Shown here: positions 1 through 64,000 of the stretch, piece after piece
Layout of the letters: the number at the start of each line of letters is the position of its first letter
Numbering within the stretch: the stretch's first letter is position 1
Assembly (NCBI GenBank): GCA_023091665.1
Contig: JALJCQ010000014.1
Location: 1 to 64,000 of the forward strand
Source of the DNA: Pythium myriotylum
Taxonomy: Eukaryota > Oomycota > Peronosporomycetes > Pythiales > Pythiaceae
DNA: 64,000 nucleotides
Direction of reading: 5' to 3'
Translations under genes and position numbers: made by a program
The notes under the pieces: model-generated
What the model was told of the DNA's origin: nothing
Seen by the model: only the letters and a program-made list of their open reading frames with translations
The model's database searches: none

Positions 1-301
1 TCCTAAACCTAACCCTAAACCCTAAACCCTAAACCCTAAACCTAACCCTAAACCCTAAACTCCTAAACCCTAAACCCTAAACCCTAAACCCTAAACCCTA
101 AACCCTAAACCCTAAACCCTAAACCCTAAACCCTAAACCCTAAACCCTAAACCCTAAACCCTAAACCCTAAACCCTAAACCCTAAACCCTAAACCCTAAA
201 CCCTAAACCCTAAACCCTAAACCCTAAACCCTAAACCCTAAACCCTAAACCCTAAACCCTAAACCCTAAACCCTAAACCCTAAACCCTAAACCCTAAACC
301 C
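1..301. repeat. Telomere, CCCTAAA repeats
   Basis: About 300 bases of CCCTAAA, the plant/oomycete-type telomere repeat, read C-rich strand 5' to 3' as expected at a left chromosome end. The outermost 70 bases contain shortened variants (CCTAAA, CCTAACC, CTCCTAAA); from about base 66 the array is uniform. It abuts, without a subtelomeric satellite, the broken end of a retrotransposon. Confidence 0.98.
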
Positions 302-599
302 TGGTTACGCGCCACTCGTTGCTCGCAAAAGTCACGTTGTTCCCTCCTTGGACCAGTCGGAACACGGAGAGTAGAGTGAACGAAAGCCCAGGAACGTGGA
401 ACACGTTGGGTATGGTCAGGTGGTACTCTCGCTGTTGCCTCCCCGCGTCCACTAATGTGCGCAGCCGCAGGTCGCCGACTTGACCAATTTCAATAGTTCG
501 TCCATCGGCGACTTGAAAGCGCTTGGGTGGCCGGATCTCTCTCACGTTCTCCAAGTCTCGGTCTTGGCCCGTCAGGTGGTACGACGCGCCTGACTCCAT
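294..599 (-). pseudogene. Copia-type pol fragment (protease/pre-integrase), cut by telomere
   Basis: Translated from the minus strand, this 101-residue frame begins with the retropepsin-like ESGASYHLTG (usual active site D-S/T-G-A) and runs to VPGLSFTLLSV..L..GG..V.F, the typical stretch before a Copia integrase. The rest of pol (integrase, reverse transcriptase, RNase H) is missing: the frame runs into the telomere, whose first repeat supplies the TAG stop. It lies in the same frame as the gag upstream, separated by a single TGA and ten further sense codons. The catalytic Asp reads as Glu, which should disable the protease. Copia rather than gypsy is my call from the LSF.LLSV motif. Confidence 0.8.
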
Positions 600-629
600 T
601 AGGACTTGGTCCCACCCGACGCCGTCTCC

Positions 630-1970
630 TCACTCGGACTCCTCGTCGACCGCGTCCAGCACCGCACTTAACAGCGGAGAGTTGCGTCGCTGGCCGTACT
701 TAGGGCAATCCGGGTCTTGCGCCAAGTGCCCATGGCCATGACACCCATAGCACTTCGTCTTTTCTGTGACCCATTCTGGCTTGAGGTACTCGCCCGGTGA
801 TGGCCCCTCCTCCTTGAATCGCACAGCCTTCCTGGCTGGCTTGCGCTTGCGTTCCGTGACCACTGCGGCCATCACCCCTTTTGCCACTGGCTTGCCGCTC
901 TTGCCTTTCGCCTTCTTGGCCGTCGGAGGCTTCGCCTGGCTCACGTTGGGCTTCGCGGCGACACCGTTCGATCGGTCGAGGAGCGACACAAACTCCACCA
1001 TCTCGCGCAGCGCCGTGCGCGCCGATACTTTGCGCCGCTGCGCTTGCGCCCATTCCACGTTTAGTTGTCCGGCTTGAGCTGGGCAAGCCAAGCGCACGAA
1101 GGCCGCCAGCGCAGCGGCCGCGTTCGTCTCTCTCTCTATGCCCCCTGGGAGCGCGTTCGCCATGCTCTCCAGGTGCTGGGCGTACGCCTCGTATGCCTCG
1201 CTGGGTCTGCGCACGGCCTGTCGGATTAGGTCGCGGATCGCGTCCTCCCCGATCTTCGTCGCATACTTCTCCTGAAGCTGTGCGCACGCGGACTTCACCG
1301 TCAGGTCCCTGGTCTTTGCCCAGAGCCGGTAGAACCATACCGCCGGTTCCTCTGCGAGGAAGTTCTGCATGATGCTTAATTTGGCTTGCTCGGTCCAGCG
1401 GTGCCCCTCCCTCATCTGTGCCCCGATCAGCTGACTGTCCAGCTCGATGCACCAGAGACCTACCCCACTGTCGAAGTCACCCGGCTTCACCTTTCCCGTG
1501 AACTGTCGCAGCGTGAGACTCTTCGGGTTCGGTTTTCCTCCGAGCGGTAGACGGGACAGGATCTGAAGGCGGTAGTCTATCTCACTGGGCTCGTCTGGCT
1601 CGCCATCTGGTTCGCCGCTCGCGGGTCCTTCGTCGTCATTGTCACCGCTGTCGTCGTCTCTTACGTCGGGACCTGCTTCCGCTCCTCCGCCTCCCATCCC
1701 GCCAGCGTCGCTGTCTTCCCCGTCGCCCGTGCCTTCGTTCGCGTCGCTGGGGCCGTCATCAGGTGGCGCGGGATCGTCGCGCCGCCCACGTGGCCCAAGG
1801 CGTGGTCGAGTAGGGGCCGACTTGGTCTTCGTGGCGTTTCTGGAGCCTCTGGCCGCGGCGCGCCTCGTTCCTGCTGCCCTGCGAGCTGGCGCGGCCGTCG
1901 CGGTCGTCGGCGGCGCCGCGGGCGCTCGCGTGGTGGTTCGTTTTTGGCGCGTTTGTGGAGGCTGAGCCAC
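630..1970 (-). CDS. Retrotransposon gag polyprotein with zinc knuckle
   Basis: A 446-residue frame. Its first 130 residues are low-complexity, basic then Gly/Asp-rich. A helical capsid-like core follows (residues about 150-320: LRQFTGKVKPGDFD, LWCIELDSQLIGAQ, AVWFYRLW, LQEKYATKIG, EAYEAYAQHLESMA). A basic linker leads to a CCHC-like knuckle near residue 408 (CYGCHGHGHLAQDPDC, spacing C-x2-C-x4-H-x6-C rather than the usual x4). An overlapping minus-strand frame at 1759-2160 has similar Ser/Pro/Thr-rich composition and may be the true N-terminus displaced by a frameshift. Downstream and in frame lies the pol fragment. Gag would package element RNA; this copy is a relic. Confidence 0.75.
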   Translation of the reverse strand: MAQPPQTRQKRTTTRAPAAPPTTATAAPARRAAGTRRAAARGSRNATKTKSAPTRPRLGPRGRRDDPAPPDDGPSDANEGTGDGEDSDAGGMGGGGAEAGPDVRDDDSGDNDDEGPASGEPDGEPDEPSEIDYRLQILSRLPLGGKPNPKSLTLRQFTGKVKPGDFDSGVGLWCIELDSQLIGAQMREGHRWTEQAKLSIMQNFLAEEPAVWFYRLWAKTRDLTVKSACAQLQEKYATKIGEDAIRDLIRQAVRRPSEAYEAYAQHLESMANALPGGIERETNAAAALAAFVRLACPAQAGQLNVEWAQAQRRKVSARTALREMVEFVSLLDRSNGVAAKPNVSQAKPPTAKKAKGKSGKPVAKGVMAAVVTERKRKPARKAVRFKEEGPSPGEYLKPEWVTEKTKCYGCHGHGHLAQDPDCPKYGQRRNSPLLSAVLDAVDEESE

Positions 1971-2498
1971 GACCGCTTGCGCTATCGCCGTCGGCGAACT
2001 TGCTGGGGCTCGCGTCGGCGTGCCGGTGTCGATGCGGCGTGCTGGGGCTACTAGTGTTGCGTTGTGGGGTCACGGGCGCTGGTCCGGTCGCCGGCGTTAC
2101 CGTGGTCTTCGACCTGGGCGACTGCCGTGGCGAGCTGCGTCGGGTGGTCATGCTCATCATTCTCGAGATTGCGTGTGGCTGTTAACCTGTCGGCACACTG
2201 TTTGATCGCTCGGGGTCAATTTCAGTTCTGTTCAATATATATTGCTCTAGCCCTATAGTTCATTGCTCTGATCGGTCTCTTTCGTGTCAGTCAGTCGAGG
2301 TGCTCCTCGTACGCACGAAGTGCGCGAGGTACCTGGCACATCACGGTGGATGGGCCCAGAGAGCTCATTCTCCGAGACGAGCAGAGAACCCCTGGCTGGC
2401 CCCTCTGCTGGGAGCGGCCGATTTGACCACGGTCTGGGCGCTAGTCCAACAGGGTCCCCGACACTGGTGTCAAGACCAGAAGGAAAGCGCTGCGACCG

Positions 2499-2720
2499 GT
2501 GCGCGCTCCTTTGCCTGTGATCGACAGGAATGGCGAACGCCATTATCACGTCGAGTCTCTCGACAGTGTGCGTGTGCACAATGGCGTCCGCCAGCTCTTG
2601 GTTAAGTGGCTTGGATATCCAAGCAACCAGAGCTCCTGGGTTGATGCGAATATTCTCAGGCAAGATTGCTCTGATCTTGTTCGCGCATGCGAACATGATC
2701 ATCCTGGATGGTTCCAGTAG
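2499..2720 (+). pseudogene. Ty3/gypsy chromodomain remnant
   Basis: A 73-residue frame reads DRNGERHYHVESLDSVRVHN followed by GVRQLLVKWLGYPSNQSSW, ending in an acidic/hydrophobic helix. This is a chromodomain (aromatic Y, V.KW.GY, then SSW in place of ..TWE), as found at the integrase C-terminus of chromovirus-type Ty3/gypsy elements, where it targets insertion to chromatin. The conserved Glu after the last Trp is replaced by Val. No intact integrase core precedes it, so it is a fragment on the strand opposite to the Copia relic. Confidence 0.7.
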
Positions 2721-2932
2721 GTGGGACCGACCACCTCCATCAAGATGAGAAGTGTCTCAAGTTCCTCAAGGAAGACGCTCAGTGGAGCACACGGAAGGTC
2801 CGTCTCAGTCAAGTTGACTGTCCCTGTCTATCATAGACATGGGTACAAGACACAAGCAGAAGGCCATGAAGATGGCGAGAACGCCGCGTTCGGCGCAGTC
2901 GAAGCTTCGACAACGTCCACCGACCTCATCGG

Positions 2933-3601
2933 TTGCGTTGGACAACGCTCGCACCAAGCCAGAGTGGCTGGCTCAGTTTGGTGTTGCTACACCGAGCAGT
3001 TCTCTGCGGTGTAGCCATCACGCCCGAGCGTGTGGCCGACAACACGAAGTTGTCCGGCAACGTCGTTGTTCGACTGCCACGGGTATCCCCGCACTCCACG
3101 CACTCAGTTGAGTCGCTGGATGAGGCTAGCCAGCCTCTTGAGTACTTGGTAGTACTCGCGGTGGACATCCACCGACCACAGTCTCCAGTATTGGACTGGA
3201 CCCAATTCTGGGCACCGTCAAGAGACGAAGTTTGCGAGTTCGCATCGTACAGGTCTGTACGCTTGCACAAGGCAAGAACCCATCACACTGAGTGTGTGTG
3301 CCAAGTTTGGGCTTGCCGCGAGCTCTGCTCGCCTCGCAATGGTCGTCTGACCATGCCATTTTGGCTTGCCGCCGTCAGACGGCAAAATGGCCCAGTTTTG
3401 GGGGATCGTCATGATCCAGTGGTCGCTGGCGACCGCGCGCACGTCTGCATGCGTCTCATGACGCAGCGAGGTGTTGCGCCAAGCCGCTGCGGCTCTCGAT
3501 CAGTCGTTGTCGAAAAATCGACACGCGACTTCGCGCTCATGGTCGCGATGAGTCTGTACCAATTTCCGTGTGGGTCCTCGGAAAATTCCGTACTGGAATA
3601 G
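2933..3601 (+). pseudogene. Decayed Ty3/gypsy gag-pol piece, aspartic-protease region
   Basis: A 222-residue frame without recognised catalytic residues. The middle part (VADNTKLSGNVVVRLP, then EYLVVLAVDIHRPQSPVLDW) resembles the second half of a gypsy retropepsin, where a hydrophobic strand is followed by LGM.WL..H.PVIDW. The flanks do not resemble anything I know. Same strand as the chromodomain remnant just upstream, so this is either the next element in a nest or a rearranged copy. Assignment rests on this one motif. Confidence 0.4.
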
Positions 3602-3666
3602 GCTCGTGTTCCTTTTCTAGGACACGGCTGTTCCTAAAGTAGGGACAAGGGTGTTCCTCATTTTGG

Positions 3667-3700
3667 GTGTGTGTGTGTGGGGGGGGGGGGGGGGGGGGGG
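3667..3700. repeat. GT microsatellite followed by a 22-base G run
   Basis: About six GT units run directly into 22 consecutive G residues (3679-3700). The G run stops exactly where an LTR-like TGTAAC begins. Its length is likely to be uncertain in the assembly. Confidence 0.95.
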
Positions 3701-3897
3701 TGTAACGGGGTACAAGGTTACACAAGTAGGTTAGGTTGTGTAGGTACATAATGTGTGTAGTCCACTTAGGGGAAAAGTTACCCTAAGTAGTGACTCTCTT
3801 TTATTAGATTCAGTAGGGGATATCCCTGGGTATTAGATACCAGGGATATCAGGTATAGGGGGGATTATTCCCCAGGGGAACAATCTGAATACAAGGA
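3701..3897 (+). repeat. Possible solo LTR (TGTAAC...ATACA)
   Basis: The stretch begins TGTAACGGGG, a start typical of oomycete gypsy LTRs as I recall them, and can be closed at a CA dinucleotide near 3897. It contains an 11-base inverted repeat (GATATCCCTGG at 3820-3830 against CCAGGGATATC at 3840-3850) and a 13-base palindrome around CCCCAGGGG. No second copy or target-site duplication was found in the window, so the boundaries are guesses. Confidence 0.3.
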
Positions 3898-4067
3898 GTT
3901 CGCCTTTTGCCAAGTCCTTGGCGCTCGTCGACAGGGGTCGACTCGGAGCGGCTGCTCACGCTTCCTCAAGCGCAGGTGCTGTGCACGGTCGTGGACCGTT
4001 ACAATCTGTGCTAGGTGGACGGCCCAAGCCAAGAGTTCTTCATAGACGACATCAGCGTACGCGATAG

Positions 4068-4395
4068 CTACGAGCGGACTCGCTGGAGATGAGGACTTGG
4101 CGCCGTTTGCATAGCTAATGCAGCCGCAATTGCTGTGATTGGACAGGTCACCACGCAAGCATCAGGAAAAATCGACAACCCGTTCTCTTGGGACGTCTTG
4201 ACACGGACGAAGCGCAAGAACAAGACGTTCGCTCCGCTCATCGAGAGGTTCTGCTTTTTGAGAAGCGCCAAGTCGGACGCACGACCAAAGAGGTATCACA
4301 ACAGCGCCAGCAATGCAACATCCTGGTAGTCGCTGGCGGAGCTCGCGTTTGAGTAGAGATAATTCATGAGTAAATATAAGTCTTCTTTGCTGCAT
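4068..4395 (-). pseudogene. Broken tyrosine-recombinase-like (Crypton-type) transposase
   Basis: Read on the minus strand: LYSNASSASDYQDVALLALL, a TGA stop where I expect Trp, YLFGRASDLALLKKQNLS, then VLFLRFVRVKTSQENGLS and IFPD...TCPITAIAAALAMQTAP. This is the block I know from a widespread oomycete mobile-element family with a phage-integrase-like fold (FGRASDL.L, then R.KTS.EQGLS.FPD). An in-frame stop and at least one later frameshift (the reading moves to the frame of 3865-4158) make it a pseudogene. Family naming is from memory; the breaks are seen directly. Confidence 0.6.
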
Positions 4396-4408
4396 GCTGG
4401 CGCTTGTT

Positions 4409-4903
4409 TCACCACGGCACCCTCAGCTCTGGTCTTGCAGTAGCGATCCAAGAGACCACCTTTTTAGAGTAGCGTTGCTTCGGCGTGCGCACTGCTCTGC
4501 GGAAAGCGGTCGAGAAGCCACAATTTGGCCTGACGAAAGTACTGCATGACGGTGGTGTGCGCGAGCTTTTCGCCCCTTTTCCCATCATGAAAGCAAGGTG
4601 GACACCAAAGCGGTCGAGAAGACTCACTAAAATTGAGTCCGTGGAGTCGCTCTGAACTGCGGCAGTTACATCGTCCATTTGGACATGCTGCTCATGCAGG
4701 AAGCGCTTAAGACATTTTGCGCAAGGAGTTTGGCCTTCTGCGTGTTGACAGGTTGGAGCTGAGCAAGGTTCATGGTTTCGGTGATCGGAATGCGGTAGAT
4801 ATGCGAATGAATATGCAAATGACTCGTGTTTGAATGCGCATAGCCATATTTCTGGTGCCGTTCCGACAAAATATGTCGGAACCGGTGGGAGTTGAACAGC
4901 CAT
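4409..4903 (-). CDS. Hypothetical protein, 164 aa, probably element-derived
   Basis: An open frame just upstream, on the same strand, of the recombinase-like pseudogene. It has a hydrophobic/aromatic N-terminal third, a Cys/His-containing middle (CSAPTCQHAEG, CAKCLKRFLHEQH) and a basic C-terminus. I recognise no domain. Position and strand suggest a 5' piece of the same mobile element; it may not be expressed. Confidence 0.25.
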   Translation of the reverse strand: MAVQLPPVPTYFVGTAPEIWLCAFKHESFAYSFAYLPHSDHRNHEPCSAPTCQHAEGQTPCAKCLKRFLHEQHVQMDDVTAAVQSDSTDSILVSLLDRFGVHLAFMMGKGAKSSRTPPSCSTFVRPNCGFSTAFRRAVRTPKQRYSKKVVSWIATARPELRVPW

Positions 4904-5878
4904 CAGATCCCCGCAGTCTCATTGGCTAGATATGATCTCTTCGAGGCTATCATTGGCCAAACAAACACTTAATGGTCTATGATTGGCTGATAAAATCCAT
5001 ACAAATTACAAGTGCTATCGGCACAATGAGAATATTCAACCATAGTTGGATAATATTTATCTCCAAGGAAATGATTGGTTAATATTGGAAATGCAAAGAT
5101 CAAGTCAAGTGGGAGATTGAACCTGTGCACGGTTACGGGTACGGGAGTTACGGTTTTACGGTTCTGCGATCACTGAACCGTGGACACGTTGAAGTCCAAA
5201 GAAAGCTGCGCAGGATGCGTGACTGATCGAGAGCACAGCGTAGCAAGGATAGAGAGTCAGAACTTTTCGTGGGGAGCTCGCTCTGCAGGACTCCGACAGT
5301 ACGACGCACATGGCACGAGCACAATCGGCATTTTCAGCCTAGATACAGTTGAAGACAGGGCATAATAACCGCTCCGCGGCTTACCGCACAGAAGCCTAGA
5401 TTTCGTGGGTCTGATCCTAGCTGCTCGCCTCGGCGCCTCCGTGACTGTAGCTACGCTGTAACACCAACTGCGTGAGGACCTGGCGTGCGATGCTCAAACC
5501 ACACGGGATTGGGCTCGTAGCCTGGACTGATTTGCTCCGGAAGGCATCCCACATGAGCCGAAATCGATGGAACTCAAATGCTTCCAATATCTCTCGTTTC
5601 CTTTCGTCCAATGCTGAGTGTTTTAGGGTTTATTGAAAATGGATGCTTGGATTAGGAAAATAGCCCGCCCCTCAGACTCAAAACACGAAGTCTGACCCGG
5701 CCCCGGTGTCTATTCCTGGACACAAGAATGAGCGAGCTTATGCCGAGAGCGTCCCAGCTAGGACGCACAGGACGAGCGATCTTGGCAGGTTGCGCCTGGG
5801 CGCGAGCCGCTCTCCCGCCACTCGCCGAGTCCGGAGGAATCGCGAAAAAGAGGTCTCGCCGCTAAGCGTCCAAGATCG
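4904..5878. other. Intergenic, no gene recognised
   Basis: AT-richer to 5.1 kb, with several short ATTGG words (ATTGGCTAGA, ATTGGCCAAA, ATTGGCTGAT, ATTGGTTAAT), then ordinary spacer. This marks the change from transposon debris to the gene-bearing region. No credible coding frame was seen. Confidence 0.5.
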
Positions 5879-6721
5879 ATGACAGACGGGGGAGCCGGGT
5901 CGCCATCTCGCGGCGGGTCGTCGCCGTCCAAGTCCCCATCCAAAGCTGGCTCCGGGAGTCCGAAGAACATCGTCTACACAGGCTTCAACGATGTCAAGTC
6001 CTCGGTCGGCGGCCAGGTCGACTCTCGCAAGGTCACGGCACCAACGACCGTCTTCGGCAGTAGCACGCGCCCACAGACCACTAGCGGCGCCAAGTCCCCT
6101 GGCCCCGGTGCCTACCAGATCCCGTCATCGATCGGGAAGCCCATCCTCTCGACCATGTCGACGGCGCCTGCGTGTTCCATCAGTGGTCGCGAGAAGTTCG
6201 GCTCCACGAACGATCCGAAGGCCACGGCTAACGTGCCTGGTCCCGGAGACTACACCTCAGCGATCGTGAACCCGCGAGAGCGCGCCGCGCCCAAGTACTC
6301 GCTCGGCAAGAAGTGGACGCAGCTATCGGGGATGAAAAAGTCGCCTGGTCCAGGATCCTACGAGGCACCCACGACAATCGGCCGCACAGTGTTGTCCACG
6401 CAGAAAAGCAACCCGATGCCCGCCTTCACGCGAGTGGAGCGCAAGCCGCTGGTGCAGAGTAGCACGGCGGACGTCGGTCCGGGTCAGTATGGCGTCGTGG
6501 TCGCGGCAGTGGGTAAGCAGCCCATTTCAACCATCTCGTCGGCTGCGAGCTTCTCGTTCGGCACGGAGCAGCGATCCAAGCAGAGCAAAGGCATGGGCGA
6601 AGTACCCGGCCCCGCTTCATACCAACCCAAGAGTTCGGTCGGCAAGCAGGTGGAGTCGACGTACCGCACGGCCCCGAAGATCTCCATGTCTGGACGAACC
6701 AAGTTTGGCAGCCATCTCTGA
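5879..6721 (+). CDS. SHIPPO / sperm-tail PG-rich repeat protein, 280 aa
   Basis: A single-exon gene of STPGR (SHIPPO) repeats. At least five copies of the core PGPG.Y are visible: SPGPGAYQIPSSIG, VPGPGDYTSAI, SPGPGSYEAPTTIG, VGPGQYGVV and VPGPASYQPKSSVG. Each is followed by a Gly-Lys/Arg turn and a short basic stretch. Proteins of this family (ODF3/CIMAP type) bind or stabilise axonemal and outer-dense-fibre microtubules, so in an oomycete the likely site is the zoospore flagellum. The N-terminal 35 residues are Ser/Pro/Gly-rich. ATG at 5879 is the first in frame. No signal peptide or membrane segment. Confidence 0.88.
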   Translation: MTDGGAGSPSRGGSSPSKSPSKAGSGSPKNIVYTGFNDVKSSVGGQVDSRKVTAPTTVFGSSTRPQTTSGAKSPGPGAYQIPSSIGKPILSTMSTAPACSISGREKFGSTNDPKATANVPGPGDYTSAIVNPRERAAPKYSLGKKWTQLSGMKKSPGPGSYEAPTTIGRTVLSTQKSNPMPAFTRVERKPLVQSSTADVGPGQYGVVVAAVGKQPISTISSAASFSFGTEQRSKQSKGMGEVPGPASYQPKSSVGKQVESTYRTAPKISMSGRTKFGSHL

Positions 6722-6780
6722 ATGAACCACTCTTTTTATTGTCTCTCAGCTCAGTTCACTGGTTCTAAGTTTGACCCACC

Positions 6781-8996
6781 TCACCCAATGTCCGGGTAGG
6801 AAACCTTCCCGTTCCATCGTTGTGCGACGAGCCAGAGCGTTTCGTAAGACACGCGACGCATGGGTGTGAGTCGGAGATCCTGGATATGGGCTAGTACCAC
6901 CGACAGGTTGATGGTCGCGGCCGCCTGCCGGGGCATCATCTTCATGAGCATGATCACGTACAAGTCCTTCGCGCGGATCAGCACGTCGCAGCCTTCGAGC
7001 AGTACGAAGCCTTCGCGCACGTTAGATACTGGAGCGTGCGGACATCTCCGTCCGCCGTGTCGCGACCCACAATTTTCTTCGTGACCAGCGTATGGTAGTA
7101 GTAGTAGTAGGTGAGAGGTCCTCCACAGCCGTAGGCCTCGAACGACGTGACGTAGTCTGGATGGCGCTGGTCTCGCGGGCTGTACTCGCTACGGTTGCGG
7201 TACCACTGGACGATCTGGATGACAGCATACGCGATCGGATGGCCGACAAAGATGCCGAGGCAGATGCAGTGCTGCATGAAGAAGATCTTGGACGTGTTGC
7301 ACTCGCTTGCGCCGAGCGCGCAATCGGGTTTCGTGGCCACGACATAGTGCTCCGGGTGCCGCACATTGACTGACCACATGAACACCCCGAGCGAGCCGAG
7401 CATCCAGGCAAGCCGAGCCACATAGTACGAGTCGTTGTTGGCCATGCGTGGCCAGAGCGTCACTGCCGCGCGCACGTCGAGCTGATGCATGAGGATGAAG
7501 CTCACGCCGGCCATGTACACGACCTTCTTGCGGAAGATGTCGGCGATCGTATCGTTGTTGGACGCGTAGCTCGTGCTGAAGATCTGGTAGTAGAGCACGT
7601 ACAGCAGTTGGATCGAGATGATGCAGAACGTCGGCAGGCGCAGAATCTGGACCACGATGTGGTAGGAGACCACTGGGCCGTTGCGCAGCGCGAGCACGAC
7701 CAGGAACACGAGCAGCCCGAGCGACTGAACAGCCACTGCGAACGTGAACTGGAGTCGCGGCAGCGTTACCTGCACGCCAGCCATGCGGTAGAGCGTGATG
7801 AAGGCGTACTTGCTGCCTTGGTACGGCGTCTGGATCTCGAGCGTGTCAGCGAGCGTCGCGCTGTAGGTGATTTGCGAGATGATGTCATCGAAGCTTTGGC
7901 GCCGCACGTTGGGCAGCGTCAGGCCGAGGCGCCCGCCACTCTTCCCTACGAGGTAGAACTGCCGCGCTCGCACCGGCACCGGCAGGCTCATCATGTCAAG
8001 CCACTGGGTCGTCGGGCCTCTGACGGCCGCGGAGAACGGACCCGAGAGCAGCCGCCAGTCGTTCAGCTTGGGCTGCACAACGAGCTTGTCTTTCCCCACA
8101 CAAATCGGCGCCTGCTCGAGCCCCGTGAAGAGCACGTCACGCATGTTCTCAATCCACGTGCCGGCAGAGACGAGTCCGCCCACATCCGCTGGCGTCACGA
8201 GCCCGGCGATGTAGTGCATGGCGAGGAACTCGGAGCCGTTGCGACAGAGTCCGTACGAGCTCACGCCGCCCTGGTGACCTGTCATCATGATGCATTCAAG
8301 CGGGTTCTTGGGGTCGGTGTTGAGCAGTGCGCAGGCGCCAGAGCCGTACGCAGCGAAGTCAGTCGGCGCCATGTACGAGTAGTTGAGAAACTTGGTGCTC
8401 GTCGGTTGCGGGAACCAACTCACGGCCGTGACGTTGTTCTTCATACTTTTGACGAACGCGCTGAGGAAGCCGCCGCCGGGGAAGTAGGCCTTGGCGTAGG
8501 ATGCGTTCTTTTTGACGAGGATGCCGCTGTTGTCGGTGAGCTTCTCGGCGTCGATCGACGTGTCAAACAGCGGCGAGGACGCGATCGCCAGCGCCGTGAA
8601 CAGCAGCACGAGGCCGAGCAGCGCCGACCAGGGCTGCGTGTCGCCTGGTGGCGGCTTGTCAGGCAGATCCGCGCCGCTTTCGACGAGCTCGATGGGCTGC
8701 AGACGCTGGTAGTTTTGCGCGACGATGTCGTCTTCGAGCACGCGGATCTTGCTGGCGCTGCGCACGCGTTTGTCACCGGCGCCCACGGCGTTCCGCAGAA
8801 ACATGGTGGCGCGTCGGAGCGGAGAGGTCAGCTGTTGCGCGGACGCGGCTTTGGCCTCTGACTGCGAGTCGCTGCTCGTTTCGGGTGCAAAGGGCGCGAG
8901 TCGCGCAGCTTTCTCGGGCGTAGCGGTCGCGCCGCTCGCCGTCGCGAGAAGATCGTCGACGTTAGTGGTCTCGAAGGGGCGAACGTGGGCGTCCAT
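6781..8996 (-). CDS. Multi-pass membrane protein, reading frame broken near its 3' end
   Basis: I place the start at the ATG at 8996 (MDAHVRPFETTNVDD) rather than the upstream in-frame ATG at 9137, whose leader is unconserved-looking. About 115 cytosolic residues precede a membrane segment (WSALLGLVLLFTALAIA). A large, probably extracytoplasmic domain of about 270 residues follows, with potential N-glycosylation sites. Then come five or so further membrane helices (FAVAVQSLGLLVFLVVLAL; ILRLPTFCIISIQLLYVLYY; VVYMAGVSFILM; LAWMLGSLGVFMW; HCICLGIFVGHPIAYAVI). After DGDVRTLQYL the frame is lost near 7020-7040. The adjacent minus-strand frame continues sensibly (NVREGFVLLEGCDVLIRAKD, down to SYPDIG and TGA at 6781). 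No GT-AG intron of usable size restores it. Either a sequencing indel or a recent mutation. Function unknown; the architecture resembles uncharacterised oomycete transmembrane proteins. Confidence 0.75.
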
Positions 8997-9781
8997 GGGG
9001 GTAGAGGAAGACGGCGACTTGGGCCCGACGAGGAGAAGAAGCGAATGGCTCGTCGGCCAGCCCAGCGAGCGGTCGGCTCTCGTAACAGCTCGGCAGCGTG
9101 AGCGAACGAGCCAATCGCTCGCGGCTCCGTTTCTCAACGCGAGCGACGGTCTGCGATCGCGTCACAATCGCAGAAGGCGGAACCGCTCGGCGGTTTCCAC
9201 GGGCGGAGGTTACGAAGCCAAGTGAGACAGACGACGAGTCGCTGTCTGCATCGTGGGCCGGGATCGCGCGCGCGTCACAGATTGTACCCATGTCCGCACC
9301 GCAAGTACCGCCTTGAAACCGGTTTCTGTCCCTGTTCTGACTTGTCGTTCTTGTTCTTTGCTCCCTCCCTGTTCTCTTGCCAAGCTCTCGGCGCCGAAAA
9401 GTGTTCTGAGTGTTGGTGTGCTTGCGCTCGTTGGTGTGTTGGCGCCGAGTGTCCCACCGCTCATGGGTTCAGTCGGCGGATCTTTCGCTCGGCGCGCAAT
9501 GTGGCGACGGCCATCAGCTCGCCGCGCGCTGATTGGCTCGTTCGCGGCGCTCGTGCGATTGTCGATTCTCCAAAAGCGCATAAACTCTCGCAGGTCCCAA
9601 CTGCCACTTTTCCCTCGTCGTCTTCCCCCAAACCCAGATCACCCCGACGGCGACCATCACTCTGCCTCGCTCGGGGCGAGTGGCAGGGGGTCGGGCTCGC
9701 TCTCTGCGTTGGGGCGTTGGCGTTGGGGGTTCTCAAAAGCGCGCGACGAGCGACGCCAACACGCCGACGCCAACGCTCGCC
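8997..9781. promoter_or_regulatory. Shared divergent promoter region
   Basis: 785 bases separate the minus-strand membrane-protein ATG (8996) from the plus-strand phosphatase-subunit ATG (9782). Open frames cross it on both strands but look like GC-driven shadows. No oomycete initiator was identified with certainty. Confidence 0.45.
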
Positions 9782-12465
9782 ATGATGGAGGGCCACGCCT
9801 TCTTCGAGGACATCCGCGAGTACGTCCCCCCTCCCCCTCCCTCCCCCTCTCCATAACTCACCCTCTTCCTCCCTGCCAGAAGAGAGCTCCCGCCGTGCGA
9901 CCTGGGCCACCTCGACGAGCTGCTCCTGCTGCTCAAGACGGCGCACCCGACCGTGCGCGCCAAGCTCCTGCGCGACCTCGCGGCCGACGACGGCGCCTAC
10001 GTCTCGCGCCTGCTCGACCTCTTCGACCTCAGCGAGCTCGACGCCGACCGCGCCGTGCTCCACCGCCTCTTCGACATCTTCTACGCGCTCTGTACGTCGC
10101 TTCGCGCTCCCCCTCTCTCTCTCTTTTCATAAGACTAACTGACGCGCGACCGCGACCGCCAGTCGAGCTCTGCGACCGCCGCGTGGTCGAGATCCTGCTC
10201 AGCGACCAGCACTTCCTCTCGGTCGTCGGCGTCTTCGGCCACAACCCGGGGCTGCTGCGCGAGATGGACTTCCGCGCCGAGCTCGAGGGCCGCGCCGGCT
10301 TCAAAGAGGTCGTCCCCATCCGCGACCCGCTCGTGCTCCAGCGCGTGCACCTCAACTTCCGCATCCACGTCATCAAGGACAGCGTGCTCTCGCGCTCGCT
10401 GCCCGACTGCGCCGTCATCATGCTCGACCACCTCGTCAACGAAAACAACTTCCACATCCTCTCCTACATCCACGACTCGGAGCCCTACTGGCAGGAGCTC
10501 AAGCGGCTCGTGCAGACGCCCGCGCGACGCCGCGACGGACTCGGACTGCTCAAAGAGGTCGTCGCGCTCGTGCGCGCCACGCGGCCGCTCGACAAGCTGC
10601 CGCAGCAGCTGCGCCGCGACCTCTTTGGCGCGCCGCCCGTCTTCGGACAGCTCCTCACCAACCTCTTTGGCGACGGCGCGGTCTTCGAGGCCTTTGCCAG
10701 CATCCTCGGCTCGCCGCAGTCGCCGATCCAAGAGATCGAGCTCACGCTCGACATCCTCAACGCGCTCGTGTTCTACCAGGGACCCGAGCGCCTCCGCACG
10801 TTCCTCGCGAGCGAAGGCAAGTGCATCGCGCCGCCCACGAGCGACAAGGAACGCATCCAGTGGCGCGACGGCGCCTCGCTCTTCACGGCGCTCATCTGCG
10901 TCTTTGAAAAGTACGAAAACACCCGCGTGCAAATGTTCACGCTGCTCAAGGAGATCTTCAAAGTGTCGCTGCCGCAGGTGAGCCCTCCGCTGCCGCCGTC
11001 GCTCGCGGCCTCTTGGCGCCGCCGCGCTCACGCCGTGTTGGATCCACAGGACGACAAATTCCTCAACGTCATGTACCCCAACTACATCCACTGGTTACTC
11101 CAGCCGCTCAAGTACATCTCGGTCGACGACGAGGCCACACTCTTCGCGCTGCAGGACAGCATCATGGAACTGCTCACGTTCTGCACCGAGGCCCACGGGT
11201 ACCGCATCAAGTATTTATTCGGACGACAGCCCATCGCCTCGTACGTCGAGCGTATGCTGCGGTCGCGGAACAAGCTCTTCGTCATCCGTACGACCCCTAC
11301 CACACACGCTAAAGGCTCTGGCGGCATTGGACTAATTTGTTGCATTTTCTTTGCTTGCTTTGATCTCTCTAGACGCTGTCAAGTTTATTCGTGCGTGCGC
11401 AGCAAGAGGCGAAGCCTTTTTCTCGCGGTTCCTGATCCAGAACAACCTCTTCACACCGCTGATGGAGCAACTCAAGACTGGCCAGCGAAATGACTGCGCT
11501 GTGTGCTCGGCGATCCTGGAGTTGCTCGCTTTTATCGAAAAGGTTTGTCTGGCCATCTGTTCTGACTCTTTGACCCACGAACATTAATCAGAAGTGATTA
11601 ATTCCCACAGAGTAACTTGACTGCGCTCGTCGAACACATTTACGAGAAATTCTACAGTTTGTACAAGGACGAATGTCCGATCGTGTTTGAGGCCATCCGG
11701 GTTCGCCACGATGACGCCGTCGGCTCCTCCAGTTTGAACAAGGACGACCCGCAGCGAGAAAACATACTCTTTGTCCAGCGCAACACCACTATGCTCGACG
11801 AAGAAGAGGACCGGTATTGGGAAACGGATGATCCCGCCGAGAATTTCGCTCCTGCATTCGTGAAGGACGAGGTAAGGGCGTCTTGGAGAGGTTTTCCCGT
11901 GAAGTGTGTTCTGAAGATATCTTTAATGGTATAGCAACCGTCGGAAGTGAGGTGTCGCGCTCCTGACGCAACGAAGCTCGTCGACTATGCGGATGACGAC
12001 GAGCCGGCGTCCCCATTGAAGGAAGGAGATTTGATGATTCCTATGCCTCGCGATGACGGCGCTGCAATGAACGAAGAAACAAAGACAAACTCGGACTCTG
12101 ATAAGAAAGAGGACGAAGAAGACTTCAAACTCCCTGTTCGTGAAAAGAAGGGCGACGACGAACCGACTGATTTCCTGTCCGGAGGCCTCAACGGCCGCAA
12201 GCTGCAGACGAAGAAGGTGAAGTCGCCTCAGTATAAATCGATGTTCCAGCAGATCTCATGGAAAGTAGCAAGCGGCAACGGCTCGTCGTCGTCATCATCA
12301 AACGACGGATCGCCTGACTCGACGGACGCTCAGCCCATGGATACGTCCAACGGCCGAAGTGACGACTCTCCGCCGACAAAGCGAAAGCTTGATATCGCGG
12401 AGCCACCGTCACCCGAGTCGATTCTGAAGAAGGCCAAGCCGTGCACGCCTGTGAGTTCGAGCTGA
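9782..12465 (+). CDS. PPP4R3: Protein phosphatase 4 regulatory subunit 3 (SMEK/PP4R3), 7 exons, 754 aa
   Basis: Exons inferred at 9782-9819, 9880-10091, 10163-10977, 11050-11287, 11373-11542, 11611-11871 and 11935-12465. All junctions are GT-AG and the reading frame closes exactly. The armadillo-like SMEK core is clear: ELPPCDLGHLDELLLLLKT, LFDIFYALFELCDRRVVEIL, GVFGHNPGLLREMDFRAEL, FKEVVPI, HVIKDSVLSRSLPD, then FLNVMYPNYIHWLLQPL and HAVKFIRACAARGEAFFSRF. The last exon is acidic and Ser-rich with KR-rich patches (KRKLD), usual for the disordered tail. PP4R3 directs the PP4 catalytic subunit to nuclear substrates in DNA-damage and checkpoint recovery. The EVH1/PH-like N-terminal domain found in animals and fungi is absent: only about 14 residues precede the core. 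Either it was lost or an upstream exon was missed. Confidence 0.9.
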
Positions 12466-12739
12466 CCGCAATAGTTGTAATGTTAGGACCGCTAGTATGA
12501 AGCAAAAAGAAGAAAGAGACAAAATAGAGGGTACCAAACGATGCCAATCAACATGAGCACGGTCCAGTCTCCCCAGAATCTTCGGTGCAAGAATTACTCT
12601 TGCGACCGTTCTCGAAGAACAATCATTCAACACTGCCATATTAGAGAACGGCACTCGACTCGGGAAAAAAATTCCACAAGAAAGTGTCCAAACAGCCCAG
12701 ACCTGCACTTCTTTGCTCCAGATGTATATCTCCCCGGTG

Positions 12740-14460
12740 ACCCACAGATTCATGCGATCTACTCCTCTAAGGCATGCTCGAGCCCCAACTCTCGGTAGTG
12801 AAGTAGGCTCTCTCAGCTGCTCAATGTTTGGGAGGTCTCAGTCCGACAGTTCATTGGTTGAGTGGTATTCTTCTATACCAACACCGTTTCTCAAGCCGAC
12901 TTCTCCACCTAAACAAGTCCGATTCACATGTGAGTTGATTGCTTTATCGCAAACGCTGGCCCAGTTTCCGATCGCAACTCCACCGAGAGATATCTTCCAA
13001 AAGTTGACGTCGATTGACGCCTTCAATTTCCCGACGTTCCTGAACCCACAGTACGACCCGACTCGTCAAGACTACATTCTCACGTGTATCAACAGTGATG
13101 TCCTTACGCAACAAACTAACGGACATTAGAAGGAACGATTCCAGACGGCACACAGTACTTGTACGTCGATTACAAGTCGTTGGAGTCTTTGTCCAATTTC
13201 ACGTTTTGAGCTCGTTGACACTGTTGTCAGACATCAGATTGAATCGGAGAAACCGTATCGTCGGCAATGACTCTGTTTCGCCTGAGCTAGCAGATCTTTA
13301 GCCGGCAACAAGTTACAGTCCGTTAATTTTTCTTTTCCGAGTGGTCTCGTAGGGTTGTCTGTTATTCTGGCAGTTACGGCCATCGCATGCAAAGCCTGCG
13401 TTTCTTCATCACTTCACAACGGGTATAGGGTTTAGGGCGGTGAGCTTGCGCTTCTCAAAAGGGATATCTAAGAGCTTGAAGCCTTTCACTAACCGACGAA
13501 TGTTTAACACCAAGCACCTGAACAGAATCAAAGCTTCGCCCAGCACTGGAGACGATTCTCTAACGATTCCAGCACCCTCCAAACACGACCCATCGGATTC
13601 TTCGTCATTAACCTCGATCATTACAATCGCCGATAGTAGTGTCGTCGGTATTGTGGTCGCCGGAATCGTCTTTTGTCGTCGAAGGAAAGACCACGGGAAA
13701 AAGACGCAGTGATTCGACACCAAATGCTACATTGCTGGGTCAGACTCCACTGAAACGTCCAACGACAGCGACCTAGTCTTGTGGCAGAGACTGATTTGAA
13801 GCAGCCGTCTCGCCCTTGCGAAGGTTCCATTTGAAAGATGAATTATTTGCGACATCTACAACGCAGAACTTGGGAAGTATCAAAAGCAAGATCGGGAGAA
13901 GCACGAGGTCTGGCCGTGGGTGTCGCCGAAGAGTGATGTCATCGTAAACTCTTTCAATTTGTCAATCATCCACGAGGGGGACTGCCGTTATTATTGTCGA
14001 GCAAATTCTTGGCGGGGACCTGTCCACGATTGTGCAGACACTTGGCCAGCCGCAAGACCCAGAGTCGTGGTTTAAGTACTAAGGGGGATGTCTGGAAGTC
14101 AAGGAACTGCTGGGTATGGGGTAGCTTCGGCATTTTTCCAAGATCATCAGGGTGGACGTGGCGTCGAGGATTTAGCTGATCTCGTATGGATCGCTCCAGA
14201 GGTTTTAAGCGATAGAAATAAAACGTCCGAGAACGAAGTCATCTATTCACTCGGACTAGGTACGGCACGACGACCATAATTTGGACGTCGTGCCGTGCCA
14301 AATCCGATCTCATATTATGAGATCGGGAAGCGGCATCTTGGAAGTTTCTCGATCCGATTAGGTGATCAGTCGCAAAACGCTGGAGCGTTAATCCAACAGA
14401 ACATGGCCCGGCCGCAGAGGGGCACGCAGAGCTGCGCGAAATCTTTACAACGCATCGCAA
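12740..14460 (+). pseudogene. Decayed LRR receptor-like TKL protein kinase
   Basis: Fragments in several frames follow the order of an oomycete LRR-TKL kinase. An ectodomain remnant has FTCELIALSQTLAQF and later AGNKLQSVNFSFPSGLVGLS, an LRR-like unit (about 13,300-13,360). A transmembrane helix and stop-transfer follow (SVVGIVVAGIVFCRRRKDHG, frame 13440-13712). The juxtamembrane/kinase start is DLVLWQRLI, stop, SSRLALAKVPFE. The activation-segment end is DLVWIAPEVLSDRNKTSENE near 14,180, where WIAPEVL is the APE motif. Multiple stops and frameshifts interrupt it. The GxGxxG loop, VAIK lysine and HRD/DFG motifs cannot be found intact. Gene structure is inferred; the motif order is seen. Confidence 0.6.
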
Positions 14461-14965
14461 TGCACACGGATCAGATGTTTTGGACCTCGCGTGAAAGTAC
14501 CTCGATCATTTCTGTGGAGCTGGTCGGCATACACGGACTCCAATTAAATATTTTGAAAAGAGTTCTCCCCCGTGGGCCACTCCGTTTCCTAACACCCTAC
14601 AATCGTATTCTTCACGGCACATCCAGTACATGTGCTAGTTCTTTTGCATACTGTCGGCACGAGCAGATTTGGCGGCAACCGTATCTGCCAATTGAATCAA
14701 CTGAATAGCTGATACAGTACGAGCATGTCGCATCTAGTGCACACTCGACTCATTCATCCCTTCAGGAAGACCTCACCAGAAATGGCTGAAACGTGTTCAT
14801 GGCAGATTACGTTGTTTAAAACACAATGGCATGCACTTTCTATGATTGTAGTGAGATCAACAAGCAACCAAAAAAGTGTAGCCATGTGCTGGGTGTTTTA
14901 AACGTCGTCAACATCCCCACCAATCTATGGTGAACTACCCAGCCTCGTTCATTCTGCATTTCGTC
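14461..14965. other. Spacer upstream of SWEET-a
   Basis: No gene. It holds one copy of the recurrent composite motif (GTTTAAAAC at 14814, TGTAGCCAT at 14877, GTTTTAAAC at 14895), ending 63 bases before the SWEET-a ATG, and an initiator-like site at 14947. Confidence 0.6.
14947..14962 (+). promoter_or_regulatory. Oomycete initiator-like core promoter, SWEET-a
   Basis: GTTCATTCTGCATTTC matches the published oomycete core GCTCATTYYNCAWTTT at 14 of 16 positions, 4 bases before the ATG at 14966. It supports that ATG over the in-frame one at 14927, which would lie upstream of the transcription start. Confidence 0.6.
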
Positions 14966-15850
14966 ATGAGCTTCGCTCTCCAGCTCTTCCGCGTCCTCGC
15001 GGCGTCCACATCCACGATGATGATCCTGAGCCCAATTCCATCGATTCTCAAGACTCTGAGAAACAAGCACACGGGTGTGGCCTCCATCGTCCCCCTCGTC
15101 TCAATGTTCACAAATTGTCACATTGCGTACGCCAGCAGAGCAAATGGGAGCGTGCGGTTTGTCTTTACTCATCGTTTTTGTTGCCTCTTCTTCAGGATGA
15201 TGTACGGCTACCTATGCAAGCTTTACTTCCCGGTGTTCTCGACGTTCATCTTTGGCGACATCATGTGCCTTATGTACATCTCCGTGTTCTATCGATTTTC
15301 GCCGGAGAAGACCAAGGCACACAGAATCTTCTTAGTCTTTGGTGTGCCGCTTTCGCTTCTCACACTCTACTCGATCCTCGGAGGCCTCGGCGTGACTGGC
15401 CAAAAGGCATATGACGTTGGGGAAGTCAGCGGGTACGCTGCGATTGTCACGACTGTGATCCTGTACTCATCACCTTTCGAGAAAGTGGCCATGGTGCTCA
15501 AACACAGGTCTGCAGTGTTTATCAACATCCACATGGTGTGCGCCGGCACGTTCAACAACGTCATGTGGATAACCTACACTTACATGGCGAGGGAGTGGCT
15601 AATCTTCATTCCCAACATCTTCTGTTGCACCATGGGCTGTATCCAGATCTCGCTCTACCTCCTGTTCCATCCCAGGAGTCATCCATACGATGGTCCAATT
15701 CCTGGCGTCACGGTCGACAGAGAAACTGCGATACACATCGAGCTCGGCGAACTTTCTCTGGACGGGCACGCTATCACAAACAAGACCCAGCGTGAGAGCT
15801 TTGTAGTCATCGAGTCCCCCTTGGAGCCGTTCACGGGAGCTAAATACTAG
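14966..15850 (+). CDS. SWEET-a, MtN3/saliva sugar transporter, 271 aa
   Basis: First of 23 SWEET-family genes, facilitators that let sugars move down their gradient through plasma or vacuolar membrane. Two exons, 14966-15126 and 15196-15850, with a 69-base phase-2 intron that is itself open. Seven membrane helices: repeat 1 contains TM1 (FALQLFRVLAASTSTMMILS), the LSPIPSI kink, KHTGVASIVPLVSM and pocket-type Asn in NCHIAMMYG; a linker helix follows; repeat 2 contains SPFEKVAMVLKHRSAVF, AGTFNNVMWITY and IPNIFCCTMG. The cytosolic tail ends FVVIESPLEP. Closest in the array to SWEET-j (shared M-x-FALQ start). Nearest neighbour is the kinase pseudogene. Confidence 0.92.
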   Translation: MSFALQLFRVLAASTSTMMILSPIPSILKTLRNKHTGVASIVPLVSMFTNCHIAYASRANGSVRFVFTHRFCCLFFRMMYGYLCKLYFPVFSTFIFGDIMCLMYISVFYRFSPEKTKAHRIFLVFGVPLSLLTLYSILGGLGVTGQKAYDVGEVSGYAAIVTTVILYSSPFEKVAMVLKHRSAVFINIHMVCAGTFNNVMWITYTYMAREWLIFIPNIFCCTMGCIQISLYLLFHPRSHPYDGPIPGVTVDRETAIHIELGELSLDGHAITNKTQRESFVVIESPLEPFTGAKY

Positions 15851-16911
15851 TTGGTAAATGAGACAGTTAATTAAGAGACTGTTGGAATAATGAGCTTACA
15901 AGTTATTACTGGCCACTCTCGAGAAAAATCGACTCGATGCGTTTCGGATCTCTAACCCAGAGATCTATGAGCACAGATCCTTCCTTGACGCTGAGATGGT
16001 TTCATCCGTGATGATCTTAGGGGAAACGGCTCTGTTACCGTACTAGCAAAGGTGGTGGGTGGGCAGTATCGAAGAAATTCGTACTAAACAAAAAATCGAT
16101 GCACGCTACCGCTAATAGACCGGTTGCACCAACATATTGGTTTCAAAGCGAGGGTCATCTAGTTTTGAAGACAGACGACTTTCACTGGTTGCGAAGTCAC
16201 GCCATCGCGCGTCGCAGCGGTGTTCAGTGAGACGACTGTCTCCACTTTGGCAGCCTATGCTCGTACTGTACTGTACATCTGGAAACTTCCACTTGCATAC
16301 GTGTATTGGATCTGATTCCGAGGGAAACCATGGACGCAGCTCAGCGGCCAATAGATTTGTTTCGACGCGGTGTCTCATCGCTGTGAAAATATTCAAACAT
16401 CGAGATTCGTGACACCCCATAGTCTTTTTGCATTGTCCTCTGTTTGGCGAAAAGCCACTGGTGACCAGTGGCTTTTCATGCCAAACGACCATTCTTGTCG
16501 TTCGTAGAGACTCAATCTGAGACCAAGGGAGTGGATATTGTGTACGTAGTGGCTTGTTTCGTACAGCTGGTACGGTATCTATACAAGTCTTACCAAACTT
16601 GACGAAACTTGACGATGTAAGGTTGCACGGAACTGGACGCCTTCGCAGAAGCGATTACGGTACCCCGGTCTTTCTCCACTGAGTATTAGATTTCATTTTC
16701 TTTCGGGTTGACTTCGTAATCTGGACTTGTGTTCCCGCCGATCCGGATAAGCTTTTAGAACCGCATCTTTCCACTGTCGTTGAGTACAACTTCGTTGTGC
16801 CTTTCTGCCGACAGCCACCGAGGCCTCCGTTGACTTTGGCCGGCGAAGCCTTGGGCCTGCCGCGAATGGCTCGATGGTAATCGCCCACAATCCATTTCGA
16901 CTCCAAGAGCA
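15851..16911. other. Spacer between SWEET-a and the P450 gene
   Basis: About 1.06 kb with no credible gene; stops interrupt every frame quickly. It contains the strong hairpin at 16442-16486 listed separately. The last few hundred bases should hold the P450 promoter, but no initiator match was recognised. Confidence 0.5.
16442..16486. repeat. Perfect-stem hairpin
   Basis: Outer arms GTTTGGC (16442-16448) and GCCAAAC (16480-16486) enclose inner arms GAAAAGCCACTGGT (16449-16462) and ACCAGTGGCTTTTC (16464-16477). That is 21 base pairs with a single loop base and a two-base bulge. Too precise for chance; could be a miniature-transposon end pair or a small-RNA precursor. Confidence 0.85.
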
Positions 16912-18477
16912 ATGCTCGTCATCAACCCTGCTGAAGTCTCGCTGCCGTGGGCGATCGCCATGGGTGGCGGAGCCGTCCTCGCCGTCTTGCTGCTGGGCAA
17001 GCTGGCGACCAAGAAGTCTGGAGACACCAAGAAGGGGCGCAAGATCCACTCGCTCGGCACAAGCATCCCGATCATCGGTGACATGCTGGAGGCGCTCAAG
17101 TATGCCGACGTGCGTCACGACTGGATGACCGCGCAGTTCCGCCGCTTCAACTTCGAGCCGTGGCAGATCAATAACCTCATGGGTCCACCCACGGTCGTCG
17201 CGGCCGACCCAGCGATATTCGAAGCCGTCGCGTCGACCCAGTTCGACACCTTCATCAAGGGAACGACTCACCAATACCTTCTGAAGGACGTCCTGGGCGG
17301 GGCCTTCGTGAACAAGGACGGTGAAGAATGGTACCATGGGCGGAAGACGGCGGCGAAATTCTTCTCGGCCAAGACGCTTCGCCTCATGATGACGCAGACC
17401 ATGAAGCGCAACTTCGGCTTGGTGTCGAAAGTGCTGGATGCGCGAATGGAAAGCGGCAAGGAAATCGATCTCACGCAGCTGTTCCTCCAGTTCTCGCTGC
17501 AGACGTTCATGGAGGTGGGCGTAGGCGTCGACTTTCCCGTTATCGGCAACGAAAAGCCCCTTCCGTTCGAGCTCGCACTTGGTGACGCAGTTCCAATCAC
17601 AGCCAACCGGCGCCTCGTGCCAAATTTCGTGTGGAGGCTCGCGCGCTGGCTGAATATCGGACCGGAGAAGCGACTCAAAGAGGCGATGGATATTGTCCGC
17701 ACACAGATCAACGAGCTCATCGTGCAAAGTCTCGGCAAGGATCCCGAGGCTGAGAAAGCCCATCCAGATGAAGTGAAGGTCCGCAGTGCGATCGAGCTCT
17801 TTGTGGAGCACAGCCGAGCCGACCTGGTGGGTTTGCGTCCGGAAGACCTTGTCGACTTTGTCATCAACTTCGTGATCGCGGCCCGTGATACGTCGTCGCT
17901 GGCGACTGCGTGGTTCTTCTACGCGTTGAGCAAGAACCCGGGGATTGAGGCCAAGATCCGTGAGGAGCTCGCAGCCAAGCTGCCGTCGCTGGGCGTGCAG
18001 GCCGGCGACTACATCACGGTCGACCACGTCAAGCAGCTCGTGTATTTGGAGGCGGCTATCAAAGAGGCTCTCCGGCTCTACCCCACAGCGCCGCTCATGG
18101 TCCGCCTGTGCACCAAGGACACGTTCGTGGACGAGGACATCATGATCCGCAAGGGCCAGTCCGTGATCGTGTCCATGTACGCCATGACGCACAACCCGAA
18201 CATCTGGGGACCGGACGCTAGTGAGTTCAAGCCCGAGCGCTGGATCGACGAAACGACAGGCACGCTGCGCAACTTCCCGTCCACCAAGTTCTCGACGTTC
18301 AGCACCGGCCCGCGCATTTGCATCGGCTTGAGCCTCGCGATGGTGAGCCTCCGCATCATGATCGCCAACTTGATGCACAACTACAAGTTCGATTACGCCG
18401 AGAACGACGGCAGCTACCTCAACTCGATCGGTCTGCTCATGAAGAACCCTCTCAATGTCAAGGTGAACCGGGTGTAG
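16912..18477 (+). CDS. Cytochrome P450 monooxygenase, 521 aa
   Basis: A complete single-exon P450. An N-terminal membrane anchor (about residues 12-30, AIAMGGGAVLAVLLLG) is followed by a basic/Gly stretch, placing the enzyme on the ER face. I-helix AARDTSS (about 323) fits the oxygen-binding A/G-G-x-D/E-T-T/S motif. K-helix ExxR is EALR (about 384), the PERW motif is present, and the heme loop FSTGPRICIG carries the proximal Cys near 469. Length and motif style fit the CYP86/CYP704-like fatty-acid omega-hydroxylase clan that oomycete P450s belong to. The substrate is inferred, not shown. It sits between SWEET-a and SWEET-b on the same strand with no sign of co-transcription. Confidence 0.93.
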   Translation: MLVINPAEVSLPWAIAMGGGAVLAVLLLGKLATKKSGDTKKGRKIHSLGTSIPIIGDMLEALKYADVRHDWMTAQFRRFNFEPWQINNLMGPPTVVAADPAIFEAVASTQFDTFIKGTTHQYLLKDVLGGAFVNKDGEEWYHGRKTAAKFFSAKTLRLMMTQTMKRNFGLVSKVLDARMESGKEIDLTQLFLQFSLQTFMEVGVGVDFPVIGNEKPLPFELALGDAVPITANRRLVPNFVWRLARWLNIGPEKRLKEAMDIVRTQINELIVQSLGKDPEAEKAHPDEVKVRSAIELFVEHSRADLVGLRPEDLVDFVINFVIAARDTSSLATAWFFYALSKNPGIEAKIREELAAKLPSLGVQAGDYITVDHVKQLVYLEAAIKEALRLYPTAPLMVRLCTKDTFVDEDIMIRKGQSVIVSMYAMTHNPNIWGPDASEFKPERWIDETTGTLRNFPSTKFSTFSTGPRICIGLSLAMVSLRIMIANLMHNYKFDYAENDGSYLNSIGLLMKNPLNVKVNRV

Positions 18478-18992
18478 ACTGGACGAGAACGAATTCTTCA
18501 AACTCAACTGCATAAATGAACTTGCGGGTGCCTCGCGCCGGCTCAAGGTTACTACTCCACGGGTAAACCTAATAGACCTCAATTTGATACCAAAAAAAAT
18601 AAATGAAATTGCAATGGGCCGGAAAGACTTCAATCTCGATCGATCGCTTGTTGGCGCGAACAAGTTCGTGGGACAGCGACAGCGGACAGCAATGGGACGC
18701 GCTTTCTCCACCGCAAGAATCTTTACGCTGATTGGATGGCAACTGTGGCAAGTGTGTCGATTACGGTGTTTTAAACAGGTGGACATGTACTTTCTACGGA
18801 ACACTTGAAGTTTGTGAGGGGTCAACTGTAGCCATGTCGGAACGGCAAGTGTTTTAAACAGCGTGATCAGAGCAATCACGAAACCAGTGGTCGCGCGCCT
18901 GCTGCGCGCATGGACGTCAAGAGATCTGGAAAGATCCCTCCATGCGTCAAGCTGTGATGCTTCTCATCTCATTCATCGATTTGCCCATTACC
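18478..18992. other. Spacer upstream of SWEET-b with composite motif
   Basis: No gene. It contains a second copy of the recurrent unit: GTTTTAAAC at 18768, TGTAGCCAT at 18827, GTTTTAAAC at 18851. An initiator-like CTCATTCATCGATTTG lies near 18969, about 20 bases before the ATG of SWEET-b. Confidence 0.55.
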
Positions 18993-19857
18993 ATGTCGGT
19001 CGCGCTCTCGTTCTTCCGCGTGCTGGCAGCCGCCACCTCCATGCTCATGATCCTCAGTCCCGTCCCGACCATGTACCGCATTGCGCGTGCCAAGGTCGTG
19101 GGCCACCACTCGATCGTGCCGCTTGTCTCCATGCTCGCTAACAGCCACATGAAGTAAGCCCTCCCACCCGACAGCATGCACGCTCTCTCGTGACAGCCTC
19201 TCACCACCTTGTGTCTTGGGCACCAACAGCTTGCTCTACGGCTACCTCGTGCACAACATCTTTCCCATCTTCGTAACGTTCGTGGTCGGCGATATCCTCT
19301 CGATCATCTACATCGCCATCTTCTACCGGTACACGGACGACCGCGCGACGGCCAACAAGGCCATTGTTTGTTTCGTCGTACCGCTGACTCTCGTCACGCT
19401 CTACGCCGCACTGGGACCGGTCTTCTTTGGCCAGACCAAGCAACAAGTGGGCGAGACCGTCGGCTACCTCAGCATCGTCTCAACGCTCGTCATGTACAGC
19501 GCTCCATTTGAGAAGATCGGGCTCGTGCTGCAGCACCGCTCGGCCGTCTTCCTCAACATCCACATGGTCGTCACCGGCACGTTCACCAACAGCGTCTGGG
19601 TCACGTACACGGCACTGGCCAAAGAATGGATTATCTTCGCGCCCAACGTCTTCACCGTACTCGCGGGCGTCATCCAGATCGCGCTCTACATCATGTACAA
19701 CCCACGCACCCACCCACTGACCGACTTGGATCTCCCATCCAAATGCGATGACACGATGCCCGTGGCCGTCGTGGTCTCGCCGTCGGCAGCCTGCTCGTCT
19801 ACTGACTTCGTCACGGCACCGACGCCGCGTCCGCTCGCCCCACTCCACCTTGACTGA
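18993..19857 (+). CDS. SWEET-b sugar transporter, 262 aa
   Basis: Exons 18993-19153 and 19230-19857 (76-base intron). Starts MSVALSFFRVLAA and carries the RAKVVGHHS loop between TM1 and TM2 that marks a subgroup with SWEET-c and -e. Exon 2 begins LLYGYLVHNIFP and has the YTDDRATANKA loop where most array members have YSHEK.KAHK. Repeat 2: SAPFEKIGLVLQHRSAVFLN, GTFTNSVWVTY, APNVFTVLAG. The tail keeps only a degenerate terminal motif (DFVTAPTPRPLAPL). Its closest relative is SWEET-e, on the opposite strand 6 kb away. Confidence 0.92.
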
Positions 19858-20109
19858 GATCCTAGAACCCCAATGTAAACACATAAAGTTTGACGCTCGT
19901 GAACTTCTTTGATGAAGAGCCGGTCTTGGCTGAGAATAGATCCCCGTTTCCAACCCCAGCTGACGTCACCCACGAGCGTACTAATCAGAGTGAAGCGACA
20001 GGAGGAGGGAGTATTGTCGCGTGGCCTTTCAGACCAATCCTTGTTGCCCAGCAGTCGGGAATCTCCTCGGACCGTGGACGGTCTCACATAACAAAATTCG
20101 CCAAAGCCC

Positions 20110-20899
20110 ATGAGTGTCGCCGTCCAAGTGTTCCGCGTGCTCGCGGCCTCCACTTCGGCGCTTATGATCCTCAGCCCCGTGCCGACCATGTGCAGGATCA
20201 TGCGCGCCAAGGTCGTGGGCCATAACTCGATCGTACCGCTTGTCTCTATGCTCGCCAACAGCCACATGAAGTAGGCCCCCCACTGTCTTCTTGATTCCTC
20301 CCGTCACCGCTAACACACCAACTGTCCACAGCATGCTCTACGGGCTTCTTGTCCACAACATCTTCCCCATCTTCGCGACCTTCGCCTTCGGCGTGGTGGC
20401 CTCGCTCACGTACATCGCCATCTTTTACCGATTCACGCACGACCGCGCGACCGCGCACAAGGCGCTCGCTGTGTGCCTCGCGCCGCTGGCGCTCGTCTCG
20501 CTCTACGCTGTGTTCGGACCAGCCATCACCGGCCAGACAAGTCGCGAGGTCGGTGTGACCATCGGATACCTGCGCATCATCTCGACGCTCGTGCTCTACA
20601 GTGCGCCGTTCGAGAAGATCCGACTCGTGCTGCGCCACCGCACGGCTGTCTTCCTCGACTTCCCCATGGTGCTCACGGGTGCTGTGACCAACTCGACGTG
20701 GGTCACCTACGGCGCGCTCGTGAGCGACTGGCTCGTCTTCGCGCCGAACGTGTTCACCGTCCTCGCGGGGCTCGTGCAGCTCGCGCTGTGTATCATCTAC
20801 AGCTCTCGTACCCTCCCGCTCACAGAAGAAGAAGAAGAAGATGCCAGCGGAGACTGCGGATCGTACAAGGAGCAGTTTTCACCGTCCTGCCGCGAGTGA
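20110..20899 (+). CDS. SWEET-c sugar transporter, 242 aa, short acidic tail
   Basis: Exons 20110-20270 and 20332-20899 (61-base intron). MSVAVQVFRVLAAST start and RAKVVGHNS loop place it with SWEET-b and -e; exon 2 begins MLYGLLVHNIFP and the loop reads FTHDRATAHKA. In TM6 an Asp-Phe-Pro (VFLDFPMV) replaces the usual LNIHMV. It is the shortest member: the tail is a Glu run (six acidic residues encoded by GAA/GAT repeats at 20824-20842) and it lacks the conserved terminal motif that the others share. All seven helices are present. Confidence 0.9.
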
Positions 20900-21374
20900 G
20901 AATCGCTAGTGATAACAAACAACTCGTCTTCAAATTCACCATAAGTGACTTGGATACCGCGGGAGCAAAGTGGAGGACGTTGATAACGTCTCAAACGCTG
21001 TCGGGAGCGGACGCCCGGTTTTAGAGATTCTGTGCGAGAATGGGAACGAGGATTCCAGAGGCGACGCCACCCCACAGGATGGATCTTCGTCTAGGCGTGC
21101 CTGAGCACTACAAGTCCCAACTCGTGGTCATTGACATTGGCGTTGGAGCTGATTGCAATGAACCAATCGTGCGTGGTTTGTCGGAGACAGAAAGCATGTC
21201 GCTAGGAAGCTGTAACCCCTCGATACGTGTACCTTTGCCAATGCATATTACGCATAACGTATGCACTAACTAATAGAAAAGTAATGTGCAGTCATTCATA
21301 AAACCAATGACTTGTTTATACCGATGGAATCTTTACACACAACCAATACCACCTTCTCGCCATCTTCAGTAAGC
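20900..21374. other. Spacer between SWEET-c and proteasome gene
   Basis: 475 bases holding the 3' ends of two convergent genes; no coding signal seen. The last 130 bases before the proteasome stop are AT-rich, as expected of an untranslated 3' end. Confidence 0.5.
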
Positions 21375-22250
21375 TCACTTGTGGTCGTGCATCTCGTCGA
21401 CGTCCTGCGCCACGACGTGTTCGAAGCCACTCTCTTTCATCAGATACACGTTGCAGATACCACCTGAGTACGCGTCACGGTGCGTGGCGTGGTAGATGGC
21501 GCGCTTGCCGAGGTCCACGGCCTCCTCGTCCGTGAGATCCCAGCGCCACTCTTTGTCGAGCACTCCGTACGCGTACGTCGATCCGGAGCCGACCGAGAAC
21601 TTGGGGATGGTGTCGCTCGCTTTCATGCGTGAGCCTTCGTCGTCGACATAGTAGAGCACGGGCTTGCCCTGGTCGTAGCCCATCATCATCATGCCGATCG
21701 ACATGCCGTAGCGTTTGTAGTAATTGCAGGTGTTAGCCAGCAGCTTCGAGGCCGCACGCACCGAGATACGCTCGCGGTTGCGAAGCTCAAACATGCGGCA
21801 CTGCACCGAGAGGTTGCGTCTCCAGAACATGCAGTCAGCTGCTCCACCTGCGAGCGTCGCAAGGATGTGTTCGTTTACCGGTGTGATCTTCTGGACTTGG
21901 CTCGATCCGATGAAGGAGCCCAGCGTCGACCGCGAGTCGACAGCCACGCAGATGCCGCCTTGATAGATGAAGGCCAGCGTTGTCGTTCCCTTGGCGAAGC
22001 GCAGTGTCTGCTCGTTGTCTTCCGTGTACTTGACTTTGAAGTTGGCCCGCGCGTACTCGGCGGGGTCCGTCACGTTCGGCAGCAAGAAGCCCGAGCCGAG
22101 ACCCGCCACGTCCGACGCGACCCCCAAATCTGCCATGTTCGACGCGGAGGGGAACGGAAGCCGTGCTCCGTCCATGGCACCGCCGTAACTCAGCGTTGTG
22201 CCCTGCCGGCCAGCTCGAAGGAAATCGAGTCTCAACGTAGGGCCGCTCAT
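21375..22250 (-). CDS. PSMB5: 20S proteasome subunit beta type-5, 291 aa
   Basis: Chymotrypsin-like catalytic subunit of the proteasome core. I start it at the ATG at 22250 (MSGPTLRLDFLRAG); the frame stays open upstream only through leader sequence. An 88-residue propeptide ends at KG before TTTLAF. Cleavage would expose Thr89 as the nucleophile, with Asp17 (VAVD) and Lys33 (SSQVQK) correctly placed relative to it. AGGAADCMFW, ERISVRAASKLLAN, GSGSTYAYGVLD and the YSGG box match beta-5. Single exon. A housekeeping gene inside the transporter array, convergent with SWEET-c. Confidence 0.95.
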   Translation of the reverse strand: MSGPTLRLDFLRAGRQGTTLSYGGAMDGARLPFPSASNMADLGVASDVAGLGSGFLLPNVTDPAEYARANFKVKYTEDNEQTLRFAKGTTTLAFIYQGGICVAVDSRSTLGSFIGSSQVQKITPVNEHILATLAGGAADCMFWRRNLSVQCRMFELRNRERISVRAASKLLANTCNYYKRYGMSIGMMMMGYDQGKPVLYYVDDEGSRMKASDTIPKFSVGSGSTYAYGVLDKEWRWDLTDEEAVDLGKRAIYHATHRDAYSGGICNVYLMKESGFEHVVAQDVDEMHDHK

Positions 22251-22607
22251 GGGTTTCTTGAAAGTTTTCCTTCGCTTGATCTGTGGGGTCCACGGAAATT
22301 TCGTCAATGAAAAAAAAAACGACGCTAAGATCTCGCCACACTGCACCGAGATCTCGACCCTCGCGATTGTTCGGGCAGTCACTTCGTCAACAAACCGCAT
22401 CAAGATCTCGAGCCTCGCGATTGTCCTGGTGGTCACTTCATCAACGCATACTTGCCTTTTATTCACGCTCTTTTGATTTTCCAACCTCCGTATCACCTGA
22501 TTTTGAGAAAGAACACCATTGAGATTAGCCCACTGTCAATTTCGTAAGCAAGGTCTCACCATCGCACCCGCATCCGAGAGAAGGCCCCAGAGAGCCTCGT
22601 TGTCGCC
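22251..22607. promoter_or_regulatory. Divergent promoter, proteasome beta-5 and coiled-coil gene
   Basis: 357 bases between two divergently transcribed genes. It includes an A-run at about 22310-22319 and a two-copy imperfect direct repeat of about 54 bases (22348-22442; each copy has GATCTCGA.CCTCGCGATTGT and GTCACTTC.TCAAC) on the proteasome side, in its probable promoter or leader. Confidence 0.5.
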
Positions 22608-23678
22608 ATGTGCACGGGCAGCATCGAGACGCGCGCGGCGTTCCCGTCCAGACAGCGCCACCACGAGCTGCGCGCGCTGCGCGAGGACGTCGCTCGGCTG
22701 CAGACGCGGCTCGCGCAGCTGCGGAGCCTCCACGAGTCGAAGAGCAAAGCCACGGGCGAGTTGGCGTGGGAGGCTGTGGCCAAATGCCAGCGTCAACGGC
22801 GCAAGGACGCCGAGGTGGCGAACGCGCAGCTGCGAGTGCTGCTCGCCAAGCAGCGACGCATCGCGAGGCGTCTCCAGAAGATGCTGGCGAAGCGATGCTG
22901 GGACGAGGTCAGCGTCGGAGTCGCGTGGATGGAGTCGTGGTGGAGATTGGCTAATCGATTCTGGGTTGGTGCATTCTTAGCCCGTTTGGTGGGAAAAAGA
23001 AGAAGACGAACCGGCACGGAACGAGGGCTCTTACGGCGGCGTGTACGAGCATGAAGAAAGGGCGACCGAGTACGTTGCCAAGGAGCCCACGACAGTCAGA
23101 GAGGCAGAGTTGGCCGAGTCACCTCCAAAGTGTTCTCTGGTCAAGTCGACAGCTTCGGTTGGAGGCGATATGGCTGCAAAGCAGGCACTCGCGGTCGCGC
23201 TGGCGCTCCGTTCGGTATATGGCGCGATCTGGTTCCACACGACACACCGTCAGGTCGCATTAAGGTCTCCATCCACTCAGGTACAGGTGTTGTGAGTGGC
23301 GTGTGGATCGAAGTATTGCTAAAGAGTTTCTCCTCTCATACTTAGAAAATGGCTACTGGCGCGGAGGAGCCGAAGCAGCGAGCTTTCCATGTCCAACATG
23401 ACTCCTTGGACGACCATCGCGCCAAGGGCATGGACAGCGAGTCGATCCGTCGAGTAGCGAGCGGTGACGCGACGCTGACGGTCGAGACCCTCGAGCGCTG
23501 GGGTCTCATGCTGCCTTGTGCCTTTGAGTTCGCCATGCAGGAGTCAGCCACCGAGCAGCTGCCTCAGTTGACCAACGACTTCAGTTTCGACACTTCGTTC
23601 ATCCCATCGGGCGGATTTTTCACTGCGAGTGTACTGAGCACGGGCTTTGGTGACCTATCGTCGTCACTGGTTTGCTGA
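22608..23678 (+). CDS. Coiled-coil protein of an oomycete-specific type, about 310 aa, 3 exons inferred
   Basis: Exon 1 (22608-22907) encodes a basic, heptad-like helix (LRALREDVARLQTRLAQLRSL, then a Trp and a second helix LRVLLAKQRRIARRLQKML). This pattern is familiar from the N-termini of oomycete M96/START-like or bZIP-like proteins. Introns 22908-22980 and 23281-23345 (GT-AG, phase 0) link in-frame exons 2 (22981-23280) and 3 (23346-23678). Exons 2 and 3 carry no domain I recognise. A further plausible exon lies downstream (LNTVFGAAIGKIDFLTDHTP, ending at a stop near 24118), so the gene may be longer. The first exon is confident; the remainder is a model. Confidence 0.5.
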
Positions 23679-24829
23679 AAAAGGCTATGTGCGCTACGGA
23701 CTATGTACATTTTCCCCTTCTCTTCCTTGCAAACTCAGCTGCGATCGACAGATTGCCGTCCGCTTATCGAAGTCTATTGTACAGCATCTTCACACCGTTT
23801 TACAATCAAATCTCGCCTCTTTTTTGTCTCTTTATCACGTGCAGAGGATGCTTTGGCAAGACAATTGCCCACCAATCGAGTACAACGCACTTTGACAGCT
23901 CAATAACAATTGTCGCAGAGGAAAGGACAATCGGAACCAAAGTGCTTCACATGAATGCCCAGAGAAAGACGCAGCGGCTTTATCGCTTTCGCGTCGACGA
24001 AGAGCCATTAATGTATTGTCTCATTTCACTTCAGATTGAACACGGTATTCGGCGCTGCGATTGGCAAGATCGACTTCCTCACGGACCATACCCCCACCAG
24101 ATCCAGTAACGAGCTCCACGAACTCTGATAGCCTCTTTGCCACTTGCTCTTTCAACAGCAGTCGATGCATTCAACAAATCTCGAGCGTTCTATGCAACCA
24201 CGACCAATATTTCGGTGGGAGATTCGCAGTCAAGGCGAGCCAGAATCATAAATCACTCCGCCAAGCGTCGTGGATGGATTTCTGTGACGAGTTTCGGGTG
24301 TAGCCATTCTCGATGCTCGTCTCATCAACTTGATTACCCGGATTAGACGGCACCTGCCTTCTCATCGACCGGGACACAGAGCCGGTGCCCGACAGTGGGC
24401 GTCAGGTGCGACACTGGTGCCTTCTCATCCATCAAGGGTTGAGTCGCGTCTGCCTTCTCATCGGTTGGCTCTCGTCCTCCCAATCAAACCTCCGTGCATG
24501 CGAAAGTCACGAAAGAATGCCCCGACTTGGGCCTTGCAGTTGCTGGCGCTTCTGCAAGTACACCGGAAGGTGCGAGACTCCGTTCTGTGAATCTTCAACT
24601 ATGAGCAAGCATGCTCCAGTCTCTGCTCCTCTTTCGCGGTGTCGTCCGAGCCACCCACGAGGGACTCGATCGTGGGTGCCAAAGTGTACTTCGGAGGGAC
24701 TCGGCGTGTTGCTTGAATCACGACGACACAAAAACGCGAGCCCTCAAGACGCCCGACACAGACGCCAATCGGCTTTCATTCTCGAATTCGCCTTCTTCGA
24801 CTCAAGTCTCCAGCTCTTCACATCCGACG
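23679..24829. other. Stretch between coiled-coil gene and SWEET-d
   Basis: Possibly coding to about 24118 (see the previous gene), then no gene recognised. A TGTAGCCAT word occurs at 24299. Low-complexity repeats of CCTTCTCATC occur three times between 24350 and 24470. Confidence 0.4.
24774..24789 (+). promoter_or_regulatory. Initiator-like site, SWEET-d
   Basis: TTTCATTCTCGAATTC, a partial match to the oomycete core promoter, 40 bases before the ATG at 24830. Confidence 0.4.
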
Positions 24830-25688
24830 ATGACGGTCGCAGTCGATATTTTCCGTGTGCTGGCGTCTGTGTCGTCCACGCTCATGATTCTAAGCCCGAT
24901 CCCGTCCATCTACGAGATGCACAAAGCCAAATCCACGGGCGTCGCGTCCATCGTACCGCTCGTCTCCATGCTCTTCAACTGCCACGTCACGTGAGTCTCC
25001 TCTCGCAATATTTTCACTGGTCCAGTTCGCTTGAGACTGACACTCGTCTGGCGAATGTAGGATGCTTTACGGGTACATGGACAAGAATATCTTCCCCGTC
25101 GTCACGACCTTCCTCACGGGCGATGTCTGCTCTCTGATTTACATCGCTGTCTTCTACTGGTACACTGAGGACAAGGCCTTCGCACACAAGGCGATGGCTG
25201 GCTTTGGAAGTGCGACGCTGCTATGCACGCTCTACGCTATCCTCGGCGGCTACGGCGTGACTGGCCAGAGCCGCGACAATGTCACGCTCACGATCGGCTA
25301 CCTCTGTGTGATCGCGACGGTCGTGCTCTACACGTCGCCCTTTGAGAAGATCGGCCAGGTGCTCAAGCACCGCTCGGGTGTCTTCATCCCGATCCACATG
25401 GTCGTCGCCGGTGTTGCCAGCAACGGCATGTGGCTCGTTTACGCGGGACTCGTGAGCGAGTGGATCATCCTTGCACCCAATGCATTCTGCTTCGTCATGG
25501 GCATCGTTCAGATCGTCGTGTACCTCGTCTTCCACCCACGCACGCACCCACTGCAGCTCGACTCGGTCCACCTCGTGAACCTCGAGGCAGGCCATGGCGA
25601 CAAGTACACCAAGGTCGCACCGGCTACGGGAAGTCCGTGTTTCGTACCCATCCAGTCGCCTCCACTCGTGAACACGCAGCAAGCATGA
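24830..25688 (+). CDS. SWEET-d sugar transporter, 262 aa
   Basis: Exons 24830-24990 and 25061-25688 (70-base intron, donor GTGAGT). MTVAVDIFRVLASVSSTLM start; repeat 1 ends NCHVTMLYGYM. The central loop has YTEDKAFAHKA, and GGYGVTGQSR follows the linker helix. Repeat 2: SPFEKIGQVLKHRSGVFIP, AGVASNGMWLVY, APNAFCFVMG. The tail ends SPCFVPIQSPPLVN. The stop codon is 74 bases from the stop of the convergent SWEET-e, so their 3' ends probably overlap. Confidence 0.92.
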
Positions 25689-25762
25689 ACCAGACTATTG
25701 CAACAAGTAGAGTAATTGTGAAAATGAATTCTCACATCCCCCATCCAAACGATTGCTACGAT

Positions 25763-26609
25763 TCAGTCCAAGCGGAAAGACGTGAGAGAGCTCGGCGTCT
25801 GCGAGAGCACGTAGTTGGTGGAGAAGTCGTCAGTCTGAGCGACCCCAACCTCTTCGTCCTTCTTGGCTTGCTCCTCTATGTTGTCAACGAGCGGGTGCGT
25901 TGCCGGGTAGTACATGATGTACAGCGCAATCTGCGCGAACCCAGCCACAGCCGTGAATGCCGAGGACGAGAACACGATCCACTCGTCCTCAAGCACCGTG
26001 TACGTGACCCAGACGCTGTTGGCGAATGTGCCTGTGACGACCATGTGGATGTTGAGGAAGACAGCCGATCGATGCTTGAGCACCAGTCCAATCTTCTCAA
26101 AGGGCGAGCCGTAGAGCAGCAGTGTCGCTACGATGCCTAGGTACCCGACAATGCGGCCGACGTCGTGGCGCGTCTGACCGAAGAGCTCCGCACCGAAGAT
26201 CGCATAGAGCGTGACGATAGCGAGCGGTACGACAAAGCAGGCAATGGCCTTGTTGGCTGTCGCGCGGTCGTCAGTGTATCGGTAGTAGATGGCGATGTAG
26301 ACAATGGAGAGGATATCGCCGACCACGAACGTCGCAAAGAGAGGAAAGATGTTGTGCACGAGGTAGCCGTAGAGCAAGCTAGCAAGCAGCCGAGATTAGC
26401 TCTCTCGAAACCGTTGAGCCATGCGCAAGGAAGACAGTGGGAGCCTACTTCATGTGGCTATTGGCGAGCATGGAGACAAGCGGCACGATCGAGTGGTGGC
26501 CCACGACCTTGGCTCGAAGAATGCGATGGATGGATGGGATGGGGCTCAGGATCATGAGCAGCGAGACCGAGGCCGCAAGCACGCGGAAGACCGAGAGCGC
26601 GACCGACAT
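25763..26609 (-). CDS. SWEET-e sugar transporter, 258 aa
   Basis: Minus strand, exons 26609-26449 and 26378-25763 (70-base intron). Starts MSVALSVFRVLAASVSLLM; has the RAKVVGHHS loop, LLYGYLVHNIFPLF and YTDDRATANKA, so it is the inverted sister of SWEET-b. Repeat 2: SPFEKIGLVLKHRSAVFLN, GTFANSVWVTY, SSSAFTAVAGFAQ, where the usual A/G-P-N before the last helix is replaced by Ser. The tail ends with a degenerate motif (NYVLSQTPSSL). The sequence just upstream of its ATG is a pure pyrimidine-rich tract on the coding strand. Confidence 0.92.
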
Positions 26610-27510
26610 GGCGTGGAAAGTTGAGGAGTGGAAGCAAACGAATGAAAAACGAAGAAAGGAGACTCGTGGAGGAGAGAGGAGAAAGAGGAGGGTGGTGGAG
26701 GGGAGAGGAGAGGAAGAGCCAACCGTCGCGAGCGGCGAGAGGCATGAGAACTGGATCTTCGCCACGAGTTCACAGTGATGCAAGTTGGCATTCAGCTCGC
26801 GTCTGGCCTATCGGGACAAGGAGGGAAGCATGCCGCTTGAGCAATCAGCGTGAGCCCAAGACGACCTTAGTGTGATTAAGATGTCCTAATGGAGTAACAA
26901 ATCTTCAACCATTGCACTCCGCTCGGTGGTTTTTATCAACAAGATCCGTACTTGATTTGGCTAATACCTGAGTGGATTCGTTCCCTTGCGCGAGTGCGGA
27001 CAAGACATGGAGGACCGACCGCTCTTGGTTTGTTGCAAGAATCCCTGTTGATTCTCCCACTTTGCGGGCTTGACCAGAGATTGTCTTCAATAGATTTGAC
27101 GTTTGCTAAATCCTTCTTTTATCTTCTCTAAAATCTTCTGAAACCTCACAATCCTCCGCTTGTTGCTGTCTCCGTGACGACCTGGTGTTCTTCCAGAGGA
27201 GACAGAGTGAGAAGAAGCATCAAGAGAGATAGAGAGGCACGAGAACTGCTTGGTTTGGTCGACATAAACACGCAGGTATGAGTTGAACGCGTTGATGCAC
27301 TAAGGCCAGAGACCTTCATTGTGGGCAAGAGTTTCAGCGTTTCTGCTCTACCGTGAAACAGTAGACATAGACCCAATCAATGCTCCAGTTGGCATTCATC
27401 CACTACAATTGATTCGATCGGTGCCTTCGAGATCTGCTGAGATCAGGCCGCCGGGTTCTTCACCGACGGCCTGTCGTTCATTTTCCAATTCGCCTCTTCC
27501 TACATACACG
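26610..27510. other. Divergent spacer, SWEET-e / SWEET-f
   Basis: About 900 bases. The part next to SWEET-e (26640-26720) is a purine-rich run on the plus strand (GAGGAGAGAGGAGAAAGAGG type), so a CT-rich leader for SWEET-e. The remainder shows no gene. The oomycete initiator for SWEET-f is at its right end. Confidence 0.5.
27476..27491 (+). promoter_or_regulatory. Oomycete initiator-like core promoter, SWEET-f
   Basis: GTTCATTTTCCAATTC, a close match to GCTCATTYYNCAWTTT, 19 bases before the ATG at 27511. It argues against the longer in-frame extension upstream. Confidence 0.6.
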
Positions 27511-28335
27511 ATGGGCTTCTTTCACTCGTTCTTCAAAGTCATCCCCGCGTGCACGTCCACGATCATGTTCTTGAGTCCGATCCCGTCTATTTACACGGCC
27601 TACAAAACGAAGACCACGGGTGTTGGCTCCATCGTGCCGCTCGTCTCCATGCTCACGAACCTCTACATCGGGTGGGTGCTTGTTAGCAGTCTTCATTACT
27701 TTCAAGCCCTCTTGCTAATCCGGGACAGCATGACCTTTGGATATCTCTCAGAGCTTTACTTCCCGGTTTTCTGGACGTCGCTGCTTGGCGTGCTGCTCTC
27801 GCTCGTCTACATCGCAGTTTTCTACAGATACTCCCACGAAAAGCCCAAGGCCCACAAAGTTTTCTTGGGCTTCGGGTCGGCGCTCGCTCTTGTGACGTTG
27901 TACGCGTTTATCGGGGGTTTCGGAGTCACCGGTCAGAGCCGCCACGCCGTCGGACAGATCGTCGGTGACGTCGGCATCGCCGCGACGGTGATCCTGTATA
28001 CATCGCCATTCGAGAAAATCAACCTGGTGCTCAAGTACAAGTCAGCCGTCTTCCTTAACATCCACATGGTCTGCGCTGGCACGTTCAACAACGCCATGTG
28101 GGTCTGCTACGGCTTCATGATGAAGGAGTGGGTCATCTTCGCGCCCAACGTCTTTTGCTTCACCATGGGCTGTATCCAGATCTCACTCTACATGATTTAC
28201 CACCCAAGCACGCACCCGTACGATGGATCTCTGCCTGGTCAAGACGCGGATGTGGAAGCTGCCAGAATGGGAACTACGAAAGCTGCGACAAGAGAGAACA
28301 GCTTTCGGGCAATTGCGTCCCCACTTAAGTCGTGA
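27511..28335 (+). CDS. SWEET-f sugar transporter, 255 aa
   Basis: Exons 27511-27671 and 27729-28335; the 57-base intron is the shortest in the array and a multiple of three, so the unspliced frame stays open. Starts MGFFHSFFKVIPACTSTIM, a subgroup with SWEET-g, -h and -i. Repeat 1 ends NLYIGMTFGYL. Loop YSHEKPKAHK. Repeat 2: SPFEKINLVLKYKSAVFLN, AGTFNNAMWVCY, APNVFCFTMG. The tail is short and ends NSFRAIASPLKS, so the terminal motif is the actual C-terminus. Confidence 0.92.
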   Translation: MGFFHSFFKVIPACTSTIMFLSPIPSIYTAYKTKTTGVGSIVPLVSMLTNLYIGWVLVSSLHYFQALLLIRDSMTFGYLSELYFPVFWTSLLGVLLSLVYIAVFYRYSHEKPKAHKVFLGFGSALALVTLYAFIGGFGVTGQSRHAVGQIVGDVGIAATVILYTSPFEKINLVLKYKSAVFLNIHMVCAGTFNNAMWVCYGFMMKEWVIFAPNVFCFTMGCIQISLYMIYHPSTHPYDGSLPGQDADVEAARMGTTKAATRENSFRAIASPLKS

Positions 28336-28685
28336 GTTGACGCACGTTACGAGCACGAGGGGGCGAATTGGAGACGAGTTCTGTCACCCTCGTTTTGATC
28401 CTCACCGACCCATCATGTCCTCGTCTGAGATCTCGGGGCCCCATGCGATTACGGGCCACGTGGCCATTTTCTGCCAGCACGGCTCGTAATCGTCATTCTA
28501 ATTCATTAGATACGCTTTGAATATTTTGACTCACCCTTAGTCAACTCACTAAAGTAAGATGCAGGATAGTTGGATGCCAAATGCCGAGCCAGTCCTATCC
28601 ATCTCGCGAAAGAAAGCATGCAAGCTCGTTTTCGTGGCAAGGGTCACGACCCCGACGAGTCACTTTCGATTTTGCACCGGAGACC
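28336..28685. other. Spacer SWEET-f / SWEET-g
   Basis: 350 bases, no coding signal beyond short shadows. A GTCACGACCCCGACGAGTCACTTT stretch lies just ahead of the next ATG; no clear initiator. Confidence 0.4.
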
Positions 28686-29647
28686 ATGGGCTTCTTCAAG
28701 ACGTTCATCAAGATCGTGGCCGGCACGACGTCGACGCTCATGACGCTGAGCCCGATTCCGGCAGTGTACGAAGTCCACAAGAACAAGACCATCGGCGTGG
28801 CCTCGATCGTGCCAATGGTCTCCATGTTTGCCAACTGCCACATGAAGTAAGAATATCCTCCAGCAGTAGCACGGTCCCTCTTACCATACTCACGAACGGA
28901 TGCTATGTCTTCCCCTTCAGCATTCTCTTCGGGTACCTCAAGGAACTCTATTTCCCGCTCTTCTGGACTGCGTTAGTGGGCGACGCACTCTCGCTCACCT
29001 ACATCTTCGTTTACTACCGCTACTCACACGAACGCCAGACCGCACATAAGATGTTCTTATATTTCGGTGTGCCACTCGTGCTGATGACAGTGTATGCGTT
29101 CGTCGGAGGCTTCGGCTACACCGACCAGAGTCGCTTCCAGGTCGGCGATATCATCGGGTACTTCGGTACGGTGGCAACAGTCGTGCTTTACTCGTCCCCC
29201 TTCGAGAAGATGCGCTCTGTCGTGCGCCACAAATCCGCCGTCTTTCTCAACATCCACATGATCTGCGCCGGATCTTTCAACATGCTCATGTGGACGATCT
29301 ACGGTCTCACGGTCGACGAGTGGCTCGTGTGGGGACCCACGCTCTTCTGTTTCATCGGCGGCTGCGTGCAGATCGTGCTGTACATGATGTACCACCCGAG
29401 CACGCACCCGTATGACGGTCCGATTCCTGGTGTGACGGGTCCGGAGTCACATGTGGTGGAGATGAACGGTGGTGATGTTCAGCGTTTCTCCATGGCGTCA
29501 CAGACGAAGAACAAGCTCGAGAGTCCGATGTACTACCCTGTTGTCTCTCCGCCTCTCCAGCCACCCCAACGCCTCCCAGCCGTAGCCGGGCTGGAAGTAG
29601 TCGCCACAGACAACTCGAAGCCTGGGCCACATGGAACATACGTGTGA
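28686..29647 (+). CDS. SWEET-g sugar transporter, 295 aa
   Basis: Exons 28686-28846 and 28921-29647 (74-base intron). MGFFKTFIKIVAGTTSTLM start; repeat 1 ends NCHMNILFGYLKELYFPLF. Loop YSHERQTAHK. Bases 29198-29556 (SPFEKMRSVVRHKSAVFLN through the tail) are almost identical to SWEET-h although the flanking coding sequence has diverged. TM6 reads AGSFNMLMWTIYG. A long tail follows HPYDGPIPGVTGPESHVVE and carries SPMYYPVVSPPLQPP about 35 residues before the end, so here the motif is internal. Confidence 0.92.
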
Positions 29648-30208
29648 TGATGAGGATGACTGAAAATCGATGTTCAATCGGAATAACTACCTTTGTAATA
29701 CAATACTTTACGTGCGAACTTTGGTTCTGTCTCGACGTTCTCAATGCTTGACTGCGTTGCTGTTGGTGGGTAAGTTGCGTCTTGGCGTATCTCTCCGTGA
29801 GACACACTAAAAAAAGAGAGGTGTACGCGATCACTTGCGATCATGGTAAGATCTCTGACGTTTGCCTCGAGCAACTGCACGAAGCTGAAGCGAATCGATG
29901 GTAAACACCACCATTTCCTGTCATCGTGTACTTTGTCGACGAGCTTCTTGAGGGTCGTCCGAGGCGATTGCTCGCCATTCGAGAGTTTTGTCCTTCTCGA
30001 ATCCCGTAATCTGCCTGTTACGACCACAGCAGAACCTCTGCAACATCGACGCGGATGATATTCGGAGGTGTGTTTCAGCACGCTGGTTGACGCTAGACAA
30101 ACCCGCTTCTCGTAGTACGTTTCTGACATCAACTGCCGCCTCCGTCACCGCGAATATTTAGAGGCTTGGACCTGGATCCCTTCACTCCCCAATTTGTAAA
30201 GCGGCGCA
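29648..30208. other. Spacer SWEET-g / SWEET-h
   Basis: 561 bases without a recognised gene. The frames on both strands are short and compositionally like non-coding sequence. Confidence 0.45.
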
Positions 30209-31160
30209 ATGGGCTTCTTCAAGACGTTCATCAAAGTGGTTGCGGGAATCACATCAACACTCATGACCATGAGTCCCATCCCGACTGTCTACGAAATCCA
30301 CCAGAAAAAGACGGTGGGCGTCGCGTCCATCTTCCCACTCGTCTCCATGTTTGGTAACTGCCACATGAAGTATGGCAGCTCCATGAGAATTTTGCTGCAG
30401 TAGTGGTAGCTAACACTGAGCTGTCTGTAGCATTCTGTTCGGATACCTCAAGGAACTCTACTTTCCGCTGTTTTGGACGGCCGTTCTCGGGGACGTCTTA
30501 TCGCTTACCTACATCGCCGTGTTTTACTACTACTCCCATGATCGCCCCACAGCAAACAGAATGTTTCTGTACGCTGGTGTACCGCTCACAGTTTTCACGA
30601 TCTACGCCTTCGTCGGCGGCTTCGGATTGACGGGGCAGTCGCGATTCCAAGTTGGAGACATGATCGGGTACTTCGGAAACATTGCTACCGTAGCATTGTA
30701 CGCATCGCCCTTCGAGAAGATGCGCTCTGTCGTGCGCCACAAATCCGCCGTCTTTCTCAACATCCACATGATCTGCGCCGGATCTTTCAACATGCTCATG
30801 TGGACGATCTACGGTCTCACGGTCGACGAGTGGCTCGTGTGGGGACCCACGCTCTTCTGTTTCATCGGCGGCTGCGTGCAGATCGTGCTGTACATGATGT
30901 ACCACCCGAGCACGCACCCGTATGACGGTCCGATTCCTGGTGTGACGGGTCCGGAGTCACATGTGGTGGAGATGAACGGTGGTGATGTTCAGCGTTTCTC
31001 CATGGCGTCGCAGACGAAGAACAAGCTCGAGAGTCCGATGTACAACCCTGTTGTCTCTCCGCCTCTTGACTCCAAATCCCCGACGGCCTCGAAGGTCCAC
31101 GTCGTCATCGTTCATCCCAAATTTGTCGAGGGCGCGTCTGGGGAGGCAGAAACAAGCTAA
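30209..31160 (+). CDS. SWEET-h sugar transporter, 296 aa
   Basis: Exons 30209-30369 and 30431-31160 (61-base intron). Tandem neighbour of SWEET-g: MGFFKTFIKVVAGITSTLM start, NCHMNILFGYLKELYFPLF, loop YSHDRPTANRM. Exon 1 and the first third of exon 2 differ from SWEET-g at many synonymous and some replacement sites. From 30708 to 31066 the two are identical but for two bases, then the tails part (SPMYNPVVSPPLDSKSPT). Both retain all seven helices. The pattern is that of a recent one-sided copy of the 3' half. Confidence 0.92.
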
Positions 31161-31939
31161 ATCCGCGGAAACGACCATTCGCAGTCTGCTAGAGTTTCGT
31201 TTGCTTGTATTACATACAAGGTCATAACGACGAGTCAATGCGCGCGACATGATTTGATTCAAGCTCGGCTGGAATAGTTTGATTACAGCTTCAAAGACTC
31301 CAATATAAGTAGGCAAGGGTCAGTCTTTGAGAACTTTTATTGGCACCTTCTCGTGTCAATTCTCGTTGGTTATACTTCACCACCGCATCTTTCGGTCCTA
31401 CTCTGGCGCAATCGACGACAGAGTTGGGGCTGTCTGCCTCCAGCACCCAACACTGTCTCCAAGACAAATCGAGGGGAGGAGTTGGTGAAATGTCAGCGAC
31501 TATGTTGAGTCAATGACAATCTAGAGCAAAAATATGAACACCACTCTTTCAGCAACGGTAAAATCTCAACTCCAGATTCTGCAAACGGCAATCGTTGAGA
31601 ACTGGGGCTTTTGCTTGCATGCATCGTCTAGGTTTGTCTTCCTTTGTGAGGTCAATAAGGTGTGCGGGGGTCCAGACAACGCCATGTAGGATCTGGACAA
31701 AGCAATCATTCGGATCGAGGTTTGTTTTGCTTCGTCGCATGTTTGGCCACTCAGGGCGCGTTGTAAACAAAGCCTGATTGCTCGCCATCGTCCGCAGCGC
31801 GTAATCGTCGCCGCTATAGCATTATCTTCGGGTGGCAATCGGCGCAGGCCACTGACTTTGTCGTTGTTCAAGCGTCCTCGACGCTTTGACCGCGCATACC
31901 AACGTCAAACTGCTCATTTTCCAACTCGCTCTGACGAAG
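31161..31939. other. Spacer SWEET-h / SWEET-i
   Basis: 779 bases. Open frames up to 101 codons exist on the minus strand but have no recognisable motif. The initiator for SWEET-i is at 31912. Confidence 0.45.
31912..31927 (+). promoter_or_regulatory. Oomycete initiator-like core promoter, SWEET-i
   Basis: GCTCATTTTCCAACTC, matching the first 12 positions of GCTCATTYYNCAWTTT, 12 bases before the ATG at 31940. Confidence 0.65.
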
Positions 31940-32806
31940 ATGGGCTTCTTCACAACACTTTTCAAGATCATGCCGGCCTGTACGTCCACGATGATGTGCC
32001 TGAGCCCGGTCCCATCGATCTACAAGGCCTACAAGACCAAATCGACGGGCGTTGCCTCGATTGTGCCACTAGTGTCTATGCTCACGAACTGCCACCTCGC
32101 CTTGCTCTTCGGCTACTTAAAGGAGCTATACTTCCCGCTTGTGTACACGATGATTCTAGGCGATACGCTCTCGCTCACCTACGTCGTCGTGTTCTACATC
32201 TACTCCCACGAGAAACCCAAGGCCCACAAGGTCTTCGCAGCCTTTGGTAGTGCGCTCGTCATCCTCACGACCTACGCTTTCATCGGCGGGTACGGTCTCA
32301 CTGACCAGACGAGAGACAATGTTGGCCAGACTGTGGGCTACTTTGGCACGACGGCCACCGTCATCCTCTACACGTCGCCGCTCGAAAAGGTCGCAATGGT
32401 ACTCAAACACAGGTCGGGTGTGTTTTTCAACATCCACATGCTCTGTGCTGGCACGTTCAACAACCTCATGTGGGTTTGCTACGGCTTTACGGTCCACGAG
32501 TGGCTCGTATACGGACCCAACATCTTCTGCTGCACCATGGGCTGCCTCCAGATCTCGCTCTACATGATCTATCACCCAAGTACGCATCCGTACGACGGCC
32601 CGATCCCAGGTATCTCTCCCGAGATCGCTCCTTCAGTCACCATGGATATGAACGAATTGCAAGATCCCTCGGTCACCTCAAGAGCCAAAAACAAAATCGA
32701 GAGCCCCAGCTACGTGGCGCTCAAGTCTCCGCTCGAGCCATTGCACAAGCACTCGCCTTATACTGAGATTGGTGTTGTTGCGGCCAGCCACAATGGAGCA
32801 AACTGA
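31940..32806 (+). CDS. SWEET-i sugar transporter, 288 aa, intronless
   Basis: One exon. MGFFTTLFKIMPACTSTMM start. At the place where 17 paralogues have an intron it reads NCHLALLFGYLKELYFP without gap or insertion, so the intron was removed precisely. Loop YSHEKPKAHK, GGYGLTDQTRDNVGQ. Repeat 2: SPLEKVAMVLKHRSGVFFN, AGTFNNLMWVCY, GPNIFCCTMG. A long tail contains SPSYVALKSPLEPLHK, about 20 residues from the end. Confidence 0.92.
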   Translation: MGFFTTLFKIMPACTSTMMCLSPVPSIYKAYKTKSTGVASIVPLVSMLTNCHLALLFGYLKELYFPLVYTMILGDTLSLTYVVVFYIYSHEKPKAHKVFAAFGSALVILTTYAFIGGYGLTDQTRDNVGQTVGYFGTTATVILYTSPLEKVAMVLKHRSGVFFNIHMLCAGTFNNLMWVCYGFTVHEWLVYGPNIFCCTMGCLQISLYMIYHPSTHPYDGPIPGISPEIAPSVTMDMNELQDPSVTSRAKNKIESPSYVALKSPLEPLHKHSPYTEIGVVAASHNGAN

Positions 32807-33103
32807 GACCGTTGAACTCGAAACGACGCCAACTGGATCCGGCGTTGCATGAGTGTGAAGGTTGAAGCTTGTTTACGACGGCGCTGGGCGTTTGCGTCAT
32901 TGCAAGGATGACCATAGCAGCTCCCTCAATTTGTAAGAGTAGTACATGCATTTACATTAACCCACTTAACAAAGTCATCCACTGATTTTAGCGTAGATTC
33001 GGTGACGTTTGACGGTCTCACTTGCTCGATGGATGGCCTCCTCAGTCTCCATCTCTCTCGCACGCTCGCGCACTCCAGATCTGGACCACGAGTCGGCTCG
33101 CCA
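32807..33103. other. Spacer SWEET-i / SWEET-j
   Basis: 297 bases, no gene seen. Confidence 0.4.
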
Positions 33104-33981
33104 ATGGGCTTCGCGTTGCAGTTCTTCCGCGTCGTCGCGGCCTCGACGTCCACGATGATGATCCTGAGTCCGATTCCGTCGATTCTCAAGACGCTCAAGA
33201 ACAAACACACGGGCGTCGGCTCGATCGTGCCGCTCGTCTCCATGTTCACCAATTGCCACATTGCGTACGTACGTGCAAGACGTTATACGCGCAGATACAT
33301 TAATCCCACGTTCTCGTCTGTTGCGACGTGTATGACAGCATGATGTTTGGGTACCTCTGCAAGCTCTACTTCCCGGTCTTCTCGACCTTTGTGCTGGGCG
33401 ACGTCCTCTGTCTGATCTACATCTCCATTTTCTACCGCTATTCGCACGAGAAGGCCAAGGCGCACAAAGTGTTTCCGCTCTTTGGCGTGCCGCTGCTGCT
33501 CATCACGATCTACTCGTTCCTCGGCGGCTACGGCGTCACGGGCCAGACGCCGTACGACGTGGGCCAGACCGATGGCTACATGGGCATCGTCGCGACCGTG
33601 ATCCTCTACTCGTCACCCTTTGAAAAAGTGGCGCTCGTGCTCAAGCACAAGTCGGCCGTCTTCCTCAACATCCACATGGTCTGCGCCGGCACGTTCAACA
33701 ACTCGATGTGGATCACGTACGGCTACATGACGCGTCAGTGGGTCATCTTCGCCCCCAACGTCTTCTGCTGCACCATGGGCTGCATTCAGATCTCACTCTA
33801 CTTGCTTTTCCATCCAAGCACGCACCCGTACAACGGTCCGATCCCGGGCGTCACGCCGGACGAGGAGATCGTTAAAGACCTGGAAGTCGGCGAAGTCTCG
33901 CCCAGCTCTAAGATCGTGATGGAGAGTCCCAGCTTCGTGGCCGTCAAATCGCCGCTCGAGCCACCACACCAGCTCAAGTGA
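33104..33981 (+). CDS. SWEET-j sugar transporter, 267 aa
   Basis: Exons 33104-33264 and 33339-33981 (74-base intron, donor GTACGT). Starts MGFALQFFRVVAASTSTMM and is the nearest relative of SWEET-a, 18 kb away (same KHTGV.SIVPLVSMFTNCHIA). Loop YSHEKAKAHKVF, GGYGVTGQTPYDVGQ. Repeat 2: SPFEKVALVLKHKSAVFLN, AGTFNNSMWITYGYM, APNVFCCTMG. The tail is a textbook form of the shared motif, SPSFVAVKSPLEPP, six residues from the end. Confidence 0.93.
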
Positions 33982-34393
33982 GTGAGCCAGGGAGAAATCC
34001 CTGCAGAGGCCACGTCGACCAGTGAAGCGCAACCCAACTGGGCTCGATGGTGTCAACTCCCGCGTCAACAGCGATGAGCTCTGAACCGTGATTGTTCGAC
34101 TGGAGTCGCTGATCAAATACTCATACTAATTTATAGTAGTAGATATATTCTATACTCATACGAATTTCAAGATAAATCAGGAGCCACAACTAAAAAGAAA
34201 TGAAATGATGAGGTGCAGAATGATATAGGAGTAGAGGGGACTGGGACATGTGTTTTGCCGCAACTTTTTCATCCAGATCTTCCAATCTCATGGCATCATC
34301 GCCGACGGGTCCTTCTCGTGATTATCCCGAGAGTCTTCAGACCCATTGCGTCGGCCTCGCGTGGTCTTCCAGATTAGTTGCTCATTGTCCAAC
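33982..34393. other. Spacer SWEET-j / SWEET-k
   Basis: 412 bases. AT-rich around 34120-34210 with an ATACTCATAC direct repeat (34119 and 34154), otherwise featureless. No gene. Confidence 0.45.
34380..34393 (+). promoter_or_regulatory. Initiator abutting the start codon, SWEET-k
   Basis: GCTCATTGTCCAAC ends one base before the ATG at 34394. If transcription starts at the A of TCATT, the leader is only about ten bases. Confidence 0.55.
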
Positions 34394-35275
34394 ATGACGG
34401 TCGTCGTCACCATCTTCCGCGTCGTGGCGTCCTGCACGTCCGTGACGATGATCCTGAGCCCGATCCCGATGATCTACAAGATCCACAAGACCAAGACCAC
34501 GGGCCACGCCTCCATCCTGCCACTGGTCGGCATGTTCAACAACTGCCACGTCGTGTGAGTCGATATCTCGTTGAGTTACCGGGAGAAATCTGCGACGTGT
34601 GCTGACGTGGCATCTTAATTTCGTAGGATGATGTTTGGCTACCTCACGAAGCAATACTTTCCCGTCTTCTCCACGTTCATCATCGGCGACGTGTTTTCGT
34701 TCATCTATGTGGCGACTTTCTACCGGTATTCCCACGAGAAGCCGCGCGCTCACCGCATCATCGCAGCCATTGGCATCCCACTGCTGTTTGCATCGATCTA
34801 TGCATTGCTCGGTGGCTTGGGCTACACGAACCAGCGACGGCGAGTCGTGGGCAACTTCCTCGGTTACTACAGTATCCCCGCAGCTCTTTTACTCTACGCG
34901 GCGCCCATGGAGAAAGTGAGGCAGGTCTTCCGCCATCGCTCGGCTGTATTTCTTCCGATCCACATGATCTGCGCCGGCACCACCAACAACCTCATGTGGA
35001 TCATCTACAGCTCGCTCGTGGGCGAGTGGCTCATCTTCGCGCCCAATATGCTCGCGTTCACCTTTGGCGTCTTCCAGATCCTACTCTACCTGGCTTTTCA
35101 CCCGAGAACGCATCCGCTGCAGCTGCCCACGCCGCAAAGCCTCGAGATCGAGCTCGAGCTCGGCGTGTCACCGAGTAACCATGCCGCGATCAACGAAAAG
35201 AGTCTCAGCAGCCCGAGCTTCGTGCCGCTGGCTTCACCCCTCGAGCCGATCCATCCGCAAAAGATCCCTGTGTAA
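34394..35275 (+). CDS. SWEET-k sugar transporter, 269 aa
   Basis: Exons 34394-34554 and 34627-35275 (72-base intron, donor GTGAGT). MTVVVTIFRVVASCTSVTM start; between TM1 and TM2 it has KTTGHASILPLVGM, and repeat 1 ends NCHVVMMFGYLTKQYF. After the linker helix the usual GV.GQ is replaced by GLGYTNQRRRVVG, an extra-basic loop. Repeat 2: APMEKVRQVFRHRSAVFLP, AGTTNNLMWIIYS, APNMLAFTFG. Tail SPSFVPLASPLEPIHP. It resembles SWEET-q and the u/v/w group (TKQYF) more than its direct neighbours. Confidence 0.92.
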
Positions 35276-35568
35276 GCGCTGGGCAAAAGCGTAGCATCGC
35301 GTAAATAAATCAGTAGTCGCTTGGTCGTTTGTCAACTAGACCCACTGATTGAAGATGGCGTCGGTAAGAAGGAAAGGCCATGCAGCCACGCCATCCACTG
35401 ACGTGGGCTTGATTGACTCAGGTGGCGAGCCCAATGCGACAGGGCTCGTTCGCTAGGAAGTTATCCATCGACGACCGATGCGAAGCCAGGCGATGTTCTC
35501 CTCGACGTGGCGGCACATCCCCCCAGAGAGAAATTCGACACCAGCTTCACTTTAGCTTTTTTGCCACC

Positions 35569-36434
35569 ATGGTCATCGCCGCCGTCGACGTCTTTCGCGT
35601 CGTCGCGGCCTGCACGGCGACGCTAATGCTGCTGACGCCGGTCCCGACCATCTACCGGGCCTGCAAGACCAAATCCACAGGCGTCGCGTCGATCGTGCCG
35701 CTCGTGTCCATGCTAGCGAATTCCCACATCTTGTACGTCCATCGAAACACTTTCCCTCGTGTGGGCACCGGAACGCTCTTCTGACGGCGACTACTTTATT
35801 CAGGATCTTCTATGGCTACCTCACAGAGGACTACTTCCCGATCTTCTCCACCTTTGTCGCCGGCGACGTGCTCTGCCTCATCTACATCGCGATCTTTTAT
35901 TGCTACTCGCACGAACGGGCCAAGGCCCGCAAGGTCTTTCTGCTGTTTGGCATCCCATTAGCAATCGTGACGCTCTATGCGGTACTCGGTGGATACGGCT
36001 TGCTCGGCCAGTCGCGTCATGCCACGGGCATCGTGATCGGCTACATCGGAACCTTCGCGACCATCCTGCTCTACGCGTCGCCCTTTGAGCGGATCCGACA
36101 GGTGCTGCAGCACAAGTCGGGCGTCTTCCTCAACATCCACATGGTCTGTGCTAGCACGTTCAACCACTCAGTCTGGGTCGCGTATGCTGCGCTTTCGCGG
36201 CAGTGGCTCATCCTGGCGCCCAACGTCTTCTGCTGCGCCATGGGCTGCCTTCAGATCCTGCTCTATCTCATTTACCACCCGAGCACGCATCCGTACCAAG
36301 GCACAGTCTCGGAACAGTTTGATCTCGAGATCGGCGACGGCCTGCGAGACAAGCGGCTCGCAGTGCAGGGCAATTATTTCGTGCCGATCACGTCGCCACT
36401 GCAGGCGCCAACGAGCCACTCTTTTTCCCGATAG
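35569..36434 (+). CDS. SWEET-l sugar transporter, 264 aa
   Basis: Exons 35569-35732 and 35804-36434 (71-base intron). Exon 1 has one extra codon (MVIAAVDVFRV) compared with its paralogues. LTPVPTIY replaces LSPIPSIY at the TM1 kink. Repeat 1 ends NSHILIFYGYLTEDYFPIF. Loop YSHERAKARK, then GGYGLLGQSRHATG. Repeat 2: SPFERIRQVLQHKSGVFLN, ASTFNHSVWVAY, APNVFCCAMG. Tail NYFVPITSPLQAP. An initiator-like TTCACTTTAGCTTTTT sits at about 35546, just upstream. The preceding spacer (35276-35568) holds nothing else. Confidence 0.92.
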
Positions 36435-36935
36435 ATATTTAGAATTCTGTATTTTTAGAGTTTAGACCTTCTAGAATTGCTATCAACTGAATTGATTCAC
36501 GCTCCGTCTCATCGTTCCGGATCTCTGACGTGTCCTTCGCGTCACCGGGGTCTTTGCTGGCCCCGTTGGCTGGACTTGGCTGGACAGCGTTCTTCTCGCG
36601 GGCCCACAGGAATTTGCACGCGTGATGATTGGATGGCAACGATTGCGTCATGACGAGATAGCCTCGGATAATCTGTGATGACGAGAGTCTGCGTTGCCGC
36701 AGATACCTCATTTCATTAGCCTCCCACCCATCTCCTCAACGGAACACGGTGATTCACTGCTTCAGGACAGACAGCGGTGAGACACAGTCTCTGCCCTGGC
36801 GGCTTTTAGCGTTCTCCGATCTTTTGCTCCTCCTCCAGTGGGGCGCACAAGCTCAGACTCGCACTCCGAACGAGTGCTGCGAGCCTCGGCATTCCTGAAT
36901 TGGCCAGTCAACGGCTAAGGGTCCAAGTCGTCGCA
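36435..36935. other. Spacer SWEET-l / SWEET-m
   Basis: 501 bases, no gene. A degenerate initiator (GGCATTCCTGAATTG) lies near 36888. Confidence 0.45.
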
Positions 36936-37846
36936 ATGACCGTCGCCGTCGATGTCTACCGCGTCATGGCTGCCTGCACGTCGACGCTGATGCTGCTGAG
37001 CCCAATCCCGATGATCTATAACATCTACAAGACCAAGTCCACGGGCGTCATGTCCATTGTCCCGCTGGTCTCGATGCTCGCGAACTCGCACAGTGCGTAC
37101 GTTCAGTCGCTTCCTCTCCTCTACACAAGTACTCAGTCTCACTCACATGTTCTCATGGTGACAGAATCTTCTACGGCTATTTAACGGAGCACTACTTCCC
37201 AATCTTTTCCACGTTCGTTGTCGGTGACATCTTGTGCATCACTTACATTACCATCTTCTACATCTACTCGCACGAAAAATCCAAGGCTCACAAGGTCTTC
37301 CTGGCATACGGCATCCCGTTGACCCTGATCACGATCTATGGCTTCATCGGCGGCTTTGGAGTTACCGGGCAGACGCGGTATCAGGCTGGCAATGTGTTTG
37401 GCTACGTGAGCATTGTCACGAATCTGCTCTTGTACTCGGCCCCATTTGAGAAGGTCGCACTGGTGCTCAAACACAAATCGGCGGTGTTCATCAACATCCA
37501 CATGGTCTGCGCCGGCACGTTCAACAACATGACGTGGATCACTTACTCGGCACTTACGCGGCAGTGGCTCATCTTTGCCCCCAACGTCTTCTGCTGTACC
37601 ATGGGTTGCACTCAGATCGTTCTCTACCTCATCTTCCACCCACGAACTCATCCGTACCATGGACCCATGCCTGGAGTGGCCATCGACCCTGTCCTCGAGA
37701 TTGACATTGAACTCGGCGACATGTTCGCGTCGCCCAAGACGCAAGCCAAGGCGATGACCACGCCCGTCAGCCCGCTCTTCGTGCCACTCGAGTCGCCACT
37801 CGAACCGATCCAGCCGCCGAGAACCAAACAAAATGGCTACGTTTGA
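36936..37846 (+). CDS. SWEET-m sugar transporter, 280 aa
   Basis: Exons 36936-37096 and 37165-37846 (68-base intron). MTVAVDVYRVMAACTSTLM start. With SWEET-l, -n and -o it shares the exon-2 start IFYGYL(T/S)E(H/D)YFP. Loop YSHEKSKAHK, GGFGVTGQTRYQAGN. Repeat 2: APFEKVALVLKHKSAVFIN, AGTFNNMTWITYSAL, APNVFCCTMG. Tail: HPYHGPMPGV, an acidic patch (DIELGDM), then SPLFVPLESPLEPIQPP. Confidence 0.93.
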
Positions 37847-38652
37847 GTTCTCACTACCAGCAACTAATTACACTGCATAATAGAAGTACCATAAATTGTC
37901 TAAACGGCTTTGCTGTTGTACTGGAGACGCGAATGAGAAGAACGACACAAACCACGACGGCAAACTGCCACAGAGGGAAGCTGGTTCTCGATCAGATTCG
38001 TCACCATAAGGGACACGCTTGCTAGTACCTCTCACTGGCTGACTCTGGATACTGCAGCACGAAGGCACGACGCCGTTGGCATAACGGGACAGCCCCGACC
38101 GGCACACTCCCACTATTCACCCGGATGAGAAACATGGTCCTCATTTTGGAGACACATACACATCAACAGTCTGCCGGCTTGTTTCTGCCCGTAAGACAGC
38201 TTGAGTCGTCTACGAAGAGCAGAATGGAAAGCTCACCTTCAGGATGAGGCAATGCTTCCCAGATCTATTGGCACATCATTCTGTAAGGAAAGAGTGCACG
38301 TCTTGTTGCCTTTTCTTTCGAAGACACCGACACCATGGGAATTTGACTGGAAGCGAAAACGGATGCGGGTGGGATGGGCGTGATTGCGCCACGGGCGATC
38401 CGCCTCATGGCATCATCGTGGATGACCAGAGTCACGGAGATGGGCGTTTGGCAACTGATATCGCATCCCAGTAGATTACCGCGGTCTGGTTTCATGGGTG
38501 CGACTTCAATCCACTGCTTTAAATTTTCTTCAACAAGCCACACACTCGACGGCTTTTGACGGCGGTCGTCTCCGGATCTTTTTGCTGTACACTCCCCTCT
38601 ATTGCACATTTTCGGGCTCATTCCAGTTCTCGACGCGCGTCTACGGCTCGAG
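37847..38652. other. Spacer SWEET-m / SWEET-n
   Basis: 806 bases with only short, motif-free frames. The initiator for SWEET-n is at its right end. Confidence 0.45.
38616..38630 (+). promoter_or_regulatory. Oomycete initiator-like core promoter, SWEET-n
   Basis: GCTCATTCCAGTTCT, a partial match to the oomycete core, 22 bases before the ATG at 38653. Confidence 0.5.
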
Positions 38653-39533
38653 ATGACGGTCTTTCTCGATATTCTCCGCGTCTGTTGTGCTTGCATGTCG
38701 ACCATGATGCTGCTGAGCCCAATTCCGATGATCATCAACGTCTTCAAGACCAAGCACACGGGCGTCATGTCGATCGTGCCTCTCGTTTCGCTCTTCGCCA
38801 ACTCCCACATAGCGTAGGTTGGATCTGGGCTTGGTCTCCCCGTATGATTCCATTCTGACCGTCGGTTTCGCACAGAATCTTTTATGGGTATCTCACTGAG
38901 CACTACTTCCCCATTTTCTCCACGTTCGTCGTTGGGGAGGCCCTCAGCATCGTGTACATTACAATCTTCTACACCTACTCACACGAAAAGCCTAAAGCTC
39001 ACAAAGTTTTCCTGGCGTACGGCACACCGCTCTTGATTGTCACAATTTACGGCTTCCTCGGTGGATTCGGCGTGACGCATCAGCACCGGCAACAAGTGGG
39101 GGATATCTTTGGCTTTTTCAGCATCCTGACCAACCTCGTGCTCTACTCGTCTCCGTTCGAAAAGGTGTTCCTCGTGCTGAAACACAAGTCAGCGGTGTTT
39201 CTGAATATTCACATGGTCTGCGCCGGCACGTTCAACAACATGACGTGGATCACCTACACGTGCTTAACCCACCAGTGGTTCATCTTCACGTCCAACGTCT
39301 TCTGCTGTTCGATGGGCTGGGTCCAGATCTTTGTCTACCTTATGTACCATCCGAGGACTCATCCTTACGACGGCCCGATCCCAGGGGTCACGCCGGAGCA
39401 CGACTTGGAGAGAGGAGACGTGGCCTTGACACCCAAGGAACGGATGAAGACTTCCGCTATGATCGAGAGTCCGCACTTTGTGCCACTAGAGTCTCCATTG
39501 GAACCGCCGATTGCTACCAGAACTGTAAATTAA
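38653..39533 (+). CDS. SWEET-n sugar transporter, 272 aa
   Basis: Exons 38653-38813 and 38876-39533 (62-base intron). MTVFLDILRVCCACMSTMM start; KHTGVMSIVPLVSLFANSHIAIFYGYLTEHYFPIF. Loop YSHEKPKAHK; GGFGVTHQHRQQVGD. Repeat 2: SPFEKVFLVLKHKSAVFLN, AGTFNNMTWITYTCL, TSNVFCCSMGW, where Ser replaces the usual Pro of the A-P-N motif before TM7. Tail SPHFVPLESPLEPP. Sister to SWEET-m and -o. Confidence 0.92.
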
Positions 39534-40423
39534 ACTCTGGGACTAACAAACAAAGTAGAGATGACTTCGAAAGATAAGCACCACATGGTCGTGTAATAAT
39601 GCTCGATTCGATTAGGGTGCCTTGATATCACCATCCTTTTGGATGTACGTTTTAGTTGTGCACTTCTTTCTTACTGTCTGTCTGCGTGAGGACTGGTTGG
39701 GGGAGTGTGTCCCACAACTCACTGCAAGTTTTACAGTGTCGAAGGCGAGAAAACTGCATTCTTTCTTACTCTGAAGCCACAGGTTCGGATTTGGATTCCT
39801 CTTCAAACTCCACCATTTCCAGCTCAGCACCGTCGAGAATCTGACTTTGACCGCATTAGATAGCTCTACTCGAGCACGTGCCCAAGAGACACGGAGTCGG
39901 TGGCTCTTCGTTGTAGCAGCACGCGAGGTTCTTCACAGTCATGTCTCCTTTGCGTGCGCCTGCCATTACAGCAATGACAGCCGTCGCGTCACTTGCTCAA
40001 ACACTCGTTCGCATGCATTGAGGCAGTGCTTTTCAAACTCAATAGTTGCCAATTGCATCATTTTACCGGAGACCCTCACCGCCACAAGAGTGTTCACAGC
40101 TGTGACGGGGCAGCGGCAGCTGCCGATATTGGACGAATTCGATCCTCCCAGTGAAGCTCAGTGAAGTTCACTCACCCAGTCGTGGGGTGATGTCGCATTC
40201 GATTGGATGGCACACAATGTTTCACACTTGCCGTCCTTGTATCAGTACTGTAGACGACCACCAACCCTTTCATTCAAATCCAATCCAACAGTGACTACTG
40301 ATGTTGCACCACTTGTCAAGACCAGAGCCCCATTTCTCTTTCACACGATTTCTCACGTCAGACTCGAATGGACATTTGACTCGAGGCTCACAGCCATTCC
40401 TGAACTTTCAGCCGACGCCCACC
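39534..40423. other. Spacer SWEET-n / SWEET-o with possible gene remnant
   Basis: 890 bases. On the minus strand around 39985-40110 one frame reads plausibly as protein (VRVSGKMMQLATIEFEKHCL, then NACERVFEQVTRRL), and near 39790-39840 another is acidic (GAELEMVEFEEESKSEP). Stops separate them. They may be pieces of a decayed gene that I cannot identify. No SWEET motif is among them. Confidence 0.35.
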
Positions 40424-41346
40424 ATGACTGCCGTGACCGACATCTTCCGCATCCTCGCGGCATGCACGTCGACGATGATGATCTTGAGCCCGATCCCCAC
40501 GCTGCTGCGCGTGAGGAAGACCAAGCAAACGGGCCTGGCGTCCATCGTGCCGCTTGCCTCCATGTTCGCCAACTGCCACATCTAGTATGTCCATGACCAC
40601 GATATGCACGCCTGGATTATCTCTTTGCTGACCAATGTTTTCATTCCTTCAGCATTTTCTACGGCTACCTGAGTGAGCACTACTTTCCGGTGTTCTCCAC
40701 GTTCGCGTTCGGCGAAGTTCTTTGCATCGGTTACCTCACGGTATTCTATCTGTACACCCATGAGAGGTCCAAAGCCAACAAAGTTCTTGTCACTTACGGC
40801 GTCCCACTCGGCGTACTCACGGTCTACGGGTTTCTCGGAGGCTTTGGTGTGACAAATCAAACCCGACACGACGTCGGGAACGTCTTCGGCTACGTCAACA
40901 TCATCACGAATCTTCTTCTTTATTCGTCTCCCTTTGAGAAAGTCTTCCTCGTGCTCAAGCACAAGTCGGCCGTTTTTCTCAACATCCACATGGTCTGTGC
41001 TGGTGCCTTCAACAACACAATCTGGGTCGTCTACACGACGCTAACACACCAGTGGATCATCTTCTCGGTGAACGCATTCTGCGCGACAATGGGTTGGACC
41101 CAGGTCGTGCTGTACCTCGTCTTCCACCCGAGCACGCACCCTTACGATGGCATCATCCCAAGTGACGACGAGCCAAGTGTCGACCAAGTTGATCTAGAAC
41201 CCGGCGATCTTGTACTGTCACCCAAGACGCGTACCAAGGCCGCTGTGGTACCCGAGAGTCCACTCTTTGTGAGTCTCGAGTCCCCACTCCCTGCCTTGGC
41301 ACCACTGAATGTGCAACCACAGCGCGAAGACTTTGCTTCGCGGTAA
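40424..41346 (+). CDS. SWEET-o sugar transporter, 284 aa
   Basis: Exons 40424-40584 and 40653-41346 (68-base intron; without splicing a TAG stop occurs at the junction). MTAVTDIFRILAACTSTMM start; repeat 1 ends NCHIYIFYGYLSEHYFPVF. Loop YTHERSKANK; GGFGVTNQTRHDVGN. Repeat 2: SPFEKVFLVLKHKSAVFLN, AGAFNNTIWVVYTTL, SVNAFCATMGW, again with no Pro in the A-P-N position. Tail SPLFVSLESPLPALAPL about 12 residues from the end. An initiator-like GCCATTCCTGAACTTTC lies near 40393. Confidence 0.92.
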
Positions 41347-41973
41347 GGAGGTCAAGCCAAGGAGAAGTTGGTTTTAACGATACCTAAAAAAATGGGTAGG
41401 ACATGGGAAATGTCGGTTGTTCTCTTTGGACTTCAAGCCATTGAACCTGCGAAGTATTAGTCTGTGGTTGTGAGAAACCAGACGTGCGACTAATATAGCA
41501 TGGGAATCCACGAAAGCGCGCCTAGAGACTCCGGTTGCGCGGTGAACCAAGCGTCTAGGTATTGCATCATAGAGTTGAGAGATCAGCCTCTTTCAAATCG
41601 AGTCGGACTGGAAATCCATGAGATTACAAGTTCAGAAACGAAGGTGCACCTTGCGGCCTCGATTTTGCACATCTATCTTGCTGATATCTTCGGCGTCAGC
41701 TTGAGTGGTCGTGTCTCCATCTTGAATCAGTCTCAACAACAAAACAAATGATTCCGCGAAGTGGCCTCAACTGAGCATCTCAGGTAAGGCCACTTCACGG
41801 AATCATTTGTTTTGTAGCAGGCAGCATCGCTCAGGGAGCGACCCTGCCTTGCAGAGTAATCGCCATCTGGTTCGCCTTGACGCCCAGGTTGATTACTCTG
41901 GTCTATTTGGCCATACCAATTCGAGATCGGGTTTTGGCGGACCGATCATTGCCCAACTTGCTTCGAACGAGTC
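41347..41973. other. Spacer SWEET-o / SWEET-p with long hairpin
   Basis: 627 bases. Contains the 77-base hairpin described next and a second inverted repeat, CAGAGTAATC (41852-41861) against GATTACTCTG (41891-41900). No gene. The 83-codon plus-strand frame ending at 41751 runs into the hairpin and has no recognised motif. Confidence 0.5.
41739..41815. repeat. Hairpin with 29-base arms
   Basis: Arm 41739-41767 (starting ACAAAACAAATGATTCC and ending GTGGCCT) is the reverse complement of 41787-41815 with one mismatch, separated by a 19-base loop. It lies about 160 bases upstream of SWEET-p. Size and near-perfection suggest a miniature inverted-repeat element or a small-RNA precursor. Confidence 0.88.
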
Positions 41974-42831
41974 ATGACGGTCACGGTCGAAGTCTTCCGC
42001 GTGATCGCGAGCTGCACGACACTCGTAATGTTGCTGAGTCCAGCACCATCGATCATCGCAATCGCACGAAACAAATCGACAAGCTTTGCGTCGATCGTAC
42101 CACTGGTCTCACTGTTCAACAATGCTCATGCGATGTACGTATCGTGATTTTACACCCGTATTTATTGCGTCTCCCAGTTTCAGCTGACTTGCTATATCGT
42201 CAGCATGATTTTCGGCTATCTCTCAAAGCAGTTCTTCCCCGTGTTCTCATCGTTTCTCGCGGGGGAGATCCTCGCGATAATTTACATATCGGTCTTCTAC
42301 TACTACTCACACGAAAAGTCCAAGGCCCACAAGGTGTTTCTGCTTTTTGGGATCCCCGACCTGCTTATGGCAATTTATGCGTTTTTGGGTGGATATGGCG
42401 TCACGGGTCAGACACGCCATGAGACTGGTCAGATCATGGGGTATGTTACGATCCTCACCAGTGCGCTGTACTACACATCACCCATGGAACGTATCGGCCT
42501 CGTGCTGCGGCATCGCTCTGCAGTATTTTTCAACATTCAGATGCTCTGCGCTGGCCTCCTCAACAACGTTGCCTGGGTCACGTACAGTTCTATGGTTGGC
42601 CAGTGGATCATCTTCGCGCCGAACGCGTTCTGCACTTTCATGGGCATCGTGCAGATCGCCTTGTACTTCATCTTCCACCCCAGCACCCATCCATTGAAAC
42701 CCGATATGGACCTAGAAGCCGGGGAGGCCGCGACCATCACCTCAATTAGTGGCGACTTGAAGCTTGAAGATACTCACGAGTTCGTGCTGGTTGCTTCTCC
42801 TTTGAGGCCGTTGCAGTCGAACGAGAAGTAA
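41974..42831 (+). CDS. SWEET-p sugar transporter, 262 aa
   Basis: Exons 41974-42134 and 42204-42831 (69-base intron, donor GTACGT). MTVTVEVFRVIASCTTLVM start; LSPAPSIIAI at the TM1 kink; NKSTSFASIVPLVS (Ser for the near-invariant Gly of KSTG). Repeat 1 ends NAHAIMIFGYLSKQFFPVF. Loop YSHEKSKAHK; GGYGVTGQTRHETGQ. Repeat 2: SPMERIGLVLRHRSAVFFN, AGLLNNVAWVTYSSM, APNAFCTFMG. Tail EFVLVASPLRPLQS, seven residues from the end. Confidence 0.92.
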
Positions 42832-44304
42832 ATATGCACAGTCCAAAAAATTTTAATATCAAAATAATTACATCTGACGTGCATTGGTCGCGATCACACA
42901 CACGAGTCTAGCACACCACCCCCATCCCGTAGGGTTGACGGCCTGACAGGGCCCTATTAGACCGTCGGACGCTATTGGTCTAACGCATAATAGTCTTGCG
43001 ACCTGCCCTCAAAAATCGCTACTCTCGGTTAACAATCGTTTACCTCCTGCCACCGATCACAATTGTTTAAAACATGTCCTGGCTATGCATCTAATACTGG
43101 ACAAATTAGCGACCAATGTAGCCATCTCTGACTCAAGCAGTTTAAAACGCATTCAACCCAACTGGTGCAACTTTCCGAGCGATTGTCTGAAGCCTTCGTG
43201 TTCGCAGCGTAAAGCCGTCGAATTAAATAGTCGAGATCAACTCTTGAGTGAACAAGTTGTTTTAAAGCAAACCAAATGAGTGTATGCAAGCCAACTCAAT
43301 CGAACAAGCAAAATAAACATAGACACTGTTGTCGTAACGAAGTATTTTCCACCAATTCCGCCCCTTGAAAACGGGTCCCGTTCGTTTTTGTTCAATCGAT
43401 CCCTCAACTACTCTCGCTTAGGTTTTGGTACTTAATGTCCCGCAGGGCTGCCACACATATCGACTCGTAATATTTGTTTACGTCACAGACGAGTTACGAT
43501 TGCCAGACGCATTTCGTCAACTGAGCCGCCTTCGAAGAGTCTACAAGTGATGCTCCTCATTTGAACGACCACTGCTCGTACTACTAGGAAGCCACACCAG
43601 ATAGTGTGAATTAGTGTTCCGCTGGTTTATCCAAATGGCTTGAACAATTCCGCTTGGGTCTCGCACACATTTCATCCATGAGCACATCCTGTCTTGGCCG
43701 AACTGTATCTCGTCTACCGCACAAGTTCACAGCCGTACGACGGAGTGAGCCTTGACGTAGTCGAAACCTCATCCTCGACTCGAGAGAGACCAGAGAGCCT
43801 GCTGTTTGAACTTGTCAAGCCACCAATAGCCTCGTATAATGGCTAACTGAGAAGAATGGAAGTGAGTAAGTATACGGAAGCGCGGAAGTGACAGGAAAGC
43901 GAAAAGCTGTTTGTGCGATCATCTGGTTGATCGAATGCGAAAACAGCCCATTGTAAATAGCCTCCACAAACGAGTACCCCTCTCTTGGGGACGACCTTCC
44001 CGGTCCAAGTCAGCCAAGGATCGTGCAACTGTAGGACCTCTGCCTTCAGTCGTGCCGTTGTTGGATGAGCTGATGAGAAGGCAACTGTACCAAGTCACCA
44101 TCTGCCGTCTCAACAGAAAACGCGCCTTCACGCTATGCCAATTGTATCCAGTGACCATCGTCCAATCAGATCATGGTTGAGAAGGCAGCACATCCCACTT
44201 TTCTGGTAGGCGTGGACCTCGCCACATCGGTCCTTAAACGCCTGCCTCCACGCTATTCTCTGAGGGACACCCTTCGTCATTTGCGAAAACGCCTCCGTCC
44301 AGCC
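42832..44304. other. Long spacer SWEET-p / SWEET-q with composite motif
   Basis: 1.47 kb, the largest gene-free gap inside the array. Holds one copy of the recurrent unit (GTTTAAAAC 43065, TGTAGCCAT 43117, GTTTAAAAC 43140) and a degenerate extra GTTTTAAAG near 43259. No coding sequence recognised. Confidence 0.5.
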
Positions 44305-45182
44305 ATGACGGTCGCACTTGATGTCTTCCGCGTGCTGTCCTCGATCGCCTTGACGATCATGATGCTGAGTCCGATCCCACAAATTCGCCAAGTACTCAAG
44401 AACAAGTCCACGGGTGTCGGCTCCATCGTGCCACTCGTCTCTCTTTGCGCAAACTGCAACACAGTGTACGGGTTTGGGGTAATGGTTGTTGGATTGAATA
44501 TCAACGCTGATTCTATGTCGTGGTCGATAGGATGATGTACGGATACCTCACCAAGCAGTATTACCCCGTATTTTCGACCTTCCTCACGGGCGAGGTGCTC
44601 TCGTTCTTTTACTGCGCAATTTTCTACTACTACTCGCACGAAAAGCCGAAGGCCCACAAGTTGTTTTTGATTTTTGGGATTCCCGTGATCATCACCAGCA
44701 TCTACGGCATCCTCGGCGGCTACGAACTGCTGGGCCAGTCTCGCCACGACGTGGGCAACGTTATCGGCTACATCACCATCCTCTCGAGCGGACTAGTGTA
44801 CATGTCCCACTTTGAGCGCATCCGCCAGGTCTTCCAGCACCGCTCGGCCGTATTCCTGCAGATCCACATGATCTGCGCGGGTACGCTCAACAACTTCATG
44901 TGGATTGGTTACTCGCTGCTCAAGGGCGAGTGGATCATCTTCGGACCCAACGCATTCTGCTTCACCATGGGCTGCACGCAGATCGCACTCTACTTTGTGT
45001 TCCACCCGAGTAAGCACCCGCTCCAGCTGCCTGAGAAAGCCAAGGAGAACCCGGACCTCGAGCTCGCCGCGACGTCGTCGACGACCAACAAGACGGGAGA
45101 GGCCGCCGAGAGTCCTTGCTACGCCTCGGTTGCCTCGCCGCTGACCCCACCAGTCACTGAGATGCAAGGCAGTAAAAAGTAA
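44305..45182 (+). CDS. SWEET-q sugar transporter, 270 aa
   Basis: Exons 44305-44465 and 44531-45182 (65-base intron). MTVALDVFRVLSSIALTIM start, LSPIPQIRQVLKNKSTGVGS. Repeat 1 ends NCNTVMMYGYLTKQYYPVF. Loop YSHEKPKAHK; GGYELLGQSRHDVGN. Repeat 2: MSHFERIRQVFQHRSAVFLQ, where His replaces Pro of the SP(F/L)E motif at the TM5 kink, then AGTLNNFMWIGYSLL, GPNAFCFTMG. Tail SPCYASVASPLTPP. Its stop is 79 bases from that of the convergent ABC transporter. Confidence 0.92.
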
Positions 45183-45261
45183 CCCTGTAAGTCCAACCGT
45201 GTCTAAAATTTAGAGGAATCACAATTATGATTGCAATCAAGGCGTAGCGAGTTGGTCTTTA

Positions 45262-48200
45262 TCATGGTGAGATGTTTCTCTTGCCAGAAACTTCACGCAG
45301 AAACTTTTCGAGGTACCCTCCTTCCTGCATGAGATCGAAGAAATGCCCCGATCCTTTGTTCACCAGCTCGGTTGGCGATGCGAATTCGATAATTTCACCT
45401 CCTTCTAAAACAACGATGCGGTCCGAGTCGAGGATCGTGTCTAAACGATGCGCGATCGTCAGCACTGTAGACTCCGCAAACACATCGCGAATGACCCGTT
45501 GCAACTGAATGTCCGTCTCGCGATCGATAGCGGCAGTCGCTTCGTCAAAGATGACGATACGGGACTGACGTAGGAGCGCACGAGCCATGCATAGCATCTG
45601 CCGCTCGCCAACACTGAAGTTGTCTCCGTTCTCTTCAACAGCACACTCAAGCTTCTGTTCCTCAGAACCAATGCGATCGCTGAGGCCTACGCGGCGAATG
45701 GCGTGCCACAGCTTGTCATCAGAGTACTCATTGAAAGGATCCAGGTACGCGCGCAGCGGGCCTTTGAATAGTACAGGGTTCTGGGGGATGATGGACAGTT
45801 TCTCACGAAGCGTTGCGAGACCGAGCTTGGCGATGTCGACGCCGTCGATGCGAATGGTACCCGAGGCAAGCTCGTTGATGCGGAAGAGAGCCATGGTGAG
45901 ACTAGTTTTTCCCGCGCCGGTGCGTCCGACGATCCCGACCTTAAGGCCACCCTCAACCCTGAACGTGACTTCTCGAAGTACGAGCTTGTCATTGACTTTG
46001 TACCGGAAAGAGACGTCATCGAATACAATCGCGCCATTGGATGGCCACTCTGGATGCCTTGGCGGGTCGTGGGAGAGATTGCGACGAGGAGCTTCCTGGG
46101 GGATGTCGATGTATTCTTGCACGCGCTCGGGGCTCACCATGATGGTTTCGATGTACGCGAGCGAGTCAACAATGTTCTCAAGGTTTTGAGAGACGTTCAA
46201 CGCGTAGGAGAACGCGAGGCCGATAACAGCAGGGCTCAGCTCATCGTGGAGCACCACGAGCGAACAGGTGACGATGAGCACGAGCGCGCTGCCTAACAAC
46301 TGGATGCGGAGGGAGAACCACTGCGACACGGAGAGCTCAGCGTACACTATCTTGGTAGCACCGTCAAGCTTTTGAAAGTTCGTCGACTGGAATCGCTCAA
46401 TCTGGTATGAACCATAGGCTCGCAAAACAGAGACGCCATCGACGGACTCGGAGAGATGGCAAAGCACGGGGGCTTGGGACGTAAGAGTGAGCCGTTGAAT
46501 TTCGCGAGCTGGCTGAATGTAGAACGAACCGAAGGTCGCGTAGAGGTACGCAACGGGAAGCAAGAAGATGGCCTTCCACTGGATCACGATAGCGGCTGTG
46601 AGCGCGCAGCTACCGACGGAAAACACTTGAGCGAACAAAGAACCAAACGCAAACGGTACATCGTCGTCGATCGCGTAAATATCGCTGCCGTACCGCGTCA
46701 GGATGCGACCTATGGGGTTCACATCGAAGAATCGCATAGGTGCAAAGATCAGCGAATGCGTCATCCTGTCAAAGAGATATTTAGCAGCCTTGAGACCAAA
46801 GAACGTGACCATCAGCGTTCGCACCAGCACCATGGCCGCTGAGAGAAGGCCGAGAGCTGAATACACAGTCAATCGATACGTCGTGGACATCTCAGATGAT
46901 GCGAGCTCGGTTCTCTCCGCGACTCGGACGCTATCACCCGACCAACTGCTCAGCCAAAAGTCGCTCGCCACTTGCAGCGACTGCCAGAGCACCTGGGATA
47001 GTACGATTACTGAAACAACAGGGAATCCGCCCACCGCTCGGTAGTACCCAGCAAACACGTGACCACCCGTTCGACCCTCTGCACGGAACTCATCTTGGAT
47101 CAGCTTGCCGCTCTCGGTTGCGGTCTGGTCCTTTGTCAATTCAGTGCTCGAATGTGTCACAGTCGCAACCCGGACAGTGTCCATGACCTCTGGCTTTCGT
47201 GCCGCCAGTGGTGACATCAGTGGCTGGTATGGCGGCTTTGTCAACGTTTTCCTCGTCTCTACTAGCGCACCGTTCTCATCGATCGTGATCGCATGCGTTG
47301 CGTGCTCAGACGCGATGATTTCTGGGTTGTGGGTTACCAAGATGATTGTCTTGTTGCGCAGCAAACTCAGCAGACACTTGGTGAAGATTTCGTTCTGCAC
47401 GGTCGCGTCCACGGCCGACAAAGGCGAGTCCAACAGGAAGATACTGGCGTCACTGTAACACGCGCGAGCCAGCGCGATGCGAGCCTTCTGGCCGCCCGAC
47501 ATGTTCACGCCTCGCTCCCCAATCTCGGTCAAGTCTCCAGCTGGAAGCGACGCCAAATCCGGTAGGAGTGCACATGCTTCGATAACCTTATTGTACTTGT
47601 TGCTTTCGAATGGCAGACCAAAGAGGATGTTGTCGCGCACCGTCATGTTCTGGATCCACGGCTGCTGCGAGCAGTACGCAATGCTGCCACCGACGTAGAC
47701 GGTTCCGCTCAATTTAACAATTTCGCCGAGAAGCGCCGAACATAAGGACGATTTGCCGCACCCGACAGAGCCGTGGACGACGTAGAAGTCACCGACTTTT
47801 ATCTCGAGGTTGATATTGCGCAGCACGGAGGTGGTTTGGTCCCAGCCAAAGGACGCATTTTCCATTGCGATGATGACGTCTCTCTTTGCATATTCTGCCG
47901 CTCGAGGGTCACTCGCTGTGATGATGCCACCTTCGTCGATCTCGGGGAGGCTTAAGAACTCGGTGACGCGTTCAAGCGCCACTTTGGACTGGATGACCCT
48001 TGTGATGACGTGAGTGATGAAGCGCAGGGGGCGTCGGATCATTTGGAAGAGCGTTAAGCTCGTGAAGACGACAGCAGGCGTCAGCTCTCGCTGAAGCACA
48101 ACCGAATAGACACCAAACGAGGCGATGCTGATGAACACCGGCATTCCCCACATCAGCACGAGGCTCGCGCTGAAGTAAAGTCCACAGGCCAGAAGGTCTC

Positions 48201-49101
48201 GGAGCTCCTTGGTTCGTGTGGTTTGGATTTCCTCGAGACACCTCTCTTCCCATGCATTGTACTTGACAATACTGATCGCTTTGAAGACTTCGGTCACCTT
48301 TTTCATGCGCGCATCTCGACTAGAGCGATAGACGCGTGTCATTCGGAACGTTCCCTTCGAGATCACGTGGTTTATAATCAGCGTGATGACAATGATTCCG
48401 ATTCCAGCAAACGCCGCTTCGTGGAGAAGTCTGTAAAGCATGAAGCTCACGATCGATATTTGCAATGGCAAGAGCCACAGCTTGTGCACCGTGATGGAAA
48501 GACTGCGAACCGCGTCGCTGTCTGACGTGTACATGTTAGTAATATCGCTCGTGGACTTCTCCATTCGGGACTTGGTGCTTAGACGCATGGTTTTGTCGTA
48601 AAGCAGCGACTTGACGCAGCTCACAAATTCCATTGCGACGAGCTGGGACTCCATCGTCGTGTAGTTGTCCACGAGTGCCTGCAACACTTGCGACAGCGTC
48701 ATAGCAACCACCCAGACGGAAATGTCTCCTACCGAGAACGTTGCGTTCGTGAGGCTCGAGACAACGTGGTTGAGAACCAACGGACCGACGAGCGACGCCA
48801 ACAAGCCTACGAGTGATGCGATCCCCGTCGCGAAGAAGCGCAAGCCGAAGAGTTTAATGAACGACCTCGGAATGGATCGCGAGAATTTGAAAGACTCCAT
48901 GAACCTAGCTGACAAGACCTTGGACTGGCGTTGCTTTTCCAAAGACCAGATATCATTCGCACAGAGTTGCTTGCGCTGACCGAGTGCCATGAGCGGCGAA
49001 ACCCACGTGAGCAAGAGGCGAGAGCCCCACCATGCGTTGCTGCGCGGGTTCGACGGCGGGGCCGCGGCTTCGAAGGTGGCGTACTTGGCTGGCTGGCCCA
49101 T
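45262..49101 (-). CDS. ABC transporter, ABCC/MRP subfamily, 1279 aa
   Basis: Full-length ABCC exporter without a TMD0 domain, single exon, ATG at 49101. A short cytosolic head with SRLLLTWVSPLMALG precedes TMD1 (about 90-370). NBD1 has Walker A GSVGCGKSS (about 442), signature MSGGQKARIALARA and Walker B IFLLDSPLSAVD (Asp for the catalytic Glu, usual in ABCC). TMD2 follows (about 690-960). NBD2 has Walker A GRTGAGKTS (about 1057), signature FSVGERQMLCMARALL, Walker B IVIFDEATAAID and switch His in TIAHRLDT. Such pumps export glutathione or other conjugates and xenobiotics, at the plasma or vacuolar membrane. It splits the SWEET array into two blocks and is convergent with SWEET-q. A functional link with sugar transport is not implied by the sequence. 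Confidence 0.95.
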   Translation of the reverse strand: MGQPAKYATFEAAAPPSNPRSNAWWGSRLLLTWVSPLMALGQRKQLCANDIWSLEKQRQSKVLSARFMESFKFSRSIPRSFIKLFGLRFFATGIASLVGLLASLVGPLVLNHVVSSLTNATFSVGDISVWVVAMTLSQVLQALVDNYTTMESQLVAMEFVSCVKSLLYDKTMRLSTKSRMEKSTSDITNMYTSDSDAVRSLSITVHKLWLLPLQISIVSFMLYRLLHEAAFAGIGIIVITLIINHVISKGTFRMTRVYRSSRDARMKKVTEVFKAISIVKYNAWEERCLEEIQTTRTKELRDLLACGLYFSASLVLMWGMPVFISIASFGVYSVVLQRELTPAVVFTSLTLFQMIRRPLRFITHVITRVIQSKVALERVTEFLSLPEIDEGGIITASDPRAAEYAKRDVIIAMENASFGWDQTTSVLRNINLEIKVGDFYVVHGSVGCGKSSLCSALLGEIVKLSGTVYVGGSIAYCSQQPWIQNMTVRDNILFGLPFESNKYNKVIEACALLPDLASLPAGDLTEIGERGVNMSGGQKARIALARACYSDASIFLLDSPLSAVDATVQNEIFTKCLLSLLRNKTIILVTHNPEIIASEHATHAITIDENGALVETRKTLTKPPYQPLMSPLAARKPEVMDTVRVATVTHSSTELTKDQTATESGKLIQDEFRAEGRTGGHVFAGYYRAVGGFPVVSVIVLSQVLWQSLQVASDFWLSSWSGDSVRVAERTELASSEMSTTYRLTVYSALGLLSAAMVLVRTLMVTFFGLKAAKYLFDRMTHSLIFAPMRFFDVNPIGRILTRYGSDIYAIDDDVPFAFGSLFAQVFSVGSCALTAAIVIQWKAIFLLPVAYLYATFGSFYIQPAREIQRLTLTSQAPVLCHLSESVDGVSVLRAYGSYQIERFQSTNFQKLDGATKIVYAELSVSQWFSLRIQLLGSALVLIVTCSLVVLHDELSPAVIGLAFSYALNVSQNLENIVDSLAYIETIMVSPERVQEYIDIPQEAPRRNLSHDPPRHPEWPSNGAIVFDDVSFRYKVNDKLVLREVTFRVEGGLKVGIVGRTGAGKTSLTMALFRINELASGTIRIDGVDIAKLGLATLREKLSIIPQNPVLFKGPLRAYLDPFNEYSDDKLWHAIRRVGLSDRIGSEEQKLECAVEENGDNFSVGERQMLCMARALLRQSRIVIFDEATAAIDRETDIQLQRVIRDVFAESTVLTIAHRLDTILDSDRIVVLEGGEIIEFASPTELVNKGSGHFFDLMQEGGYLEKFLREVSGKRNISP

Positions 49102-49840
49102 CGACGTGGATGCGAGAAGATTGGCGAGTGGGAGAGATTTTCTAGCTGGAAACGTCTGGAACCAACGAAGACGTCAGATTGTTGAGCCGGTGCAAACCTC
49201 TTGCAGCATTTTAGGTCTGGGAATGATGGTGAGGAGATGGTGGATGAGTCGGCGTGGTGTGAACTGGCAGACAGCGGTTGGTCAGAATGCTCGGCGATCG
49301 TAAACATTGCATCCACAATTCTGTATTATGGGTGACCATTCGGTCTCTCAATCCCCTCAGTGACCCACTCAGTGGATGGATTGTGGGTGCGGGGCCAGCT
49401 CCTAGCTTGTTATCTTGTCCAATCCGGTTCATATTCAAGGTTTCACGACGACTGGCCTAAAATTCGGGTTGGAATACCCAATCTCCAACTGAAGACCGGC
49501 ACCGGATTAGATTGGCTGTAGCGTGACAAACTCCGAGTCTAGGGTTCTAGGTTGTCCGGATGGCAGGCACATGCCAATCTCACTGGCTTGATTGACAGCT
49601 TGAACTGAGGACAAAGCGAGTGTTATCCATATGATCTCAACGATATTTCAGTCCCCTTTAGCCAGAAGAATGCAACCTTGCCAGCCACCTGGCAAATACA
49701 TATTTCTACGAAGCAGTGTGGAACTTCGAGTTCGTACGCACATTCTAAGCTGCCGGCTCCGCTGCTGCGGATAGTTGTCCTGGGGTTGTGAGGTCGACCA
49801 ACAACCCAGTACGTGGAATAATGTCTAATTGAGGATTGGG
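49102..49840. other. Spacer, ABC transporter promoter and SWEET-r 3' flank
   Basis: 739 bases; no gene recognised. Both neighbouring genes are on the minus strand, so it should hold the ABC promoter near 49102-49350. Confidence 0.45.
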
Positions 49841-50653
49841 TTACACTTGATTCAGTGGAGACAATGGCGACCGGAGGGCTACGAAAGCCAATGAGTCTCT
49901 TCTATCATCTCCAATGTCATGAATCTTCATTGGTGAGAGAACCAACGACACGGAGGACCGACGCTGTTCGGCTTCTTTGATCTCGACAGGTTCGAAAAGA
50001 AGGGGGTGCTTGGAAGGATGAAAGACCCAGTACAGAGCAATCTGTAGCAGGCCTAGCACGAGCAGGAACGCGTTGGGTGCAAATACCATCCAGTCGATAT
50101 CGAGCAGACTGTAAACGACCCATGAGGCCGAGTTCGCTGCTCCAACAGTGACGATTTGGATAGGAATGAAAATAGCCGACCGATGCCGAAACACCAAGCG
50201 GATCTTCTCAAGTGGAGACGAGTACATCACGAGCGACGATGTCATACCAATATAACCGACTACTTTCCGAACGCTTGAGTAGCTCTGGCTGGTGTATCCA
50301 TTTGCACCAAGGATCGCGTAGAGCGAGTTGATCACCACGACCAGTGCGAAAACGGCCATGCACTTGCGAGCATAGCCCTTCTCAGTCGTGTAGTGGTAAT
50401 AGACGCCCACATACACGCAGGCTGCGAGTACACCGAATGCGCAAGTGCCAAACAGTGCGATGTAGTCTCCCGACAAGTAGCCGTAGGTCATCCAGATATG
50501 TGCGTTCGAGACCATCGAGGCGAGCGGAAGAAACGGCATGGGGCCCGTCGACTTGTCGCGATCAATCTTGAGCATCGTAGGGACGGGACTGAGGAACATG
50601 ACGGTGTTGAGCACAGTCGCGAGAACGCGGAAGATCTGGACAACGACACCCAT
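49841..50653 (-). CDS. SWEET-r sugar transporter, 270 aa, intronless
   Basis: Minus strand, one exon. MGVVVQIFRVLATVLNTVMFLSP start. With SWEET-s it forms a distinct pair: DKSTGPMPFLPLASMVSNAHIWMTYGYLSGDY. These two are the only array members that keep the Trp of the canonical plant N-C-x-x-W-x-x-Y-G motif. Loop YTTEKGYARK; GANGYTSQSYSSVRK. Repeat 2: SPLEKIRLVFRHRSAIFIP, GAANSASWVVYSLL, APNAFLLVLG. Tail AFVALRSPLSPLNQV is the very C-terminus. The intron site is perfectly closed. Confidence 0.92.
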   Translation of the reverse strand: MGVVVQIFRVLATVLNTVMFLSPVPTMLKIDRDKSTGPMPFLPLASMVSNAHIWMTYGYLSGDYIALFGTCAFGVLAACVYVGVYYHYTTEKGYARKCMAVFALVVVINSLYAILGANGYTSQSYSSVRKVVGYIGMTSSLVMYSSPLEKIRLVFRHRSAIFIPIQIVTVGAANSASWVVYSLLDIDWMVFAPNAFLLVLGLLQIALYWVFHPSKHPLLFEPVEIKEAEQRRSSVSLVLSPMKIHDIGDDRRDSLAFVALRSPLSPLNQV

Positions 50654-51021
50654 GGCTTTTCACGAGATTTGTCGACTGAGACGAACGGAGACCATGGCCC
50701 ACGACTTGTCAGACGTGTCCTTTTGCGTGAGCAGTCGCACTGGACCGAGATCTTGCAAGAAGATCAGCGAGATGACCTTAGAGGGCTTTCAACCAATGAC
50801 CACGCGGGGACAGGTCGCGTCGGCCGTCGACCGCGAGCTGCCATCTCATCAAAAAGATTGTGAGCAGCTGGGATGCAAAAGGCGGTGTGATGAGTCGAGT
50901 ATGCACGACGGATTGACACCAGTGGGAACACCGTGTTTTGATCAAGTCAGAAGTGTAGCCATGTAGTAATGGGTGAATTTGTTGAGGGGGAGTGACAACT
51001 TAAAAAAAAAGGAAACGTTTA
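50654..51021. other. Spacer SWEET-r / SWEET-s
   Basis: 368 bases with an open minus/plus shadow frame but no motif. TGTAGCCAT at 50954; an A9 run at 51003. Confidence 0.4.
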
Positions 51022-51831
51022 TTATGCTTGCTGGAGTGGGGCCAAAGGAGACCGCAACGCGACGAACCCAGGTGTAGCTTCTTTGGTGTCGTCGAGCGTG
51101 AGAGTGGACGAGCGGTGGCCACCGGCGTCTTCCTTCGCAATCGCAAGTTCGAGATCGTCGACAAAGCTCTCGTCGGTGAATGGGTGCTTGGACGGGTGGA
51201 AGACCCAGTAAAGAGCGACCTGCACGACCCCTATCACGAGCAGAAACACATTGGGCACAAATACAATCCAATCCCTGTCGAGGATTGTGTAGATGACCCA
51301 AGAGGCAGAGTTGGCTGCACCGACGGAGACAATCTGGATCGGGATGAACACAGCCGAGCGGTGCTTGAACACGAGACGAATCTTCTCGAGCGGTGACGTG
51401 TACATGACGATCGACGACGTGGTCGCGATATACCCGATGATCTTTCGGACATCGTCATAGCTCTGGTTGGTGTACCCGTTTGCACCGAGGATCGAGTACA
51501 GCGAGTTGAAGAGAATCACAGAGCCAAACACGGCCAAGACCTTGTGGGCATAGCTCTTCTCCGCAGTGTAGCGATAATAGATGGCGACGTACACTAGTGC
51601 AGCGAGCACGCCAAACGCGCACGTGCCAAAAAGCGCCACATAGTCTGCCGACAGGTATCCGTACACCATCCATACATGGGCATTCGACACCATGCAGGCC
51701 AACGGGACGAACGGCATGTGTCCAGTCGACTTGGTGCGGTGGATGTCTCGCATCGTCGGGATCGGACTCAAGAACATGACGGTGTTGAGCACGGTGGCGA
51801 TGTAGCGGAAGATCTCGACGAACACTCCCAT
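51022..51831 (-). CDS. SWEET-s sugar transporter, 269 aa, intronless
   Basis: Minus strand, tandem partner of SWEET-r with high protein identity throughout. MGVFVEIFRYIATVLNTVMFLSP; TKSTGHMPFVPLACMVSNAHVWMVYGYLSADY; YTAEKSYAHK; GANGYTNQSYDDVRK. Repeat 2: SPLEKIRLVFKHRSAVFIP, GAANSASWVIYTIL, VPNVFLLVIG. Tail GFVALRSPLAPLQQA at the C-terminus. No intron. The M-P-F after the TM1-TM2 loop resembles canonical eukaryotic SWEETs more than the rest of the array does. Confidence 0.92.
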   Translation of the reverse strand: MGVFVEIFRYIATVLNTVMFLSPIPTMRDIHRTKSTGHMPFVPLACMVSNAHVWMVYGYLSADYVALFGTCAFGVLAALVYVAIYYRYTAEKSYAHKVLAVFGSVILFNSLYSILGANGYTNQSYDDVRKIIGYIATTSSIVMYTSPLEKIRLVFKHRSAVFIPIQIVSVGAANSASWVIYTILDRDWIVFVPNVFLLVIGVVQVALYWVFHPSKHPFTDESFVDDLELAIAKEDAGGHRSSTLTLDDTKEATPGFVALRSPLAPLQQA

Positions 51832-52489
51832 GGTGGTGAAGGCGACGATGTAAATTTGAAAATGATACTGGAAGCTCTAGAAGCTGCGGTTGGCTTCTAG
51901 ACGCCGTGAGGGCGACAGCACGGATCTAGCCGGATCGCCATTTGCATGCCACGCGAGGATTGCGCCATGCGTCCACCAAAACCACTTTCAGCCAATGAGG
52001 CCACTGATTGACACCCCTTTCTTGTCGTCTCCGCCAGTCATCGACGGCGTTGACGCTGTTTTAAACAAGGAGTGATCACGATGGCTACATTCGACTCTTC
52101 TAAAACCGATGTATCCGGAGAATGGCTACACTCGCACAATCCCTGTCATCAGCAGGAATCAACGCATTGGAACCGCAAAGACGCGAGAGACGTTTGTTTT
52201 GTTGCAAGTGGGGTCTATTGATCACAAAGAAATGTATCCTAATAGACGCGAGACGCTTTTGGCACTCGTGGCTACGTTGTGCGTGAATTGAGAATTTTGA
52301 GTTGAGATATGGAACTGATTCAAGCACCCTCGAAGGGGCGGCGGGATGTTTGACTTCGCATCTGTTTCGGGTTCAAATCTCACGCAGAAGTGAGTTTTTT
52401 CGTGAACGGACATCTACTTCTCCCCGAAGCCGACTGTACACCATATTCGCCACTGGAAAGCCATTTTCATTCTCGTCCTCACCTTGAGA
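51832..52489. other. Divergent spacer SWEET-s / SWEET-t with composite motif
   Basis: 658 bases. Carries GTTTTAAAC at 52058 and ATGGCTACA at 52081 and 52122, the recurrent unit in reverse orientation. A short inverted repeat GAAGCTCTAGAAGC lies near 51869-51882. No gene. Confidence 0.5.
51852..51865 (-). promoter_or_regulatory. Initiator-like site, SWEET-s
   Basis: On the minus strand TCATTTTCAAATTT, one mismatch from the TCATTYYNCAWTTT core, about 20 bases before the ATG at 51831. Confidence 0.55.
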
Positions 52490-53296
52490 ATGCCTGCTGC
52501 CGTCGATATCTTCCGTGTGCTGGCCTCGTGTACGTCGCTTGGCATGTTGCTCAGCCCTGTACCATCAATCGTCACTATCATCACGTCCAAGTCCACAGGC
52601 GTTTCTTCCATTGTGCCATTTGTATCGATGTTTACCGACTGTTATGTCAGCATGCTTTACGGCTTCCTCAGCAAGCATTACTTCCCCGTGTTCTCCACGT
52701 TCGCTACTGGCGTTGGGCTCTCGATCGTGTACATTTGCATCTTCTATCGCTTCTCACCCGAACGGACCAAAGCAAATCGATTGTTCTGCTTCTTTGGGAC
52801 GCCTTTGCTCCTCATCACGGTTTATGCGGCCCTGGGATTTCTTGGTGTTGCAGGACTTACTCGCGAAAAAACGGGGCTCGTTGTCGGGTACATTTGTTCA
52901 CCGACGACCGTTTTGCTGTATGCGTCACCACTTGAAAAGCTCCGGCAGGTCATCGCGCTCCGATCGGCTGCATTCATCCCAATCCACATGGTCATCGCAG
53001 GAGCCATCAACAATGCAATGTGGATCGCGTACAGTCTGCTAGCACACGACTGGATTGTCTTTGCTCCTGTGACCTTCTCGTTCGTCGTCGGGTGTATCCA
53101 CATTCTACTCTACGTCGCCTTCCACCCGAGCACTCATCCTGTCACCCTCGACGAACACAGCGAAAAAGTATCAAGCACGTCAACGCAAGACATTCTGAGC
53201 ATAATCGAGGAAGGAACGGCACCGGATAGTGACACCAGCTCAGGGGTCTCTGATCCGTGGGTTTTCGTTGTTTCTCCGTTGAGTGCGGCGGGATAG
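52490..53296 (+). CDS. SWEET-t sugar transporter, 268 aa, intronless, pocket Asn changed
   Basis: One exon; ATG at 52490 (MPAAVDIFRVLASCTSLGM). The intron site reads DCYVSMLYGFLSKHYF: Asp stands where the other 22 members have the Asn of repeat 1 (N-C/S/A/V-x-x-x-M-x-Y/F-G). Loop FSPERTKANR, as in SWEET-a (FSPEKTKAHR). Other oddities: GLTREKTGLVVGYICSPT, and YASPLEKLRQVIALRSAAFIP in repeat 2, where the K/R-H-K/R-S-A-V motif reads ALRSAA. TM6 AGAINNAMWIAYSLL. Tail DPWVFVVSPLSAAG, a shortened terminal motif. Stop is 53 bases from the convergent SWEET-u. Confidence 0.9.
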   Translation: MPAAVDIFRVLASCTSLGMLLSPVPSIVTIITSKSTGVSSIVPFVSMFTDCYVSMLYGFLSKHYFPVFSTFATGVGLSIVYICIFYRFSPERTKANRLFCFFGTPLLLITVYAALGFLGVAGLTREKTGLVVGYICSPTTVLLYASPLEKLRQVIALRSAAFIPIHMVIAGAINNAMWIAYSLLAHDWIVFAPVTFSFVVGCIHILLYVAFHPSTHPVTLDEHSEKVSSTSTQDILSIIEEGTAPDSDTSSGVSDPWVFVVSPLSAAG

Positions 53297-53349
53297 TCAT
53301 ATTTCTATATTCTAAGTTTCTATGACAATGTATACACACATTGAAAATT

Positions 53350-54227
53350 CTAGACTGGTGACTCGAGCACACGTGGGGACTCGATTGTGACAAAGTAGTA
53401 CGGGCTCTCGCAGCTTGTATCGGTATCGCTAACCATTGGTGGGCGAGGCTCGTTCTTATCGGACGTCATCTCCACATCGTGAGGAGTCACAACAGGGAGC
53501 TCGGGAGCGGGGTGCGTACTCGGGTGGTAGATCCAGTAGAGCGCAATTTGAAAGCAGCCCGAGATTGCGGAGAACGAGTTTGTGGCCAAGATGATCCAGT
53601 TGTCCGTGAGCGCGCAGTAGAAGACCCACATGATGTTGCAAATCGTGCCGGCGTAAATCATTTGGATGTTGAAGAAGACAGCCGACTTGTACTTGAGCAC
53701 GGGCCGCACCTTCTCGAGCGGTGAGGAGAAGACGACGAGACCGGTGAGTACGCTAAAGTAGCTGATAATCTCGCCGGCTTGATGTCGGGTTTGATGGGTG
53801 ACGCCGAAGCCGCCGAGGAGCGCGTAAATGGACAGGCCAACGTAGGGAATTCCGAAGAGCAAGAACACTCTGTGCGCCTTGGACTTTTCGTTTGAGTAGT
53901 AGTAGAACACAGCGACGTAGAAAAGGGAGACGATGTCGCCGGTGACGAATGTTGTGAAGATTGGGAAGTACTTCTTTGTAAGGTAGCCAAACATCATCCT
54001 GTCGGATATGGCAGCACGACATCATGAGAAACAATCGGGAAACAAATATCAATTTGAAGTACTCACAGGACGTGAAAGTTGGTGAGCATTGCCACGAGCG
54101 GCACGATTGACATGTAGCCCGTAGATTTGGCCTTGTGGACGCGTACGAGCGACGGCACGGGGCTGAACAGCATGACAAGCGACGAACACGTCGCGAGCAC
54201 ACGCGAGACGTCGACGAGGACCGTCAT
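53350..54227 (-). CDS. SWEET-u sugar transporter, 269 aa
   Basis: Minus strand, exons 54227-54067 and 53998-53350 (68-base intron, donor GTGAGT). Exon 1 gives MTVLVDVSRVLATCSSLVM, KSTGYMSIVPLVAMLTNFHVLMMFGYLTKKYFP. Loop YSNEKSKAHR; GGFGVTHQTRHQAGE. Repeat 2: SPLEKVRPVLKYKSAVFFN, AGTICNIMWVFYCAL, ATNSFSAISGCFQ, with no Pro before TM7. Tail SPYYFVTIESPRVLESPV. It is the intron-bearing relative of the intronless SWEET-v and -w. Confidence 0.9.
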
Positions 54228-55072
54228 GAATGCGAAGACTTGTAGAGGCCGTGAGGCATGCGAGGATATTTGAATAATGACAAGACTCTCAAGGCTCGTT
54301 GCGCAGATTCCAAGCGGAGCGATCGTGTCTCAAGAGCCATTCGTTTCTGTCGCTGCCGAAGCCAGCGGACAAGCCCTTGCATTGACAAGTGACGCGATTC
54401 GACAATCAGAAGTGCTCGCCTCAACCAGCGAACGCTGGGTGCGACCAATTTTCGCGTGCATGGGACATCTTAGAAGCGATCAGCAGCACCACCACGAGAA
54501 ACGACACCATTGCTGAGATCAGGCCCTGATCTACTGTTTTAGATCTCGACTGTCACATGGAGGCATGGTATCTGGGAGCAAATCTCCCGTCGTATATCGC
54601 AAAACAGTTTCTATATCAGTACTACGGCATTTCTGAAGGCGATGGGCATTTGGTTAAAAGGAGGTTCAGACCAGATCTCGGCTGCACGTCTTTAGCGCAG
54701 CTTTTCTGCTTGGAAGGTACGCCAGCCAACACCAGCGGACGACCAACGAATCGTGCAGTCTCCAGGAACGTGGCTCGGAGCGATTGGGTGGGATGGGTTT
54801 GTTTGGCGATGACCAAAGCCTCGTCACATGCGAGGCAATCCAAGCGTCATCGAGACATCGCCCACACGAATGGTGGTCTGCACGAAGAGCACTACGCTGA
54901 AGTAATACTCATGCGTGTGACAGGGCAAGAGCACGGACAACCCAGAGCCAACAATGCCGCACATCGCAATCGGGAGCATAGATGCCGATTTTCCAATGAG
55001 GACTCGTTAAAGAAATTGTGGTTAATTGTTTAATGAAAGATGGATCTAAATGAGGTGCCTGCTTACTTCAAG
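54228..55072. other. Spacer SWEET-u / SWEET-v
   Basis: 845 bases. Besides the gene remnant at its right end, no coding sequence is recognised. The 5' flank of SWEET-u lies immediately after 54228. Confidence 0.4.
54830..55010 (-). pseudogene. Fragment of an unidentified membrane protein
   Basis: One minus-strand frame reads like real protein: GKSASMLPIAMCGIVGSGLS, VLLPCHTHEYYFSVVLFVQ and TTIRVGDVSMTLGLP, then a stop. The two hydrophobic stretches could be membrane helices. There is no start or continuing frame. It is not SWEET-like, and I do not recognise the family. Could also be an exon of an unrecognised gene. Confidence 0.3.
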
Positions 55073-55891
55073 TCATACAAGTCTTTGAATTGAGGCAGGG
55101 CGAAGAAGCATCTTCGGTGACTGGATCTCTACGAAATAGGGACTCTCACAGCTTGTCTTGGAATCGCTTCGAGCAGTTTTACCCACTGCCACCTCGATGT
55201 CCACGCTACCGGATTCAACGACACCGGGAAGTTCTGGTGCTGGATGCGTACTTGGGTGGTAGATCCAGTAGAGCATAATTTGGAAGCACCCCGACACGAG
55301 CGAGAACGAGTTGGGCGCGAAGATGATCCAGTGGCTCGTGAGCGAGCTGTAGATGACCCACATGAGGTTGTTGAGCGTGCCGGCGTAGATCATGTGGATA
55401 TTGAAGAAGACGGCGGACTTGTGTTTGAGCACGGGTCCGACTTTTTCTAGTGGCGAGGAGAAGACGATGATGCCGGAGACGATGCTGAAGTATCCGATGG
55501 TGTTTCCGACTTCGTGTCTTGTTTGGTTGGTGACGCCGAAACCTCCGAGGAGTGCGTAGATGGAGAGTCCGATGTAGGGTATTCCGTAGAGGAGGAAGAC
55601 CTTGTGGGCCTTGGCTCTCTCGTGCGAATACCGATAAAACAACACGACGTAGGTAAGCGAGATGAGGTCGCCGACGACGAACGTGCCGAAGACTGGGAAG
55701 TATTGCTTGGTGAGGTATCCGAACATCATGAGGATGTGGACGTTGGTGAGCATGGAGACGAGTGGCACGATGGAGGCGTAGCCCGTGGACTTGGTCTTGT
55801 GTGCATTTAAAATCGACGGCAGCGGGCTCATGAGCATCGTGAGAGACGAGCACGTCGCAAGCACGCGAGAGATATCGACGATCACGGTCAT
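55073..55891 (-). CDS. SWEET-v sugar transporter, 272 aa, intronless, inverted twin of SWEET-w
   Basis: Minus strand, one exon, ATG at 55891 (MTVIVDISRVLATCSSLTMLMSP). From KSTGYASIVPLVSM through repeat 2 (SPLEKVGPVLKHKSAVFFN, AGTLNNLMWVIYSSL) the protein equals SWEET-w, encoded by 470 bases (55317-55786) without a single difference. TM1 and the tail differ. A-P-N-S-F-S-L-V-S-G precedes TM7. Tail SPYFVEIQSPKMLLRP. The intron site reads NVHILMMFGYL with no intron. Its TM1 sequence resembles SWEET-u, suggesting v descends from u-like stock. Confidence 0.92.
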   Translation of the reverse strand: MTVIVDISRVLATCSSLTMLMSPLPSILNAHKTKSTGYASIVPLVSMLTNVHILMMFGYLTKQYFPVFGTFVVGDLISLTYVVLFYRYSHERAKAHKVFLLYGIPYIGLSIYALLGGFGVTNQTRHEVGNTIGYFSIVSGIIVFSSPLEKVGPVLKHKSAVFFNIHMIYAGTLNNLMWVIYSSLTSHWIIFAPNSFSLVSGCFQIMLYWIYHPSTHPAPELPGVVESGSVDIEVAVGKTARSDSKTSCESPYFVEIQSPKMLLRPASIQRLV

Positions 55892-56885
55892 GATGGAGGT
55901 GGATGGATTGGGGCCCTGGAGGCGAGTTGCGGAGTGAGACCAAGCGACGAAAGGAGGGTTGGAATGGAGGAAGACCCGGCTCATGGCGTGGTTTCATGGA
56001 TGGATCTGATTGGCTCGTGGGTGAGCTGGTGATCACGCGTTCCTCAGTAGATGGCTACACTAGCTGCCTCAGTGTGACCAAAAGCTGGGATGTTTTGGGC
56101 ACGTTGTGGCACAATTCCGTTTGTTCACGTAGTCAAGTGCATGGGACAGGCGAGCTCTGTCTCAGGAGACCTGCGAGGTCAAACGCCGTCTCTCGGCATC
56201 GACTCCTCGAGTCTTCTGAAGTTTGTCCTCCAGTCGAAGATCCGGAGACCATTTGATGTAGGTTTTCTAGGAGAAAAGTCCCGGTTCACTCTTAGTGATC
56301 AGTCCAATTTTGTACATGTACCTCTTGATGAGCTCTTGAAGAATACACACACGCACGTACACTCCAGGAGCTCCAATCCAATCCCAACTGGCGGGTAATA
56401 CGCGAGAAGCCCACATGGGATTCTTTCCGGTGGTGGCAGTTTTGACGAACTCGAACGAGTTATTAATGTCTAGTCTCCAGGGCAAAAGCGCACCGGTAGC
56501 ATGGCTACAATCATACCGGTACGCCCGACGTGAAATACCAGTCTAGTCGCTGTCTCCAGCCACCACATTGTGCGTGATGACGGTGACTAGATCGATCGAT
56601 TGAGAACCCGAGGGCTCTATCCGCGACACGCGAGCAGGTCCACGGATCTTGCTTAAGCGGCCTTCGCTGGTGCTCGAGGGCGATGAGGTAACCAGCTCTT
56701 GACGCATAAACACCTGATGAGGCAATCTATTATGTTGTTGGTATGTTGCTGTACTGACACTTTTAGCCAGAACGTGAATATATATTGCTAGCATATACTC
56801 ACATATAGTTCAAATTGGGTTTATTGGATGAATTGTCCCGGTACATACGTCGCTTGGAGGGCACGGTCTCACTTGCCAATTCACC
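55892..56885. promoter_or_regulatory. Spacer between inverted SWEET-v and SWEET-w
   Basis: 994 bases forming the centre of an inverted duplication; the two halves of the spacer are not obviously similar. It holds promoters for both genes, an initiator-like site for each, and ATGGCTACA at 56051 and 56502. No gene recognised. Confidence 0.5.
55923..55940 (-). promoter_or_regulatory. Initiator-like site, SWEET-v
   Basis: Minus strand GTCTCACTCCGCAACTCG; TCACTCCGCAACT resembles the oomycete core with C for T at one place. It lies about 31-49 bases before the ATG at 55891. Confidence 0.45.
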
Positions 56886-57746
56886 ATGACGGTCGTCGTC
56901 GACATCTTCCGCGTGCTCTCGTCCTGCACGTCCATGGCCATGATCCTGAGCCCCGTGCCGCTCATCGCCAAGGCCTGTCGCACCAAAACAACGGGCTACG
57001 CCTCCATCGTGCCACTCGTCTCCATGCTCACCAACGTCCACATCCTCATGATGTTCGGATACCTCACCAAGCAATACTTCCCAGTCTTCGGCACGTTCGT
57101 CGTCGGCGACCTCATCTCGCTTACCTACGTCGTGTTGTTTTATCGGTATTCGCACGAGAGAGCCAAGGCCCACAAGGTCTTCCTCCTCTACGGAATACCC
57201 TACATCGGACTCTCCATCTACGCACTCCTCGGAGGTTTCGGCGTCACCAACCAAACAAGACACGAAGTCGGAAACACCATCGGATACTTCAGCATCGTCT
57301 CCGGCATCATCGTCTTCTCCTCGCCACTAGAAAAAGTCGGACCCGTGCTCAAACACAAGTCCGCCGTCTTCTTCAATATCCACATGATCTACGCCGGCAC
57401 GCTCAACAACCTCATGTGGGTCATCTACAGCTCGCTCACGAGCCACTGGATCATCTTCGCACCCAATTCTTTTTCGCTCGTGTCGGGGTGCTTCCAAATT
57501 ACGCTCTACTGGATCTACCACCCGAGTCGCCATCCGTTGCCCGAGTTACCAGGCGTCGAAGAGACCTTACCAGGCGTCGAAGAGACCTCAAGCGCTGACC
57601 TTGAGATGGGACTCGCCCCACTGGCGTCTCCTTCCGCCCGTGATGATCTTCAGAGAAAGGGAGAGCTGCAGAGTCCGTGCTACGTCGCACTACCTTCCCC
57701 TTTAGAGCCTCTGAGGTCAATCTCGACAAGAAAAGAAGCCTTATAA
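56886..57746 (+). CDS. SWEET-w sugar transporter, 286 aa, intronless
   Basis: Last SWEET of the array, one exon, ATG at 56886 directly after an initiator-like TCACTTGCCAATT (56868-56880). MTVVVDIFRVLSSCTSMAM, TM1 kink LSPVPLI, then the 470-base block identical to SWEET-v (56991-57460). After TM7 the sequence changes to HPSRHPLPELPGVEE. A 21-base unit is duplicated in tandem (57546-57566 and 57567-57587), giving LPGVEET twice. Tail SPCYVALPSPLEPLRS. Stop is 34 bases from the convergent START-FYVE gene. Confidence 0.92.
   Translation: MTVVVDIFRVLSSCTSMAMILSPVPLIAKACRTKTTGYASIVPLVSMLTNVHILMMFGYLTKQYFPVFGTFVVGDLISLTYVVLFYRYSHERAKAHKVFLLYGIPYIGLSIYALLGGFGVTNQTRHEVGNTIGYFSIVSGIIVFSSPLEKVGPVLKHKSAVFFNIHMIYAGTLNNLMWVIYSSLTSHWIIFAPNSFSLVSGCFQITLYWIYHPSRHPLPELPGVEETLPGVEETSSADLEMGLAPLASPSARDDLQRKGELQSPCYVALPSPLEPLRSISTRKEAL
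57546..57587 (+). repeat. In-frame 21-bp tandem duplication in SWEET-w
   Basis: TTACCAGGCGTCGAAGAGAC plus C occurs twice head to tail without differences, so it is recent. It adds seven residues to the cytosolic tail and is absent from the twin SWEET-v. Confidence 0.9.
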
Positions 57747-57780
57747 CACGACCATACATTACTTCATCCAACAAAATTCC

Positions 57781-59187
57781 TCAAAACTCCAATGTGTCGT
57801 CGCCCAGTCTCGTTGCGCGCTGATCTGCAGGCGTTGCAGTAAAGCAGAGCGACACGTTGTCACGGTCACTATCGATGGGGGCCTTCTCAGACCCCACGGA
57901 AGGCATCGCGCGGAGATTCCGCGTCCGCATCCAGTCGTCAACCGTCTCAATGGCCGCTGTCTCCGGCTCGGACGTTTCCGAGTGGACTGGAGAGACAGTG
58001 GGCACGGTGCTTGGTCGCAGGATCTCGATCGTTCGAGAAGAGTCAAAGTCGTTCCACTGATTTGACGGCGATTCGACGACCTTGATCTCCGGGACGTACT
58101 GCAAGCGCGCGATCTTCCAGGTATCCATTTCCGTCACTCTTGTGATACAGTGCTTACACACCTGCACAATCTGGTACGAGAGTTCGAGCTTCTCGTTTGC
58201 CGAACTAAGCTTCCGAGCGACTCGACAGCGCGTGCAGACCAGCGCCGTGCAAAGTTCACAGTGCGAGTTAGCGCTCCGTAACGAGCTGCGTGGTTTGCAA
58301 CAAATGTTGCAAAACCGCTTATCCCCAATCTCGACTTGCTTGGATGCAGATGCGATAGTGGCCATGCGGAAGCGATCTCGCATGGCTTGGTCCTGCAAGA
58401 TGAACGAGAGCTTCTTGTTCTGCGCACACCAAGGAGACTTCCACATGCCGATGAGCGTGTTGGCGGCCGACATGATAGCGATACGCTCGGGCGGAGTGCC
58501 TCCCGGGTCCGAGTACGTGGTCATGTAGATCTCCACGACACCTGGTCGCAGCTGACGGTAGAGGTAGCAATTGGAGAGGCGTGCGCGAATGATCGAGAGC
58601 GACGTGAGCTCGGGGCAGTGCGGGTGCTCAACTGAATGGATAGCATGGAAGCCGATACATCCGCCACGGGCGAGCTGGTGAATGCCCGTGGATTCGACAA
58701 AGATGAAGTCTCTTGGGCACACCACGGCGTTCACGACGCGTGGATGGCCCATTGCGATCCACTTGAGTGCGAGCAGACGAAACGGATCCTCAGCTGTCGG
58801 GTGTTCGATCTTGTGTAGGACAGCGCCGTCGAGCAGCTCGTCGTTTACGTACGAAGTCTTGACGCGAATGGTCTGTGCGTCGGGCGTGACGACGCCGTAC
58901 ATGATATCCTCGAGTGATCCCGGGATGGTGCCGACAGCTACGAGCTTGGGCATGGTCCAGGCACTGAATGGGTCGCTCATGTTGTACTTGTACACGGTGA
59001 CGTCATCCCGAGTTTTGACGGGTTTCCACACGGACCGGTCCATCGTGCGGCCATTGGAGTGCACGAATTGGTCATACTCGCGCAACGTCGCGGCTACGAG
59101 CTTCTTGGTGATCGCGTCGTAGGTGTTTGCTTGCTGCTCGGAGACTATGACGTGTGGGAATGGCCTGTCAGCGAGAGGGAACTTCAT
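57781..59187 (-). CDS. START-FYVE domain protein, 468 aa
   Basis: Minus strand, ATG at 59187 (MKFPLADRPFPHVIVSEQQ), supported by an initiator just upstream. A START-like lipid-binding region spans about residues 45-255 (WKPVKTRDDVTVYKY, VAVGTIPGSLEDIMYG, FRLLALKWI, RDFIFVESTG). A zinc-binding FYVE-like domain follows at 293-348, with Cys pairs CNIC, HCELC, VCTRC and VCKHC. The RR/KHHCR basic loop of classical FYVE domains is reduced to Asn-Ser-His-Cys, so phosphatidylinositol-3-phosphate binding is uncertain. Ser/Thr-rich tail. START-FYVE proteins are a greatly expanded family in oomycetes; the role is presumed to be lipid sensing at endosomal membranes. Confidence 0.88.
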   Translation of the reverse strand: MKFPLADRPFPHVIVSEQQANTYDAITKKLVAATLREYDQFVHSNGRTMDRSVWKPVKTRDDVTVYKYNMSDPFSAWTMPKLVAVGTIPGSLEDIMYGVVTPDAQTIRVKTSYVNDELLDGAVLHKIEHPTAEDPFRLLALKWIAMGHPRVVNAVVCPRDFIFVESTGIHQLARGGCIGFHAIHSVEHPHCPELTSLSIIRARLSNCYLYRQLRPGVVEIYMTTYSDPGGTPPERIAIMSAANTLIGMWKSPWCAQNKKLSFILQDQAMRDRFRMATIASASKQVEIGDKRFCNICCKPRSSLRSANSHCELCTALVCTRCRVARKLSSANEKLELSYQIVQVCKHCITRVTEMDTWKIARLQYVPEIKVVESPSNQWNDFDSSRTIEILRPSTVPTVSPVHSETSEPETAAIETVDDWMRTRNLRAMPSVGSEKAPIDSDRDNVSLCFTATPADQRATRLGDDTLEF

Positions 59188-59192
59188 GCTGC

Positions 59193-59206
59193 CAAATGAG
59201 AAATGA
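59193..59206 (-). promoter_or_regulatory. Oomycete initiator-like core promoter, START-FYVE gene
   Basis: Minus strand TCATTTCTCATTTG, 13 of 14 positions of the TCATTYYNCAWTTT core, 5 bases before the ATG at 59187. The clearest initiator in the window after those of SWEET-a and -i. Confidence 0.65.
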
Positions 59207-62200
59207 GACCAAGGACTCAGCTCCCACCGTGTGGTCGTGGTGTGTGTAGGCGACTGGCTCGTCGCGTGCTCGGGCGAAGCCAGTTCGCGTGGGATAGTCG
59301 CGTCTTGTACTCTTCCTTTTGTCCGCTCGCGTGTCGCGACACCCAGCTGGTGCGGCACCCACCCGCTTACGCTCAGTAAGCTGTTGGAATGGCGACAAAA
59401 CACTGCGGGCTGATTGATAAATCCTGTGCACTGTAAAAAAATTGTGTACATTTGGATGGGTCATCCCCCCTCCAATACAATCCCAATATTCTACGATGTA
59501 CGTCGCCTGTATGCCTTGATTGTTGGTGGAGAATAGTTGTACTGATCTTGGTTTACAGCACTGGTATTACGCCAATGTCTCGAGCGCGGACTCAATATGG
59601 TGCTGAGTTGGTCCCACAGCAAGCCATCATCGAAGAAAGTCGGACCACGCGAGCCCATCGATTTGTGGCCAAGCGGGCGTTTGTTGCTCGAAGGCACTGT
59701 TTCTGCGTTCGCATTTGCTACAGTGGAAAAAATTCCAGTGGGGAACGACTAACTGTGACTCATGTAGGTTCAGGCCCTGTAATCCCACGAGCTGACCAGC
59801 GCCTCGATACTGTAGGCGGGTACTGTACCACCTCAACTCGAGCGAGAGTTGTCGAGGAAGACAGCTGGGCTTGCAGCCACCGTGGCCAGCCATGCTGGTT
59901 TAAATCGAACCCAGCTGCGTGGTTGACCCGAAACAACTGCTCAAGACCAATCGAAAACAAAGCAATACCAAGTCCCATTTCGCCGCTTGTTGAGCTTGTT
60001 TGAGCCAGTCCTTTATCAAATATCAGCGGCTGCTTGTCTCAATGGTCATTGAAGACAAGACATGTCGACATGGACCAACGTCCTGCTGGTCAGGACAAGA
60101 CAAGCCAGGGCTTCCGGATACAACTAGAATGCAACAGAGACATCAATCGCGTAGTGAGGCCCGCTCTGGTTCTGCGCTGGGCACGTCTCCAGGTCAGAGA
60201 CAACGCTACTGTCGCATTATCTTTGAAGGCACTGCACGCCATCCATCCCGAGCCAACCGTACCCTGGACGTCAGACGCTCCGCATTAGGGGGTAGAACAC
60301 TTCACAACAATCACACCTTGGCGATGACGCTGAGATCTGCATGGAAAGGCAGCAAGCTCACTTTGTATAACTTCAAACTTTTGAAGGAGTCGAATGATCT
60401 CTCTGCTAATAAAACGTTCATCCGGCCTTTCCGATGAGCTGTTCAATACCGTTCACGAAGCTTGAAGTTGGAGAAGTGAGGGTCTAGTCATGGATAAGTC
60501 GCTTCCTCCGCTGGGTGGTAGAGATGGTATCAGCACATTGACGCTGTACGTCGACGCATCGTCAATGGCTCGCCAGCCGGGTTCGGAGAGGGTTTCTCGT
60601 CCTCGTCTTTGCTCATGTCACCTATCGAACTTGATGTCACCTGAGGACTGCCGTTCCCGTCACTTGGCGTCCCACAACCTTCTAGTTGGAGCCAATCAAA
60701 TCACTCGAACTTGCCCTCGCCGTCTTCACGCTCCCAGTGATGACTGAATTTGTTGTTGCTCCACTTAGCTCGACCCGATCGTATCGCTTGGCGGTTGGTG
60801 CACACGACTGCAAGTTTTGTTTTTGGGGGAACCAAATCTTGGTCGTTATCTGCATCACTCGCATCCATTTTTGCCACCGAGTACGTTTATCTCCGCCAAA
60901 CTCGCTCGGGTTGATTGCGAAGGATTGCTTCGGTTCGTGCTGACAAAGGTCGCAAGCAAATCTTGACCGACTGACTTCAATATCTTCCTGGCACGACCTG
61001 TGAGATGTGTCCAGCGAGTCCGACTGCTTCATCCCTCTCAACTCAAGTTGTCATTTTTGTGCTGGCGGATCATCAAGGGCAATTACACCGGATCGAACTT
61101 GTGGTACATTTGTTTTGTACACTAAAGCTCATTTAACCCGAGCGATTGATCGGTTGTAGTCAAGATATGACCACTCTGCGAAGTTCAGTCGAAAGTGACG
61201 CAGCCGGTCAAAAAGCATGCTTAGCCATCGCGTCGGTGTGCACCTGACCACCACCATTTGTCGGCGTATTTAGAACACAGGTATCGAAGGTACCCGAGGA
61301 AGAATGGCTGTCGTGGGGGAGGGACTGGGCTGGCGTGAGGTAGTGACCAACGTAGTCGAGTGTGGTTACGACTCCCGTTAGATTTTGCCATCTAGCGTTT
61401 TTGAAAGGGATTGGAGGCGTAGTTGAGGGTGATTCAAGACCAGTCCAAAGGGCAATTGGAGGAAACGTGAGGCGCAGCAGATAGAAGGGTACATGCACGT
61501 GACGTCGTTATGTCCACGTCACGGCACGGCAGGGTAGGGACTGTTGAGTTTACTCGTGCTCAACACCGTGGTCCAGAGAGAACAGTCAAGCAGGGTGACG
61601 GCGAAGGTGTACCTGGACGAATGATCTCGCAAGGCTCAGAGAATTCGCGTCAAAACTGTCGCCTACAGATTCCTTCACGTTTTCAGCAACAGACAAAGGA
61701 GAACTGGTGGATCCGTGGATACAACGATTCGCTGATATCAGAAAGTCGAAGATGCACTGACTCTTTGGGTTCGCCTAAACCAGGTAAACAGCAGCGATCA
61801 TCTAGTCTCAGTTACTCGACCATGTGCGTAGAGAAACAAGACGGCAACAACTAACAGTCGATATCCTCAATAGCGCCACACATCCGACTAGAACAAAATG
61901 CCGTGATCTGTGAGGTTTAGTACCGAGCTGTTCTTGTAGGGTAGCTCCAAGGAACAAGAATCTGCCATTGCGATGGCTGACTTTACGCGGACCATCATCA
62001 AGAAGTGATGATAATGTGAAGTATATTGAGCTACTTCTTGTGAGCTACAATACCTTACATCATCAAGAAGTATCTATGCGGCGTTTGGATGCTGAATCGA
62101 AAGAGGACATACATACATACGAGAATGGAGAAGCACAAATACTATCGCTCTCGTAAACCGTGTAGTATTGTTTTAGTATACTCCACTTTAGACACATCGG

Positions 62201-64000
62201 CACACTGATACGAATGCTCCACGAATCGATCGCTCAACCACAGCAAGCAGAGATCAAGCTACATTCAGTGAAGTGTGGCGCTGCTGACGATGCGCTTCAA
62301 GTTCGGTGAAGATAGCGGAGAGGATGCGTTTACCCGAGCATGAGTCAGAGTATGTCTTTATTGGCGAAGATACTCAAGGTTGAATCGACCAGAGCACTTC
62401 TTGGTCGATTTAATTCTCGCAATCTTCAAAAACATATCAACTTGAGCAAAGGCATTGCTGGCTAGTCGACTCGCCCAGACGTCATTTATGTCGGCACCAT
62501 GATCGACTTGTAATTTATGTCGATGATGGCGCTTCCGTAAATTTCACCAAAGCGACCCATAAACATACTCGGTCGATCTCATTAGACTTTACACACTGTT
62601 AATGAAGTCTAATGAGTTCAACCGAGTACGTTTTTGAGTCGAATCAAATACACGCACACATCAGTACCCTTGTGTTAGCGAGTGCGCTTTAGGCTAGCAA
62701 TTTTTCAGGTTGTAGAGTAGGGTTTTTGTGTTCGAGGAGAGACCATACCAATTCCCCACAAGGTGACTTCGATCTCTTGTCCGCAATTCTTTCAGCGATT
62801 CTGTAAGATTAGGTGATTGAATAATCAACGAAGACAGAGGTTGCGCTGGAGAAATAATACGGCAAACCACAGCCGAAGAATAAAAGTCCCGACTGCTTCG
62901 GTTCAGGAATTTGAAAATTTCGACTTATCGTAGACATCACCGTGAACGTGAAGAAGTGGGGTGTCGCTTGGCCTCCAACTCCAGTTCTGATTACATGCTG
63001 AAAGTGTACAGTAATAACAACCCCGGTATCACAAAGTTCAAGAAGTGGCATGCACAATGCCAAAGGCAAGGATAAGGAACCCTATTTGTACGCGGTTGGC
63101 AGGCCGTTGACGACACGTCAACGACCGATATGAGTGAGACTATCCAATTACGGTTCTACCTCGATGGGTTGGACGCATACAGTATTATCCACTAACCTCA
63201 TTTCCACCAACGTCAAATCTTGCAAACGATCGTGTCAAGTGCACCTACCGTGTGTGTATCCGATCGGAAAGGACAGGGGCTAGCATAGACGTCCCCTAGA
63301 CTGAAGACGTAAACCAACTCCTTCTGAGACTTGAAGTAAGAAAGTGACCTTTTCACCTTTCGACAAAGATCTCAGCGTCACCACGAAGTGATAAGAGAGG
63401 ACGCATCATTCTCCATTCCAGCGGAAAAAGTTGAATGATGACGTGAGTTGAGCAATGTCTGCTCCACCGCGCATAGGGAATGGGTGGTGGGTAGTCGCTT
63501 CGACGATATCACGACAGAAGAGGTGTCTCCAGACTGGAGACGTGTGTTGCAGAGCCGGAGCGGATCACCACGTGTCGGTTGACGTCTCCATCGATTTCTA
63601 ACCACTCTGCCGTGTGTTGAACGACTCCATGAGACAAGCAGCGGTGCGTACAGCACGTTCAGGATTACCTTCCAAGCACGTAAACCAGATCGCTGAACCG
63701 ATGCACATGGTCATCAAGCCTCTCCTTGTTCGGTACCAATACGTACGTACTACCCGGCTATAGGGCTCATTAAATTGCGATCCAATAGACCTCGCCTTCA
63801 AAGTCAAAAGTTACAATACGCCACTGAGCTCGATATTATAATGTGAGTCCATCTCGACTTCAATGCGTTGGTATTATGATCGCGTTCTGAGCGTCTTTTG
63901 ATGATGCTCACTGTAAAATGACGCTCGCTCTATGAGAGTCTACTCCATGACGCTCCTGAGCACAAGCGTCATCTACATCCGTGAACCACAAACGCTCTAT
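59207..64000. other. Gene-poor stretch, no gene recognised
   Basis: About 4.8 kb with only short frames of non-coding character on both strands. Landmarks are a large hairpin at 62559-62635, a small inverted repeat AATCGACCA/TGGTCGATT near 62382-62411, two copies of CATCATCAAGAAGT (about 61995 and 62057), and repeated TGACGCTC words in the last 120 bases. Could be decayed transposon sequence; nothing could be matched. Confidence 0.5.
62559..62635. repeat. Imperfect hairpin, about 33-base arms
   Basis: 62566-62591 (TACTCGGTCGATCTCATTAG, then ACTTTA) pairs with 62603-62628 (TGAAGTCTAATGAG, TT, CAACCGAGTA) with three mismatches; weaker pairing extends to 62559 and 62635. The loop is 11 bases. 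Similar in size to the hairpin at 41739 but unrelated in sequence. Confidence 0.75.

Follow-up and report, generated by a model that had tools for sequence, protein, structure and literature searches.

An aromatic-x-x-aliphatic-x-Ser/Thr-Pro motif in the tails of oomycete SWEETs and of several unrelated transporter families

A short motif recurs above chance in the C-terminal tails of 23 SWEET genes clustered in Pythium myriotylum. As read from the sequences, the core common to families is [FY]xx(aliphatic or Ala)x[ST]P, and this same core is present in MFS hexose, full-length ABC and folate-biopterin transporters and in a few other proteins of the genome. We propose a lineage-restricted linear motif in cytosolic tails that would bind a common adaptor, be switched by phosphorylation and act in trafficking or turnover, an explanation to which, as a whole, we give a probability of about 0.48.

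The window, that is the whole stretch of DNA analysed (64,000 nucleotides, C14:1-64000), belongs to a genome of 58.7 Mb in which 65 PF03083 matches were found. Its 23 SWEET genes (a to w) lie on both strands between 14.9 and 57.7 kb, as located by PF03083 matches and tails. An ABC transporter (PF00664 and PF00005) is found inside the SWEET array, at 45262-49101. The array and the tail sites are as follows.

14966..57746, strand not specified (.): array of 23 motif-bearing SWEET (PF03083) genes, from PF03083 matches and tails
15791..15829, +: SWEET a tail motif, RESFVVIESPLEP
19798..19836, +: SWEET b tail motif, Ala at +3, STDFVTAPTPRPL
20855..20893, +: SWEET c degenerate site, Gln at +3, CGSYKEQFSPSCR
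25632..25670, +: SWEET d tail motif, SPCFVPIQSPPLV
25784..25822, -: SWEET e degenerate tail site, Ser at +3, STNYVLSQTPSSL
28294..28332, +: SWEET f tail motif, at the C-terminus, ENSFRAIASPLKS
29522..29560, +: SWEET g tail motif, SPMYYPVVSPPLQ
31032..31070, +: SWEET h tail motif, SPMYNPVVSPPLD
32702..32740, +: SWEET i tail motif, strict, SPSYVALKSPLEP
33925..33963, +: SWEET j tail motif, strict, SPSFVAVKSPLEP
35210..35248, +: SWEET k tail motif, strict, SPSFVPLASPLEP
36369..36407, +: SWEET l tail motif, GNYFVPITSPLQA
37769..37807, +: SWEET m tail motif, strict, SPLFVPLESPLEP
39468..39506, +: SWEET n tail motif, strict, SPHFVPLESPLEP
41257..41295, +: SWEET o tail motif, SPLFVSLESPLPA
42772..42810, +: SWEET p tail motif, THEFVLVASPLRP
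45111..45149, +: SWEET q tail motif, SPCYASVASPLTP
47200..47238, -: linker of the array's ABC transporter, core as in the SWEETs, KPPYQPLMSPLAA
49856..49894, -: SWEET r tail motif, SLAFVALRSPLSP
51037..51075, -: SWEET s tail motif, TPGFVALRSPLAP
53249..53287, +: SWEET t tail motif, Trp, SDPWVFVVSPLSA
53365..53403, -: SWEET u tail motif, PYYFVTIESPRVL
55106..55144, -: SWEET v tail motif, SPYFVEIQSPKML
57672..57710, +: SWEET w tail motif, strict, SPCYVALPSPLEP

Three patterns of decreasing looseness were scored: R0, [FYW]xxxx[ST]P; R1, [FYW]xx[LIVMFA]x[ST]P; and R2, [FYW]xx[LIVMF]x[ST]P, which is R1 without Ala at +3. R0 was present in all 23 tails (shuffled mean 0.91), R1 in 21 (0.30) and R2 in 20 (0.25), and 13 tails had [ST]Px in front of R2; none of these four counts was attained in any of 2000 within-tail shuffles. 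A preliminary description had reported SPx[FY]VxLxSPLxP in 22 of the 23 genes. That the tails of the array share a conserved motif is borne out, and the figure of 22 holds for the degenerate form only: the literal motif, even scored as S-P-x-[FY]-V-x-[LIV]-x-S-P-L-x-P, with I or V permitted at L, occurs in 6/23 (i, j, k, m, n and w). SWEET c, singled out there as the exception, retains R0 (SYKEQFSPS, the aromatic standing five residues ahead of the Ser of SP) and does lack the aliphatic residue, replaced by Gln. The aromatic position is F in 15 tails, Y in seven and W in one, and +5 is S in 21 and T in two. The first Ser-Pro, which MFS proteins have too, and the SPLxP extension are, by sequence comparison, family-specific decoration.

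SWEET i has two PF03083 stretches, with the two MtN3_slv repeats and seven helices of the SWEET fold, and the top structural matches of its model were the solved SWEETs 5xpd (AtSWEET13) and 5ctg (OsSWEET2b), of the same fold and family (SWEET/MtN3, PF03083). Sequence matches to these two plant proteins stop at query residues 212-213, ahead of the tail, which is predicted to be disordered (AlphaFold2 blocks starting at residue 231 have pLDDT 39-54). Intramolecular docking was rejected as the main idea on account of this disorder in the monomer model.

At the codon level, pN/pS was 0.35 for the SWEET motif, 0.63 for the remaining tail and 0.30 for the membrane part, a contrast biased by the choice of the motif region for its conservation and drawn from gene pairs that overlap. 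Synonymous divergence was similar throughout (pS 0.69, 0.68 and 0.59, respectively) and the pN of the motif low, and the invariant Pro uses all four CCN codons and the Ser all four TCN codons with the residues unchanged. The motif codons are thus constrained about as much as the membrane part and more than the rest of the tail. Both the purifying selection anticipated for the motif and its conservation within a disordered, drifting tail agree with these values and with the pLDDT of SWEET i.

The preliminary description had also proposed looking at SWEETs outside the array, where the motif was indeed recovered. R1 was found in 10 of 13 additional, script-cut SWEET tails of the genome. The motif occurs in SWEETs on contigs C4, C6 and C12, the SWEET at C14:250 kb has the loosest form only, and divergent SWEETs on C8 and C17 are without it. 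Among 11 distinct SWEET-like matches in a protein database, seven contained R2 (P0001-P0004, P0007-P0009) and P0005 contained R0 only; P0010 stops ahead of the tail, and the motif was absent from P0006 and from P0011, a plant protein. No motif of this kind is known to us from the tails of plant or animal SWEETs, and no published mention of it was evident in the titles and abstract starts of the open-licence PMC papers screened.

The suggested restriction to SWEET tails did not survive the inspection of other families, and a SWEET-only motif is rejected. In MFS hexose transporters, R1 was present in the C-tails of 6/9 genes. In the N-tails of ABC_membrane proteins with frames of at least 1270 residues, R1 was found in 19/20 and R2 in 18/20 (shuffled, 0.70 and 0.50). 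A first set of folate-biopterin N-tails gave R1 in 8/12 (shuffled, 0.27) and R2 in 2/12, but Ala had been let into R1 after these tails were inspected, and only the held-out set is a fair test of it. With the prediction fixed beforehand, held-out folate-biopterin N-tails contained R1 in 10/11 and R2 in 8/11, and held-out ABC N-tails R1 in 4/4 and R2 in 3/4. All these counts are samples of each family, made up of paralogs and not of independent events, the independent units being some three to four families out of nine tested. One 7-mer, YVALKSP, is common to SWEET i and an ABC transporter (L060).

R1 was found in one of 82 control tails overall: kinases 0/20, mitochondrial carriers 0/15, amino-acid permease N-sides 0/20, PDR N-tails 0/12 and AT3 acyltransferases 1/15, the sole AT3 match being the N-tail SFVMLQSPLAPV (L031). 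Chance is rejected by the shuffles, these control families and the held-out test. Within or near the positive families, R1 was absent from 8 of 10 further ABC stretches (N-tails and linkers), and the motif was missing in 4/5 half-size ABC frames, at both inspected ends of 3/5 MFS_1 proteins and in all eight folate-biopterin C-sides. A PP4R3-like, probably soluble protein of the window (12557-13129) has one match. A degenerate DNA pattern matched the genome 20 times, in six SWEETs and 14 other places, the AT3 N-tail of L031 among the latter. Its reversed control matched 10 times, which puts the pattern at chance level outside SWEETs. Searching the genome with short proteins recovered the source of the query and nothing else.

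Hexose transporters of other oomycetes differed by order. In Peronosporales and Pythiales, R1 was present in 48/56 (shuffled, 0.37) and R2 in 41/56, with a profile SPx[FY]VE(V/I)K(S/T)P whose leading SP and V at +1 are as in SWEETs, whereas in Saprolegniales R1 was found in 1/26. A reduced core, (aliphatic or Ala)-x-[ST]P, was nevertheless present in 23/26 of the latter (2.3 by shuffling), the aromatic being missing. The full aromatic form is thus found in hexose transporters of Peronosporales and Pythiales, those of Saprolegniales keeping only the aliphatic-x-S/T-P half.

Presence, above-chance occurrence, constraint, unrelated families with the motif at either protein end and one predicted disordered tail are directly supported, and a functional linear motif is very likely. 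From these we infer the cytosolic side, phosphorylation, an adaptor and trafficking; the topology placing the tails in the cytosol is the one we take to apply to each family. The element would be [FY]-x-x-(L/I/V/M/A)-x-(S/T)-P, with V frequent at +1, shared by several transporter families that have no relation to one another and placed in their disordered cytosolic tails, its SWEET version being decorated as SPx[FY]Vx(L/I/V)xSPLxP. The aromatic and aliphatic side chains would most likely bind one common cytosolic adaptor, a proline-directed kinase (MAPK/CDK type) would phosphorylate the invariant Ser/Thr-Pro and thereby switch adaptor binding, and through the adaptor the cell would control how carriers are delivered to the surface, retained there or turned over. 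S/T-P is invariant at +5/+6 in 23/23 SWEET and 20/20 ABC tails; the exchange of S and T at +5, never for an acidic residue, is the pattern expected of a phosphoacceptor. Phospho-gating is probable, and a role in trafficking or turnover, rather than in transport gating, is an even bet. Against the proposal, some families expected at the plasma membrane (PDR, amino-acid permease N-sides) are without the motif.

A pure kinase substrate site would need no trafficking adaptor: a MAPK/CDK-like kinase would use the aromatic and aliphatic residues for docking and for its -2 specificity, with transport activity or oligomerisation altered directly by phosphorylation. The invariant S/T-P with interchanging S and T fits this reading, as does the reduced Saprolegniales core without its aromatic, but a single direct gating mechanism is hard to reconcile with a motif in N-tails (ABC, folate-biopterin) as well as C-tails (SWEET, MFS), or with the disorder of the SWEET i tail, and we regard it as unlikely.

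With its aromatic-x-x-aliphatic arrangement in membrane-protein tails on the cytosolic side, the motif also resembles YxxPhi, and could be a classical sorting signal bound by an AP mu subunit, with the Ser/Thr-Pro incidental or modulatory. The setting is right, 15-48 residues past the last membrane helix in SWEETs, and Tyr exceeds Phe in ABC motifs (Y14 F6) and in those of the first folate-biopterin set (Y8 F1). Classical YxxPhi signals require Tyr, and Phe is at least as frequent in SWEET and MFS motifs (F26 Y23 in the latter); position +3, a bulky hydrophobic residue in 20/23 SWEET tails, can also be Ala (folate-biopterin 6/9 in the first set and 2/10 in the held-out one, MFS 7/49), and YxxPhi has no place for the invariant S/T-P, whose first residue is T16/S4 in ABC, T9 in the first folate-biopterin set and S26/T23 in MFS. 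The prevalence of Tyr in the ABC and folate-biopterin motifs, together with the lower share of Ala at +3 in the held-out set than in the first, slightly raises the odds of a sorting signal, which is still improbable, and slightly lowers those of our main explanation.

The Atg8-interacting (AIM/LIR) core, [WFY]xx[LIV], is matched by most members, and such a motif would direct surface carriers to autophagy or the vacuole, nearby phosphorylation boosting binding. R2 contains it with x[ST]P added, the R2 counts are high in SWEET, ABC, MFS and held-out folate-biopterin tails, and Trp is seen in SWEET t; yet +3 was mostly Ala in the first folate-biopterin set, S/T-P is no AIM requirement and acidic residues directly upstream are not general, which makes this reading quite improbable. 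A functionless relic of recent tandem duplication and gene conversion, confined to SWEETs, would suit one paralogous array in which v and w are 98% identical over 555 bases, but is already contradicted by the presence of the motif in unrelated families, by its low pN at ordinary pS and by the divergence of v and w in the very tail that holds it (pS 0.78), and can be given almost no weight.

In Peronosporales and Pythiales, the proposed adaptor-bound motif could go further and form one address-and-turnover tag on nutrient importers (SWEET, hexose MFS, folate-biopterin) and ABC drug exporters. One proline-directed kinase and one adaptor peculiar to the lineage would read the tag and switch all surface carriers jointly, Saprolegniales keeping only the kinase half, (aliphatic)x[ST]P; this extension is tentative. 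If true, unrelated carrier families of a major group of plant-associated microbes would be under one control handle, changed within oomycetes between the hexose transporters of Peronosporales/Pythiales and Saprolegniales, and the little-studied placement and recycling of oomycete surface transporters would become testable with short peptides. The profile may also serve for annotating cytosolic tails.

Two likenesses to other short motifs remain. The PP2A-B56 motif, [LMFI]xx[ILV]xE, modulated by nearby phosphorylation (PMC10970375), is likewise hydrophobic at positions 1 and 4, but was rejected, as its Glu at position 6 is replaced by S/T, with Pro next, in 23/23 SWEET and 20/20 ABC tails. Upstream of the motif, 14/23 SWEET tails contain a second block, [DN][LIVMF]E (2.1 by shuffling), a separate element and, by its likeness to di-acidic DxE signals, at most a candidate for ER export.

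The genome comprises 58.7 Mb in 55 contigs. The window is C14:1–64000, and its SWEET array extends past it, to about 137 kb of that contig. Script models of 21 of the 23 window genes (c and d left out) had two exons in 15 cases and one in six; the tail is encoded in the last exon, which extends to the stop codon. Window features are as follows.

6978–8996, minus: polytopic-looking protein of 672 residues, without Pfam match
9463–11490: PF04802, part of a probable PP4R3 gene
12557–13129, plus: probably the C-terminal part of the same PP4R3 gene
14.9–57.7 kb, both strands: 23 SWEET genes (PF03083)
45262–49101, minus: ABC transporter, in the middle of the SWEET array
55073–55993, minus: SWEET v
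56832–57746, plus: SWEET w, inverted neighbour of v

A tail was defined as the stretch that follows helix 7 up to the stop codon (n = 23, median 52 residues). The preliminary description had assigned SPx[FY]VxLxSPLxP to 22 of them. In its literal form, with L, I or V at the seventh place, this motif was present in only six of 23, but a looser core held: [FYW]xxxx[ST]P (R0) was found in all 23 tails, [FYW]xx[LIVMFA]x[ST]P (R1) in 21, and R2, which is R1 without Ala at +3 (the aromatic being 0), in 20. Shuffling gave means of 0.91, 0.30 and 0.25, respectively, and the observed count was never reached in 2000 shuffles per tail; the motif thus exceeds chance. Among window frames of at least 150 residues, R2 occurred in the 20 SWEET tails and at four other places: the ABC linker, the PP4R3-like frame (a single match, YSSIPTP, in a probably soluble protein), one of the helices of SWEET t, and a probably non-coding frame that overlaps SWEET d. 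Ahead of the motif, 14 of the 23 tails (2.1 by shuffling), for instance those of SWEETs m, w and p, have a second short block, [DN][LIVMF]E. It is often followed by xG (DIELG, DLEMG, DLEAG) and resembles a di-acidic ER-export signal.

At the invariant positions of the SWEET motif, all four CCN codons were used for Pro (10, 7, 4 and 2) and all four TCN codons for Ser (7, 6, 5 and 3), so that silent sites are scrambled while the residues are retained. Pooled over 18 gene pairs from seven subgroups, pN/pS was 0.35 for the 13-codon motif, 0.63 for the remaining tail and 0.30 for the membrane part, in keeping with purifying selection on the motif relative to its surroundings; the Fisher p of 5e-8 is nominal, since gene pairs overlap and the motif was picked for its conservation. 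In their membrane parts, SWEETs v and w have 555 bases in common at 98% identity; pS is 0.16 for this part as a whole and 0.78 for the tails, a pattern that we read as a recent gene conversion or duplication ending short of the tail.

Other SWEETs of the genome lie at 250 kb of C14 (R0 only) and on contigs C4, C6, C8, C12 and C17. Of 13 further tails cut by script, 11 matched R0, 10 R1 and nine R2. Later inspection added R2 in four frames on C4 (FVQVETP, FVAIESP, FVAIHTP, and FTSLQTP, whose tail is also counted among the 13), one on C6 (FHAVESP) and two on C12 (YIEVQTP, FAILETP); the motif was absent from the tails inspected on C8 and C17. Two SWEETs, x5 (L004:3094–3258) and x6 (L005, minus strand), lack it and share the ending RxAYGAINA instead. 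The motif is likewise carried by SWEETs of other oomycetes: named database matches included Phytophthora, Nothophytophthora and Globisporangium, and sequence searching yielded 11 SWEET-like proteins, seven of them with R2, including P0001 (SPVFVALESPLAPL), P0003 (SPAFMALESPLEPL), P0008, named Phytophthora ramorum in its source (SPEYKAMQSPLEPL), P0009 (SPVYASLRSPLEPL) and P0004 of Globisporangium ultimum (FAAIQSP). P0005 (Nothophytophthora) had R0 only, the P0010 sequence stops ahead of the tail, and the SWEET-like sequences of P0006 and the plant protein P0011 were without motif.

The motif is not SWEET-specific. It had been presented as a feature of SWEET tails, and the same core was found in MFS hexose, ABC and folate-biopterin transporters of this genome. 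Nine MFS hexose genes (PF00083) were scored out of 83 first-look candidates, and six, four of them near copies, had R2 (SPKYAAVQTPV, SPKYVPVSTPEAV, SPKYASVSTPES and similar C-terminal ends); L035 had R0 only, and L034 and L042/L043 were without motif. Four hexose transporter genes at C27:855789–869315 (L036–L039), of equal Pfam score and mixed orientation, have identical last 20 residues, indicating recent amplification. Twenty ABC N-tails, from genes with frames of at least 1270 residues out of 73 ABC_membrane matches, gave R0 in 20, R1 in 19 and R2 in 18; YVALKSP is identical in ABC L060 and SWEET i. Of 108 PF03092 matches, 12 folate-biopterin N-tails had R1 in eight and R2 in two, with mostly Ala at +3, a residue let into R1 only after these tails had been seen; none of eight C-sides had the motif. 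Of ten additional stretches from ABC N-tails and linkers, only L167 (R2) and L170 (R1) matched; five MFS_1 proteins gave matches in the L182 N-side (R2) and the L177 C-side (R1). The linkers of two ABC transporters (window 47200–47238, minus, and L170) contain PPYQPLMSPLAA and SPYNPAVTPLAP, closest to the SWEET form. Most folate-biopterin N-tails (L146–L154, L195–L205) have a second conserved block, approximately (E/D)GGALRxGG or EDGALRxGG, after the motif.

It was predicted in advance that R1 would be carried by a majority in each of two new sets of N-tails, 11 from folate-biopterin and four from ABC transporters. R1 was found in 10 of 11 (R2 in eight) and in four of four (R2 in three), respectively. 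The ABC genes, with open frames of 1259, 543, 727 and 820 residues, were called full-length because a second membrane-domain match lies directly downstream in each. Among five half-size ABC frames, one matched (L193), its N-tail being like those of the long genes. In control sets, each a sample from a longer match list, R1 was absent from the N-sides of 20 kinases, 15 mitochondrial carriers and 20 amino-acid permeases (whose tails are short) and from 12 PDR N-tails. It occurred in one of 15 AT3 acyltransferase-like membrane proteins (L031/L114, C29:154312–154334, minus, SFVMLQSPLAPV in the N-tail), the 14 others inspected being without it. Altogether these counts cover about nine families, mostly one end per protein, and paralogs inside a family are not independent.

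Among 120 hexose transporters listed of 658 found, all named proteins were from oomycetes, and complete tails were cut by script (four lacked one). With species named as in the sources and grouped into orders, R1 was present in 48 of 56 complete tails of named Peronosporales and Pythiales, one of 26 of Saprolegniales, and 22 of 34 without species name. The hexose profile, SPx[FY]VE(V/I)K(S/T)P, resembles that of SWEETs, including the leading SP and V at +1. In Saprolegniales, (aliphatic or Ala)x[ST]P was retained in 23 of 26 tails, versus 2.3 expected by shuffling.

A search of titles and abstract openings in open-licence PMC did not find a description of the tail motif. The oomycete SWEET literature, in the portions covered here (PMC5742349, PMC5635513, PMC5176271), treats number, clades, clustering or expression, with no such motif.

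In the AlphaFold2 model of SWEET i, the helices are of high confidence and the tail is disordered, with at most a slight rise at the motif (pLDDT 49 and 54 in blocks 251–270, 39–46 around). Where families carry the motif broadly, it sits on the end that, by the topology usual for each family, presumably faces the cytosol. That one peptide recurs at either terminus of unrelated carriers suggests a common reader, more than a gating role in every single carrier. At +5, Ser and Thr exchange freely, and an acid occurs in none of 23 SWEET and 20 ABC tails, which is compatible with a regulated phosphosite, as the aromatic and aliphatic residues are with a binding groove. Taken together, these sequence features lead us to favour a phospho-gated adaptor motif: a shared adaptor would bind the aromatic and aliphatic side chains, phosphorylation of the S/T-P would act as gate, and binding might govern carrier trafficking or turnover, a step that we infer. 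Of the nearest known motifs, the YxxPhi sorting signal and the AIM/LIR, neither fits fully, given how often Phe occurs in SWEET and MFS proteins, that some folate-biopterin carriers have Ala at +3, and that the S/T-P is invariant.
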